This document shows positions 1 to 64,000 of a stretch of 64,000 nucleotides of DNA, one piece after another. The position numbers and the translations under genes are program-made. This DNA comes from Pseudisothecium myosuroides (taxonomy: Eukaryota; Streptophyta; Bryopsida; Hypnales; Lembophyllaceae). Positions within the stretch are counted from its first letter, which is position 1. Every line of letters starts with the position of its first letter. The notes under the pieces are model-generated. The model did not search any database. It was not told the DNA's origin and saw only the letters and a list, made by a program, of their open reading frames with translations. The stretch is from NCBI GenBank assembly GCA_951799445.1, contig OX637289.1, positions 9,391,321 to 9,455,320 of the forward strand, written 5' to 3'.

Positions 1-270
1 AGCTCGAAGCCGATGCAGCTCCCACACAACCAGCTCTCCGAATGGCTTCACTTGGAGGTTTTCTAGGACTTCCAGCTCCAGCCTCCACGACTTCATGAAC
101 AACGCCACATTTGCATCAAAAGCCTGCAACAGAAACTTGGCCTTCTTCCGTGCAGACATCTCGACCGCATTGACCTTCAAGTCAAAAGATGCAAGCCGCA
201 ACGCAGCGTACTCCACTATATAACTTGCAAGAATACGGCTGAACTTCGACACAGATGCCAAAATGAAACC
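1..270 (-). CDS. Partial exon of an unrecognised protein, runs off the left edge
   Basis: The minus strand is open for about 90 codons from 270 to the window start. It lacks an initiator Met and is preceded, in transcription order, by a stop codon and a possible TTTTAG splice acceptor around 271-276. The translation is helical, rich in Leu, Ala, Lys and Glu, and has a conserved-looking feel (SARKKAKFLLQAFDAN, then SWRLELEVLENLQ). I do not recognise the family. GC content is higher than in the flanking DNA, which favours a real exon over chance. The rest of the gene would lie to the left of the window. Confidence 0.4.
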
Positions 271-1661
271 CTAAAACCACACCCTCGACCATTTGCAAAG
301 TGAAACACAAATCTTTCGTTCTGGAGTGCGCCACTACAAAACGTAAACCCTAACTTTTCCAAAGAGGGTCTCTCTGAATTCAACGGAACCATCAGACTGA
401 ACCAGCGAGTTCAAGTTAAACCACTGATTTCATCCATGTTCTGACCATATTTTCATCCGCCGCTTTTGAAATTTAATTTCCTCCACAGCACATAGGATCC
501 CACCCTCGGATGCTTCTCACACTTAGACTATTTCTAAACAGTTCAAACTTTGGGGGGAGATTTTTATACTAGTTCTTAAAAGTTCAGATTTTTGTGAAAG
601 TTTTTTGGTAAGGCTACTTTAGACTAAAAAAATAGGTAAATTTTAGTATTATCCCATACCCTTCATTACTTATAACTCCTAAAACTCCATTTTAGTAATG
701 CTTATTTACTTCAAAGAATTGTCTAAAACTTAGGACAAATTAATTAAAATGACCCTTCATTTGATCGCACGTTAACAATAAATAAAAATGGGAGTGCACC
801 CCCCGAGAATGGGCTTTAATAGTTGTGGCAAAAATACATGAGTCGTTATATCAAGACAAAATTGAGTCATGTTTGGTGAGCCGCCATGTCAACAACAATG
901 ACAATTAGCATAACATATCTTCATCCAAGTTGACGTGGCTACTTATTCATTTTTCTTTGTCGAAAAGTTGAAATGGGACCTTTGGTCGCCTCGTCGGTCG
1001 TACTTGAGCAAAGCCAAATCCTATAAAGCCCAAAGCCTTCCACCTTCTTCTCCATTGTTTCTTTTGTCTCTTGAGCTTTCTCCACCTCCCTTACTACTAA
1101 CCTCGCTCTACCAATTTTTGGTGGTCCTCCTGACGCTTCAATTGTACGTTTTTTTGCGCTTTCAAAACTGTAGATGGTTGCAAGCTCTATTTGTTGCACT
1201 TAGCAGGCAAGTTATAGAATTATTGTGTTTAGAAGAACTCATAATAACTACATAGTTGCATTCCAATTCCATTTCAATTGCTTTTAGTTGCTTTTAACCA
1301 ACTCCAGTTGGTTTGTTTGACCTTTTTCAATGTGTGGTATAGCGGGAGTAAGGCTAGAAAAGATAAAACAAATTCATTTACATTGGAGGGACTTATTGTA
1401 GTATTCCAATCCATGCAATAGTATTTCTATCATGCAATGTTGTACTTCTTGAGAACCAAACTTAGGTTGAATGTACTAAAAGGTAACAAATAAGTTTACG
1501 TTGGAAAGACTATTAAGAAGAAAAACCCCATGGCATGGGGTTGATGAAGACCAACTTTGCAATCTTTTTCTCACATGTGCACATATTATTGTAAATCCAA
1601 TCTTGCATTGTAATTCTAATATTGGAATCACTTGCATAATTGATTGTTGTGTTAATGAAAC
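271..1661. other. AT-rich intergenic DNA
   Basis: No gene or clear repeat seen. It holds the upstream and 5' leader region of the phytocyanin gene. Short open frames at 935-1255 overlap on both strands and look like chance. Confidence 0.5.
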
Positions 1662-2266
1662 ATGAACATGCAGTTTTTGTCCGCAACAATGGCGAGACCC
1701 TTGGTGCTTTTGGCAATGGCAGTGACAATGATGGCACTAGTACAAGGCTCCATGGCCAATTTGTGGGTGGTAGGAGGCCCTCTTGGATGGGGCATGGATG
1801 CCTTGGCACGCGTCAACAACCCTACTACATTCTACCCCAATTGGGTGCAGAGCAACATTCCTTATTGCAACAATGACCTCTTTGGTAAGAGAATCCTCAT
1901 TTGTGTGTTTATGTGCCCTAAAATTTAGAAAAGCTTGATGCTTTAATTTTCATTTGTTTTCATCTTGCAATCTAATAAAACCGTTTCTCCACAACCTAAT
2001 AGATATATGCATGTGTGATCCAAAAATGAGTTGAATCTTGTGTCAAATGTGCAGTGTTCAATTATCCAATTGGTGAGAGCGTCATGATTGTGAGTGAGGC
2101 AGCTTACGATGCTTGCGATACCAGCCAACCTTTCGTCCAATCCAACGGTGGACAGGGTTGGAGCGTGGCCGTCTTTGGAAACGCACAATACTACTTCATT
2201 AGTGGAATTCCTAGTCATTGCGCTAGTGGCATGAAGATGACCGTTTGGGTGAATAAGTTTTGTTGA
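1662..2266 (+). CDS. Phytocyanin (plantacyanin-like), copper site degraded; two exons
   Basis: Exons are 1662-1884 and 2055-2266, with a GT (1885) to AG (2054) intron in phase 1, giving about 144 residues. The order is a hydrophobic signal peptide, then a mature start near NLWVVGGPLGW, then a cupredoxin fold ending SHCASGMKMTVWV. Phytocyanins are secreted or extracellular blue-copper-like proteins of plants. Compared with the plantacyanin pattern, the first His ligand (HNVVVV) is replaced by ESVMIV and the Cys ligand (YFIC) by Ser (YFIS). The second His, the axial Met and the two disulphide Cys (YDAC and SHC) remain. It should therefore fold but not form a type 1 copper centre. There is no Pro-rich tail or GPI signal. 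Three in-frame ATGs occur (1662, 1668, 1689); all keep a signal peptide. The intron falls at the usual LV/F position of the family. Confidence 0.85.
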
Positions 2267-3197
2267 TATGTCACTATTACAACCAATGTCTGTCCGGGCA
2301 CTTATTCATTTGTATGTAGTTTGAGGCTATGACAAAGACAACTTGGTTGTATGGTTGTATATCTATTTTCATGTGCATTTGTGCCACTTTTACAATTTGT
2401 GGAAAATAATTTGTTGGTGAGCACATATTTTAATAAAGTAGCATATTTATATGCAAAATTTACAAAGTTTCTAGATTTAAAAACTAAATGCTTCTTATGT
2501 GGTGTTCAAGTGTTGCATTTTTATTTCTTTGGTTGCGGATTGTACCTCGTCATTCAATCCACGTAGGCAATAGTAGTTATTTTTGCTTTTTCACATTGTG
2601 TTTTGGATTTCTTCAATTTATTCTTTGTGACTTTTCACCTCTAGTTTATATTGATTTTTAAGTTTTTATTGTTGTCATTGATATTTCTACAAGTTGCCTT
2701 TTGACAAGAAGATTAGGGTGCAAACGGAATGATGCATCAAATCAATTTCAAGGGGGCTCTTTATTTTATGATACTTAAGGCGTCAACAATATTTCATAAA
2801 CCTAACAAAACAATGCCTTATTTGGTCTTATTCAATAGATGGAGTGATTTCAAGGGTGTCCCATTGTCAAGTAGAAACAAGGCAATAGATGGTGTAATTT
2901 CCAAGGGTTTTGACTCTACATTCTTTGCATAATTGCATTTTTTTTTCCGGTGTGGACTTGGTTACATTACAACCTTTGATACAAAAGAAAAAGATTTGCA
3001 ATTTAAGTTTCAACTAAGAGTACGTGGGATCTATAATAATTAAGCCGGATCCTTGCAAGAAACAATTGCCCTTTTTTGTATCCCTCACTATAGTTATATT
3101 CTTTTATAGTTTCTAAAATTAGTTTGTTACCTATAATCAACTTCTAATTATCTATTTTTCTATGTTGTGGGATCTTCAACATGTTATGATTTTAAGC
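2267..3197. other. Intergenic, nothing recognised
   Basis: AT-rich 3' flank of the phytocyanin gene. The short open frames have no recognisable content. Confidence 0.5.
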
Positions 3198-3205
3198 CCC
3201 AAAGT
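3198..3205. repeat. Left target-site duplication CCCAAAGT
   Basis: The 8 bp immediately before the CAGGG terminus; an identical copy is at 36520-36527. Confidence 0.85.
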
Positions 3206-3224
3206 CAGGGTTGTCTTCCCTGAC
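3206..3224 (+). repeat. Left terminal inverted repeat of the giant hAT
   Basis: CAGGGTTGTCTT followed by two unmatched bases and CTGAC; the inverted partner is at 36501-36519. Confidence 0.82.
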
Positions 3225-3344
3225 CTGTCGACAACTCGACAAACACAACGTCACAGACAGACAAGAGCCCCTCCGTCTGTCTAGTAAAGTCAGATTTTAC
3301 CCTTGACTTTTTTTAAATTACCCTCCATTTACCTTATGCTAGTT

Positions 3345-3657
3345 GGACGCCATGTGGCGTCCACGTGGCACAGTGCAAGGGCGCATGCGGGTGAAATGGG
3401 ACTTTGGGTGGAGGGCGACTACGGGGGTAAGGCGACCGCGGATAGGGCGACTTCTCCTCAAGGGCGACTTCGGGTACAGGCTGGTCCAATTCGGACCAGA
3501 AGTCGCCCAAGTTGCCCCGCGGTCTCCCAGCAGCATCCGCACGCGCCCTGTACCCGCGGTCGCCAGCTCTCCCTGGGCGCGCCCTCCCGCACCCGCGGTC
3601 TCCGGACGACCTGCACGCGCCCCTTGGACCAGTGGTCGCCACCCGTGGTCGCTTTCC
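3345..3657 (+). promoter_or_regulatory. GC-rich motif cluster 1: left subterminal region and promoter of the first cargo gene
   Basis: The cluster opens with a short palindrome, GGACGCC-ATGT-GGCGTCC (3345-3362). About ten variants of ACCCGNNGTCGCCC follow in both orientations, for example GGGCGACTTCGGGT at 3462-3475, and later forms ending GGTCTCC and CACGCGCCC. A TATAAAT box at 3658-3664 closes the cluster. The position is 140-450 bp inside the element end and about 170 bp before the start codon at 3829, so it could serve both transposition and transcription. Confidence 0.65.
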
Positions 3658-3664
3658 TATAAAT
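3658..3664 (+). promoter_or_regulatory. Probable TATA box of the first WCHID-family gene
   Basis: TATAAAT in a GC-rich setting directly after motif cluster 1, about 165 bp upstream of ATG 3829. Confidence 0.55.
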
Positions 3665-3828
3665 CCGTCGCCCGTGTTCTTTTTTGGTACCTTCCTTCTT
3701 CACTTGGGCTATACGGCTTGTACCCATTCGTGGCTACATGCGATACCTTAAGTGAAGAAAAATAACTATTTTTATTATCTACGGTTGCGGTTTTGGATTT
3801 TGGTGAGCCTCACGGTGGACATTTACTC

Positions 3829-6313
3829 ATGGCTAGCACAGGAAACACCAATGGGTCAGTTCCCATTTCAGCTGCTGCTCGAAATGCCGGGGTAGTGAGA
3901 AAGGCTGCTCTAGACAAGAATCGGAAGCGCAGAGGTACTATACATCGAAAACGATTGCATGTGCTGAATAGTGCAAATCACCTTGCATTTAAAGGGTGGG
4001 ACGAGGAGCCCGAACCATGGACAATACAAACTTGCGAAGATTATATTGAATGGTGCCACATCGACAAGTTATTTCCAGCATGGCGGCATTATCAAAACCG
4101 GCATACAAACAAGGCAAACTTGAAGTACTGTGAAAGTCCAGCTTTCCTTCAGAGATGCTTCGAGTTGTAGCAAGTCCTTTACAAAACCGCCTTCGTGGAA
4201 AGAAATGAAGTGCCCCTCTTCCTTGCGAGAGGAGCATATGCTGAGGTGTCACTAAACAAAAAGGTTGATTGGAGCACGGTCAAGGAAAGTATGTACATTA
4301 CACGTCCAGAAAACGGTTCCATACCTAAAGGTGTTTTGACTTTTCCAGAGGGTGGATCTATTCGAAGTACTCCTAAGAATCAACCCCATGTTCAAATTGA
4401 GAGCGCGGAATCCGAAGAGGATGACAATTTGGATGGTACACGTCTTTCTAGGACAACACGAGTTGTTGAGGAGTTTTTAGCCCTCATCGACATTCAAAAT
4501 GGAAGTACCGAGGCAGGGGAAACCTCGCGAGGACGTCATGACAGACTAGCACCAAGGGTGCGACGTTCAATCAATCGAATTGGAACTGCATCGATCTCTA
4601 TGGCGGTTTCAAGACCAGCTGCACCACCACCACATGCGAGCAACGTCTTCGATTTTAGCCAAGACGAAGACATGGCGACGGAACGAACCGTCCACATTCT
4701 TCTTCCGCAATCTCGAGTACAATCAACTGACGACGTGATAACCTTGACAAAGGCCGTAGACCTCTTGAAGACGAAGGATGCCACCATAGCTTCTCTAGAA
4801 TCTGATGTGAGCAAACTGCGGTCCGAGTGTGAACACAAAAAGGTCCTCATTTCACAACAGTCTGTAGAACTACAGCGCCTCCGAGACAAAGAGCAGGAGA
4901 CTTTCAGTTTGTCGGATATGGATAACACCTTCATTGACCACGATCCACTGCAGCTGGAGAAGGTAGTAGGGGACTTGACCAGTGACATCCTTCACCGTTC
5001 TCCGCCTTCCAAGCGTATCAGGCGTGCTTCATTAATTCTAAGTGCGCTTCCTACTGCCACCATGATAGATACTACGAATGACACGACTGATCTCCATGGC
5101 ACCCAAGATTCACTCTCTTTTCCAGCAGTACTACATTCCACACCGTCAGATAAAGATAAGGAACTTCTTAAGGATAATGGATTGCTTAGAAAGCGTTTGG
5201 CTGAGCTGTTGGCAACATACTATCATTGGAAGGTCGCGTGCATTTTAACCGTGGACCGATCTCAACAAATCGCAATGGAATTGGATAAAGTTTTGAAGAA
5301 CTTTCATGCAAATGCCCCGAAACGAGAGAACAGGCTCACGTCGTGGGCGTTGGTGGAAGACATGTTTCCCAATGACATGCCCATGATGGCCGCGCCAACA
5401 GAAAATCTAATAGATTGGGCGCAAAACGGTTGGGACCACGGAAATCAAATGTCCTCCCACGACGACATCGAAGGGCGGACGTTGCTTTGGCTGAAGCCTG
5501 CTTCTTTTGTCTTGGACCAAACCATGTGTCCTATATGTCAAAACCAATTTGGACCTGAAGGCGGTTGGGCTCTTGGATCCTATGCCCATGTCTACCACCC
5601 TCAGTGCCTCATCACGTAATGTTTGATTAGACGACGTTGCGTTCTCTGCTCAGCACCATTCCATGATCGTCTGTATGCCATGTTCAATTTGATGACTTAC
5701 ATGCCACCTTCTTGGGAACACAGCGTTGACACAACGGCAGAGCGGAGCTTATGGGGTCGAGACTTGGTTTGGAGTTGGCGATCGGCCCAGCATGACCAAG
5801 AAAAGGGACAACCTAGCGCGCAGTTGAATTGGGAAACTGACCCGGCCAAAATTGTTCAAGTTGCACCAAGGCTGATGGGAAAAGGCCCACTAAACAAAGG
5901 AAGGAGGGCATTCTTCTTCCAATGCCTTGGTGGATATTTTTGATAAGAACTCCTCCACCTTCAAGTGGGGTCCTCATCCTGAAGGGCACCGTTGGAATTT
6001 CCAAGGGGAGAGGATGGCCAATAACGATGAAAATGCCTCGTTACAAGAATTGAATGATGCGCAGTACATGGACTCCACGTATGGACCTTATTACGTGAGT
6101 CAAGCACTAGACTATTTGTTGGAAGTACACTCTCCGCGGACAACAAGGACCCTCCAAGCTCTGAAAGACTCCAATGTCTTGGAATCCATTTTGAATGCGG
6201 ACGGACCAGCTTCACGAACTCGTGCCAGGAGGAAGCTTGGGGTTGGAGAGTCATCCAACTACGAACGTGGTGAAGGAAGTGGTACTCGAAACGACCCAAA
6301 TGTTATCGTCTAA
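3829..6313 (+). pseudogene. WCHIDKLFP-family cargo gene 1, with RING-like C-terminal zinc-binding region
   Basis: The ATG at 3829 sits in good context; the frame upstream of it has no ATG. A basic N-terminus (KNRKRRGTIHRKR) leads to the family motif WCHIDKLFPAWRH and the downstream VDWSTVKE. A long variable region follows, including a Leu/Lys/Glu coiled coil around 4740-4920. Next is a Cys/His-rich segment (CPIC at about 5526, HVYHPQC, then RRRCVLC and PFH after 5620) that resembles a RING-like finger, then an acidic tail. The frame is interrupted by TAG at 4168-4170 (Trp in one paralogue), by TAA at 5617-5619 inside the finger, and by a probable one-base insertion in the T run near 5937-5941, after which frame 2 is open to 6313. 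The function of the family is unknown. The coiled coil and zinc finger suggest protein-protein or ubiquitin-type roles, but that is inference. Confidence 0.65.
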
Positions 6314-7097
6314 GCATTTTCATTCTTCGGTTGCATTGACGTCGCTTCTCATAATAGTATAAATTATGATAGGCCCCCAGCATGTGGTCATAGCATATGA
6401 GCATATCCACCTATCCACGCTTGTTATGTCGAGCTTTATTTTGTAATTTTGTTTTATCTCGAAAAATAGTCTTCTAAAGCTTCAAATTGTAGTGATGTGC
6501 AGCAATTTTATATTGCTTTTATTTTGATTATATATTACAATACTTTTTTGTACCGGAATTTCAGTGTTTACCATCAATATTACTATACGTTGCTCACTCG
6601 CTATTTAAAAAATGAATTGTTCAAATCATCTGACCATTGATTTGAGGTTCACGTTGATTTTGCATTTCCTTCTGCATGAACGGATAAAGTACAGAAGGAA
6701 ACTTCTGGTGTAATCTACCAATGGTTATGTTACTTGAACTTCATATAAGAATGTGATACGATTCCAAATAAGTAAACCTCTAAAGGACCTTAGCCCTTCT
6801 TCCACCAAAATACACCAGGAATTGCCATTTCTAATTTTCTATTTCCAAAATTGAAAGTTCTCGAAAGCATTCTTTGTCAATGTCTCACCATGAGGATCAA
6901 ATACCCAAAAAGGCAAAAAAAAAAAGAACTGTGCAAGGGAATAAAATTTAGAATCCTAACCACAAAAATAGGTTAATATTTGCCAAATTGCCAATTACAA
7001 TCTCACCACTGGGATTAGTGATATCTTAATCCATCTTCGAGCTTCTAATATTTTCATTTTCTATTCATTATTGAAACGACTTCTCCTTCATAATTTT
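6314..7097. other. Spacer inside the giant element, nothing recognised
   Basis: AT-rich 3' flank of cargo gene 1; no gene or repeat identified. Confidence 0.45.
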
Positions 7098-8056
7098 GTA
7101 ACCCCTAAAGGACCGAGGCATTTTTTCTGCGAAAATCAAATGAAATCTACCAATTCAGTACCTAAGAGTATAAAATTATTTCAATAGATTTTTTTCAGGA
7201 TCTAACCATAGGCTCTAAGTCCTCTAACACCTAACTAGTATGCAAAAGTATGGAGAAAAATTTTAAAATTCTTGATCGCATGCATTGCAAGATATTTGCG
7301 TTTAAACTTGAAAGTAGAAAACATAAGTTCTTCAACACATTGCGGCGGTAGATTTCTTGACTTTGAACATTTTTGAATTAAAATATTTGGACTATAGATT
7401 TTGAACTTCAAATCTAGAATTCAATTTAGAGTGTTGAGAAAAAAAATTCCAGATAAATTTATTTTCAATCTTAAAGAAATTGTTAAATAGAAGTAAGGAC
7501 AAGATTACGGAAAAATCTAGAATCTTTTTATCTTTTAGGATGAATTGAAATGCACTGATTCTAATGATAAGATTGTTCTAACAAATAAAGTAAACCGTGC
7601 TAAATTTATTTGTTTGCAAAATTTTCGAAATTGCATTCAAAATTGAATAAATGAATCCTACAAGTCATTTTCTTCAAGAAAATGTTGTAAGCCTGTAACT
7701 GCCCCCCCCAAAAGGATGTCCATAACTTTCTCATAACAAATCCAAATGAAATGAATCAAAACTTTCCATATAGACAAAAACATAATCTATAAGAAAAGAA
7801 AAGAAAAAAGAAAAATGTTGGAAAAAATGTTGTTGCCCATTTGTCCCCCGTCCCCAATTGTGAGCTTGTTTGGTCATAACTCTTGTAAAAAAGCACCGAT
7901 TCTGGAAAAAATATATATTCCTGCAAAGCTTATTAGTTTTTCTATTTTAAAAAAACTTCTAAAAAATTATGACAAATTCGGCCCGTAGTAACTTGACCAA
8001 AATCCCATTTTGCCATTTGTTTCTCGAAGGGACAATGGTCCATTGGGGGAGGTTGT
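7098..8056 (-). mobile_element. TTAACCCC-family MITE, reverse orientation
   Basis: It begins GTAACCCCTAAAGGACCGAGGC and ends in the family's GGGACAATGGTCC subterminal region. The interior shows the shared TTGCAAGATATTTGCGTTTA and CACCTAACTAGTAT blocks. Non-coding and diverged; right edge approximate. Confidence 0.6.
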
Positions 8057-8185
8057 AATGAGTGAAAATTAAATGAATTTAAGTGAAAATTTCTTTTGTG
8101 CTCTTTGAAGTGAAGTCTTGACCATTAAAAATTAGAAATTCAAAATGGGTAGTGCAAATCATCAAAGCTGTGAATGTTCAAACTT

Positions 8186-9145
8186 TGAATACCTAAAAAG
8201 CCATTGTCCCTTCAGTGGACAAATAGGATTTACAACAGGTACATACGAGCTACAAATTTCTTTTGATTTTATGAACCTTCTTTTCCAAATACAAAAGTTG
8301 ATTAGCGTTGTGGAAATATAAAATTCGTTTCAATCTGTGGGCGAGAACAACAGTTATGCCCGAATAACCTCAAAACAGGGGAGAGGGGGCAGAAAACATA
8401 TTTGTTGCTAAATTTTTTATGGATCTAGTTTTCCTCTAAAATATTTTTTTTTTCATTTCTAAAGCTCAAATTCGTTTCATTTAGATTTGTCATGAGAATG
8501 TTTTGGTCTTTCGAACAATTTTGTTTTTTCCAGGCAATTAGAATTTAGAGCATGCACTTGAAAAAAAAAAGTAGTAGGATTCATTTCTAAATGCAATTTT
8601 TGCATTTAAATAAAAAAGGGGCCATACAATTTAAGGTGCTTGCTAAAAGAATGTCACCATTGGTATCAGTGCATTTTAATTCCATCTAAAAGATTATAAT
8701 ATTTTAGATTTTCCTTCTCGCTCTGTCGCTCATATCTAATTACCTACTTCTAATAAACACATTTTTGAATAATGAAAAACAAGTTTCCGGGAATTTTTGG
8801 GGGGTATAATAAACTCAGTTCTTCATTATAAAGATTTAAAGCCCTCCCACTTTGTACTGTAGGCAATTTAAGTTTAAAATGATCAAAGTTAGGAAATCAA
8901 GCCCTGCGCCTCCGCAATGTGCTAAAAAAATTCATTTTTTGCACTTCACACGTAGATGTGTTGCAATTTTTGTGGTTTTAGATTCTGTATTCTATCGACG
9001 CATTTTCATACTAGTTAGGTATAAGATCCTAGGGTTCGATGTGGAAAAAATAAATATTAAATTTCTTTAATTTTGCGTTGAATTTGACAAATGGCACTTT
9101 GAAGTTATTGTTTACACTAGAAAGACCTTTTCTTGCAAGGGATTT
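8186..9145 (+). mobile_element. Degenerate TTAACCCC-family MITE
   Basis: It starts CCTAAAAAGCCATTGTCCC and carries the family's GGACAAAT, CGAGCTACAAATTT, TTAGATTTGTCATGAGAA and TAGTTAGGTATAAGATCC blocks. The right terminus is too diverged to place exactly. Confidence 0.5.
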
Positions 9146-10097
9146 AGAATCTATTCAAACAGGGTGCATAAAATCAGATTTCATCACTTCAAATGCTAAT
9201 ATCTTGCAATGCATTGGATAGAAGTTTGGAAATGTTACATTGTTACCCACACGTTTTATTACTAGTCTTCTGGAAAATCCTACTGTCAAGTATACACAAC
9301 AACCCTTTGGTAAACTTTTGTACTTTCTGAAAGAGAAATGGTAGTTGGATAAAATTTCAGAATTTAAATCAACATGGTGGAGAATAGAATCTACAGTATT
9401 AGAGGGAACAAATTGGAAAGATAGAAAATTTCATTCTTTTTAAAATTGTTAAGTACATATTGAGACAAGATAGAAGACAAAAAATCATATTCCCGTAGAA
9501 CTATAGGGTTCTTCCATTTTTAATTAAGTATTATTTAATTAAGTATTACCAAAAGCATGACAAAATTTAAGACTCTACATACCTGTCCGGATTTCCATTT
9601 GGGGGTCCGCATTCCTATGACAGTGGACAGTGGACCATTTTGTTAAAAAACCCTCAAAGCATGCTTTTCCAAAAAATAACATTGAAATTCTATTGTGCAT
9701 GCCATTTCTACAATTTTGGTGAATATATTCTTGATAGGTGAATCCCTGAAGTCACTAAGGCTCCAAACCATTCAAAAATCACAATTGGCATTGCTTTCCC
9801 CCTTTTGACCAAAAAATTTAGAATTTCTGTGTTTGGCATATTTAATTGTAGGATCTATCTAGGCACTAGTACATAAATGTCTCAAAGACAATTTATGAAC
9901 TTTAAATGTGTGATCTTTGCATTTCCTATGGAAAAAAATTAAATATAGAATGAACCTTGGTCGATTACATTTACAGGCTTCTAATCATTTGCCGGTTGTA
10001 GAATTTCCACTGTGGACAACAAACTTCTATTTCTTCAAGTTCAAGAATTGGATTTATAGTCTATAATTATTATTTCTTTGTCAATTTCAAGTGCCTA
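9146..10097. other. AT-rich spacer with fragments of MITE-like sequence
   Basis: Short blocks such as CTAATATCTTGCAATGCATTGGA recall the TTAACCCC family. No gene seen. Confidence 0.4.
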
Positions 10098-11024
10098 TTA
10101 ACCCCTAAAGAACCGTTGTCCCTTCGGGGAACAAATGCATTTTTGGGCAGGTACCTACGAGGAGAAATTTTGTCGTGATTTCTTGGAAAAAAAATTGATA
10201 AGTTCTGTGGGAATGTCACTTTTTTCAAAATCGGTGCCCGCGAACAAAATTTATGACCAAATAGTTTAATAAAGGGGCCGGCGGCCGGCAGGAGCCCGGG
10301 CAGCAAAATATAAGTAGACAAAAATTTGAAATTTTCTTTTTTATATTTTTTGGCTCACAGGATATATTTTTGTCTACCTTAAAAAGTTTGATTCATTTCA
10401 TTTGGATTTGTAATGACAAAGTTATGGACATTCTTGTTTTTTGGGCAGTTAGAGCATCTTCTTGAAAAAAATTACTTGTATGATTCATTTTTGAATGCAA
10501 TTATTGCAATTTAAAAGAAAAAAATTTACATGGTCTGATTTATTTGCTAGAACAATCTCACCATTGAGATTAGTGCATTTTAATTCCATTTAAAATATAT
10601 TAATATTTTAGATTTCCCCTCTATCTCGTACCCACTTCTATTTAGCAATTTTCTTAAGAATGATAATTAAGTTTTTTTGAATTTTTCTTTTTTCCTAGAC
10701 TCTCATCTCAATTCTCCACTATAAAGATTTAAAGCTCAAAACTTTGTAGTGAAAAAATTCTGAGTTAAAAATGTTCAAAGTAAAAAGATGTAGTCCCGCA
10801 ATGTGTTGAAAAACTTGTTTTTTTCACTTTAAACGTTGATATCTTGCAATTTGTGCCGTCAAAAATTCTGAATTTTTTTCCACACTTGTTTATACTAGTT
10901 AGGTGTAAGATCCTACGGTTAGATTTGAAAAAAAAACAATTTTCAATTTTTTTGACTCTTTGCTATAGATATGGCAGTTTTGAGTGTTTTCGGCAAAAAA
11001 AGGCTTTTGTCCTTTAGGGGTTAA
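10098..11024 (+). mobile_element. TTAACCCC-family MITE, full length
   Basis: Left end TTAACCCCTAAAGAACCG, right end GTCCTTTAGGGGTTAA; 927 bp. The left subterminal region contains the stem TTGTCCC-TTCGG-GGAACAA. No coding capacity. If the outer TTA is the target duplication, the 3-bp TTA/TAA preference points to the PIF/Harbinger type; that assignment is inference. Confidence 0.8.
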
Positions 11025-11593
11025 TGGGACAAGAAATATAAAGTATAAAGTCCGACTTCCTGTACTATACATTGGAAGGATTCCTGAACATGACGCAAAA
11101 TGTATTTATTCTTTTCATACCAAAAGAATTTTGCTTTCGAATTTAAGTTTTAAAGTTATCCATGTCTCAGACTCATTTGAAAATTCATGGAGCATATTAC
11201 ATTATAGGCAATTGTAAGATGTATGGGAGAAAACATCATATGCAAATTGACTGGCATCAGCTACCTATGTAACAATTCATATATTATATACAACATCATA
11301 TTTGCAAAAATCATATTCAATTCATGATTCATAGTACGTTCTACACTTCTACCAAAAGACTATACATGAAAATTCATAGAATCTAAGAAGTTCTAAGACC
11401 CAATATTGTTATAGTATTTCTACACTTCTACATAGGGCAACCCACAAATTTAATCTTCTTGTACGCACTGTATCAAGTGGAACCACAATGTACACGCTAA
11501 TAAATGCCAAAATTTGAGATTTACGTACATAGTTACAATAGACAAGTGTCATCCAACAAAATTGTGTTCACAACGTTTCTTTGTCATGTGTTC
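11025..11593. other. 3' flank of cargo gene 2
   Basis: AT-rich; no gene or clear repeat. Confidence 0.4.
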
Positions 11594-13066
11594 CTAGGTT
11601 GTTTTTTTGCGTGGGAGGAAGTCACTCCACATAGGCTCCGGGCCTATTTCCTCTAATTCTGGACCGCTCTTTCCTACGGTATCGTTATACCACCTGTACC
11701 ACTTGAAACGATAATCATTCTCGGCCTTTAGATCAAGAAGCTCATTGGCCAATAAATGTACTCTCTGGTCACGCAACTGTACGCACTTTTGAAGCATTGC
11801 TAATTCCTCAGGATTACAACCATACTCGAAGGCTGCAGCCTCAGCATCCACCTTCGGGATGTTATGGATGGCGGCATCAAAATATTCTTTTTCTTTCTCT
11901 TTTATTTCAAGATTTAAGCTTTGTTTCTTGTTCTCTGCTTGACGGCGTCTGTGTTGAAGGGTTTCTAGTTTAGATTGCCATAAAAGGTAGATGTCCACTG
12001 TGAACTCTTTTCCACTTTCAAGTTCTTTCACATACAAATCTCGATTTCTCTTCAATTCAACAAAATCCTTCTCATTTTGTTCAACGATGTTCACCAAAGC
12101 CTTCACTCGTTGCTTCAACACATCCACGGCGGTCGGATTCGCTTCACATTGCTTTAAATTCTTCAATTGCTCACTCTTGGCACGCAGAGCAAACCTTGTA
12201 CTATCAATTTTTGCAATCAACAAAGTTCTATCATCTTCTGAATCGCTTTCACTACCACTTTGCAGTTGCTCTTGCAAAGAGGGGTTTGCTTGTACAGCCT
12301 GGGCCACATCTTCCATGACTTCATCAGAGCAAGGGGGAACTACGATGGGATCTTCGACCCTTTTCCTCTTCTGGTGAACTCCCAAGTCGCCCTTGTCTAG
12401 TTCTTTCATGACGACATCTTCATCGTCACTATGGAAAGAGTAGCCATCGTACTCATGTGTGTGCTCATCTGAGCTAGAAGTAGCTGACCACTGTACCAAA
12501 TCATTCGGAACGAATGACTTTCCACGCTTCACGGAGGTCAACATCTTTGTCAAATCAGTTGGTTCGTCTCCCGCCAAAATTGATACGTTCTGTGGATGCA
12601 CTCCAATGGGGACCTCCTTTAGTGTTGTCCAATCCACCTTCTTCTTCAACATAAGTTCAGCATACACCATTTTCACAAGATAGAAACAGAAATTATCGTT
12701 TCGGTAAGTTTCAGACTCCAAGTACAATTGCTGCCATACCTCGCAGCATCTAATCATGAAGTCTTGGTCCTTGGCGTGTGCAAGATTTGCTTTGTTCTGC
12801 TTCACGTGTTGCTTATGACGACACAGAGGAAATAACTTGTCAATGTGGCACCAATCCACATATTTTTGAACCATTTTGTAACTCCAAGGTTCAGGTTCAA
12901 TTCTTCAACCCTTGAAAGCCTTAATCTTAGGGTTGAGCAAGATGGGCACATGCTTCTTGTGGTTCTTTCCTTTCCGTTTTCAAAGCTTGTCGCGAATGGC
13001 CTTCTTCTCTAAGGCAGTGAGTGGCTCACTTTTGGAAGGGGGCGATGGTTCGAGCTCGTTCTCCAT
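11594..13066 (-). pseudogene. WCHIDKLFP-family cargo gene 2, coiled-coil protein
   Basis: The minus-strand frame opens at ATG 13066-13064 (MENELEPSPPSKSEPL) and runs to TAG at 11594. It carries two in-frame stops, TGA at 12982-12980 and TGA at 12907-12905. Alignment with paralogue 1 (DKNRKR, FKGWDEEPEPW) puts an Arg and a Trp at these points. From 12874 onward 426 codons are uninterrupted. They show YVDWCHIDKLFPLCRHKQH, then MVYAELMLKKKVDWTTLKE, an acidic region, and long coiled coils (about codons 215-345 of that stretch), ending in a Trp/Tyr-rich block (FKWYRWYND). Paralogues 1 and 3 share only the N-terminal domain; the coiled-coil and C-terminal parts diverge. Translation could still start at 12874 just before the family motif, so partial function is possible. 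Confidence 0.68.
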
Positions 13067-13363
13067 AGTGATCACTTTGTACGTTAAACGCTATTCTAGA
13101 TACTATGCCAAATGGGGATGCACAAGCACTTGTTCTACGAGAGTGACACTATAACCCCCTTGACCTTCACATTTACAAAATTACAATCATAAAAATTTAC
13201 AACCACAATCTACGCTAAAAATAATCTCGTGTAATTTACGGTCTATGCACCATTGCACCGGAATGGAAGAACCTGAGTTGAAGAAGGACAAAATATCCTC
13301 CCCCAAAACCAGGAATCCTCCCCTCACGAGTGTGCAGTCAGCCACTTCGAGGTGGGTGACAGT

Positions 13364-13672
13364 CATCGCGCAGAGGGGACGACTAACGACCGCCAGTCCA
13401 GGAGACTCCTGAAGTACCCGAAGTTGCTATGGGACGAGTGCGGGTCCCGCCCAGCCAAAGTCGCCCGATTGGTACCCGCCTGATTGATACCCGCCTGATT
13501 GATACCCGAGGTCGCTGGGGCGAGTGCGGGTCGGGAGGTACCCGCGGTCTCCACTGACACCCGCATTCTCGAGGGCCAGGTCGACCGTGGGTCTACGGAT
13601 CAGGTGCGGCAAGTGCAGGAATGGGTTGAACGCGGGTCCGGGAGCTACGACGGCGACCTCGGGTCCAACAGA
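13364..13672 (-). promoter_or_regulatory. GC-rich motif cluster 2, promoter of cargo gene 2
   Basis: It contains variants of ACCCGNNGTCGCCC in both orientations, for example GGGACGAGTGCGGGT at 13431-13445, and a small tandem of ATTGATACCCGCCTG (13480-13507). Read on the minus strand, it is followed by GGGTACTTCAGG and by a leader with CTGCGCGATGACTGTCACCC. That leader is shared with cargo gene 3, and the segment lies about 300 bp before the start codon. Confidence 0.62.
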
Positions 13673-13748
13673 GGCGAATTATTTATTTTTTAATTTGGTC
13701 GATTTTAGAAAGCTTAAAGTACTCTGCTGTTCAAGTGACCAATTCAGA

Positions 13749-14157
13749 GAGGAGGTAGGAAGCTTTAAAATCGACCATCTAAGGGCTGATCCTCCTTTTT
13801 TTATGTATTTTCTTGGATGAGAATAGTTTTAATTCCTTTTTCAGACAAAGAGGAATAGATGAGAAAAGATTGATACGTTGGCTTTGTATTTTTCCAAGCT
13901 TTTTTGAATCATTTGTGAATTTTCAAAGAAGTTGGGTCGTAGGTCCATATTTCTGACCCTAGGATTGTTCACAATCAATTCTAAAGAGAGGTACGGAAAC
14001 CAAAGAGAACGACTGGCTCTAGCAATTTTACAGTGTTTTTTTCCTTCATCCTCTTAAGGACTATAGAGGTCAATTTTAGAACCACCCCATGTCAATTTCA
14101 CAACTATTTATAGGGGCGGTGCTAAATGCCCTAACAGAGTTTGAGCCTCCTACTTTA
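13749..14157 (-). mobile_element. TAAGGTAGGAGGC-family MITE, diverged copy
   Basis: Termini resemble GAGGTAGGAAGC on the left and GAGCCTCCTACTTTAAT on the right. The interior matches, in reverse complement, the copy at 23975-24339, including TGGTTCTAAAATTGACCTCT and the CTATAAATAGTTG block. It lies directly upstream of motif cluster 2. Confidence 0.55.
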
Positions 14158-14519
14158 ATTGCCTTTCCTAAGAAGCTGAACCCTTCAAAACAATTATCAG
14201 TAAATTTTCATAAGAATTAAAATTCAATTTGCATCTAACCCAAGTCGTTTCAAGGTGTTTTTATTGGAGGGGTGAACAAACGGGAAACCAATTGCATAAA
14301 AAAAAAATACAAGACAGCCTAGCCAGAAGCATGGACAATGAAGAGATTATAAGCAAAAAAGAAGAAGAGAAGCAAACCAAGACTAAAGAGAAAGGCAGGG
14401 AGGAGGACCTTCCCTGGTCCAGCTGATCTAATTGCCTATATGAGTAGCTATAAGTGTATAACTGAAGAATCAAACCAGCCTTGGGTCATTTTAGGGTTTA
14501 GGGACCTTCATGGAATGAG

Positions 14520-15578
14520 TTCTAAATTTTGACCGGACAAATTGCAAGATATCTGCATTTGAAGTGGAAAAAAAAACTTTTCCAACACATTGCGGGACTA
14601 GTTTTTTGATTTTGAAGATTTTTAACTTATATGTTATCTATTATAGGCCTATAGGACTTTGAACTTTAAATCTTAATAGTGAAGAACTCATTTGAGCCGA
14701 CTTGAGCGTCTAGAGAAAGAATATATTCAAGAAAACTTAATTTTAATTCTCCAAAAAAATGTCAAGTACAAGTAGGTATGAGATAGAAGGAAAATCTAAA
14801 ATATTAAAATCTGAAATATAGAATTAAAATGCACTAATACCAATGGTGACATTGCTCTAGCAAGCAAAACAAAATGTAGGCTTTTCTAGTCCTTCCAAAA
14901 GGTGAAGTTTTATCTTTCAACATCTTAGGAAAAAAACAGGTATGTCCTATTACTTGTGCACTTTAGACAATCTGTCAGAAAATGGGTTGAAAACATATAT
15001 AAAAAAATTATACCAAATTTTTTTTTATATTCACTTGTAAATAACTTGTAAGGTTGAAGGTATTACTGAATGAAAGATAAAACTAATATGCTATTAATTT
15101 TTGGAAGAATTTGAAAATTGTTAATTTCAACGGTGAGAATATTCTAATAGAAAATTAATATCTTTTATTTTCATTTTCATTTCAAAATTTCAAAATCAAG
15201 AGCAAAAGATGACTTCGAATGTTTTTTCTACCTTCTAAAACCGCAAAATAAAACTCCTCATAACTCTTACCTCATTATTTGAAATTGAATGGTTCAATTT
15301 TTTGGAGGTAGGGATCAATCTACAGAATTCCAAATAAATATTTTTTATCTTTAAAAAAATAAAATTTTGCTGCCCTGTTTGACATTGAAATGGAAAAAAA
15401 ACCCTTTAACTTTTGCATTACTTATTGGAATGACACGAAACAAAGCTTCACATGTACATTATGATGAGTAGCATCCGTCCTAAAAGTTTCATGTAAAAAT
15501 TCCAAATTATAAAGTGAATAGAGCCTGCCCGAGTTCTCAAAAAGCTAAAAGTAGGCTCCTGGGTACTTTAGGGGTTAA
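14520..15578. mobile_element. TTAACCCC-family element, composite or diverged
   Basis: The left part carries the shared GCAAGATATCTGCATTTGAAG block; the right end is GGGTACTTTAGGGGTTAA (15578). The right two thirds (from about 14880) match the copy at 54365-55066, defining a second sequence subfamily. Left boundary uncertain. Confidence 0.5.
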
Positions 15579-16801
15579 TGAAAAAACTTCATGTATTGCA
15601 GTCAGGAACGCTAAGAACTGAGATGGACAATTTCATTAAAATGCTGGTATTCCAAGTGCCACTTGGATGGTCTGCCATTTTCACCATCTAGGAGAGGCAT
15701 AGATTTAGAACGGCTGTTTTGAACTGTTTTCATGCCATTTTAAAATAGTATTGCCATTTAAATGAAATTGCCCATTTAGGTCTTGAAGACCTCATTATTA
15801 TTATTATACTACTAAAATCATAACTCCCTTTGTAATATTACAAATGCTACCATTAATAATAGGGGCTCATGCTTGCTATGCTACACATTCATTGTATTAC
15901 ATATTAGTAAAATTTTGATATATTTGAATAGAATGCATGATAATGATTTCAATAAGTCTTTGAAATAATTAATTTTAATATTTTGTAAAAATATTTTCAA
16001 TCATGCATATATAAAAATAATATTTTCACACAATGTTATATTACAGAAATAGAGTAGTAGTTTGCAATCACCTCTGTAATATCACTTTTACAGCTTTTAT
16101 GATTTCAAAATTCTATTGCTACTACCAAATGATTTGAGAAATTTATTCAATTCAAGCGATTTTGGATTTCACAACAATTAAGTTGTTCATGAAATTTTAA
16201 AAAAAAATTCTTTTCAATTCACCAAGTTTTTGGGTTGCCATTGTTCGTAACAATTGAGTCAACTTTTGAATGCATTACAATAAATGTGTATCTTTTACAA
16301 TATTCACCATTTCATATATTTCATTCATCATTCAATAAATTTATCTTGTACGTTTCAATATAGGCTTACTTATAAACAAAATTATACAAAGATTTTAGTA
16401 ATTTTTATTTGAAGATTTATTGAGATTTTTGTTCTGCATTTTATCTAATATATAAAAATTCTAATAAAATTCTAATGATGAATGCGTAGCATAGCAAAGC
16501 GCCAACCGCTAATTAACGTTAAAAATGCAAAACTTTTAGTCATTGATAATAGAATTCAATCATTGGTAGCAAAAACACTCATGACATAAATTATACAATG
16601 TTTGTGCCTAAAATTAGAATTTGAGGTAGAACACATTGAACAACACAATTTGCACATACAATCATCCATACTTTAAAAAAATTAGCACTTCATATAAAAT
16701 GTAGTTTATGAGTTCATAGTGCTATTCCCAAATGGGAGATGAACAACGTCCTCTACATTCTTGTTCTTGCTAAAACAATAACATTGTATCTAACTACTCT
16801 A
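15579..16801. other. AT-rich spacer, nothing recognised
   Basis: 3' flank of the kinase-like gene; no gene or repeat identified. Confidence 0.4.
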
Positions 16802-18388
16802 CTACACGACAGAATCCCGGAAAACTAATTCGGGAGGCTTCATCAACCACGGTTTACCCATGAGCATGTCCACCACTTCAGCGCATGTTCGTCTTTTTTC
16901 AACATCAGGCTCGGTAAGTTCACATAGCTTCATCGCAAAGTATCGTTGTGTGTCGACATTTATGAATAAGTCCACATCGAAGTCGTGTCCATTTCCAATT
17001 TTCATCGACTAGGCCAGCTTCCCTATAGAAAACGAATCCGACTTCACCGTATATTTGTGTGTTGCTTGCATCATCTCTAGACTCCTTTCCAGGTCTTCAT
17101 TTGAATACATATAGAACAACTCCGGAGCCACCCACCATTTTCCTTTGAAGTAACGATCCTTGTCTTCTTCTCTTCTATATGCATAATGTGAGGCGTATCC
17201 TTCATGAATGCGACTAGCAAGTCCCCAATCACAAATCCCGATGTTGATAACGTCTTCAGAGTATCCCAGAAAATGAAACAATACGTTTTGAGGGGACAAG
17301 TCATTGTGTAGCACCCCTGCTTGGTGCACAAGACTTGTGACATACACCAAAGCCCAAGCCAACTTCGCCTTGTGCCTTCGGTACAAGCTAATTTTTTGTA
17401 CCTCTTCTCCTGTAAGTTCCTTCACCAGCTTGATTTGATTCCATTCAGCATGTATCACCACCTTATCGTTGAGAACAATCATGTTCTTTAAATGACCACC
17501 ATTCCACCATAATGTGAACGCCTCCATTGTATAGTCATGGACAGCCAAGAATTTAATAATGGCTGGATGATTCAATGGACAGGCAAGGGCCTCTGTGGAA
17601 CGATCCACCCTTGCCTCACGTGGGTTTGTTGCTTTTGACACTTTCCCTGCAAAATGTACATGTCGCGGGATTATATCCATTCCTTCAATGCGTACTTTGC
17701 GCACCTTCCCGTATCCACCCTGGTTGTCGTATCCAGTGAGGGCAACAACTTAAGCCTCTCTAGAGATCCACGTGACACATGATGCACCATCCTTAGACAA
17801 TTGAGCCTTCAATGCAGTAGCAAGCCATCCGATACCCCTAGTTTGTTGTCTTGACAATCTTTTTGCTGCATCTTGCCACCAATCCATCTTCTGGCGAAAC
17901 TCCCTTGCCGCCTCCCCCTCTAGAAATCCGGGCACAAGAGGGCGCAACTCAAGCATTAATCTCTTAGTGTTGAATATGCATGCTTGCTGACAGTTTGATA
18001 TCCAAGTGTGAATTCGGTTATGGTACACATCTTGCACGTCTTTATATTCCGCATTCTCATTGCACTTTTCCGTAATTAGAGCCAGGAAATCATCCTTCAA
18101 CTTCTCAATGCCTGGCCCTTTATTTCTCAAGTACTTCTTCTCCAAATATTGGGCGCTTTTTTCCTCGTACCATTGCAAGGCCATCATGTATACAAAGGTC
18201 ATATATCTTGGTGGAGGATAATCCGGATCCTTCTCGTTTGTTGTCCTTGGCTTCTTTGGTTTTGATGGACCTGCGCCCCCCATTTGCCCACTTGCAGATA
18301 TATCCGGAAGAAACTGACTAGGATGGTCAAGGTCCCTATCCCAAATAGAGATCCGTGATGTACTGCTCCCTTCCCGTGGATCAGACAT
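16802..18388 (-). pseudogene. Cargo gene: divergent protein kinase with a novel N-terminal region
   Basis: One minus-strand frame of 529 codons runs from ATG 18388 to TAG 16802. It is broken by TAA at 17752-17750 and TAG at 17011-17009. The first 212 codons are an unrecognised, largely helical region after a disordered Ser/Pro/Lys-rich start. The kinase part begins right after the first stop, with a Gly-rich loop (NQGGYGKVRKV) and FAGK as the likely ATP-binding Lys. It continues with VLHNDLSPQN as the catalytic loop (Asp and Asn kept, HRD changed to HND), CDWG in place of DFG, WWVAPEL as the APE motif, and a C-lobe ending near GKPWLMKPPELV. The loop, Lys and Asp residues suggest the ancestor was catalytically capable. 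The second stop sits where Trp fits (GKLA-stop-SMK). Substrate unknown. No close class is obvious, so it may be a captured host kinase or a long-resident element gene. Confidence 0.68.
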
Positions 18389-18529
18389 GGTTGTTGTTAG
18401 TGATAGTGATCGCTTTCTTCAACTTCGGGCGTAGAAACTGCAAAAAATCCCCCCCCCCAACTCCCCCCTTGGCCCACGGGCACGCATTCAGCCACTTTGA
18501 GGTGGGTGAAAGCCATTGCGCAGGGCCAA

Positions 18530-18690
18530 GAGTGGCGACTCTGGGTCCAGGCGACCGCTTAAATACCCAAGTTCGCACTGGGGCGCGTGCAGGTCTGATG
18601 GCGACCGCGGGTTTGGACGACCGCGGGTTCCCGCGTCAAGGGGCGACTACGGGTTTCGGCAGAGATTGGGCGACTTCGGGTAGGGAGACC
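18530..18690 (-). promoter_or_regulatory. GC-rich motif cluster 3, promoter of the kinase-like gene
   Basis: Motif copies include GGGCGACTACGGGT at 18641-18654 and GGACGACCGCGGGTT. On the minus strand they are followed by TATTTAAG (18565-18558), a plausible TATA box. A leader with CTGCGCAATGGCTTTCACCC and a run of C follows, then the ATG at 18388. Confidence 0.62.
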
Positions 18691-18705
18691 TCTGGTACTG
18701 GAGGG

Positions 18706-19060
18706 CCTTTTCTCATTTTTTTTAACTTCATGCCAAAGTGGCGATATAAAATGTTAGAGTGGTGCTCCAAATTTCAACATTAATCCACATATTGGAAAGA
18801 AAATATCAAATTTGCACATATTACATGTCTATAACTCTATATTCATCCACCACTTGGCAATTTCGTACAATAATTTTTTGTAGGTCGGAGTTTCTAGGTG
18901 AAAGAATCTCCAATTGGTCGAATACATTGAGCAAACTACTTAAAAAAAGGCTAATAGGTGCGCAAACTCCAGAAGGATCAATTTACCACCTCAAGCAATG
19001 ACTCCCACTTTTAGTCTCGGGTTAGAAAAAACCTCCGGCTTGTCGCCCGTCATTAAATAT
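18706..19060. other. Spacer upstream of the kinase promoter
   Basis: No gene or clear repeat seen. Confidence 0.35.
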
Positions 19061-20005
19061 TTAACCCCTAAAGGTCAGAGACTATGTTTTCACCAAAACC
19101 ACTCCAAAACTGCCATTTCTAATATAAGTACCAAACTTTAGAAAAAAAACATTTTTGGACACATGTAACCGTAAGATCTTATAGAACATTGGTTTGAAAA
19201 GATGTGGAACAAATTTTAGAATTTTCCGCCGTGCGGATTGGAAAATATTAGCTTTTGAATTGACAAAACCCCTTTTTTGGTCCCTTCAAAAATCATGGCA
19301 GCTGCATTTCACAAGGTCACATTTTTATGAAAGAATGCCCAAAATGGTGGTCACTCTTTGGATTCATTCTTCTAGGCAAGTTGGCTACATGCTTGCAAAA
19401 TTTGAGATCATTTGGAATTGCACAACATATAGGAAAAAAATAGTAAGTAGAAAGAAGTAGAGAATGATTCAAAACACTAAATTGTTAAGAATTTATTTAT
19501 GGAATTGAAAAATGCCAATCCCAACGCTTGTAATGTTGTAATAAAAAATCTAAATCCTATTTTGTTAATTTTTTTTCAAAAATATTGGAAATTGAGTGAA
19601 ATAAAGGACTTCAAAGTTTATTTTAGAGTAGAGATTCCATAACTACCCTCAAACTAAGAATCCTCATAACTTTTGACTCATTAATCCAAATGGAATGATT
19701 TGAAGCTTTCTACGTACATATAAATCTAAAGAATCAATTTCAAATTTTTATTTTAAAAGAAAATGATTTTTAAAGAAATTTTTTGAGTTGCCCGGATTGC
19801 CCGCCGTACACAAAAAAATTACATATCATACAATAACTTTTTAACCATGTAGTCAAAACTTATTAAAATTATTGGGCCTTAAAGCTACTCCTCGGGAACA
19901 TCTTGTGTGAAAATTTCAAAGAAAAAAAATAAAAAATCCACTCGTAATGAGCTGCCCAAAATCACTATGTTGTCAAAAAACGGTGTTTGGACCTTTAGGA
20001 GTTAA
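19061..20005 (+). mobile_element. TTAACCCC-family MITE, subfamily II
   Basis: Left end TTAACCCCTAAAGGTCAG, right end GGACCTTTAGGAGTTAA; 945 bp. The interior matches the copies at 46649-47583 and, reversed, 51981-52862 (blocks TAACCGTAAGATCTTATAG and GTCACTCTTTGGATTC). Non-coding. Confidence 0.78.
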
Positions 20006-20427
20006 GGTGAAAGTGAGTCAGTCACATTTGTCGGGGCCTAGGTTTTTGAAGCTCTATGCTTTTTTTCCTTTCCTAACTTTTGAGGGGTGAAAGTCAATCA
20101 CTCCCATTTTCAAGATTCCCCCATAAAATAATTCTACATTTTTATGTCAATAATGTCCGCTAAACTACTAGTATGTCAAATTTCCCGAGCTTATCAGTCT
20201 ACATGTGAAATGATTACTGAAAGAACTAAAATCCCGTTCACTATTCCACCACCTTGATGATAAAACCTTATAATAAATCCTAAACCCATAAGTGAAATTG
20301 TTGTTGTTCTTCATCCTTTGTGGGTTCTAACATTTCAAGTTCGAATTCCTAAGGTTAAGAATTACAAGAAGTGGGAGCACTTATCAAAGTTTAGGTTCTT
20401 CATGAATTTTCTAAAATTCCTACAAAC
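20006..20427. other. Spacer between two MITEs
   Basis: AT-rich, nothing recognised. Confidence 0.35.
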
Positions 20428-21371
20428 TTAACCCCTAAAGGCCCAAGGCATTTTTTCTGCCAAAAAACCATCAAAACTGCCATTTCTATAGCAAGGAGTA
20501 AAAAAAAATGAAAAATGTTTTTTTTGCACATCTAACCATAGGATCTTACACCTAACTATTATAAGAATGTGTGGAAAAAATTTCAGAATTTTTGACCGCT
20601 TAGATTGCAAGATATCTGCGTTTAAAGTGGAAAAAACAAGTATTTCAGCACATTGCAAGACTAGATTTTTTTACTTTAAACATTTTTCACTTAAATTTTT
20701 TGCACTACAGAGTTTTGTGCTTGAAATCTTTATAGTGGAAAATTGAGCTGAGAGTCTAGGGGAAAAAAAAAATATTCAAAAAAACTTAATTATCATTCCT
20801 AAAAAAATTATTAAGTAGAAGTAGGTACAAGATAGAAGGAAAATCTAAAATATTAATATCTCTTAGATGGAATTAAAATATACTAATCCCAATGGTGAGA
20901 TTGTTCTAGCAAGTACACTAAACCATGAGAATTTTTTTTTTTTTTAAATTGCAAAAATAGCATTTAGAAATGATTCCTACAAGTTATTTTTTTCAAGAAG
21001 ATGCTCTAACTGCCCGAAAAACAAGAATGTCCATAACTTCCTCATAACAAATCCAAATGAAATGAATCAAAGCTTTCCAGATAGACAAAAATATAATCTA
21101 CAAGAAAAAAAATATTAAAAAAAAAAAATCAAAATTTTGCCAAATTTTTCTTGCTGACCAGACTGCCCAGTTACAAAAAAAAAGTAACATATTTGGCCAT
21201 AACTTTTGATTCCTATTTCCAAATGTCTTGAAATTTAGTGCATATGAAAGATATTCCTTGCGCCCACCTTTTATTAAAATTTCAGCTTAAAATATGGAAG
21301 TCTCTAGTCACACGGACCTGCCCAAAATTTCTATACGGCCAAAAAACGCATGCCGGTCCTTTAAGGGTTAA
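20428..21371. mobile_element. TTAACCCC-family MITE, mosaic of subfamilies I and II
   Basis: Left end TTAACCCCTAAAGGCCCAAG with subfamily I interior (CACCTAACTATTATAAGAAT). The right quarter is subfamily II, ending AACGCATGCCGGTCC then TTTAAGGGTTAA. 944 bp, non-coding. Confidence 0.75.
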
Positions 21372-22290
21372 AAGAGGCTTTTGGCATTTAGAAGAAAAGG
21401 CACCATTCCACAATACTTTGAAGTGAAAAGAACCGTAATCAAATTTTGGTTTGCAGTAGTTTATGTTTCTTCTAAAGTCATTTTCAAGTGATATTGTGTG
21501 AGCATCTTCCATTCAATATTGAAAATTCAATGATTATGTTTTTGTATTCCTGATGATTTGATACCCATTTAGAGTTGCAACCCTTCATGTTCTAGTATTT
21601 AAGCCTCTCAAAAATAGGCCTCAAATTCATAAGATTAGAGAGAACAAATGTCTTTGTGAATTAGGTTATTGAAATTATATAGTCTATTTGATAATTTTTC
21701 AATGAAATTAGGCTTACGTAATTTATGCACTTCATTTTCAAATTTTTGTGGTCACCAATTTGTAAGTATCAAAACCGAAAACGAGTATTTCAAGAACTAA
21801 ATCTTTTTCACTAATTTAACACCTTCATGGCCACCAGCCAACCCCAATAACATTTCAATAAGTGATATTGTCATGGGTTTTTGGCTCATATAATCATTAA
21901 CATGTCTTGTTTTAGGTTGTATGCTTTTGCCTTTTGCCTTAAAGAATATTCATAGAACTTGTCAAGCAACACATTTGAGATTAAATTTGGTAAAAATTCA
22001 TAGAAGACCTAAAATTAACTTCTACATATAGGGTTATGAAGTCAACAACCAATAAACGCTTTGCTAATGATGTAAATACAAATGGCATACTCAGAAGTTT
22101 TGTACTTTAATCCCTAACAAACCAGGCTTATTACCTCCCCAACATTCTTATCAAAACTCCAAATTGAATGAATTAAAGCTTCACATGTGGACATAAGTAT
22201 AGTACTCAAGAAAAAGAAATACACAAAAACTGTTTTGCCTTTTTTTAATTTGTGTGCCACACTTATGTACTTCACCTGAATTCCTGAGGT
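21372..22290. other. AT-rich spacer
   Basis: No gene or repeat recognised. Confidence 0.35.
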
Positions 22291-22309
22291 AAGTCTTCCA
22301 CCCGAGGCC

Positions 22310-22995
22310 GCCTCGGACCCGCAGTCGCCCTTGATCGCCCACCCGAAGTCGCCCTGTGACCCAAAGTCGCCCCTAGAAAGAACAATTGTCGCCACTTTTT
22401 TGTGGCACTTCGTGCACCAGCGTTCGACAAGGACCTGCACTCGCCCTGTGACCTGAAGTCGCCCTTTGAAAGAGCAATTGTCGCCACTTTTTTGGGCACT
22501 TTGTGCACCAGCGTTCGACAAGGACCCGCACTCGCCCTGTGACCCGAAGTCGCCCCTAGAAAGAGCAATTGTGGATACCTTTTTGGGCAATTCCTGCACC
22601 AGCGTTCGACAAAGGACCCACACTCGCCCTGTGACCCGAAGTCGCCCCTTGAAAGAGCAATTGTGGACACCTTTTTGGACACTTTGTGCACCAGCGTTCG
22701 ACAAGGACCCGCACTCGCCCTGTGACCTGAAGTCGCCCCTTGAAAGAGCAATTGTGGACACCTTTTTGGGCACTTCCTGCACCAGCGTTCGACAAGGACC
22801 CGCACTCGCCCTGTGACCCGAAGTCGCCCCTTGAAAGAGCAATTGTGGACACCTTTTTGGACACTTCCTGCACCAGCGTTCGACAAGGACCCGCACTCGC
22901 CCTGTGACCCGAAGTCGCCCTCACCGAGGAACGAATTGTGGGCACATTCTGTGCCACTTTCTGCAGCAGCGGTCGACAAGGACCCGCACCCGCCC
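22310..22995 (+). repeat. Seven-unit 91-bp tandem array built from the element's GC motif (cluster 4)
   Basis: The anchor CACCAGCGTTCGAC recurs at 22415, 22506, 22597, 22689, 22780 and 22871, with a variant at 22964: steps of 91-93 bp. Each unit has a pair of motif variants (ACCCGCACTCGCCC and ACCCGAAGTCGCCC) plus a less GC-rich spacer, GAAAGAGCAATTGTGGACAC. The long minus-strand frames here are products of the repeat (91 is not a multiple of 3, so the frame rotates) and are not counted as genes. No gene follows directly downstream, unlike the other internal clusters. Confidence 0.8.
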
Positions 22996-23182
22996 TTGGT
23001 CCACCAAGCCAAACAGTAAGGTAACAGCTGCAGGATTCCCTAATCCGATGTGGGTGCTCCCTATTCCATAGTTCTGTAAAGGAATTTTGCATTAAATGAG
23101 CGCTCTGAATTCCTTGTGAACGAATATTGTGTCAAAAGTGAACTACAATTTAGTTACAATTTAGTTTAAAGTATAAAGTCCT

Positions 23183-23220
23183 CCCAAACCCTAAACCCTA
23201 AACCCTATACCCTAAACCTT
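23183..23220. repeat. Interstitial telomere-type tract (CCCTAAA)n
   Basis: About five CCCTAAA units, one imperfect (CCCTATA), matching the common plant telomere repeat. It lies between the 91-bp array and the 250-bp tandem repeat, inside the giant element. Confidence 0.75.
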
Positions 23221-23240
23221 AAAACCATAACCTTTAAACA

Positions 23241-23888
23241 AGAAGTGGGAGGGCTTTGTTACAATTTTTTTAAAGATTTAACATAGAACCTCCTTTTTAA
23301 TTCCACTTCCTCAAGCGTGCCTCGGTGTCTTGATTTTAATTGGGAGTGCAAAAATTGGGGTGGAGAATTCCTAATGCCCATGGCCTCTTCCTTTTATTTT
23401 TATTCTTGAAATGACCGTGGAAATTGGAATTCGTGGCACGTGATAAGTGTAGAGGATGAAACCCAAAAAAATGGGGAGGGAATTAAAAAAGAAGAAGTGG
23501 GAGGGCTTTGTTACAATTTTTTAAAGATTTAACATAGAACCTCCTTTTTAATTCCACTTCCTCAAGCGTGCCTCGGTGTCTTGATTTTAATTGGGAGTGC
23601 AAAAATTGGGGTGGAGAATTCCTAATGCCCATGGCCTCTTCCTTTTATTTTTATTCTTGAAATGACTGTGGTAATTGGAATTTGTAGCACGTGATAAGTG
23701 TAGAGGATGAAACCCAAAAAATGGGGAGGGAATTAAAAAAGAAGAAGTGGGAGGGCTTTGTTACAATTTTTTTAAAGATTTAATATAGAACCTCCTTTTT
23801 AATTCCACTTCTTCAAGCGTGCCTCAGTGTCTTGATTTTAATTGGGAGTGCAAAAATTGGGATGGAGAATTCCTAATGCCCATGGCCT
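23241..23888 (+). repeat. 250-bp tandem repeat, 2.6 units
   Basis: AGAAGTGGGAGGGCTTTG starts units at 23241, 23493 and 23743, periods 252 and 250 bp. The third unit breaks off after CCCATGGCCTC at about 23888. Units are nearly identical, implying recent duplication. No coding content. Confidence 0.85.
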
Positions 23889-23974
23889 CCTTCTCAAATA
23901 ATTATTACAATTCATAGCAAGCAGGTTTTTGTTTATTTTAATTTGAAGTATGATGTGTACAAAAATTGGGTGCC

Positions 23975-24339
23975 TAAGGTAGGAGGCTGGAGCTGTATTA
24001 AGGCGTTTTTAACCGCTGCTATAAATAGTTGCAACACGGACATGGAGTGGTTCTAAAATTGACCTCTATAGTCCTTGAAAGAATTGAAGGAAAAAAGTAT
24101 TATTAATTAAAAGAGCCAATCATTCTCTTTGTTTTCTCCATCATTCTTTAGAATTGCAAGTGAAGAGTTCATGGAAAACTTGGGGTCTTAAATGCTTTGA
24201 AAAACACAGAAGCACTTGTGTTACATTCGTCATGTATTTCTCTTTGTCTGAAACATTAGTTACAAATATTTTCATCCAAGGAAATACGTGAAAAAGGAGG
24301 ACCAGCCCTTACAAGTCAATTTATGAGCCTCCTACCTTA
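23975..24339 (+). mobile_element. TAAGGTAGGAGGC-family MITE
   Basis: Inverted termini TAAGGTAGGAGGC and GCCTCCTACCTTA; 365 bp. The interior has CTATAAATAGTTGC and TGGTTCTAAAATTGACC, shared with the diverged copy at 13749-14157. It lies just upstream of motif cluster 5. Confidence 0.75.
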
Positions 24340-24431
24340 ATGCATTTATGGGTTGTTGCCGAACCAATGCCAACTGCCCTCTGATATGGATGTTGTTGTT
24401 AGAGCGCCTGTGATTTTCAAGTAAACAGACT

Positions 24432-24832
24432 CTGACCCGTAGTCGCCCACATCCGCAGTCGCCCCAGACCCGCGGTCTCCGTTGCCCGCGCTGGACGTCA
24501 CCCAACTTGCACACGCCCTCGAACCCGCAGTCGCCCCAGACCCGCGGTCTCCGTTGCCCGCGCTGGACGTCACCCGACTTGCACGCGCCCTCGGACCCGC
24601 AGTCGCCCCAGACCCGCGGTCTCCGTTGCCCGCGCTGGACACACCCGACTTGCACGCGCCCTCGAACCCGCGGTCGCCCAGGACCTATGCACGCGCCCTT
24701 TGGCGACCTCGGGTTGTTGCTGATCGGAGGTCATCGCCCCGACGTGCACGCGCCCCGAGAACCTCGAGTCAGTGTCAGACCCGCGGTCTCCATCACCCGC
24801 ACTTGCCCCAGGGCGACCTCGCGTACTTAAGA
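24432..24832 (+). promoter_or_regulatory. GC-rich motif cluster 5, promoter of cargo gene 3 of the WCHID family
   Basis: It contains three 72-bp tandem units (CCGCAGTCGCCCCAGACCCG at 24453, 24525 and 24597), followed by single motifs such as ACCCGCGGTCGCCC at 24666-24679. The cluster ends GGGCGACCTCGCGTACTTAAG, aligning with the TATA-like GGGTATTTAAG of the kinase promoter. The leader shares CATGCGTGCCCGTG (close to TGCGTGCCCGTG in the kinase leader). ATG follows at 25037. Confidence 0.65.
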
Positions 24833-25036
24833 ATTGACTGGCCCTCATTCTGCACACTTCCTGCGCTGTGCAACGTCTTCCAACCGCCTTGAAGCATCTA
24901 CATGCGTGCCCGTGTGTGGGAGGTTGGGGTCGGAACTCTTGCAATTTTTTTCCGTGGGCTTACACTCTACTCTTTTATTGTACTTTGGATACAACTCTAT
25001 TTTAATTGATTACGTGCATAACCAAAAACATTCACG

Positions 25037-26578
25037 ATGGATCCGAGCTTGAAGAAGAAAAAACCAAAAGGAGATCGCCACCATAGGCGGCGTCTCGTCC
25101 TTATAGACCCAATGGTGGTGGCATTCCGAGGTTGGCGTAGCATCCAAGCAGATTGGACCTTGACAACTTGCAAGGCATTTGTGGGATGGTGCCATATCGA
25201 CAAGTTGTTCCCTTACCATCGGCACAAGCGCCATTTGAACCAGAACTATGCAAATCTACATTATTGCAGAGATGACGCATTCATGCAATGATGTATCGAG
25301 GTGTATAGATTTTTATATGGAGCACAGAAAATTCCGCGAAGTGAAGTTGGGTTGAACATATGCCAAATGGTGTACGCAGAAGTACAGTTGAATCGGACGG
25401 TGGATTGGAGGACCATAAAGGCATCGAAGAAAATCTCCATTCCAACAACCAGAGACATCCCGAGGGCGGGCCCTTCTATTAATCCACGGCAGGGGCTAGG
25501 GCCAAAGAAGAATATCAAAGACCTAGTGGCTGATGTAAACTATCAGTGGTCAGATTCATCTAATGCAGACAACTCGGATGATGAGGTTGGTCCCGACCCT
25601 GTGGACACGATGGAAGACCCACCAGTGGAAGGAAATTTATCACTAGTAGTACCGGAAGAAGGGGCCATGGGAGGTGCCCTAGCGATTTACGTGGAACCAC
25701 TCGTAGCAGTTGGACCAGTGCAAGGCACGCAAGCAAATTTGGACAAAGTACCTCAGGATGTGCATGTACAGATGCATGAAAATGTGGAGGATAGATTTGA
25801 GGGTGAGATTATAACGCAACAAAGGATTGTGCCTTCTTTGCTACAAGAACGTGATGTTGTAATTCCGGAAAACAGTATTCGGCGAACAAAAAAGTCTTAT
25901 AAAGAGGTGCTGAAGAAGCTTCTATAAGACTTAGAAGAAGAACAACAAGAGTGTGAGATTTGGCAAGACCGGATGGCGGAGGATGTTGAGGGTGACGATG
26001 TCCACACTCTTGAAGCACTAATTCAAAGCGGGCAAATTCATTTGTCGGTCCAGCAAAAGGAGATGGAAGAGTTGGAAGAATTTTACCTTAAATTCAAGAA
26101 GGGACAAGATGGAGGGTCAAGCTCAAATGCCAACCCACTAGTGGAGGAACGTCTTCACAAAATTATGGAAGACTGCAGAATGGAAGAGAATCGAGGAATC
26201 GAAGAAAGGAAAAGTGTGGAGGAGGCACAATTAAGGTTGAATCACTTCAAAGAAATGAAGGATCATGCAACCGTTGACCGAGCTTTGCATTTGAATGCGG
26301 CATACAGGGATGTGCAACATCAAATATCTGCATTAGAGGTAGCTGACTTGAAAAAGAAGTTAGCTTCTTTGAAGAGATTGGAAGCAAAGTATGAGGAAAG
26401 CATATCACAAGAGAAGCAAAAGATCAATATACGGAAATTGCACAAGAAAGTATGGCTCCGGAATAAATTGTGGACCTATGGCCGCTACCATGAGAATCAA
26501 GCGGAGGAGTACAGAGTGGCTGAAGCCGAGTTAGCAAAGAAGAAAAGAGAAAAAGAGGGCCACATGGATGTTGCATGA
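25037..26578 (+). pseudogene. WCHIDKLFP-family cargo gene 3, coiled-coil protein
   Basis: ATG 25037 begins a basic N-terminus (DPSLKKKKPKGDRHHRRR). The family domain follows: FRGW, VGWCHIDKLFPYHRHKRH, then MVYAEVQLNRTVDWRTIKA. An acidic linker leads to an extended coiled coil (about 25925-26560). The same frame runs for 514 codons with two stops, TGA at 25289-25291 (Arg in both paralogues) and TAA at 25925-25927 (context KKLL-stop-DLEEEQQE suggests Gln). As in the other two copies, the N-terminal 130 residues are the conserved part. No enzymatic motif is visible. Confidence 0.67.
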
Positions 26579-27956
26579 TTTCAGGGACTACAATTTTTTG
26601 TAGAGGTGTATATGTGGTTCTCTGAACATATGTGTATGAAAAGTTTTTTTCTACATTTTAAACTTTCCAATGCAATTACTGTGAATTCTATGTTGCTTGT
26701 ATATGAATGAAAATCTAAATTCTTATAAACACCATCATTGGATTCATTGTCATGTTTGGAAGTCGTGATGATTTGCAAATTCTATTGACTTGAGAATTAA
26801 GAGTTTTGGAGCCATTTTTTGTAGGATGGACGGTACTCACCATAATGTGGATAGAAGCTTTGTTTATGTCATTCCTATGAGTATTGCATAAATTAGCAGT
26901 GTTTTTCTAATTATTTTGTTCACGAGAAGGTCACTTAGTGCGCATATTAGAAACTATGTGAGATCTAATATAGAGTACTATTTATTCCTTGTATCTAAAA
27001 TTTTAAAAATCATTATATCTAATATAGAGTGTGTAAAATTACATGTACGGTATTATAACTATTATAGGATTATGTTTAATATCATGTATTATATTTGATG
27101 TAGTTCAAATATAGGGGGGCAATAATAAGTGTAAAAAATAATTTTGTAAAGTGGGTATTTGATGTCCTTAAAGAAGAGATGTATGAAAAATGACACATTA
27201 TTTGTCTCAAATTATCCATGAACCTTGTTAGAGCAACTCTAGTTGTTTGAAGAATTATCTGTAAAGTTTTTTGAAGTCACTTAGAATTTAAATTTTGCTT
27301 TATTATACTCTTATTTGTTCACTCCAATTTGTAGATGATTAGCAGTAAGTTATTTGATACAATTAGAGTCCATTGTTTATTATGGTGTACGAATGTATGT
27401 GTTTGGCCATAGTACATTTTTCCAAATATATTGTACTAGTCGTTTAAGTACCATAAAAAAATAGTTTGAAAGAGAAGGGACATAGGAGAAAGAAGCAAGG
27501 ATAAAAAAAAATAATAGAACCAAAAATCATACAACACCTAATAAATTTAAATCTTAAATCTAATATAGGGGCCAAAATATTGGACTCAAAAGTGTATTAT
27601 AAATAATATAGGGTGCTATAATAAATGGCAATTTATAATTAATTTTAATAATAGGGTATATTAAATTATTAAATTTTAGAAAAAATAGCCCCCCATAAAA
27701 TATCCCTCGATCTCACGTATATACTAAACTTCTAAACTAGTGACCTTTCAGAGATTGTGTTCAGAGAGGCGATAGAAATGAAGTTAATGAAGAAATAAAT
27801 CATAATTTGTTTGGAATTGTGTAGAGTAATACGTCTTTTCCAAAAGATGAATCATTTAATTTCAAATAATGAGTTACCAATTCAAAGTAGTTGAATTCTG
27901 CAGGCATTTAAGGTAGAAGAAAAATGTAAAGTAGCTAGGTGCGTTCAATTTTTAGA
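26579..27956. other. AT-rich spacer, nothing recognised
   Basis: 3' flank of the gene ending at 26578; no gene or clear repeat. Confidence 0.4.
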
Positions 27957-28792
27957 ATTGACCCCTAAAAGACCAAACAACATTTTGTGGCAGTATAGCA
28001 ATCTTGAGGCGCTCCCTAATAATGAAATTATCATATTTCTTTGAAATTTTCAAAGAACATGCGGCCAAGGAAGAGCTTAAATGCACAACAATTTTTAAAA
28101 CTTTTGACTATATGAATAAAAAGGTGTTCTCATGATATATAACTTTCATTGGTTAGTGGGCAACTCAAAGACTGAAAGAGTTATTTTTTTTTTTTTTTCC
28201 TAAGAAATAAAAATTGAAATTGGTTTCCTCGATTTCTAGATACATGGAAAGTTTAGGATCATACCATTTTGATTAATGAGATGAAATTTAAATTTTCTAG
28301 GTTGTCATCGACTTTCTATTAAAAAATAAACTTTGAAGTCCTTTATTTGGCTTGATTTCAATATTTTGGAAGAAAAATGAAACCACTAGGTGTAGATTGT
28401 TTATTACAAGTTTACAACATTATAACCATCGGAATTGTCATTTTCCAATATCAAAACTGAATTTAGAACAATTCAGTGTTTTGAATCATTGGCTACTTCT
28501 TCCTCTTTATTATTTTATTCCTACATGTTGTACAATTCCAGAGATCTAATTTTTTTTTCAAGAATGTAGCGAACTTGCTTTGAAAAATGAATCCATACCT
28601 AAACCACTTTTTTTCATATAAATGTGAGCTTGTAAATTGCAGCTGCCTGCTTTTCCGGAAGGCCATGAAGAGGGGTTCTGTGAATTCACCCGCTATTATC
28701 TTGCAAGGTATAGTATTGGATTGTAATCTTACAACCGGCCTATTTGAACCATTCACATTTTTCTATGCAATGTGCAATATAAATTTTTTTTG
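27957..28792 (-). mobile_element. TTAACCCC-family element, subfamily II, reverse, degenerate
   Basis: It starts TTGACCCCTAAAAGACC. The interior (GTGAGCTTGTAAATTGCAGC, TTATCTTGCAAGG) matches the reversed copy at 51981-52862. It appears interrupted or truncated by the foldback at 28793. Confidence 0.5.
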
Positions 28793-29492
28793 GCTTGCAT
28801 AATTTTCACTCCATTATTATCCAATCCCAATGAAGCATACAAAATTTCAGTTTCAAAATTGCAAAATTGGATTTTTGGTAAGTTTTTGAAGTCAATTTTT
28901 GTACTTTAACAAAATGTTTTATTGAAAACAATTGATGGTGACTTTTCTTAATTTGATTGCATGGATACATAGGGAACATCCGTACGCACATCTTTCATAT
29001 TAAAGAACACCCCCTTAAGTAACAAAAATATAATCTATTAAAAATTCAATATGAGGTGCCATATGCCCTAACTTTGTGAAATAGATATCTTTGTATTTTA
29101 ACTAGATTTTGGCAAGTAATTATACCATCATGTTGAAATGTACAAAATTAGTTATAGTGTGAGAGTGAAATGCCAAAATGTAGTTAAAATATAGAGATAT
29201 CCATTTCTTCAAAGTTTGGTCATACAACATTTTTCATTGAACTCTTCGTTGATCATGATTTTGTTACGTAAGGGGGTGTTTTTTAATATGAAAAGTGTGC
29301 GTATGGATATTTCCTACGTATCCATGCAATTAAATTAAGAGAAGTCACCATCAATTGTTTTCAATAAAATATAATGTTAAAGTACAAAAATTGACTTCAA
29401 AAACCCACCCAAAATCCAATTTTGCATTTTTGACACTGAAATTTCGTATGCTTCATTGGGATTGGGTAATAATTGAGTGAAAATTATGCAAG
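28793..29492. mobile_element. Foldback element, about 0.7 kb
   Basis: The arms 28793-29024 and 29267-29492 are near-perfect inverted copies, from GCTTGCATAATTTTCACTC at the outer edge to GAACACCCCCTTA at the inner edge. The roughly 240-bp centre has its own weaker inverted repeat (GATATCTTTGTATTTTAACTA against TAGTTAAAATATAGAGATATC). Non-coding; transcripts could form a long hairpin. Confidence 0.78.
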
Positions 29493-29611
29493 CTTAAAAA
29501 AAGCCTATTTCATTCTATATTATGTACAAATCTTTGAATGGATAAAAAATGCAGTTTGTCCGCTTTCAGTCCCAAGAGTATACATTAAAAAATCTGAACC
29601 CGTGTCCATAT

Positions 29612-30016
29612 TTGAACCCGTAAATGCCAAAGGCCTTTTTTGAGCCTCTAGGAATTTCCTCTAAATTGAAGAAAAGGTCAACATTTTGATAAATTGTATC
29701 AATTTTTTTTATAATTGTAACCGTACAAATTCAAACTAGACATTTTAGAGATCACATAGGAAAAGAAAACACAACAATATCACTTATGAATAGAAAGATT
29801 AAAATGTTTGAATATGAGGGTGTTAAAACTAAGAAATTATTTCAATCCTCTTTTCACATATTAAATCTAAAAAGTTGATCACCAAAAAAATATGAGGTCA
29901 AAGGGCCTAATTTTACAAAAATATAAACTATTAAAAATAGCGACTTCGTTAGATTTTATTTAACTTCAAAGTATTGTCGACACTAGAATTTGGTGCCTCG
30001 AGCATTTAGGGGTTAA
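29612..30016. mobile_element. Short TTAACCCC-family derivative
   Basis: Left end like TTGAACCCGTAAATGCCAAA, right end GAGCATTTAGGGGTTAA (30016). It lies directly upstream of the transposase promoter. Confidence 0.45.
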
Positions 30017-30075
30017 GGGGAAGGGGCGGAAACAGGAAAAAATTATTAAAAATAATAATAATAATAATAATTAAG

Positions 30076-30270
30076 GACCCGCAGTCGCCCTCTTCGTACC
30101 CGAGGTCGCCCTTGCTGGACCGCCAGTCGCCTTCCCTGACCCGAAGTCACCCCATTACTGACCCGAAATCGCCCCATTCGACATGCTCCCGCGAGCGGCC
30201 TGTGTAAGACTGTTGGTGTTTTGAGGTCACCTGCAGTGAGCCGCAGTCGCTGATTGGGCGACCTCTGGTG
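30076..30270 (+). promoter_or_regulatory. GC-rich motif cluster 6, transposase promoter
   Basis: The motif begins at once: ACCCGCAGTCGCCC at 30077-30090. ACCCGAGGTCGCCC and ACCCGAAGTCACCCC follow, ending GGGCGACCTCTGG. A TATAAA at 30285-30290 follows and the ORF starts at 30519. It has the same arrangement of cluster, TATA and gene as the cargo genes. Confidence 0.65.
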
Positions 30271-30284
30271 TAAGTAAGAATAAC

Positions 30285-30290
30285 TATAAA
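30285..30290 (+). promoter_or_regulatory. Probable TATA box of the hAT transposase gene
   Basis: TATAAA in AACTATAAAGCCC, immediately 3' of motif cluster 6. Confidence 0.55.
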
Positions 30291-30518
30291 GCCCAGAGGG
30301 CCACCATTTCCTTCCCACCTTGCTCCGTTGATGAACTCACGACTTGAAACTTCTAAAGAGACTTCCTGCGGACTTCAGATCTTCGGAGGCCAACAACCTT
30401 GCTTTGAGGGGTTTGAAAGACCCCTTGAAGCGGGTGGCTTTGTCATTACTTTTTTCGATACCACACATTGCTGGATTATTTTTTTTTTGAGTGAAAGACC
30501 TTCTAGACAATCACCAAT

Positions 30519-32666
30519 ATGGCTAATCGAGTTGTTGGGAGGACCAATGGTAACGATACACGGAGGGCCACAAGGGAATGGGACCCTTGGTTGGTTTTGG
30601 AAACTGATCCTAATAAAGCCGCAAATTCGAGGACATGCGTTTTTTGTGGATGGAACAATGTCTTTGTACGGAAGAGGGCTCTCATGCACTTTGGATATGG
30701 CGGCAACCCCTCATCGGATCGTTGTAAACGTGCTCCGAGGTTAGTGTTGGAGAAGTTTAGGAACTGTGAGGGGATTGTCCCAAAAGAAATGCTCTATGAA
30801 GAGATGTTTGGGGTGATTGAGGAAGGTGAGTCCGTTGCTGCGCTCGTTGTTGTGCCCGTTGTTGAGCCTATTGTGGCCTTGTCAGTAGAAGAATCCGCAG
30901 ATCTTATCGACATGAGCGAAATGCGGCCTTCTAATCTAGATTCGGTTGATTCTACTCCAACAACGGTTGCGAGAAGGAGGAATACTCCTTCCATTTCTCG
31001 CCAAATGAGCATGGATGAGGCGTTACAGGTGGGTCTCAGACAAAAGTTGGATACGATGTGGGCCTCTTTCTTCTACGAGGCCAACATTGCTTTCAACGTC
31101 GTGTGTCATCCAGCCTTTGTAAAAGCAGTGAAGGAAACGGCGGCAGCTGGATTAGTGTATCAACCGCCATCATACAACGCGGTGCGCACCAAAATGATAG
31201 ATGTGAAGAAGGTTGCAGTTTCAAAGATGGTGTCAGAGCGGACGAAGCAGTCTATTGAGTTTTATGGAGCGACCTTTTGTTCAGATGGGTGGTCTCATAC
31301 TAATTCTCGTCCGTTGTTGAATATAATGCTTGTGTGTCTTGCCGGCGATGTATTTTTGGGATCTGTTGACACCACTAGAGAGAGAAAGGACATTGCCTAT
31401 ACAACAAATACGATGGTGCAGTACATAGAGGAAGTTGGACCTAAGAACATTGTCCAACTATGTACGGACAATGCAGCAGTGATGACGGGGACCCTAGCAA
31501 AATTGGAAGAAAAGTATCCTCACATGTTCAAGCAGGGATGTGCAACGCACATTATGGATTTACTTATGGAAGATTGGGGTAAGGAGAAGAGGGTTTCGGA
31601 TCTAGTGACCAAGTGCCAAGCTATTGTGAAGTTCATCAAAAAGTACCATCATACCTTGGCTCTCTTTCGGAAGTATTCACCAAAATTGTCATTGCGACTT
31701 CCTTCCAAAACACGCTTCGCAGTGAACTTCCTCATGATAGACCGTTTGGTGGATTGCAAGCAAGCATTGTTATCCGTGATTTTGGACGAGTCGTACGAAG
31801 CGTTTGAGAGTAGTTTGTTTTATCGGAAGAATGGTCAAGTGGTCAAAATGCGAGCGCGTAAAGCTCAAGAAGACATCCATTCGGGAGCGTTTTGGCAGGA
31901 ATGTGCCAATTATCAGTACCTGATGAAGCTCGCTCTCTTAGCCCTTCGAGTGTTTGATGGAAAAGTTCCGGCAATGCCCCAAGCTTGGATGGTAATGCAC
32001 GCCCTGAAGCTCCATGTTTACTCTCTCCATGATGAGCCGTATTTTCTAGATGACGCAACAGCGGCAAAGTTCAGAAAGCAATTTGACGCTCGATGGAAAT
32101 TGATGCATACTGACCTCCATTTTGTTGGGGCACTATTTAACCCCTATTTGGCCAAAGTAGCAGTCATTCACAACAATGGCGAGGCCAAGCGAGCCTTGAA
32201 TCGAGTTATACAAAAACTAAGCGAGCCATTGGGAGTGTCGGAGGATGATGCAATGAGCGAGTTGACGGAATTTGAAGAAAAGACAGGCCCATTCGACCCT
32301 TTACAGGAGGCTCCCAATATCACCCGTTGTAAACTACTGCCTCATCAGTGGTGGAATCGTGTGGGTGGCAATGCTCTTCCAAAAATTGCTAGGAGAATTT
32401 TGTCTTTGACATGTTCAGCATCATCATGCGAAAGGAATTGGAGCATGTATTCGTTTGTGCACAGTAAAGTGCGAAACCGTTTGACTACATCTAAGGCTGA
32501 AGCATTGGTGTATATCTACACCAACAGCAAACTAGCACGGGAGAAACGTGGGAAAAATCATGTTGAATTTTACGAAAAGTATTTGGAAGATACAGATACA
32601 GACGAAGAGAACGAGGAGCCATTGTCCTCAGGATCCGAAGATGAAGTTGTACGAACGGCAGCATGA
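30519..32666 (+). CDS. hAT-superfamily transposase (BED finger, DUF659, hAT dimerisation region)
   Basis: An intact 715-residue ORF; ATG 30519 lies in a good plant context (CCAATATGGCT). A BED-type finger occupies residues 40-69 (C40, C43, H57, C69). A DUF659/RNase-H-like core follows with Asp256 (CSDGW) and Asp317 (CTDNAAV), then a C-terminal dimerisation region with Glu638 in SSCERNWS and VRNRL. These three acids fit the catalytic DDE set of hAT enzymes, so this copy may still encode an active catalytic core. It would act in the nucleus on the CAGGG termini. The gene lies near the right end of the giant element and reads toward it. The ORF closes at TGA 32664, but the same frame continues open to 33791. 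Confidence 0.9.
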   Translation: MANRVVGRTNGNDTRRATREWDPWLVLETDPNKAANSRTCVFCGWNNVFVRKRALMHFGYGGNPSSDRCKRAPRLVLEKFRNCEGIVPKEMLYEEMFGVIEEGESVAALVVVPVVEPIVALSVEESADLIDMSEMRPSNLDSVDSTPTTVARRRNTPSISRQMSMDEALQVGLRQKLDTMWASFFYEANIAFNVVCHPAFVKAVKETAAAGLVYQPPSYNAVRTKMIDVKKVAVSKMVSERTKQSIEFYGATFCSDGWSHTNSRPLLNIMLVCLAGDVFLGSVDTTRERKDIAYTTNTMVQYIEEVGPKNIVQLCTDNAAVMTGTLAKLEEKYPHMFKQGCATHIMDLLMEDWGKEKRVSDLVTKCQAIVKFIKKYHHTLALFRKYSPKLSLRLPSKTRFAVNFLMIDRLVDCKQALLSVILDESYEAFESSLFYRKNGQVVKMRARKAQEDIHSGAFWQECANYQYLMKLALLALRVFDGKVPAMPQAWMVMHALKLHVYSLHDEPYFLDDATAAKFRKQFDARWKLMHTDLHFVGALFNPYLAKVAVIHNNGEAKRALNRVIQKLSEPLGVSEDDAMSELTEFEEKTGPFDPLQEAPNITRCKLLPHQWWNRVGGNALPKIARRILSLTCSASSCERNWSMYSFVHSKVRNRLTTSKAEALVYIYTNSKLAREKRGKNHVEFYEKYLEDTDTDEENEEPLSSGSEDEVVRTAA

Positions 32667-33791
32667 CAAGCTGAAAATCGTAGGGAGGTAGAGGAATGTT
32701 TGCACGGAAATAGATGGGCTGGATTGATTCCTCCACGAGACAGTCCTCCACGACGACGACGACCTTACGCAAACACATTTGTGGGTGGTGCTGATGAGAA
32801 CAGTTCGTCAGAGGAGGAAGATCGACGCACACCTGACCGGCCCCATGTCTCTGCTTGGGATGCATTTCCAGTAATAAATTCACCGCCATTGAGGGCAAGA
32901 ACTCCTGAGGACAACAATGAAGGTGTAGATATTCCAGTGTCACAGGAAGTGGAACATGCCACGTCTCCCATATCAACTCTTCCGTCCTTCAGCAGACCAG
33001 TGACTCGTCAGGCCATTACAGCAATTACCATGCCAGTTACCGTAGAAAGTGAAGGGCAAGAGGAGGCAACGCATGAAGAAGAGGTTTTGCCTGCAGGCTG
33101 TCCAATTTCTGCAGCCCATAGCACTCCAGCAACAGTAGATGAAGACGACGATGACGATTTGCCATTGGGAACTCTCTTGAACAGGAATCGTAACGCGTCT
33201 TCTAATCGAGGAGCAACCAGGGACGTTGCTAGGGCCAAGAAGTCTATTCCAACCCTTTCGACAAGGCCTGATCTGAGTCAAGGTCCAGTGCAGAGCGTTG
33301 ATGAGGAAGTCCGAGGCTCAGCTCCTCAAGCCACTCAGCCTTCATCAAGGTCTGGCCCTAGAGAATCGTCATTGGGAACGCGTGCACGTAAATCAAAGAA
33401 ACGTTTTAGGAAGACGGATGACAAGAGACAGCGCAATCCTAAACGACCCAACCAAGTTGTCCAACGGTTTATTATAGGCGCAAGTAATTCCACCCTAAAC
33501 CTTGGACAACCAAGCGGAGAAGTTGCGCAACACCCTGCATCTAACATTGATGGAATCACTGATACATTGAGGCTGGTGAAACGTTTGGTGTCCACTCAAG
33601 TACCCGGTGGTATAGACACTCAGGTGCGAAACCTAAACTCCGAGGTAGAACGTGAGCTACAACAAATGCCAATACCACGAGAAGAGGACGAGAACGAGAG
33701 CTCTGGCGATTACGAGCGCACGGATTCACCGCGTGAAGACACGGAGGCTGAAGCTGATGAAGTGTCTAGCGATGATACATTCACCCTATAA
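32667..33791 (+). pseudogene. Disordered C-terminal extension of the transposase, behind an in-frame TGA
   Basis: After TGA 32664-32666 the same frame is open for 374 codons to TAA 33789. There are 11 codons before the first ATG at 32700. The product is low-complexity, acidic and Ser/Pro-rich, with one basic patch (KSKKRFRKTDDKRQRNPKR, about 33390-33445) and an acidic end (EADEVSSDDTFTL). The shared frame, absence of spacing and the continuing acidic bias suggest a single ancestral ORF of about 1090 codons with a later nonsense change. A second cistron, or natural termination at 32664, are alternatives. Confidence 0.55.
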
Positions 33792-34241
33792 TTAATAGAA
33801 TTATAACATTATACATGTAGAGGCAGTAAGTAGTATTGTTAGTATCAACAATTTTTTTTCCAATGCATATATACTTATAGCTGAAGTGTACAACCAAATA
33901 GCTTATGGTTGGGTTTTGTGTAGTGTCTACTTAGACATGGCAATGTCTTAATTACATAGCAATGTCTCAAGTTTGGTGTGGTGACTATTACAAGCGTTGG
34001 AGTGTTGAATATAACGGAGATGTGGAAGTTCATGTGAGTGTTGAAATCCACCTTTTGCCTCCTGCTAATATGTACGAGTTATTATTGTTTTTATAAATAT
34101 TATTATTTTTATTTCTATAATTTCTATTGATATTATTGAATTGCATCGTTATATTAGTTCTGGGCTATAAATTGGACCAGAAGAAAAAAGTGAACATTTT
34201 CTAAACTTTATCAAGGTGATTGTACCAAATAGCTGCATAAT
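33792..34241. other. 3' flank of the transposase
   Basis: AT-rich, nothing recognised. Confidence 0.4.
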
Positions 34242-35174
34242 TTAACCCCTAAAGTCCCAAGGCCATTTTTCCATCAAAAACCACTCAAAACTGTCATTTC
34301 TATAGCAAAGAGCAAAAAAAAAATTTTAATGTGTTTTTTGCATATTTAACCGTAGGATCTTGTACTAGACTAGTATGAGAATGTGTGGAAGAAATTTCAA
34401 AAACTTTGACCACGTTGATTGCAAGATATTTGCATTTAAAGTAAAGGAATCAAGTTTTTTTGCACCTTGCTCAACTACATTTTTGGCTTTGAACCTTCTT
34501 AACTTAAAAATTTTGCTCTAATGATTTTGAATTTCTAATTTTATATGATGAAGAATTGAGTTGAGAATCTAGGAAAAAAAATTCAAAAAAGAAACACTTA
34601 ATTTTCACTCATTAAAAAATTATTAAGTAGAAGTAGGTTCAAGATTGAAGGAAAAATTAAATCATTAATAGCTCTAAGATAGAGTTGAAATATACTAATC
34701 TCAACGGTGAGATTGTTCTAGAAAGAAATCTTAACCTTGTGAAACTTTTTTGTTTTTTAAATTGTCAAAATTGAGTTCAGAAATGAATCCTACAAGTTAT
34801 TTTTTCAAGAAGATGCTCTAATTGCCCGAAAAATAAGAGTGTCTATAACTTTTGCATAACAAATCGAAATAGAATGAACCAAAAGCTTCCCATGTAGATA
34901 AAAATAAAATCTATATGAAACAATTTTTTTTAATTTTTAATTTCAAGTTTTTGTGAGTTTTTTTTTCTGCCCGCCGAACTAAAATTTGGGGGTTTTGTGC
35001 CATAACTTCTGCTCCCGGGCACCGATTGAAATAAAAATTACATTTTTGGAAAGCTAATGTGATTCTCTATCTTCACAAAAAAAATTCAGAAAATTACGAC
35101 AAAGATTGAGACTGTAGGAGCCTGCCCGAAATCCATTTTGTCCCCCGAGGGGACAACGGGACTTTAGGGATTAA
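34242..35174 (-). mobile_element. TTAACCCC-family MITE, subfamily I, reverse
   Basis: It starts TTAACCCCTAAAGTCCC and ends CGGGACTTTAGGGATTAA; 933 bp. The stem TTGTCCC-CCGA-GGGGACAA lies near the right end. Related to the partial copy at 63549. Confidence 0.78.
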
Positions 35175-35839
35175 GAGGACTCTACTTGTGGCTTTTTGTA
35201 TTTGGAATACTTGGAACTTAGAAAAAGAGCCTTTAACTTTTTCAAATATTGTATTTTGGACTATTGGAAAAAAATAGCAGTGCCAAATTCCACAATAATA
35301 TAAAGATTGGTATTATGGCTAGAGAAAAAAAGCAAAGAAAGGAATTAAAGGATTGAAGAAGGTCATTTGTAACTACTTTATGAAATGATGGTCAGTTACC
35401 AAGTAAAGCACCAAAATAATTATTTGCATTCTTTGAAATGGAAATTCTTCTAAACTCACTTTTTGGACTTGTATACAACACTTTATTATTTTTTTTTAGA
35501 AATCCTCTTAAGAATAGCTAAAAGTGAACCACTTCTTCCAAACTTCATTTCCAAATTTATTTCTTTGAATAATGCTATGTATCCTAAAGTCCTAAACCCC
35601 ATAATTGGAATTCGGAAAGTCTGACATTACATCTAGGGCTCATTTTACAAAGTGAAACCATCTTTAAAAATAAATAAAAATTCTCTTCATTGTCCAGCCT
35701 TAGGGCATGGCTGCTTTGTGTTTTTCTTTTAAAGCAGTGGGGTTACCGTTTGTTTAAAATATTATATATATAATATATACACATATATATATACATATAT
35801 ATACATATATATTTCAAAGATATTAAGCGAGGACAACAA
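35175..35839. other. AT-rich spacer with a TA/ATAC microsatellite
   Basis: TATATA and ACATATAT runs at about 35760-35812; otherwise nothing recognised. Confidence 0.5.
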
Positions 35840-36155
35840 TAAGGTAGGAGGTTCTTTAAATCGCCCACGCTACTCAAATGTACACTGCTCGTACATGTCG
35901 CTTTTTCATAGCCTTCACTAGTGTTCAAATAGTGTACATTTTAGGGAGTGGGCGAATTTAGAGCCTTATGCCACTTAAACTTCAAATTCTCACAAGTAAT
36001 TCCAAAAAGCTCCAAAAAATATGAAACGACTTGGGTTACATGTCAATTCTTCTTGTTTTTCAAAGAAAATTTACTGAAAAATATTTTGAGATGTTTCACC
36101 TCCCCAATATTCAATTTCAGCTCTTAAATTAGCGATTTCTAGACCTCCTACCTTA
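35840..36155. mobile_element. TAAGGTAGGAGG-family MITE
   Basis: Inverted termini TAAGGTAGGAGG (35840) and CCTCCTACCTTA (36155); 316 bp. The interior has GTGTTCAAATAGTGTAC and AAACGACTTGGGTTAC. It abuts motif cluster 7. Confidence 0.72.
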
Positions 36156-36157
36156 GT

Positions 36158-36322
36158 TCAGTGGTCGCCTCTAAACCCGCAGTCACCCCAGACCTAGGAC
36201 CCGTAGTTGCCCACGGATTTGGTACCCGCAGTCGCCCAGTGTTTTTTACCCGCGGTCGCCCTCATTTTAAAAGCCGCAGTCGCCCAGGCAGCACCCGCAC
36301 GCGCCCTGACCCGAAGTCGCCT
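36158..36322 (-). repeat. GC-rich motif cluster 7, right subterminal region
   Basis: Motif copies include ACCCGCAGTCGCCC, ACCCGCGGTCGCCC and ACCCGAAGTCGCC (36309-36321). Read from the right end inward, the order (TIR, spacer with GCCATGTCCACGT, motif cluster) mirrors the left end at 3206-3657. No gene is driven by it; a MITE at 35840-36155 occupies the downstream position. Confidence 0.65.
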
Positions 36323-36500
36323 TTCATGACGTGGACATGGCAGTCTTGGGAGCCAGCCACGTAAGACAGTTTTTTTACCGAGGGGTAAAAAAACCAAAAC
36401 CCTAAAACCTTATTCGACGACTTTGTCGCCCACACTTGACATTTGTCATACACGACATCGGACGTCAGACGAACAACACGACGACCAAACCCCAAAACGT

Positions 36501-36519
36501 GTCAGACAAGACAACCCTG
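36501..36519 (-). repeat. Right terminal inverted repeat of the giant hAT
   Basis: Reads GTCAG-NN-AAGACAACCCTG on the plus strand, matching the left terminus at 17 of 19 positions. Confidence 0.82.
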
Positions 36520-36527
36520 CCCAAAGT
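36520..36527. repeat. Right target-site duplication CCCAAAGT
   Basis: The 8 bp immediately after the CCCTG terminus; an identical copy is at 3198-3205. Confidence 0.85.
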
Positions 36528-37080
36528 AGGATTATAAGTCCAAAAAGAGAATTTATAGCTAAAATATGAGATTTGAAGTCATGTATTAGGATTATACATA
36601 TTGGCAAAGATATTACCAAAAAAATAGTAAAATTTCCAAAGAAAACTTTCTTTGTGTTAACACGTGGATAAAAGGAGGTGTAATTAGTTGACTTGGACCT
36701 CCTTTAGGTTGGAAGAGTTTCTTACAATTTTCCAACAATAAAAATACCTAAGCATCTATTTTCTTTACAATTTCCATGCACTTATCTTCTACATGATAAC
36801 TTTCAAAGAGAAGTTCTTCTAGGAATATACTTCTTTGTTTTAAGTTTACTACTAAGTTTTAATATTATTTTTTATTTGAAATTTTGTCATTTCAAAAGCT
36901 AGAAGTGATTTTGATAAGAATACCCCATTTGGAAGAAAATTGAGAATTGTTATTTGCAATGACTTTGCCTAGGCAACAACTCTAGATTCTAATAAAACTT
37001 TGAATTTTAAATTTTTAACAATTGTGCTTTTTGTGCATATTGTTCAATTTGGGGGGGGGAGATTTTGAGACCATATTTGT
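36528..37080. other. Right flank of the giant element
   Basis: AT-rich host DNA, nothing recognised. Confidence 0.4.
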
Positions 37081-37709
37081 TGTACTATACAACCTTTCTT
37101 ACTGCATATCATGCACAAAGAGAGGTTGAATTGTATAAGAATAGAATAGTAAGTAGAAAGAAGTAGAGAATGATTCAAGATGTAAAAGTATTAAGAATTT
37201 AATTATGGAATTGAAAAATGCCAATTTCAATGGTTGAAATATTTTAATAAACACTCTACATCCGACGATTTTATTTTATTTTTAAATATTGAAAATTGAG
37301 TAAGATAAATTACCTCAAAATTTATTTTAGAGCAGAGAATCTATAACTGCCGCAAACAAAAACTCCTCATAACTTTTGACTCATTGATTGAAATGGAATG
37401 ATTTAAAGCTTTCCATGGGGATTTCCACGTATATATAACTCTAGAATACCAATATCAATTTTTTATTTTTTAAAAAACTTTTTTTTCCGATTTGCCTGGA
37501 CTACCCATTTACGAAAAAAAGTAACATAATATGGCCATAACTTTTGACTCATATTTCCAAATGTCATAAAATTTAGTGTATATAAAAGATATTCCTCGTC
37601 CCCACCTTCTATTAAAATTCCATCTTAAAATATGTAAGTCCTTATTGATATTAGCCTGCCCAAAATTTCTATGTTGCGAAAAAACGCATGCTGGTCTTTT
37701 AGAGGTTAA
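37081..37709 (+). mobile_element. TTAACCCC-family MITE, subfamily II, 5' truncated
   Basis: Right end GCATGCTGGTC then TTTTAGAGGTTAA (37709). The left part of the family is missing. Confidence 0.6.
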
Positions 37710-39758
37710 AAAATATAATTGAGGATATAGATTCGACTTAGTCTAGAGTAGATTTGAATGAAAGTCATAAGAATTCAAACAACTCAAATAAGATTTAAAA
37801 CTTAGAAACCAAACTGAATTCTACATTCAACCCCAAAATCTAAAGTAAGTTTGCACTAATAGATTTATAGAAACTGATGGATGAAATTTCGTAGGTTAGA
37901 TTAGAAATCAAACTTCTTTAGCAAATAAGTTTTAGAAAAAAAGTCCTATTGAGAGGAATCTTGTCATTTTGGAAAGGGCATAAAAAACTCTACAACTTAA
38001 GCTAGTTAGAGTTTAGATTTAAATAGTCTTCGCTGACCTATAGTTTTTGTCCACCTTTGATAAAATCGGGCAATACTATTAAGTTTTGATTGCATTATTA
38101 TAGGGATTATAGTTAAGTCATCTAAGGATTAGAAAAATGCAACATCTGTCTTTTGCTTCAAAGGTACAATTGGTCGGCACTTAAACACCAACTTAGGAAT
38201 TCAACAATGACAACGACGACGACGACGACGATGCGGTTGTACTTAGTTTATCTCAACAACCCAATTGTACTTAGTTTATCTCAAGGGTGGAGATAGAACA
38301 TTTACAGCTTGCGGCTTCACATTTGGAGTGGCTTCCTTGACTATGCAAGAATTGAATGGACCAACATCTACAACAAATAGAAGTTGAATTTGACCATACA
38401 AAAGTAAGCTGCTTGACTTTTTCTTGAAATGTAAGTGCAAATCCAATTTTTTTGCTAAGCTCGAGGTTGGGTAGCCTAAGTAGGTGGCCTACAGTCCCAA
38501 CATTGACTTCATCTTCCACCCCCTATCGCCTTCCCTAATGAAGCTAAGGGGCGTTGTTTCGTTTCATGGCCTCGCTTTGTGCCTCGGCCCTCGAATGTTG
38601 TTCTCCTCTCTCATGTTTTTGTTGTCTGTCATTGTTTTTTCCCGCCATGCCACTTGTGGCTGGTGGGCTTGTACTGTACTTTGCCCTTTGCACAGTAAAT
38701 TCTGATTCATTTGTTTCAAAGAAGAAATCCAAAGACATGCCCCTGGTTGGAGGAAGCAAGCAAGGACATTGACCACTGGTCTGCCATTTCAGCAGTGGGA
38801 TCCAGACTGCCCTTTGTATTCTTTTTTCCCCTTCCTTTTCCTTTGCATCTTTAAAAGGAAAAAGAAAAGCAGATGCGCACAAGATGGGACCAAGTGTGGA
38901 AAGGGCACTCCAACTAGGGCATCAGAAGCGAGGCTCCAGATCAGGTCCTCAAGAGCGACCTGCAGAAACGGATGGCAGAGCAACGGCGACGAAGAGATAA
39001 GGCAACCCTCGGATGAACCCCCACATCACACGAACGTAGCGCTCATCCCTCTCCAAACGATATTCATCTCATACCCACTAACCTTCCCGAGGTATTCATC
39101 CGAAGGGAGGGGCGTATGTATGAAAGAATCGAGAGCCACAGCTACTAGATAACGTAGAGCAGGGGCCGATTGGTCGGCTCCCCAGGCGCCGCTATTCTTT
39201 GCTTTCCCCGATCGTCCGTAAGCGTAGCAGTGGCTTGCACTTTTGATCCGCACCTCGCCAGCAGTATAGATATTCTCTTCATCACTTCCTCCCAGTTGTG
39301 TAATCATTCGGACCCTCCTTCTTCCTTTGGCGGTGATTGGATAGGGGTGTCCATCGATCTGATAAGGCATAGCTAGCTTGAAAGGACTATTTCATTGATC
39401 AGCGAGCCTGTCTGATCAATTTCCCAGGTCAGGCGTATTGATCGTATTAGCTGAGATTCGAACTTGGGCGTGATCAAGCTTAGTGATCGCTTCCATCCAG
39501 TGTGTGTTCTCGGAGGGGTTCTGTCTAGTGCGGGGATTTGATTCCATGGACAGCGATTGCCGGGGTGGAGAACAAGGAGGTAGTGGTTGCTGTCTCACTG
39601 GTTTGGTGTCCACAGAGAATTATTCGCCGGCGCCGCGCGTTCGGTCGAACATGAGACGGCGATTCGGTGGGGTGAGAGAAGCGCTTTGAGTGAATATTTT
39701 TAAATTCACGTTTGGTTTTTAAGGATTTGGTGATTGAAGGTGAATTCGTGACGTGAGA
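37710..39758. other. Upstream region and probable 5' leader of the GATA gene
   Basis: A GAC/ACG microsatellite lies at about 38206-38233. GC content rises from about 38500, as expected near a host gene. Open frames here occur on both strands and show no family; some may be upstream ORFs of the GATA transcript. Confidence 0.4.
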
Positions 39759-40941
39759 ATGGTTGGCGTAGCGGTGCAATGCGATCGTAGTGCTAGTAAG
39801 GCGACGACACTGAAAGGATCGGTGAAGGGAATGGAGGAACCCAGCTTCTGCAATCTGTCCTTGGCAGTGGACTGCACCCTCTCACTTGGGTCCACGACTT
39901 CCCGGACGGACATTCCTGCGCGCCTCTCTCGCGCTGGATCGCCCGACCAAGACCTGGACTGGTCCCTGTCAGTGCGATCCGAGCGGGAGGTGCCGTCCCG
40001 CCGCGCTAGCGAGCAAGGCCAGGATATGTCTTGGGATGGCAGTTGCGATCGCAGCGATCCTGACCTCTCCCCCGAGTATTATCGTCAGGTAGAATTCCAA
40101 ATCTTCCACATAGTCTTAGGATAAGGTTCGACGTGCAATTCGTCATCAGGATGGTGCTTGTGAATTTGTTTGTAGGCTTAAGTCAATCCGTGATCGTATA
40201 GAATATTCAACTATGTACCGTATTTTGGAGTCGAGGCAACCATATCCGTATCTTACAGTGTGTTTCCTGCAGGTGCCTGAGAGGGGAGCTCACGCCAGTG
40301 ACGGTGGTCGAAGGGGCTTCAAGGCGTGGCCACGGTCGTCGTACAAGGATGAAGTGAACACGTCCAAGTCTCTGTTCGGGTTGATCGAGGATCAGACTTA
40401 CAGCAATCGAGCCAGTCGTCAGCCATGGTTGCCCTCCAAGGTGGAGCAATGCATGGAGGACAGCGACAGCTTCGTTCGCGTGTGCGCGCACTGTGGCACG
40501 TCCAAGACTCCGCTTTGGAGGAACGGACCGGGAGGTCCCAAGTCGCTCTGCAATGCGTGCGGCATCCGCTTCAAGAAGGCCGGGCGGAGATCCGCCGCTA
40601 ATGGAGGCGTGGAGTCGCCGGTATCGCCGCCACCGACGACGAAAGTGGCGAAGCGGAAGCTGATGAGCGATGAGCCGCAGTACTGGGTGTTTCCGGCGGA
40701 TGCGAAGCCAAGGAAGAGGAGCCGAAAATCGCTGCTCCACCGGACGTCCGAGAGCCTCTTGTCCGGAAGCTGCATGACTTGGCAGCCATGGTCGTCGTCC
40801 AAAAGCGCCTTCAGAGCGTCGCCTCTCTCCCCCAGCGAGGACCGGAAGGTGCCGGCGCTGGATTCCGGATCCTTCTCATCTGACGAAGAAGAAGGAGCGG
40901 TGCTGTTAATGGCACTGTCCTGTGGCTTGGTGAATGCTTGA
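39759..40941 (+). CDS. B-class GATA transcription factor with LLM domain; two exons
   Basis: Exons are 39759-40088 and 40273-40941, with a GT (40089) to AG (40272) phase-0 intron, giving about 332 residues. Exon 1 is Ser/Asp-rich and disordered. Exon 2 carries one zinc finger of plant type C-x2-C-x18-C-x2-C (VCAHCGTSKTPLWRNGPGGP, then LCNACGIRFKK) and a basic C-flank. The protein ends in AVLLMALSCGLV, the LLM motif of B-GATAs. In flowering plants, LLM-domain B-GATAs (GNC, GNL/CGA1 and relatives) act in the nucleus on chlorophyll synthesis, greening and cytokinin or light responses; the same role here is inference. ATG 39759 is preferred; the frame upstream has only a GTG. The gene lies 3.2 kb outside the giant element and looks intact. 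Confidence 0.88.
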
Positions 40942-42248
40942 GCTTGGTGATTGTACTGCACCGAAATCGGCTGCATGAGGCTTTGTACATAGATTTGAGT
41001 CGGTGTTTTTGTTCCTGAGTAGAAGAGACGGGTGAACTTCTTTCAATCCAGTCGGATCGGATCGCAATGGCAAGTGTCGGCCATGGCTGGAGAACTTAGG
41101 GATAAGGAGATTTAGAACTACTCGGTTCTCTTGTAGAGTACTAATCATAAATTTTCCCTGAAATGGCGTTGACATGCTGCTTCTGCAGCCCTTGTCGCTG
41201 CTACGTTCAGGTGCGGTGAGCAATCCAGCCAACAGAGTTGGTTGCTGATCCGAGTTCCCGTCTCTTCCTAAATTTTTAAAGGGGGAAGGTGACATTGAGT
41301 TGGAGCTTCTTTCGAGAATAAAGAAAATTTTGCCCTTTCTATCTTTCGAGAATTTTGCTCTTGGCTTTTGCGTGGTCGTTTCTTTCATTTTGGGCAGTCA
41401 CTTGTGTGTCTCTGGCAGACATAACTCAGATCAGTACTAAAGAGTGATTGTGAATGAGAGGTGATGTTAGTTTGAAGATGCATTCGTTCATCCGAAGTGC
41501 TTACGCCGAAACGGATTGGATTTCTTCACGAGCTCATGGGGGTGCGTGTGTGCTTAGCATAAGAATGTCGAAAAGTACTGTACTGTAGATGACAATGACG
41601 TATGCTTTGAGATAACCCAGATTGGTGAATCTCGAGCAAGTATTGATGGATTCGTTCACGAGCTCATGGGGGAGCGTGTGTGCTTAGCATAAGGATGCCG
41701 AAAAGGAGATGGCGATGACGTATGCTTTGAGATGACCCAGACGGATTGATGGATCTCGAGCAAGCCACTTGAAAAATATGAAATGTGGAGCGTTGCCGAA
41801 TTCGGTTTCAACGGTCGATGGGGAATGCACATGGCGGGGATTGTGTCGTCCGCGTGCTCTTTCTCTCTCTGAGCTTATGACATGGCGATGTTTGGGCAAC
41901 TGGTAGGATCTTATCATTGGCACGCGGATTCGAGATCATGTACGTGGCTGCATGAACGCGCGAAGCTGAAGGATACGACGATAGGGATGGTGACGAACCC
42001 CTTTTGCCCAGAAAAGATCGAAAGAAGTAAAGGCCTTTGGCTCTCCCGGGAGAGTCGAGAGTCAACAGGGGATTAAAATATTATGGCCCTTGAAGGACTC
42101 TACTGTTCTGTACTTTCACAGTAGGGGGTGTCAGAGCTGGAAAGGCAATTTCAGAATCGCCCAGAGCCAATCCCTATGACAGTTCACAAACATAGCTGCA
42201 CCACACTAGACCCCTGAGACTGCTTTCACACCCGGCCGAGGGGGTGGA
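40942..42248. other. 3' region of the GATA gene
   Basis: Contains the 130-bp tandem duplication at 41525-41764. No second gene seen. Confidence 0.4.
41525..41764 (+). repeat. Tandem duplication, period 130 bp
   Basis: TTCACGAGCTCATGGGGG begins both units (41525 and 41655). Each ends near ATCTCGAGCAAG. The copies differ by several substitutions and a short indel. Confidence 0.8.
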
Positions 42249-42653
42249 GCCTAAAGTAGTGCGACGAGCAGTGTTTTTTTTTTTGCACTGTAGATGAACA
42301 GTGAAGCCTTGTGTGCCCTCTCAGGAAAGGTGTATATTTGGAGGGAGGGGGGCGCAGTGGCTCACGGGCCTGACAGTTTGGCGACAAATCACCAAAAAAA
42401 AATCCCTTGGTGACAAGCCTCCTACGGAGGCTGTTTTGCCCCCCCCGTTTTATCCCTTGGGAAAACTCTGGAACTTTTTATTTTTCACACATTAATTTTT
42501 TTGCAAATTCTGAATTCATATTTGCAATCAGAGGCTCCAAATTAGCTAGAAGAGGTCTAGAACATACCCTAGAGACGGCACAAAATAGGGGGTCTTTTTT
42601 TTACATTCACCCTGGCTTTACCTTCGCAAGAGGCTTGTCGCACTACTTTAGGC
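42249..42653. mobile_element. MITE-like element with 17-bp perfect inverted termini
   Basis: GCCTAAAGTAGTGCGAC (42249-42265) is inverted exactly at 42637-42653. A CCGGCCGAGGG..GTGGAG direct repeat flanks it on both sides (about 42232-42248 and 42658-42673). 405 bp, non-coding. Confidence 0.6.
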
Positions 42654-42792
42654 ATAACCGGCCGAGGGTGGAGAAAAGGGTAAGAATAAATTCCCCACCC
42701 CCTTAAATTTTTTGTTAACCTAGGCTTAATATTTAAAGGACGGACTGGTGACCATGGAAATCATTTCTTTGGTTACCGTGTGAATCATTTGC

Positions 42793-43400
42793 TTAACCCC
42801 TAAAGGACCGTTGTCCCTTCGGGGGACAAATGCATTTTCGGGCAGGTACCTAAGGGCTGAAATTTTTTCCTGATTTTTTTAAATTTTTTTTGGAGGTAGA
42901 AAAGCTGATCGGCTTTGAGGGAATATTGTTTTTTTACAATCGGTGCCCGGGAACAACAGTTATGACCAAATAAGCTCAAAATAGGGGACGGGGGCAGCAA
43001 AAAAAAATTGAATTTTTTATTTATATATATATCATAGATTATATTTTTGTCTATCTAGAAAGGTTTGATTCATTTCATTTGGATTTGTCATGAGAAAGTT
43101 ATGGACATTCTTATTTTTGGGGTAGTTATAGCATCTTCTTAAAAAAATAACTTGTAGGATTCATTTTTGAATGCAATTTTTCAAATTTTTCCATTTTTTT
43201 TACAAGGTTAAGTTTACTTGCTAGAACAATCTCACCATGCTGAAATTTTTTCCACACTTTTTCATACCAATTAGGTGTAAGATCCTATGGTTAGATATGG
43301 AAAAAAAAACAATTAAATTTTTTCTTAACTCTTTGCTATAGAAATGGCAATTTTCAATGTTTTTTGGCAAAAAAAAATGCCGTGGTCCTTTAGGGTTTAA
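42793..43400 (+). mobile_element. TTAACCCC-family MITE, internally deleted
   Basis: Left end TTAACCCCTAAAGGACCGTT, right end GGTCCTTTAGGGTTTAA; 608 bp. About 300 bp are missing after AACAATCTCACCATG, near 43220-43240. Stem TTGTCCC-TTCGG-GGGACAA near the left end. Confidence 0.78.
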
Positions 43401-43490
43401 AAAATTACAATAACACTCATTGGAAGTCAAACTACTAAGGTAGCTCTGCCTATGATAGGCGAAATGGGAGGGAGCCCATTACAAGCAAAA

Positions 43491-43540
43491 TTATTCTAGT
43501 GGTGCACATTTCAGAATTGGAATGTGCACCATTAGTGTAA
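43491..43540. other. Short hairpin
   Basis: CTAGTGGTGCACATT is inverted as AATGTGCACCATTAG across a 10-base loop, with further partial pairing outside (ATTATT with AGTGTAAT). It could be a small MITE relic or a transcribed hairpin. Confidence 0.5.
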
Positions 43541-44191
43541 TTTTCTTTAGTGATGGATAGAGTTACCTTATAGAAGATCTCTCCTTTTCACAACAAAATT
43601 CTGAGGATGAATAGTTGCACTTCTGTCGTACTAGAAGGATTCTCTATCATCCTTCTGACATAAAATGTCCTTGTTGACATTTAAGGGTTAAGAAGAGTTC
43701 AAGATACATCTCGCATGAAAATATTTCTAATTCTTTGAGATTGAGAGTTATTAGTTTAATAAAAGAGGGTTATATGATCCACAATCCCACAATGAATGAA
43801 TAAGGAACAAACAGACCCCACTTTTCTTTAGCATTTACTTCCTAATGGTTTAAAGTCTTGAATTGGGATTTTTAGAATTTCTTTGAAGTTTCCATGATGT
43901 CAATATATAATATACGGTAGTAGTATAATTTTATGAATTTTTTTGAAGGTAAGGAAATGTTCAAGCTTTATTGGCATAGATTTTTTTAAAGTTTCTTTGG
44001 TGTTTAGGAAAAAAATTACGCTCAAAATGCTAGAGCCCGAGCAATAAAAGAATCAAAATAATTTTATGAAAATCTTAAATATTTTTCTCTCAAAGAGTGT
44101 GTTTATATCTACATGAAAAGTTTTGATTCATTCCATTTGGATTAGTGATGTGAAAGTTATGAAGAATAGACATTAGAACAGAGAAATATAT
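43541..44191. other. AT-rich intergenic DNA
   Basis: A solo family end, ACATTTAAGGGTTAA, occurs at about 43677-43691. Nothing else recognised. Confidence 0.35.
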
Positions 44192-44437
44192 CATTAGAAG
44201 AGATTTGAGGACTGCGAAGGGCCATTTCAGGCTGTTCCCGCACCTGGGAACAGTCAGAATATAAAAATAATTATAAAATAAAAAATATTATAAAATTTTT
44301 TTTTTTTAAATATTTAAAAATTAATTTTTTATTATTTTCTAACGTAGCACAGTCTTGGCTACGTCAGATTATTGCTCCTAGGGTTTCCAGGGCCTGATAA
44401 CTCGCGGGCTCTTAGAGCCCTCAAATCTCTTCTAATG
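44192..44437. mobile_element. CATTAGAAGAG-family MITE, copy 1
   Basis: Inverted termini CATTAGAAGAGATTTGAGG and CCTCAAATCTCTTCTAATG. The interior has a GGGCCATTTCAGGCTGTTCC block and an A/T-rich core. 246 bp. A second copy is at 45682-45975. Confidence 0.78.
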
Positions 44438-45681
44438 ATAGGTCGCAAGATAGAACTTTGATTAGCTCGAGGCCTTACCAAATTCACCATCTTTGTCTTA
44501 GCCAATTATGAATCTTGCCAACTCCGATCACCTACAACATTCAATGGAGCAAGCACACCCACATCACCAAGAGAAAATATCCCTCCTTCTAAGGTAGACT
44601 TTGAGACTTATTTGCAAGAAATAGCCCCCCGAGATGACTCAACTTGACATTTCTAAGTCAATTTATATACTTCTCCGCCCCTAAGGATTGGTAACCATCC
44701 AACCCTTAATCTCAACAATTCATCTACTTTCACAATTACAGAATTAAATACATTGCAACTATATTGATAGTTAAACAGCTAGAGGAATCAACAATATGAA
44801 TCCCACTATATGTAACCACAAATTTGAAGAAATGCTACTTTACTTCATTGCGCAACACAAAATTTCAACTCGCAAGACGAAGAATACTATTCCTCTTCTC
44901 ATCAACCCAAGCCTTGTGCAACTTCTCATGCAAATTCAATTGTTAGTATCACTATTGATCAATGTTATCTTAACATTGATGAGAATGAAGCAACCATGTT
45001 GGAGGGCTTAGCTTTAAGCAAACATTATCAACTAGATACAAAAAGGGTTCACCATTCTTCAACCTTCCGTTTTCTGCATCTAAAGTTGATCTCCATAGAG
45101 CTTATAAACAATTGGTACAATGCATGTCTCTTAGTATTGCTTTCAACAATTTAGCACTGTCAAGTCGATGTCCAAGGCGGCCATCCAAATGCCAATGGTA
45201 TAAGAAAAAGTTGTTGATCAACAGGTCTTTTGAGGTATTTGTCCCTACCCAATCTTGATGTTACATTAAATGATATTGTTAACCTAAAAACATGGATTGT
45301 TACATTAATTGGATGTCACTTAAAATCCGTCACCTAAAACATGGGGTTCTTATAGTATATGTCTTCAAGTAGGTTAATTGGTGTCATGAATTTATTGCCA
45401 ATCTAATTTAGAAAAGTAATTATGGAATACAATCAAATAGATTGCATTAGAGAAAATTTCAGATTGTAGAAGGGCCGCTTTCTTGCATGAAATGTGCATT
45501 ATATGAAATATCACCCCACACTATAATACAAGGAATCATGCTAGTGAAAGTTAGACGATGTGCCTTGTCGAATTTTTGATTAAAAAATAAAATTTTATTA
45601 TATATATATATTCAAATAATTTTTTATTTCATTGTATTTGCAAACTTGCCAGATTTGGTATGGCCTTCCATAGAGTCCAAA
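44438..45681. other. AT-rich intergenic DNA
   Basis: A 71-codon frame at 44796-45011 has no recognisable content. A TA run lies at about 45600. Confidence 0.35.
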
Positions 45682-45975
45682 CATTAGAAGAATTTTGAGG
45701 CCTGCAAAGGGCTGTTTCAGGGCTGTTCCCGCAGTTGGGAACAGCCAAAATATTAAAATAATTAAAAATTAAAATTAAAATTAAAATATTATTAAAAATT
45801 TATTATTATTATTATTATTTTTTTAATTTGAAAAAAAAATTAAAAATTAATTTTTTATTATTTTCTGACGTGGCACTCGCGTGACCACGTCAAATTATTG
45901 TTCCCGGCGCGTTCCTAGAGTTCCTAGGGCCTGAGAACTCGCAGTCTCTTGGAGGCCTCAAAAATCCTCTAATGT
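45682..45975. mobile_element. CATTAGAAGAG-family MITE, copy 2
   Basis: Termini CATTAGAAGAATTTTGAGG and CCTCAAAAATCCTCTAATG; 294 bp. It shares GGGCTGTTTCAGGGCTGTTCC-type sequence and a CTGACGTGGCAC block with copy 1. Confidence 0.75.
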
Positions 45976-46648
45976 TTTCTATAATGGCAAAAATGCCACC
46001 ACTCAATCATTAAGTCTTTAGATTATTTGGAATTTGATTCCCAGTGGCATAATATTTCTAGCACTCCTTTCATGAGATCTTGGGATATTGTCTTGGCACT
46101 ATCATCCCACCTAATAAGGATATTGGTTATATCTATCACTTGTTTTTTTGTTGGTTACCGTTTCTTGGATTTATTTCATTCTTTTTTCCTTTAATACAGT
46201 GGATTTCCACCTATTTGTCTTAGTGTTTTGAGGGCAATTAAGGGTTTTTTTTGGAATAGTTACTAATTGGATTAATTTTCAAATTGAGTTCTCATAAATT
46301 TTCAATATAAAAAAGTCCATAGGGGATATATCGCTTGCTACAATAATCTGACCATTAGGATTTACATGTTTCAATTCCATTTTAGAACTATTAACAATAT
46401 AATTTTCCCTTTCATCTTATGTCCACTTCTATCCAGCAATTTTCTTAAGAATGAAAATTATTAATTTTTTTTTGAAATTTTTGCATAGATTTTCAATTCA
46501 ATTTCCCACCATGAATATTTAAATGTCAAAACTTTGTAGTGCAAAAAAAATAAGTTTGGAGGATTCAAATTCTTAAAACCTAGTAAAGCAATGTGCTAAA
46601 AATGCTTTTCCTTTTCCTTTAAATAATATTATTTTACAATGCAAATGA
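45976..46648. other. AT-rich DNA with an internal MITE fragment
   Basis: From about 46250 blocks of the TTAACCCC family are visible (CTTGCTACAATAATCTGACC, TTTTCTTAAGAATGAAAATT), without clear ends. Confidence 0.4.
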
Positions 46649-47583
46649 TTAACCCCTAAAGTTCTATAACTATATTTTCACCAAAAACGCTAAAAAAACA
46701 ACCATTTTTAGTTCAAGTACCAAATTTTTGAAAAAAAACTTTTTTTGACACATATAACCATAAGATCTTGTAGTATGTTGACTTGAGAACACGTGTTAAA
46801 AATTTCAGAAATTTCCACTGCGTAGATTGCAAGATATAAACATTAAAATTCATTAAAATCATTTTTTGGGCCTTGCAAAAAACAAGGCAGCTGCACTTCA
46901 CAAGCTCAATTTTCTATAAAAAAATATCCAAAATGGTAGTGCTTCTTTGAATTCTTTTTCCTAAACAAGATGGCTACATGCTTAAAAAATTTCAAATTAT
47001 TTCAAATTGTGCAATATATAGGAAAAAATTAGTAAGTAGGAAGAAATAGAAAATGATTCAAAATACAAAATTGTTAAGAATGTATTTATGGAATTGAACA
47101 ATGTCAATCCCAATGTCAATCCCAATGGTTGTAATGTTGTAATAAACAATCTATATCTTGTGATGTTATTGAAAATTGAGTGAAATACCAGTAAACGACT
47201 TCAAAGTTTATTTTAGAGTAGAAAATCCATAACTGCCTGCAAACTAAAATTCCTCATTATTTTTGACTCATTAATCAAAATGGAATGATTCAAAGCTTTC
47301 CACGTATATGTAGATATAGAAAACCAATTTCAAATTTTTGTTTTTGAAAAAAATTATTCTTTTTTATCTGCCCGGACTGCCCATTTGTGAAAAAAATAAC
47401 ATATTAAGCCATAACTTTTGATTCCTATTTCCAAATGTTATGAAATTTAGTGCATATGAGAGATATTCCTTGTCCCCTTCTTCTGTTAAAAATTCAATCT
47501 GAAATATGGAAATCTCTCGTCACACGAGCCTGACCAAAATTTGTATGTTGCTAAAAATAGTAGGCTAATTCTTTAGGGGTTAA
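46649..47583 (+). mobile_element. TTAACCCC-family MITE, subfamily II
   Basis: Left end TTAACCCCTAAAGTTC, right end CTAATTCTTTAGGGGTTAA; 935 bp. It contains a small internal duplication, CAATGTCAATCCCAATGTCA, at about 47099. Confidence 0.78.
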
Positions 47584-47745
47584 AGTGCTTGAAATTTTTT
47601 CCACCCATTTTCCTACAAATTTTATATAAGATCCTTTATTTATATATACAAAAAATGTATTTTTTTGCACCCTAATTCTTTGTATAAGAAATGACAACTT
47701 TGAGGTGCTACATTGTGAAACATAGTCATGAACCTTTAGAGGTTA
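47584..47745 (+). mobile_element. Terminal fragment of a TTAACCCC-family element
   Basis: It ends GAACCTTTAGAGGTTAA and directly abuts the copy at 46649-47583. Confidence 0.5.
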
Positions 47746-49086
47746 AGAACATCCGCATTGTATCCTAGAATTATGCCCCGCCATAGTAGGAGAGCAGGCC
47801 GAGAATGAAAAGTATCCCTCCATCCTACATGCACTAAAGGAATCCAATTGGACGGGCTTGCCAAATATTACCCTATCCCCGGTCTATTGTTTTGTGCACC
47901 CACAAAGCAAAGTATCTTTGCATGCTTGCGAACAACAACATTCTAGAACATGTGTTGAACAGTCAAGGGTGACTTCATTTGGCATGAATCCAAGGGAATC
48001 TCTCCTTTTTAAAAGGAATGCCATTGTGTTGAGCTCCATGGCACGGAAAATTGCCTCAAAAGGTCACATGGAAAAGAAATATTCAAGGGGAATGACTTAA
48101 TTCCTACTATGGAACAATGGTTGTGCTCTAAGTACACTCACTATTGTCTTCCAACATGTAAATATTTCGAAGATTATACTCCCATGGCGGGAAATTCTAA
48201 AATTCGATTGCTAAGAAAACGTAAATGAGCCTCCCGCCACTCTTTGGAGCAGCTGAAAGTGGAGGACGATCTGATCCAAAACTCCGTCAGTCCGTCATCG
48301 TTGGCGTCGACTGGACTATGTAAGGTTTCCATCCACACTGAACGCTTGCTGCTGATGACTGACTGGTTTCAAGTGCCCGCTTAATTCGATTTGTTCTTTT
48401 CTGAGTTATTTTTACACCACAGCTACCAACTTCCAGTTCGATCATTTACAAAGGCTCTGAAAATAGTGCTCGTCGAGGATTCGTAGACCCAAAAGTAAGT
48501 GTAATTGAATGCAAGGCTGGCCAGATTCTCCAAAATATGAATGCTCCAAGAAAACCTTTATGCAAAGCGTCCGGCCATCACCGATTCACCGTAGGACGGA
48601 GCCCATTGCATCCGATCATCATATGATGACTGGGATGAGCCTATTGGTCTAACTTATTAGCCTGTTGGTTCTCAATGTCACGGCTGTCCATCTCCACTCT
48701 CCACTGAACGTAAGCTTAAGTTAATCCGCGTATTCAGTAGGAAAAAGAGCCACTGGTTAGTGAGAGATTATCTTTGGCCTGAGAAGTAATTACAGTGCCG
48801 GTAATAGAGAGCCTGTGCTTCTCTGAAATTTGCAAAGTCGTCGATCTCGACTCTCGAGACGACCTCTTGTGTTGGAGCAAATAATATTATAATTGATGCT
48901 CCTGGAGGGTAGGATCCATTTGCTGAGGAGGCATAATAGAAAATGCTTTCGACCTGTGAGGGTCTTGTTGTCATTTGATTTGAGCTGATCATCGCCACCC
49001 TTGTGAAGACGGGCGGTTATCATATTAATATAATATAAGTTGATTACTGTATCGAAACGTCGCATGAGGATAGCATCGAGTTACAG
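47746..49086. other. Intergenic DNA of mixed composition
   Basis: Less AT-rich than its neighbours. Short frames at 47858-48100 and 48768-49065 resemble no family I know. Confidence 0.35.
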
Positions 49087-49088
49087 TA

Positions 49089-49337
49089 CACAAAATAGTG
49101 AAATTAGGTTGCCCCATACTAATTTCTTGACATTCTACACTGTATAAATATCTATTGTTTTTTTACAAGAATTTACTACTTTTGAATTAAGTGTTGTTGT
49201 AATTGCGACTTATGAACCTCCATGTGTACAAACGGAAATATCTGTAGAAATATTTGTTGACTTTGATGGCTTGTAAAGTTATTTTCTTGAAGTAAGGCAA
49301 CCCAATTGTTAAGGCAACCTAATTTCACTATTTTGTG
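49089..49337. mobile_element. Mariner-like (Stowaway-type) MITE with TA duplication
   Basis: Inverted termini CACAAAATAGTGAAATTAGG and its complement, about 24 bp perfect. TA dinucleotides flank at 49087-49088 and 49338-49339. 249 bp, non-coding. Confidence 0.75.
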
Positions 49338-49339
49338 TA

Positions 49340-50946
49340 GTTCTTATTGGACACTGATCTCGAAGCTCGGCACTTGGTGTTGTGTAAGCCACGTCAGTGT
49401 CCACTCGGGGGAGGGAGGGGAGAGGGAAGGGGGGCAGGATTTTCATTTTGCTACATGTATTGTCCTGACCTTTAATTTTTGTTTTTATTTTATTTTGTCC
49501 TGCTTTTAATCCCTAAGAGAGCCCTAAAGAGAGCCAACATCCACTATCTAAGGTAACTAAGGTAGAAGCATCAGTAACCAATCATTTAAGCAATTTTGGA
49601 GCAGATTGTACGCAGTATGAGGTAATGGAAATTTTTCCCATGTAGGAAGATAAGAAATATGGGGATAGCAAATTTTTCAGAATTTTATTCTCAAAATTGA
49701 AATTATTGTGAATTTTGGGAGCCAAAAAGTACTCTTGACTGGTAGCCAATGTCTAAAGTCTTACAATTCCGATCATAGCCAGACTACTTTCTTGCTCACT
49801 ACTTCGAAGGCATGTGTCATGACCTTATTAGTCCCTACCTTGAAAAGGACAAAAAACACACATTCCAAGCTTGAATTCTAGCCTTGGTTGGAAATAGCAC
49901 ACCCTACAGGTTGGGTACTAGGCATGATCTGTTACTAGTGCTTCTATTTACACCGAAAATCTCACAGTTAAGCTCTGTGGCATGACAATATGCTCTAGAA
50001 GATGAACAACGATTTATGTACATAGGTGAAGGATTATGAATCAAAATGCAAGTCAGGTTCTATAATTTTTGGGCACGTAGTGAATTAGTTACAAATTTTC
50101 AAAGATACAAGGTGTAGGATGCTAAAAGTGTCATCTAGGTGATGCCAAAATCAATTTGATGCACACAAAGAAATGTCAAAGAAAAGAAGTTCAACCAACG
50201 AAAAATGGACCAAAAATGGACCACTTGTGAGGTTGCCACCTCCACAATTTTATTAATAGAGCTGCACACTACTCGAAATGGGCCTTAATTCCATTTTACA
50301 CTTGTCCTCTAATGTGCACCATTTTCAATTTCCTCTCAATTCATTTTCCCTTCCAAAATAGGAGTCGATTTTGAGGAGCGGTCCATTTTTATTTTTTATT
50401 TTTAAACAAACGGACAATTTCCATTACAAGGGAAAACAGTACATCGAACCAGAGGAAGGAGCGGTCCATTTTCGGTGTAGTTACCTTGAAGATTATAAAT
50501 GTTTTCAACAACTTATTGCCAGAGCTATAGAAAACAAGAACGAGGTGGCCAGAGGGCTCTGTTCCGTAGGTAAACAACTCAAAATACACCCTAACCGTAT
50601 TGTACAATGTAAATGCGGTTGTCAACTCCGGTCCAAATATGGTGTTGGTTTTGACGCTTTTTTGCCTACCGAATGCCGAAAAATTAATCAACAAAAAGGA
50701 AGTCAGAAAAAATAGCATGAAATACATACTATATTGAACAGATTGACTAGAGTTTAAAATAATGTAGTAAAATGCTAAATAGACATTCCTTTCCATATAA
50801 ATTGCAAAAATAACATGAATTTTACAAATATAATAATAAACTAAAAAATTTCAACAACAACAATTAGGAGAGGAGTGCAAATTATATGGCATGTAGACAC
50901 CTGGGTAGGGGGTAGGGAAGGGTGGTGTGTGTGTTTAGGTAGTTCT
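49340..50946. other. Intergenic DNA, nothing firm
   Basis: The 114-codon frame at 50371-50715 overlaps a segment (AAACAAACGGACAATTTCC and AAACAGTACAT) also present at about 58335-58385. That suggests a dispersed repeat, not a gene. Confidence 0.4.
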
Positions 50947-51860
50947 TTAACCCCTAAAGGACCGTTGTCCCTTCGGGGGACAAATGCAATTTCGGGCACA
51001 CACCTACGGGCTGAAATTTTGTTTTGATTTTTTAAAACTTTATTTGAAGATAGAAGAGCTTATTAGATTTGTAAGAATATAATTTTTTTTCAATCAGTGG
51101 CCAGGAACAAAAGTTATGATTAAATAAACTCAAAACAAGGGACGAAGGGCAGCAAAAAAAATTGCAAAAAACTTAATTTTTTAATTTTTTTTCCTCATAG
51201 ATTATATTTTTTTCTATCTGAAAAGCTTTAATTCATTTCATTTGGATTTGTTATAAGAAAGTTATGGACATTCTTGTTTTTCGGGCAGTTAGACCATCTT
51301 CTTGAAAAAAATAACTTGTCAGATTCATTTTTTAATGCAATTTTTTCAATTTAAAAAAAATAAAAAATAAAAATCATGGTTTAGTTTATCTGCTATTAAA
51401 ATCTTACCATTGGAATTGGTGCATTTTAATTCCATCTAAAAGATATTAATATTTTAGTTTTTCCTTCTATCTTGTATCTACTTCTACTTAATAATTTGTT
51501 TAAGAATAAAAATTAAGTATTTTTTAATATTTTTTTACTAGACTCTCAATTCAATTCTCCACTATAAACATTTAAAGCTCAAAACTTTGTAGTGCAAAAA
51601 ATTTAAGTTAAAAAAGCTCAAAAAATGTAGTCCCGCAATGTGCTGAAAAACTTGTTTTTTCCACTTTAAACGCAAATATCTTGCAATCTGTGTGGTCAAA
51701 AATTCTGAAATTTTTTCCACACTTTTTAATACTAGTTAGGTATAATATACTAAGGTTAGATGTGGAAAAAAAAACTAAATTTTTTTTTACTCTTTGCTTT
51801 AGAAATGGCAGTTTTCAGTGTTTTTTGGCAGAAAAAGGGCTTCAGTCCTTTAGGGGTTAA
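50947..51860 (+). mobile_element. TTAACCCC-family MITE, subfamily I
   Basis: Left end TTAACCCCTAAAGGACCGTT, right end CAGTCCTTTAGGGGTTAA; 914 bp. Left stem TTGTCCC-TTCGG-GGGACAA. Confidence 0.8.
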
Positions 51861-51980
51861 CTCCTAGAATTCTTTCATGTTTAGAAGCCCAAAACTACTT
51901 CAAAATACTCGTTTCCAAAGCAAAGTCAAAATCATCATCAATATTTATTTTTTACCAAGTCCAATTGTACAATCCCATAG

Positions 51981-52862
51981 TTAACCCCTATTGATCACCA
52001 TGCGTTTTTTGGCAACATAGAAATTTTGGACAGGTTGGTGTGAATGAGGATTTGTATATTTTAGGCCCAAACTTTAATAGAAGTTAGGGACAAGGAATAT
52101 CTTTCATGTGCATTAAATTTCATGACATTTGGAATCACGAAACAAAAGTTATGGCCTAATATGTTATTTTTTTCTATAATAGGCAGTTTGGTAGATTTTT
52201 CAAAATCACTTTTTTCAAAATCAAAAATTTGGAATTGGTTTTCTGTAGTTATACATATGTGGAAAGCTTTGAGTTGTTCTATTTTAATCAATGAGATGAA
52301 AGTTATGGGGAGTTTTTGTTTGTGGGCAATTATGAATTCTCTATTCTAAAATAAAATTTGAAGTCCTTTCTCTTATTCAATTTTCAATATTTTTTGAAAA
52401 AAATAAAATCATGTAGATTGTTTATTACAACATTACCACCATTGGGATTGGCATTTTTCAATTCCATGACTAAATTCTTAACAATTTTATATTTTTAATC
52501 ATTCTCTACTTCTATTTACTTACCATTTTTTCCTATTTGTTGTACAATTCCAAATGATATGAAATTTTCAAGCATGCGTTTTGGACATTTTTTCATAGAA
52601 AAGTAAGCTTGTGAAATGCAGCTCCCTTGTTTTTTGCTAGGCCAAAAAAATGATTTTAGTGAATTTGAATGCTTATATCTTGCAATCCATCCAATGAAAA
52701 TTTCTGAAATTTTTATCACGTGTTGTCAAGTGAGCATACTACAAGATCCTATAGTTACATGTGTCGAAAAAAGTTTTTTTTCAAAAATTTGGTAGTTGTA
52801 CTAAAAATGGCAATTTTTGAGCGTTTTCGTTGAAAACATAGTCATGGAACTTTAGGGGTTAA
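51981..52862 (-). mobile_element. TTAACCCC-family MITE, subfamily II, reverse
   Basis: It starts TTAACCCCTATTGATCACC and ends GGAACTTTAGGGGTTAA; 882 bp. Confidence 0.75.
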
Positions 52863-53114
52863 GTTGTTCAAGTACAGTCAGGTCTAGTTCATTTACAAAT
52901 TTTTGGATCCTGCTGAGATTAGGAAAACTTTGGGAGGCCCATGTACACTAAAAAATTAACAGAATTTCAAATTGTGTTGGAATTACACTAAAGTCTACTT
53001 CATCATCATTACAAAGATACATATGTAATTGAAAACAATACAAAGAGTTAGATGTTTTCTATACACTATCTACCATCTAGTGTTGCCACCATTTGTGAAA
53101 ATTACAACTTGTAT

Positions 53115-53701
53115 TTAACCCCTAAAGGACCAAGGCATTTTCTGGCTCCAAAACCACTGAAAACTGCCATTTCTGCTGCGATCACTCCCTAAACCAAAAA
53201 GAACTTTTTTTTAGAATCTAACCATAGGATCTTGTAGTTCACTTGTCTTAGATCATGTGGTAAAAATTTCATGAAGTTTGACCATATGGATTGGAAGATA
53301 TTAGCATTTGAAGTTGGAAAAAGAAGTTTTTTTGAAGAAGATACTTAGATTGCCCGAAAAACAAGATTGCTCATAACTTTCTCACTCTGAGTCCAAATAG
53401 AATGAATCAAAGCTTCAAATATAGACAAAAACATGATCTTTCAGAAAAAAAATTAAAAATTAAAAAAATTCATTTTTTTGTGGGTTTTTTTTTTCTGCCC
53501 GGCGAACAGCTTTTTGGGCTTAGGGTGGCATAACTTTTGCTCCCGGGCACCGATTGGAAAAAAAATTATATTTTTAGAAAGCTACTAACATCCCCTATCT
53601 TCAAAAAAAGTTTCAAAAAATCAGGTCAAACTTTGAGGTCACACGAGCCTGCCCGAAATCCCGAAAGTCCCCCGAGGGGACTTTGGTCCTTAAGGGGTTA
53701 A
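53115..53701 (-). mobile_element. TTAACCCC-family MITE, internally deleted, reverse
   Basis: It starts TTAACCCCTAAAGGACC and ends GGTCCTTAAGGGGTTAA; 587 bp. The stem AAAGTCCCC-CGA-GGGGACTTT at 53664-53684 keeps pairing despite altered bases. Confidence 0.78.
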
Positions 53702-54078
53702 TGGTACACATTAGAAATGAACCTTCACAATTGCTCTAGAGATACTTAATCTTATACCACTTGAATTGTTTGTATGATTTCTTGCTTGCTCCTCACCCCA
53801 TAGCCAAAAATCTTTGACTATCTTCCAAGGGTTCTCTATGAAATGGTAGATAGTGTATAAAAGAAATCCAAATTGTTGTATGATTTTAAATTATTCATTT
53901 TTCACTTAATATAAAGTTGAAGTGCAATTTGCGGTTTCAAAATCAGTTCATTCTTAAGCATCCTAAAGCTTCCTAAAGTTGCTGAACTTTCTAATGAAAA
54001 TTGAATGAAAAATTTGTGAATGAACTAGACTTGATTGTACATCTTCCCAAAATTTTAGAGTGAATATCCCCACTGAGG

Positions 54079-54309
54079 GTTGCTATTATGTGATCATAGG
54101 AGTGTGAGCCCATGAGCCTAGAATACTACACACCTATGTTATAGGTGTATATGCTATAGAAATCGTCTACGATTATAGAGTATATATGTTACAAATACCT
54201 GTATTATAGGTGTTTATGATACATACATCTTCTATAGTGTGTGGTACCTATATTGTAGGCTCAATGCTCACAAGCTCACATTCTTGGGCTCACATACTAG
54301 CACCGTTGT
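54079..54309. mobile_element. MITE with GTGAGC-type termini, copy 1
   Basis: Imperfect inverted termini (GTTGCTATTATGTGATCATA and TGGGCTCACATACTAGCACC). The interior is rich in ACACCTATNNTATAGGTGT palindromes. The reverse-complement copy is at 59530-59783. Confidence 0.65.
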
Positions 54310-54364
54310 ATCCCCACCAATTGTAAGTTCAATGTGCTTAAACTGGGGCCTAAACTTCATAATG

Positions 54365-55066
54365 TAGACTTTTCTAGCCCTTACAAAAGGTGAAGTTTTG
54401 TCTTTCAACATGTTTAGAAAAAAACACATATGTCCTATAACTTGCACTTTTTTTCAACATGCTGTAAAATGGATTGAAAATATATGTAAAAAATTTTAAC
54501 GAAAAAAACTTTTATATTCATTTAAAAAAAATTATAAAATAGAAGGTATTACTAAATGAAAGATAAAACTAATATGGTAATAACTTTTGGAAGAATTTGA
54601 AAATTGTTAATTCCAATGGTGATAATGTTCTAGTAAAAAATTAATATATTTTATGTTTATTTTTATTTTAAAATTTTGAAATTGAGAGCAAAAGACAACT
54701 TTATATGTTTTTTTCTACCCTCATTGTCCACAAGATAAAACTCTTCATAACTTTTACCTCATTATTCAAAAATAAATGGTTCAAATGTTTTTGCATAGGT
54801 ATCAATCTATGCAATCTCCAAAAAATAATTAACAATTTCTTTTGGATATATATTTTGCTACCCAATTTGACATTGAAATTGAAAAAAACTTTTAACTTTG
54901 CAATATTTATTAGAATGACGTGAAATACAACTTCACATATAGATTATAATGAATATATAGCATTCATTTTTAAAAATTCATGCAAAAATTCCAAATTATG
55001 AAATCAACAGAGCTTTCTCAAGTTTTCAAAAAGTCCAAAGCGGGCTCCTTAGTCCTTTACATATTA
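54365..55066. mobile_element. Diverged TTAACCCC-type element
   Basis: Matches 14880-15578: CTTACAAAAGGTGAAGTTTT, TATGTCCTAT, ending GGGCTCCTTAGTCC then TTTACATATTAA. Confidence 0.5.
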
Positions 55067-55586
55067 ATATTAATATTTTTTATTTTATTTTGGCCACTTT
55101 TTTGACATTTTTTCCAACACATAATTTAGGACATTTTGAAAAAAAAATACATTAGTGTGTATTGCAATAATATCACTAATTTTCTCCAATTTGAATTATT
55201 CAAATTTGTGAGGTGCACTATTATGGAACTTCATAGCATTTTTTATAAAACTGAAATAGTATGGTCTATGTTATTTGATTGTATTTCAAATAGTCTGATT
55301 GTCATCTAATTTTCATCTGAACTCATTCAAATTTTTCTCAAGCTCCATTAAGGTTCATTAAACTTTCATATGCTTCCATCTACATTCATCCAATTTCCAT
55401 CCAAAATTCATCCAAATATTCACCTTTCTTCATTGCATTCATCCAACATTCATTCAAATTAGTACAAGGGTTTTTGTTCAAATTGAATCAATCTTTAAAG
55501 AACATTCCATGTTCTCGTGTGGTGAAACTTCATTATTTATCAATTGAAATATATCTTTTAGAAATTTGATATTTTTTCATGTAGTG

Positions 55587-55626
<40 letters not shown>

Positions 55627-56145
55627 GAATTTCATTTTTTTATAACTAAATATATTAGAATGAAATCTATGTGATTTTATTGAGTAATTTCTTCATAAAA
55701 ATCCTAGTAATTATAAAAGTGCTTAAAATAATATGAGCTTTTTATCAAATATGGACATCATAGATAAACATCATCATATAACTAATGTACTCCTTGAGCT
55801 CACACAAAGAAAAATTTGATAAAAAAAAGTTAATGAGTGGTTATATTTTAAATTTTCAACATGCTACCTTCAATTTGTCATGGAAACTACATTTTACCAA
55901 TTTTATTAAATGAAATGAAATAAAAAATAAAATAAACCATGTGCTATGTTTTCTAAAATAAGGTTGAAAACATTGAAAATGAACAACTATGTGAAAATTG
56001 AGGTTTGATTCTAAAACCATATCCCTTAGACAAGTTTGTCCTTTGAGGGTTAAGTTGTGTAGTTCATCTTTGAACACTTCACTCACAAACATTATTCATT
56101 GGTAGCTTTATTAAATTTAGATGTCTATTAATATACAAATTATTT
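55067..56145. other. AT-rich intergenic DNA with a (TA)n microsatellite
   Basis: About 18 TA units at 55588-55622. No gene seen. Confidence 0.55.
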
Positions 56146-56153
56146 GAGTAAAC

Positions 56154-56380
56154 CAGTGTTCGGGAAGTTTTTTTAGCTTTACCAGCTAATTTCCTCCAAT
56201 TCCCATATTGAACCGGTTTTTCAAGTACCAAGTCCGGTTATTTTCTCTATTTTTCATTCAAAATATAAACTTTTTAGACATTATCACCGGATTTTTGCCG
56301 GTGTTTGTAAATTGCAACCGGGTTTTTTCCCAAATCCACCGGCTAACTTTGAACTAACCGCCAGTTCTTCCCAGGCCCTG
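56154..56380. mobile_element. 227-bp hAT-type MITE with 8-bp target duplication
   Basis: Termini CAGTGTTCGGGAAG and, read inward from the right, CAGGGCCTGGGAAG (10 of 14 match). Identical GAGTAAAC lies on both sides (56146-56153 and 56381-56388). Non-coding. Confidence 0.8.
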
Positions 56381-56404
56381 GAGTAAACCATTAATTTTTG
56401 GAAT

Positions 56405-57313
56405 CTCAAAAATCCCTTAGGAAGACTATTGGAGTTTCAAACAAGTATCTATGATCCCAACTTTTTTTAAGATTTTTTGAAACTTTTTTTCAAGAGTGGA
56501 AACTGATTAGCTTTCTCAAAACATAATTTTTCTTTCAATTGGTGCATAGGAGAAAAATTTATGCGACTATAAGTTCAAAACAAGCGAGGATGGGCGGAAA
56601 AAAAGACACAAAAAAACCTTTAAATATTTTTTTAAAAAAATCTTATTTTTTACAGTTTTGTCTATGCAAAAAGATTTAATTCAATCCATTTGAAAAAGTA
56701 ATGTGAAAGTTAAAAAGATTCTTATTTTGCAGGCAATCTTTGAAAAAATAATATATTGGAGCCGTTTCTTAACTCAATTTTACAATCTTTCATAAAAGAA
56801 AGTTGCAAATGGTTTAATTTGCTTTCAAGATCTATCTCATTGTTGGGACTAATGTGTTTCAATTCCATCTTAGAGCTATCAACAATTTTATTTTTTTCTT
56901 CTATCTTTTACCTACTTCGACTTAATAATTTTTTAAAGATTGAAAACTTTAGGGTGTAATTTTGAATTTTTTTACCAAACTCTCAACCCAATTCTTCAGC
57001 ATAAAAAAAATTTAATTCAAAATTTGTGATACAAAAATTTTAAGTTAAGAGGCTTAAAAGCCTTTTAATCCAGTTAAGCTAGTAACAAAAAAACCCTCAT
57101 TTTCTTAGCTTTAAAGACTTATACGGAGTACCTTGTAATCAATACAGTCGATGTTTTGAAATTTCTTTTGAGACATTTTTTTCTAGTCTACTGTAAGATC
57201 CTATAGTTGGCTATTCCAAAATAAAATGTTAAATTTGTTTGTTTGTTGGCATTAAAAATGACTTTTTTGAGTGTTTTCTGATGGCGAAATGACCCTCGGA
57301 GTTTAGGATTTAA
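56405..57313 (+). mobile_element. Diverged TTAACCCC-family element
   Basis: Interior blocks of subfamily I (AACTGATTAGCTTTCTC, TCATTGTTGGGACTAATGTG). The right end is GGAGTTTAGGATTTAA. Left boundary approximate. Confidence 0.5.
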
Positions 57314-59529
57314 CCCCTAATCACGAATTGTTTTGACAAACATCTTCACACATCTTTTTTCAACTAGAATTCCATTTACAAATTGTATGGCCAACTATAT
57401 GCATGCCATGTGTGGAAATCAAGCATTTCAAACATGATTTGACTACTTCATTAGAAATTTCTCCAAGCAAATATATAATCCACACTCAGAAAAATAAATA
57501 AATAAAAACTCCTCATTTTGAAATGATTGACTAAAACTGAAATTTTTTTAATTTTAATTTTGGAATGATTTATTATTTACAGCCCCAAGCATGGTGGATT
57601 GGTGGAAAGACTGCAATGTGGAAAACGAAACGAAAAAGAAGTCGAGTAACTTAGATAGGAAGATTACAAAAGGGGCTAATAGAAAAGGAAATTTGTGAGG
57701 AACTGAAGTATTCGGCCCCTGAGAGAATCTTCAATGCTACGTATATGGACGTACTGCAACGGTAACTTCTGGGTGGGTTACAAAAAAGCACCAAAAATTC
57801 GACTCAATGTTGACGGCACCTTCCACGTTATCTTCACGGGCTCAGCATTTTCTGGCTCTAGCACGGCAAAAACTCGTCCTTTAATGTGCCCTCAAAACTC
57901 CTTTGCACTCCTTGGTTAACAACAATAATAGCAACGATCGAGTGTAGATTCTAACATAGTCGTTGCTCCCAACCTCTCCCACCAACTACTTCCTTTGCTT
58001 CCGTATTTGTCATATTTACAGTTTCAAGTGATGACCGTTGAATTGAGGCGCCTACGACTGAAATAGCTACAACGAAGAAAAGGGGACAGGAAAAGGAAAC
58101 TACATGTACCGTTGCAATGTTTTTTCACGAGCGTAGCATTGAGGATGCTCTAAGTTAACCCTTGAACGTTTGACGCAGCCATTCTATGGCCGATGGATGA
58201 TAGAGAATCAAACTGTGTAGGACAAAAATGCAACTACTCATCCTCCAAATTTTGTGGGAAAAGGGAAGACCATCTACAGTAGTTTGGCTTCCAATAATTT
58301 GCATTTGCATTATTTTTTTAATTTTTAATTTTTTGAAACAAACGGACAATTCCATTGATAGATGAAACAGTACATTGAGACCAAGGGAACCAATCCCCGG
58401 CGATAAGATTTTTAATTTGCATTATTTTAATCCAACAATTCACACGGTGACAAAACAGATTATTTCCACGGTTATGGGCCGCTGCGCTGGTTTCCAGATA
58501 GCCAGCGACAACTATAAATAAATATAAATTTAAAAAAAATAAAAATAAAAAAATCATTGGATTTAAATAATAAATAATGTCTAATCCCTCGAAAAGTTCA
58601 GATGGAGGACCCAATTAGAGTGAGGGAAATTATATGATGCTTTGCAACGAATATCTTCTTAAGCACATAAATTGTAGGTCCACCAATCCAGGACATAGGG
58701 TGATATATTAAGTTATTTTTAATTTATCATTCTACCCAAAGTCCGAAGAGATTACACTACTGACCACCACTGCAATTCGTGAGGTCAACACGATTAGGAA
58801 CTGCTGTGAAGCAATCGCTCAATTCCAGCATGGAAAAGAAAAGTCTAAGTTACCGGAAATCTATGATGCTATGGTCAGTCCGGAACTGAATTGGCTCAAA
58901 GATTACGGTCAGATTTGTTAAAAAAAAATTCAAAATATTGTTAAATATGGCATCTAATGAAATTTTCAAAAATTATAATGTTCCATAATTGAACAATGTA
59001 GAAAATATTAATGAAAATAATCTTAATCTTCAAAAAAAAAACATGAAGTTGGAACCGTTAATACTAGTAAAGCTGCAAATATTGGTAAAGCCTTGTATAT
59101 CGGTAAACTTGTGAGTACTACTAAAGATCATGGAATATTTTGAACCATACTAAAGATTTCGAATCTTGTAAAATGAACTTCCAAAAATTCTAAATCAAGT
59201 TAATAAATAAAAATTCAACTGAAAAAGAAGTGATTTTGTATAGGGCCTAATGAATCTGACCCCAATGTACAATATAGTATGACAATATGATAAGCGTTGA
59301 TGTTGAGTTAAGGCACTAAGGTAGAGATATCTTAATGTAACTCGAGTTGTTTCTGGACCCCTGAAAACGCCCTAAAGTGGGGCAAGCCTGTAGGCAAAGG
59401 CAATAGCTGGTGTTCCATAAAGAAGTCACGCTCATGGGGGCAGGTTTTACGTTGGCTAGTCTCCAACGTGTGATGCAAGGTTACAATTTGTTGCTTTTGG
59501 GTATTTTTGTGAGCACTTGTGTGTTAGTC
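57314..59529. other. Intergenic DNA, nothing firm
   Basis: A segment at about 58335-58385 repeats part of 50400-50455. Small frames (57734-57919) lack recognisable content. Confidence 0.35.
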
Positions 59530-59783
59530 CAGCGGTGCTAGTATGTGAGCCTAAGAATGCAAGCTTGTAAGCATTGAGCCTACAATATAGGTACCTATAA
59601 TATAGTAACCACATACTATAGAAGGTGTACGTATCATAAACACCTATAATATGGATATTTGTAACAATAAATATCCTATAATCATAGACGATTTCTATAG
59701 TTTATACACCTATTATATAGTTGTGTCCTATATTAGGCTCATAGGCTCACACTCCTATGCTCACGCAATAGCAACCCTCTGCA
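59530..59783. mobile_element. MITE with GTGAGC-type termini, copy 2
   Basis: Reverse complement of the copy at 54079-54309 (GGTGCTAGTATGTGAGCC to GCAATAGCAACCCTC). Confidence 0.65.
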
Positions 59784-59982
59784 TTAGTCTACAGTCCACA
59801 GTAGGTACATCTATGTAGTTCTTTCAAGAAAGTTGTATTATATTCATGTAAAGTTGGAAAAATACAAAACCAATTTTGTTGGTTTCCTAATCTAGTTCCT
59901 ATCAAGCAAACATCATTTGTTTCTCTACACAACCTCTAGATCAATGGATCTACAATAAGTGTCACATTTAGATACTTCTATC

Positions 59983-60858
59983 TTAATCTCCTAAAGGCCC
60001 ATTGTCCCTTTGAAGGACAAATGGGATTTTGGGCAGGTACCTACGGGCTATATTTTTGTCTTGATTTTCTGAATTCCTTTTTAAGATAGAAAAACTGATT
60101 ATCTTTGTGGTAATATAATTTTTTTCAATTGGTGCTTGGGAACAAAAGTTATGCCCAAATAAGCTGAAATTAGGGAAGTGGAGGCAACAAAAAAAAATTC
60201 AATATTTTTGTCTACTTGGAAAGCTTGGATTCTTTACATTTGGATTTGTTATGAGAAAGTTATGAACAATCTTGTTTTTCAAGTAGTTAGAGCATTTTCT
60301 TGAAAAAATAACTTGTAGGATTCATTTCTGAATGTAATTTTACAATTTTCCAAAAAAAAAGGTTCCACATGGTTTAGTTTGCTTGCTAGAACAATCTCAC
60401 TATTGGAATTAGTGCATTTTAATTCCATCTTAGAGATATTAATAATTTAGATTTTCCTTCTCTCTCGTATCTACTTCTACTTATCAATTTTTTAAAGAAT
60501 AAAATAAATAAAAAATTGAATTTTTTTCCCCAGACCCTCAACTCAATTCTCTACTATATTGATTTATCGCTCAAAACTTTGTAGTGCAAAAATTTTAAGT
60601 TAAAATTTTTCAAAGTCAAAAAATCTAGTCTTGCAATGTGCTAAATTTTTTTTCCCCACTTTAAACGCAAATATCTTGCAATCTATGCAGTTAAAAATTC
60701 TGAATTTTTTTCTACACATTGTTATACTAGTTAGGCGTAAGATCATATGTTTAGATGTATAAAAAAAAAATCAATTTTTTTTACTCTTTGCCATAAAAAT
60801 GGCAGTTTTGAGTGGTTTTTGGCAGAAAAAAGGTCTTGGGCCTTTAGTTAGGGGTTAA
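59983..60858 (+). mobile_element. TTAACCCC-family MITE, subfamily I, diverged ends
   Basis: Left TTAATCTCCTAAAGGCCC, right GGGCCTTTAGTTAGGGGTTAA; 876 bp. The left stem region reads CATTGTCC-CTTTGA-AGGACAAATG. Confidence 0.72.
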
Positions 60859-63548
60859 ATATTTTCTGACTACTTGAATGTCTAAGAACTATAAAATTTT
60901 CTCTACATTGCTTCAATTGAGCACTAAATTTAAGCTAAGTTAAGCTGCTTTTCTTATGAGGTGATAATTTAACTCCTAAACGTCTGGAGTCTTCTCTAGA
61001 ATTGATGATTTGAGAAAAATCATTATAAAGTGCTATTTGGAAGAATATTTTATAATTGATATATATAAATAAAAGTTGTAGATTGTGAATTTTAGATTCC
61101 ATCCATAAGGTTAGATCCACCAATGTTGTCACTAATATTTTCTTATATATTTTGAAAGGAAAATTTCAAAATTCCTTTTAAATTTGATTACAAACAAAAT
61201 ATTATCATTTTTTGAGTAAAATTTGTTGGAATGGATTTGAAATAAGGTTCTCTTAACAAGGTGATTTTTTGAAATTTTTGTGTTTTTAAAATCTATAACC
61301 TCATTTTTGCAAATCCAGTTTTGAACTAGAGTCAATGCAATTTTGGCTTAGTCAACCACTTGACATAATTCCACATTTATAATTTTAGAAAAATTTGTAC
61401 TCTCGTAACACGAAATCCAACCATCAAGTAGGACAACAACTTGATAAAGTATTTTTACAATTAGGATGACTTTCATCTAAACAATATGAGAAAAAAACAA
61501 GAACATCATTTTAGTCATCGTTCATAAATTCGATGTTGGAGTGCTTCAGAGTTAGGTGGCACGGACCTCCAATCATGTGTCTAGAATTTGGAAGGTGTGC
61601 CCCTTTGGTCCTCCCTCTAGGCACATATAAGAGGCTCCACTAATGGCCCCATTGGACACTAAAGTAGGAAGTGGTAACTCTATGCAAGCTTCAAGAATTG
61701 CCCCTATAGGTAGATTATAAAGTATTTTTGTACCAATGTGAAATAATCAGTGTAAGGATGTAGAATTGATGTTAAATGGTGTTGAACCTTTTAGAAGTTG
61801 AGGATGGTCAATTTTTGGATCATTCCATGAGAATTTATAAGTGCAGTGGTAAGAATAATGAAGTTCTTATGATTCTTTCATTTTGAAGTAAAAAATTGTG
61901 AAGGCGTGTGCGCCAAGCTTTGATTCATATATGTAGCATGGGAAGCAACTTACACATGAAGCCTATTCTGAATTCCCTGCAGGCATTGTACTCCAAATTC
62001 CCTCCAAAGAAACAAAGAAATGCTACAAATTGTTGTTTACATGGCATGTCAATCTTACAGGGAAATGTGAGACAGGGAATTTTAAGGGAGTTTTAAGGGG
62101 GAAATTTGTGCATTTTTTAGTGTTATTTGAAGATGTCCCCACCTCAAAATCAACTCAATTTGTAGAATTCAATTATCTAGAATGTAGATTTAAGCCTCCA
62201 AAATCTAATTTTAATGTAGATTTTAGTTTGCATAATCAATTCAGTTTGTAGATTTTGGAAGCTGAAATCTAATAGATATGTAGATTTTGAATTTCCAATC
62301 TTATTGATTTGTACATTTCAGAATTTTTAGTCTAGACCGTTAGCTAGATTTCAATAGTTCAAAATATTAGTAATATGTAGATTTCATTTTTTTGAACATT
62401 TTACAATTTCATGTATTGTAAAATTTTTGAGATTTCTAAAATATATCAATTGTAGAAATGTTAGATTTCTAAGAATTGAATAAGTTGTTTTGAAATTTGA
62501 CAACTTACAAGTCTTATGTGTCCAACCTCATGGCACCCTCAACAATTGATATGGGACAATTTGAATCTTCTAAAATCTACCAAATATTAGGTGGAAATAA
62601 CATTGAAATGTAAGATGTGTCAATGTATTGCAAAGTCTACCAATTTGGATTGGACACAGGGGATTTGGGAAAAATTTATGAAAATCCTTGCAAAGAAAAC
62701 TTACAATTTTCTTTTGCATAGAAACTCTTTGAAGATTCCTCCATGATGACATTAGAACACAGGGAAACATAAAAACTAGAAGAAACTTGCAGGAAAACCT
62801 ACGGAATCTCCAAAATAGTCACAGGGAATTCCAAAAGGGTTCGTTGTGTTGTAGTTAAGTTAAACACATTTTGTAGTTTTTGTGGCACCATACAAGGACT
62901 AGTACTTGACTTTTATTGATGTCACCTATGAACATCAATAGGACCCTATGATAGATGTGTTAGGAAAATCATATGTAATTTGGTACATTTTGATTGGGAA
63001 AAATTTGGAAAAAATTGCATCTGAATATGCTTTCTCTCTTCTTACTTTGTAAATTTCTGCAAAATTGTTCAAACATAGTGTTGGATTGGGAAAGCAAAAA
63101 CGTTCTTAAATGGGTAGTTTTAAAAGCTTCAAAAGCTACTTTAAAAGCTATTACTAACTAATCTTATTAATGAATGTGATGCTAATTTATCAAAATCACA
63201 CTATTTTTAATTAGTGTTGATTGAAATCTTGTTGTTTTGCATTAGTATTCACAAATGTATGTTCTTGCATTGATATTGATTTTGTAGGTGATACTAATGC
63301 TATGCCCGCACTAGTAAGATCAACCAATGTATATTTGAATTGGAACTCCATGTAATGTTGTTCCCTACTTCTGGGTGGAAAATGAACAAGCAAAGAGTAT
63401 TACAAATGGTGAATAATAGACTAATAGTAGGACAAAGATAAATCATATATATGTGGAGACCATTTTGGTGAATGAATGGGTTCATTTATGGAATTGTTAA
63501 TATGGAGGCTTTGTTGAGAGATATGTGTGTTGGTAATTTTCCATTGAA
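60859..63548. other. AT-rich intergenic DNA, no gene recognised
   Basis: Repeated variants of GTAGATTTTGAATTTCC and similar phrases occur at 62150-62480, a loose AT-rich quasi-repeat. Short frames on both strands look like chance. Confidence 0.4.
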
Positions 63549-64000
63549 TTATCCCTAAAGTCCTAAGGCCTTTCTTCATCAAACACCACTCAAAACTGCC
63601 ATTTCTATTGCAAAGAGCAAAAATTTAAAACTTGTTTTTTTCACATATCTAACCATAAAATTTTGTATTGGACTAGTATAAAAATGTTTGAAAAAAGTCT
63701 AGAAACTTCAACCACATGGATTGCAAGACATTTGAATTTGAAGTGAAGGAAATGTTTTTCTTGCACCTTTTGTAATTAGATTATAAGACTTCAAATCTTT
63801 TTAGTTTAATTTTTTGCAAAAGCAATATTGAATTAAAAAAATTTATGTTGAAGAATTGAATTGAGAATGTGGGAAAAAAAATTCAAAAACATGCACACTT
63901 GATTTTCATTCTTTAAAATTTTTTAAGTAGATGCATGATACAAGGAAAAAATAAATTTTGAATAATTCTAAGATAGAATTTACACATACTAATTCCAAAC
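63549..64000 (-). mobile_element. TTAACCCC-family MITE, cut by the window edge
   Basis: It starts TTATCCCTAAAGTCC and follows the copy at 34242 closely (CAAAACTGCCATTTCTATTG). Confidence 0.65.

Follow-up and report, generated by a model that had tools for sequence, protein, structure and literature searches.

Results

Ends and gene content of the element

The window, the whole 64,000-nucleotide stretch of Pseudisothecium myosuroides DNA that we analysed, contains five genes between two inverted termini of the hAT type: one for a transposase (T), one for a protein kinase (K), and three that are related to one another (A, B, and C), among which tandem arrays and nested MITE-like sequence are interspersed (Table 1). 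The original prediction of a 33.3-kb hAT element with several genes inside is supported by the ends, the duplication of the target site, and the transposase. The terminal sequence CAGGGTTGTCTTNNCTGAC shows no mismatch at its 17 specified bases at either end, the two N positions being unlike, which gives the predicted 17/19 identity. When up to three mismatches are allowed, the two ends are its only matches in the window; dinucleotide shuffles gave on average 0.07 matches at this threshold, and two or more in one of 100 shuffles. The tip CAGGGTTG at both ends fits the plant hAT terminal consensus [T/C]AGNGNNG given in PMC6027215. Directly outside 3206 and 36519, both ends abut an exact copy of the 8-bp CCCAAAGT, as had been predicted, a sequence found four times on the forward strand of the window and three times on the reverse strand. 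Random pairs of positions in the flanks had a common 8-mer in 20 of 400,000 cases (about 1 in 20,000), so the 1 in 65,000 at which the chance of such a match had been put was somewhat optimistic. Between the outer ends, no sequence comes closer to the 12-bp tip than three mismatches; matches with three mismatches number 19 inside the element, and those with two or three number 31 outside it.

Table 1. Positions of the features of the element in the window.
Feature	Position	Strand	Remarks
Left target-site duplication CCCAAAGT	3198..3205		
Left terminal inverted repeat	3206..3224	+	CAGGGTTGTCTTNNCTGAC match
Motif cluster, left end, upstream of gene A	3379..3654		13 matches, both orientations
Gene A	3829..6313	+	common N-terminal domain, long middle part, weakly RING-like Cys/His cluster at the C-terminus
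TTAA-bounded piggyBac-like MITE sequence	6775..11024		two merged stretches, 6775-9488 and 9741-11024, with a full copy at 10098-11024
Gene B	11594..13066	-	490 codons with two premature stops; common N-terminal domain and a predicted coiled coil
Motif cluster upstream of gene B	13416..13664		9 matches
Second MITE-like inverted-repeat element	13752..14156		AAGGTAGGAGGCT ends
piggyBac-like MITE sequence, incomplete	14524..15578		
Gene K, protein kinase	16802..18388	-	528 codons with two premature stops; N-terminal region of ~210 aa
Motif cluster upstream of kinase K	18533..18696		8 matches
piggyBac-like MITE	19061..20005		
piggyBac-like MITE	20428..21371		
Motif array	22300..22995	+	17 matches; 7.2 copies of a 91-bp unit; not directly followed by a gene
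Second MITE-like element	23976..24338		full copy
Motif cluster upstream of gene C	24435..24824		12 matches; 72-bp tandem unit
Gene C	25037..26578	+	513 codons with two premature stops; common N-terminal domain
piggyBac-like MITE sequence	27848..28706		
Foldback element	28784..29502		293-bp arms, 86% complementary
Motif cluster upstream of transposase T	30077..30269		7 matches
Gene T, hAT transposase	30519..33791	+	DUF659 and Dimer_Tnp_hAT; 1090 codons, one premature stop
piggyBac-like MITE	34242..35174		
Probable second MITE-like element	35841..36154		one mismatch at one end, two at the other; inner similarity over 83 bp
Motif cluster, right end	36175..36322	+	7 matches
Right terminal inverted repeat	36501..36519	-	CAGGGTTGTCTTNNCTGAC match
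Right target-site duplication CCCAAAGT	36520..36527		

The predicted hAT transposase is indeed present in gene T, which matches PF04937 (E 3.8e-32) and PF05699 (E 2.1e-08), both past the Pfam cut-offs. Its stop at 32664 leaves 715 aa holding both domains, as well as the motifs CSDGW (from residue 254), CTDNA (from 315), and SCERNWS (from 636), which we take to hold the catalytic residues. At least 48 relatives of T were found in the database. An alignment of 16 transposase sequences gave 10 stretches that fit its pattern in viral contigs and 19 in genome contigs of a collection described as viral/prokaryotic, none of them confirmed, and the plasmid collection gave no match. Such misses in viral and prokaryotic collections say little. 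The terminus pattern, met in seven viral contigs, was there taken as chance.

The kinase was also recovered as predicted: K matches PF00069 (E 1.4e-12), and in the 29 of its 43 database relatives that were aligned, the positions of the catalytic Lys, HND, Asp-x-Gly, and APE either never vary or are at least 90% conserved. The model predicted from these 29 sequences, with the relative P0060 placed first, has a kinase fold (pLDDT 81.9); its best 50 matches in the PDB are protein kinases or their complexes, one being titled only "phosphotransferase", and its best 50 among viral structures are mostly kinases, with some unnamed or otherwise named.

The three-member gene family also stands, since A, B, and C are paralogous over an N-terminal domain of about 150 aa, with identities of 42% (A-B), 36% (B-C), and 43% (A-C) and E values, computed without composition correction, of 3.5e-30 or better. 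The RING-like cluster of gene A is a weak match (E 0.18). Gene B, the member of the family that was searched in the database, has 10 relatives; its alignment gave 29 stretches in viral contigs, none confirmed. The model predicted for the gene B family (11 sequences, P0049 first) is poor, with a mean pLDDT of 59, and matched nothing in the PDB with an E value of 0.001 or below; the weaker matches fall mostly over the coiled coil (residues 275-417), so that this search bears little on the fold of the common N-terminal domain.

A 14-bp motif upstream of every gene and near both ends

All 74 matches in the window to the motif ACCCG(C/A)(A/G)GTCGCCC, with up to three mismatches, lie inside 3206-36519, and the 30.7 kb of flanks contain none, the GC-rich part at 38-42 kb included; this confinement holds for the 64-kb window only. 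Seven clusters account for 73 of the matches, the remaining one, at 12379, having three mismatches and lying within gene B. Two clusters are subterminal, at a distance of about 170-450 bp from the end on the left and of about 200-345 bp on the right, and the tandem arrays that had been noted are real, with units of 91 and 72 bp. Each of the five genes has a cluster in the non-coding DNA upstream of it, the centres lying 312 (A), 474 (B), 226 (K), 408 (C), and 346 bp (T) before the gene starts. When seven clusters were placed at random in the non-coding DNA of the element (300,000 trials), a cluster fell no farther than 600 bp from every one of the five genes in a fraction of 3.7e-5 of the trials, the 600-bp threshold having been set post hoc.

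Nested sequence and decay of the copy

The 33.3-kb size of the original prediction agrees with the span 3206-36519 and is inflated by about 10.5 kb of nested MITE-like sequence, so that the native element probably measured about 23 kb. MITE sequence has the same density inside the element (8734 of 33,314 bp) as in its flanks (8130 of 30,686 bp), and the seven copies compared differ pairwise by 15-35% over their alignable parts. The window has no Rfam match that reaches the gathering threshold, and scanning it for tRNAs gave none.

Nine premature stops are spread over all five genes. In gene A, they lie at 4168 and 5617; farther on, near 5.9 kb, the reading frame changes, which we read as a frameshift, a short intron being less likely. 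An alternative genetic code was considered for the in-frame stops and dropped, because TAA, TAG, and TGA are all present. Seven of the nine can be aligned to relatives, the other two falling where no relative aligns. At five of the seven the relatives' residue is one C-to-T type change away from the stop, and for one of these five this is seen in two of six relatives only, the rest being gapped or different; the sixth has such a residue in two of seven relatives only, and the seventh, in kinase K, does not fit a C-to-T type change. Given this pattern and the frame change in gene A, decay is the simplest reading of the stops: the copy at 3206-36519 is decayed and, judging from its sequence, unlikely to be autonomous. 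The nine stops fall among 322 susceptible sites (about 3%), and this figure, set against the 15-35% divergence of the MITEs, suggests that the MITEs arrived while the element was still mobile.

Relatives of the genes in other genomes

The longest contig has the same size, 15,563, for the relatives P0016 (of T) and P0081 (of K), and again, 6460, for P0051 (of B) and P0062 (of K). The simulated chance of such coincidences is 0.00075 for matches above 10 kb and 0.0026 above 5 kb, with cut-offs set post hoc; for matches of any length it is 0.11 (K with B) and 0.20 (T with K). A third size match, of 2045 bp between P0056 and P0067, must be chance, because two genes are too long for 2045 bp. The sources of P0051 (jgi) and P0062 (ncbi and ena) differ, and no size match between T and B was found among the relatives. 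These linkages, read from equal contig sizes and not from the contigs themselves, are a hint that K lies beside T and beside B in other genomes.

Discussion

A number of arguments favour the reading of 3206-36519 as a single hAT transposon of a giant multi-gene lineage in which T, K, and A/B/C form its own gene set, and we consider this reading probable. The original prediction called the extra genes cargo. They do lie inside the element, and they resemble its own genes more than passengers. First, all of them stand behind a motif that, within the window, is confined to the element. Second, B and K have relatives of their own, two pairs of which are apparently co-located with element genes. 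They are thus probably the element's own gene set. The main alternative is an ordinary hAT element, made of T and the ends, that has swollen, with A, B, C, and K as host genes captured or inserted later. The known consensus elements of plant hATs are short, with a maximum of 7144 bp among 276 (PMC6027215), and much of the interior is foreign MITE sequence at the density of the flanks. Yet all four extra genes stand behind the motif that is confined to the element in this window, and K is apparently linked with T and with B elsewhere. Moreover, a capture of host genes (Pack-type) would call for host counterparts, and none is known for K or B among their 43 and 10 database relatives. We consider this alternative unlikely. 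Several gene-bearing hAT-type elements, adjacent or nested, might instead have formed a composite or macrotransposon whose clusters are old subterminal regions; every gene does have its own cluster, positioned as the left-end cluster is to gene A, but no terminus survives between the outer ends (12-bp tip, fewer than three mismatches), and we regard such an origin as quite improbable. That a chance pair of hAT ends or an assembly join encloses unrelated DNA is very improbable in view of the exact duplication at the junctions, the inverted ends without mismatch at the specified bases, and a motif confined to the block within the window and found near both ends.

hAT elements are usually seen as small, one-gene transposons. 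The present element has the features by which they are recognised: the 8-bp target-site duplication, the terminal inverted repeats of the form [T/C]AGNGNNG, a transposase with dimerisation domain and RNase H-like motifs, and subterminal motif repeats at both ends. With Ac/Ds, Tol2, and Hermes it has in common the duplication, CAGGG-type ends, DUF659/Dimer_Tnp_hAT, and repeated end motifs. It differs from them in its length of about 33 kb, or about 23 kb once the nested MITEs are subtracted, in its five genes, and in the presence of the motif also before internal genes; Tol1 and Tol2 measure 4.4-4.7 kb (PMC10175614). The giant KDZ, EnSpm, and Sola-1 elements of algae, mostly longer than 10 kb, with a maximum of about 30 kb (PMC12477816), likewise contain extra genes, nested foreign transposable elements, and often a broken transposase. 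In contrast to these, our element has a hAT transposase, a conserved kinase, the paralogous A/B/C, and a common promoter motif; the ORFs scanned show hAT transposase domains only, and no KDZ, EnSpm, or Sola transposase.

The likeness to fungal Starships that had been suggested holds only as an idea, both being giant DNA elements with several extra genes. What defines a Starship is a DUF3435 tyrosine recombinase in the position of the first gene (PMC12506042), whereas no tyrosine recombinase was called in 12 of the 35 listed ORFs of the window or in the five read-through genes, and the first gene here, A, has no such Pfam domain. ToxhAT/ToxTA, a fungal element of 14 kb named as a hAT with a passenger gene, is now assigned by its authors to Tc1/Mariner with TA duplication (PMC12506042). 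The main text of a review of giant eukaryotic transposons (PMC6431247) has no occurrence of "hAT", and a literature search limited for the most part to non-subscription papers listed no giant or multi-gene hAT element.

The arrangement of the motif invites a further comparison. VANDALs are MuDR-type elements. They have VANA/B/C proteins, where this element has a hAT transposase; no MuDR-type transposase domain (VANA) was found in the ORFs scanned. VANDAL/VANC is an anti-silencing system of Arabidopsis (PMC5735166). As in that system, motif repeats occupy non-coding DNA upstream of genes, here of all five in the 64-kb window; unlike there, long tandem arrays are upstream of gene C only. The element may perhaps regulate itself in a VANC-like manner, if this analogy is a guide.

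The following scheme would account for the locus. Cut-and-paste transposition would have placed the element here and duplicated 8 bp of the target, and nested MITEs would have lengthened it from about 23 to 33 kb. The motif clusters are candidate binding sites for a protein of the element, which might be the transposase, through its zinc-finger-like N-terminus, or one of A/B/C. Bound at the ends, this protein could assemble the transpososome; bound at the promoters, it could switch the gene set jointly or protect it from silencing, as in VANC/VANDAL. The role of K may be to modify either the transposase or factors of the host that act in chromatin or repair. We tentatively propose, as a possibility that we hold at somewhat less than even, an undescribed giant hAT lineage in which T, K, and A/B/C are co-regulated on one motif; this would give hAT elements an equivalent of VANC-type anti-silencing, extended by phosphorylation. 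Relatives of this proposed lineage would be scattered in public sequence, probably that of plants.

If a giant multi-gene hAT element with a conserved kinase and a promoter motif is confirmed, the carrying range of cut-and-paste transposons would be wider. It would also allow a direct test of whether VANDALs are alone among DNA transposons in encoding sequence-specific proteins that escape silencing by binding the motif arrays of their own element.

A single hAT element with defined ends

The block lies between inverted termini (3206-3224 and 36501-36519) that have no mismatch at the 17 specified bases of the pattern, and the same 8 bases, CCCAAAGT, stand on both flanks, which makes the originally predicted boundaries exact. 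Elsewhere in the 64-kb window the terminus pattern had no third site with up to 3 mismatches allowed; shuffled sequence gave 0.07 matches on average, and two in 1 of 100 shuffles. A shared 8-mer was found in 20 of 400,000 random position pairs drawn from the flanks, so the duplication is by itself an event of about 1 in 20,000, rather than the 1 in 65,000 proposed for this identical pair. The tip, CAGGGTTG, agrees with the consensus [T/C]AGNGNNG, derived from 153 plant hAT termini in a survey (PMC6027215). The expected hAT transposase, T, carries DUF659 (E 3.8e-32) and the hAT dimerisation domain (E 2.1e-08). We consider the case for one hAT element strong.

Coordinates of genes, nested repeats and neighbouring features in the window
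Feature	Position	Strand	Remark
Gene A	3829-6313	+	model from ORFs, relatives and shared frames
Gene B	13066-11594	-	model from ORFs, relatives and shared frames
Gene K	18388-16802	-	model from ORFs, relatives and shared frames
Gene C	25037-26578	+	model from ORFs, relatives and shared frames
Gene T	30519-33791	+	model from ORFs, relatives and shared frames
MITE copies	10098-11024, 19061-20005, 20428-21371, 34242-35174		inside the element
MITE copies	42793-43400, 46649-47583, 50947-51860, 51981-52862, 53115-53701		outside the element
Second inverted-repeat element	13752-14156, 23976-24338, 35841-36154		paired AAGGTAGGAGGCT ends
AAACCCT array	23186-23223		five units, short; inside the element
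GATA zinc-finger ORF	40120-40941		3.6 kb right of the element

Five genes

The protein database, searched with T, K and B, holds relatives of all three with unbroken reading frames. T has at least 48, with a top identity of 68-69% among the matches listed. These matches include proteins from Actinidia rufa (28% identity), Ceratopteris richardii (29%) and Chara braunii (23%), and one (P0013, 64%) labelled as a Bacilli metagenome-assembled genome, probably by eukaryotic contamination of a bacterial bin; the remaining 44 have sources labelled ena, jgi, lgn and ncbi, the bulk of which we take for metagenomic or unassembled-read data. K is a protein kinase by its domain call, as predicted (43 relatives, top identity 61%), and the predicted structure of a relative has a kinase fold. 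An alignment of 29 of the 43 relatives shows the Lys, HND, Asp-x-Gly and APE positions either unchanged throughout or conserved to at least 90%, which argues that the family is retained as a working kinase. In the aligned relatives HND replaces the usual HRD and DWG mostly replaces DFG, and by these residues the family is a distinctive kinase group.

A, B and C do form the three-member family foreseen: they have about 150 N-terminal residues in common (identities 42%, 36% and 43%) and diverge beyond them. B has 10 relatives, the best-scoring 56% identical over 99%, and the predicted structure of one shows a charged, helical tail; the tail of C is probably similar. A is longer and has a weak RING-like C-terminal cluster (E 0.18).

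A common motif upstream of the genes

Allowing up to 3 mismatches, all 74 matches to the 14-bp motif ACCCGMRGTCGCCC in the window fall inside the element. One, at 12379 (3 mismatches), is within gene B; the other 73 group into seven clusters, namely one near each element end (the left one also upstream of A), one each upstream of B, K, C and T, and an array of 91-bp units at 22300-22995, about 2-2.7 kb upstream of C. For each of the five start codons, a cluster is centred 226-474 bp upstream, and none of the seven in the element falls in the 2.4 kb that follow a gene end. When the seven were placed at random in non-coding element DNA, all five genes were within 600 bp of a cluster, a threshold chosen after the data were seen, in 3.7e-5 of 300,000 trials. 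The 22300-22995 array is motif-rich and is not followed directly by a gene; between it and C's own cluster lie a repeat and a MITE. The array is either an enlarged part of the C control region or the relic of a lost gene.

Two known systems offer comparisons. In hAT elements such as Hermes, zinc-finger BED domains of the transposase bind repeats near the ends (PMC10368747). VANC of VANDAL elements binds short motifs and causes loss of DNA methylation; these motifs form tandem repeats in introns, in non-coding DNA at the ends and between genes, and in front of VANA (PMC5735166). The layout of our element resembles both, but its long tandem arrays are found upstream of C only. By analogy, we hypothesise that the motif could serve self-regulation or anti-silencing.

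Probable core genes rather than cargo

The original prediction was of a hAT transposon carrying cargo. A multi-gene hAT it is, but A, B, C and K are probably core genes, because the motif is common to the genes and, within the window, confined to the element, because relatives of B and K exist without known host counterparts, and because K is apparently linked to T and to B elsewhere. This linkage is inferred from equal longest-contig values in the protein tables: 15,563 bp for the T relative P0016 and the K relative P0081 (both ENA), and 6460 bp for the B relative P0051 and the K relative P0062 (different sources). The simulated chances, with cut-offs set after the matches were seen, are 0.00075 for a T-K match at 10 kb or more and 0.0026 for a K-B match at 5 kb or more. 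Against linkage count the any-length matches, which are not rare (chances 0.11 for K-B and 0.20 for T-K), the lack of any T-B match among the relatives tabled for T and B, and the coincidence of P0056 and P0067 at 2045 bp, certainly due to chance.

Nested repeats, size and decay

The family bounded by TTAACCCCTAAAGG and its complement, with units of about 0.6-0.95 kb, is one of piggyBac-like MITEs; it is dense in the window, about 26% of it with fragments. TTAA-bounded sequence of this kind has equal density inside (8734 of 33,314 bp) and outside the element (8130 of 30,686 bp). The second inverted-repeat element has end pairs at three places in the window, all inside the hAT element. Two of these are full copies as judged by similarity; in the third, inner similarity extends over 83 bp. 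End-like matches outside the element, at 1034 and 57042, are single and unpaired. A foldback of 719 bp occurs once. Nested repeats total about 10.5 kb. Without them the element measures about 23 kb, which is still three times as long as the longest of the 276 plant hAT sequences (7144 bp) in the survey, which records no hAT from Physcomitrella (PMC6027215).

All five genes have premature stops, nine altogether, and A also a frame change. Seven of the stops have aligned relatives. A C-to-T type change fits five of them and, in 2 of 7 relatives, a sixth, but not the seventh. Such a pattern is what methylated DNA mostly leaves as it decays. Since about 3% of susceptible sites have become premature stops, against differences of 15-35% among the seven MITE copies compared (65-85% identical), the MITEs may have inserted at a time when this copy's ancestors could still move. 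Giant elements of Ectocarpus likewise have nested insertions, generally fixed among copies, and extra genes, and frequently a broken transposase (PMC12477816).

Two further features would both suit a land-plant source, but none of the relatives from named plants is close. The C-terminus of the GATA ORF resembles the LLM motif found in class-B GATA factors of plants, and AAACCCT is the plant-type telomere unit.

In algae and fungi, giant DNA transposons that carry extra genes are already known; among the papers listed by our literature search for giant or multi-gene hATs, none showed a giant multi-gene hAT element. The block is a real, large, decayed hAT element with an apparently native set of five genes behind one common motif.
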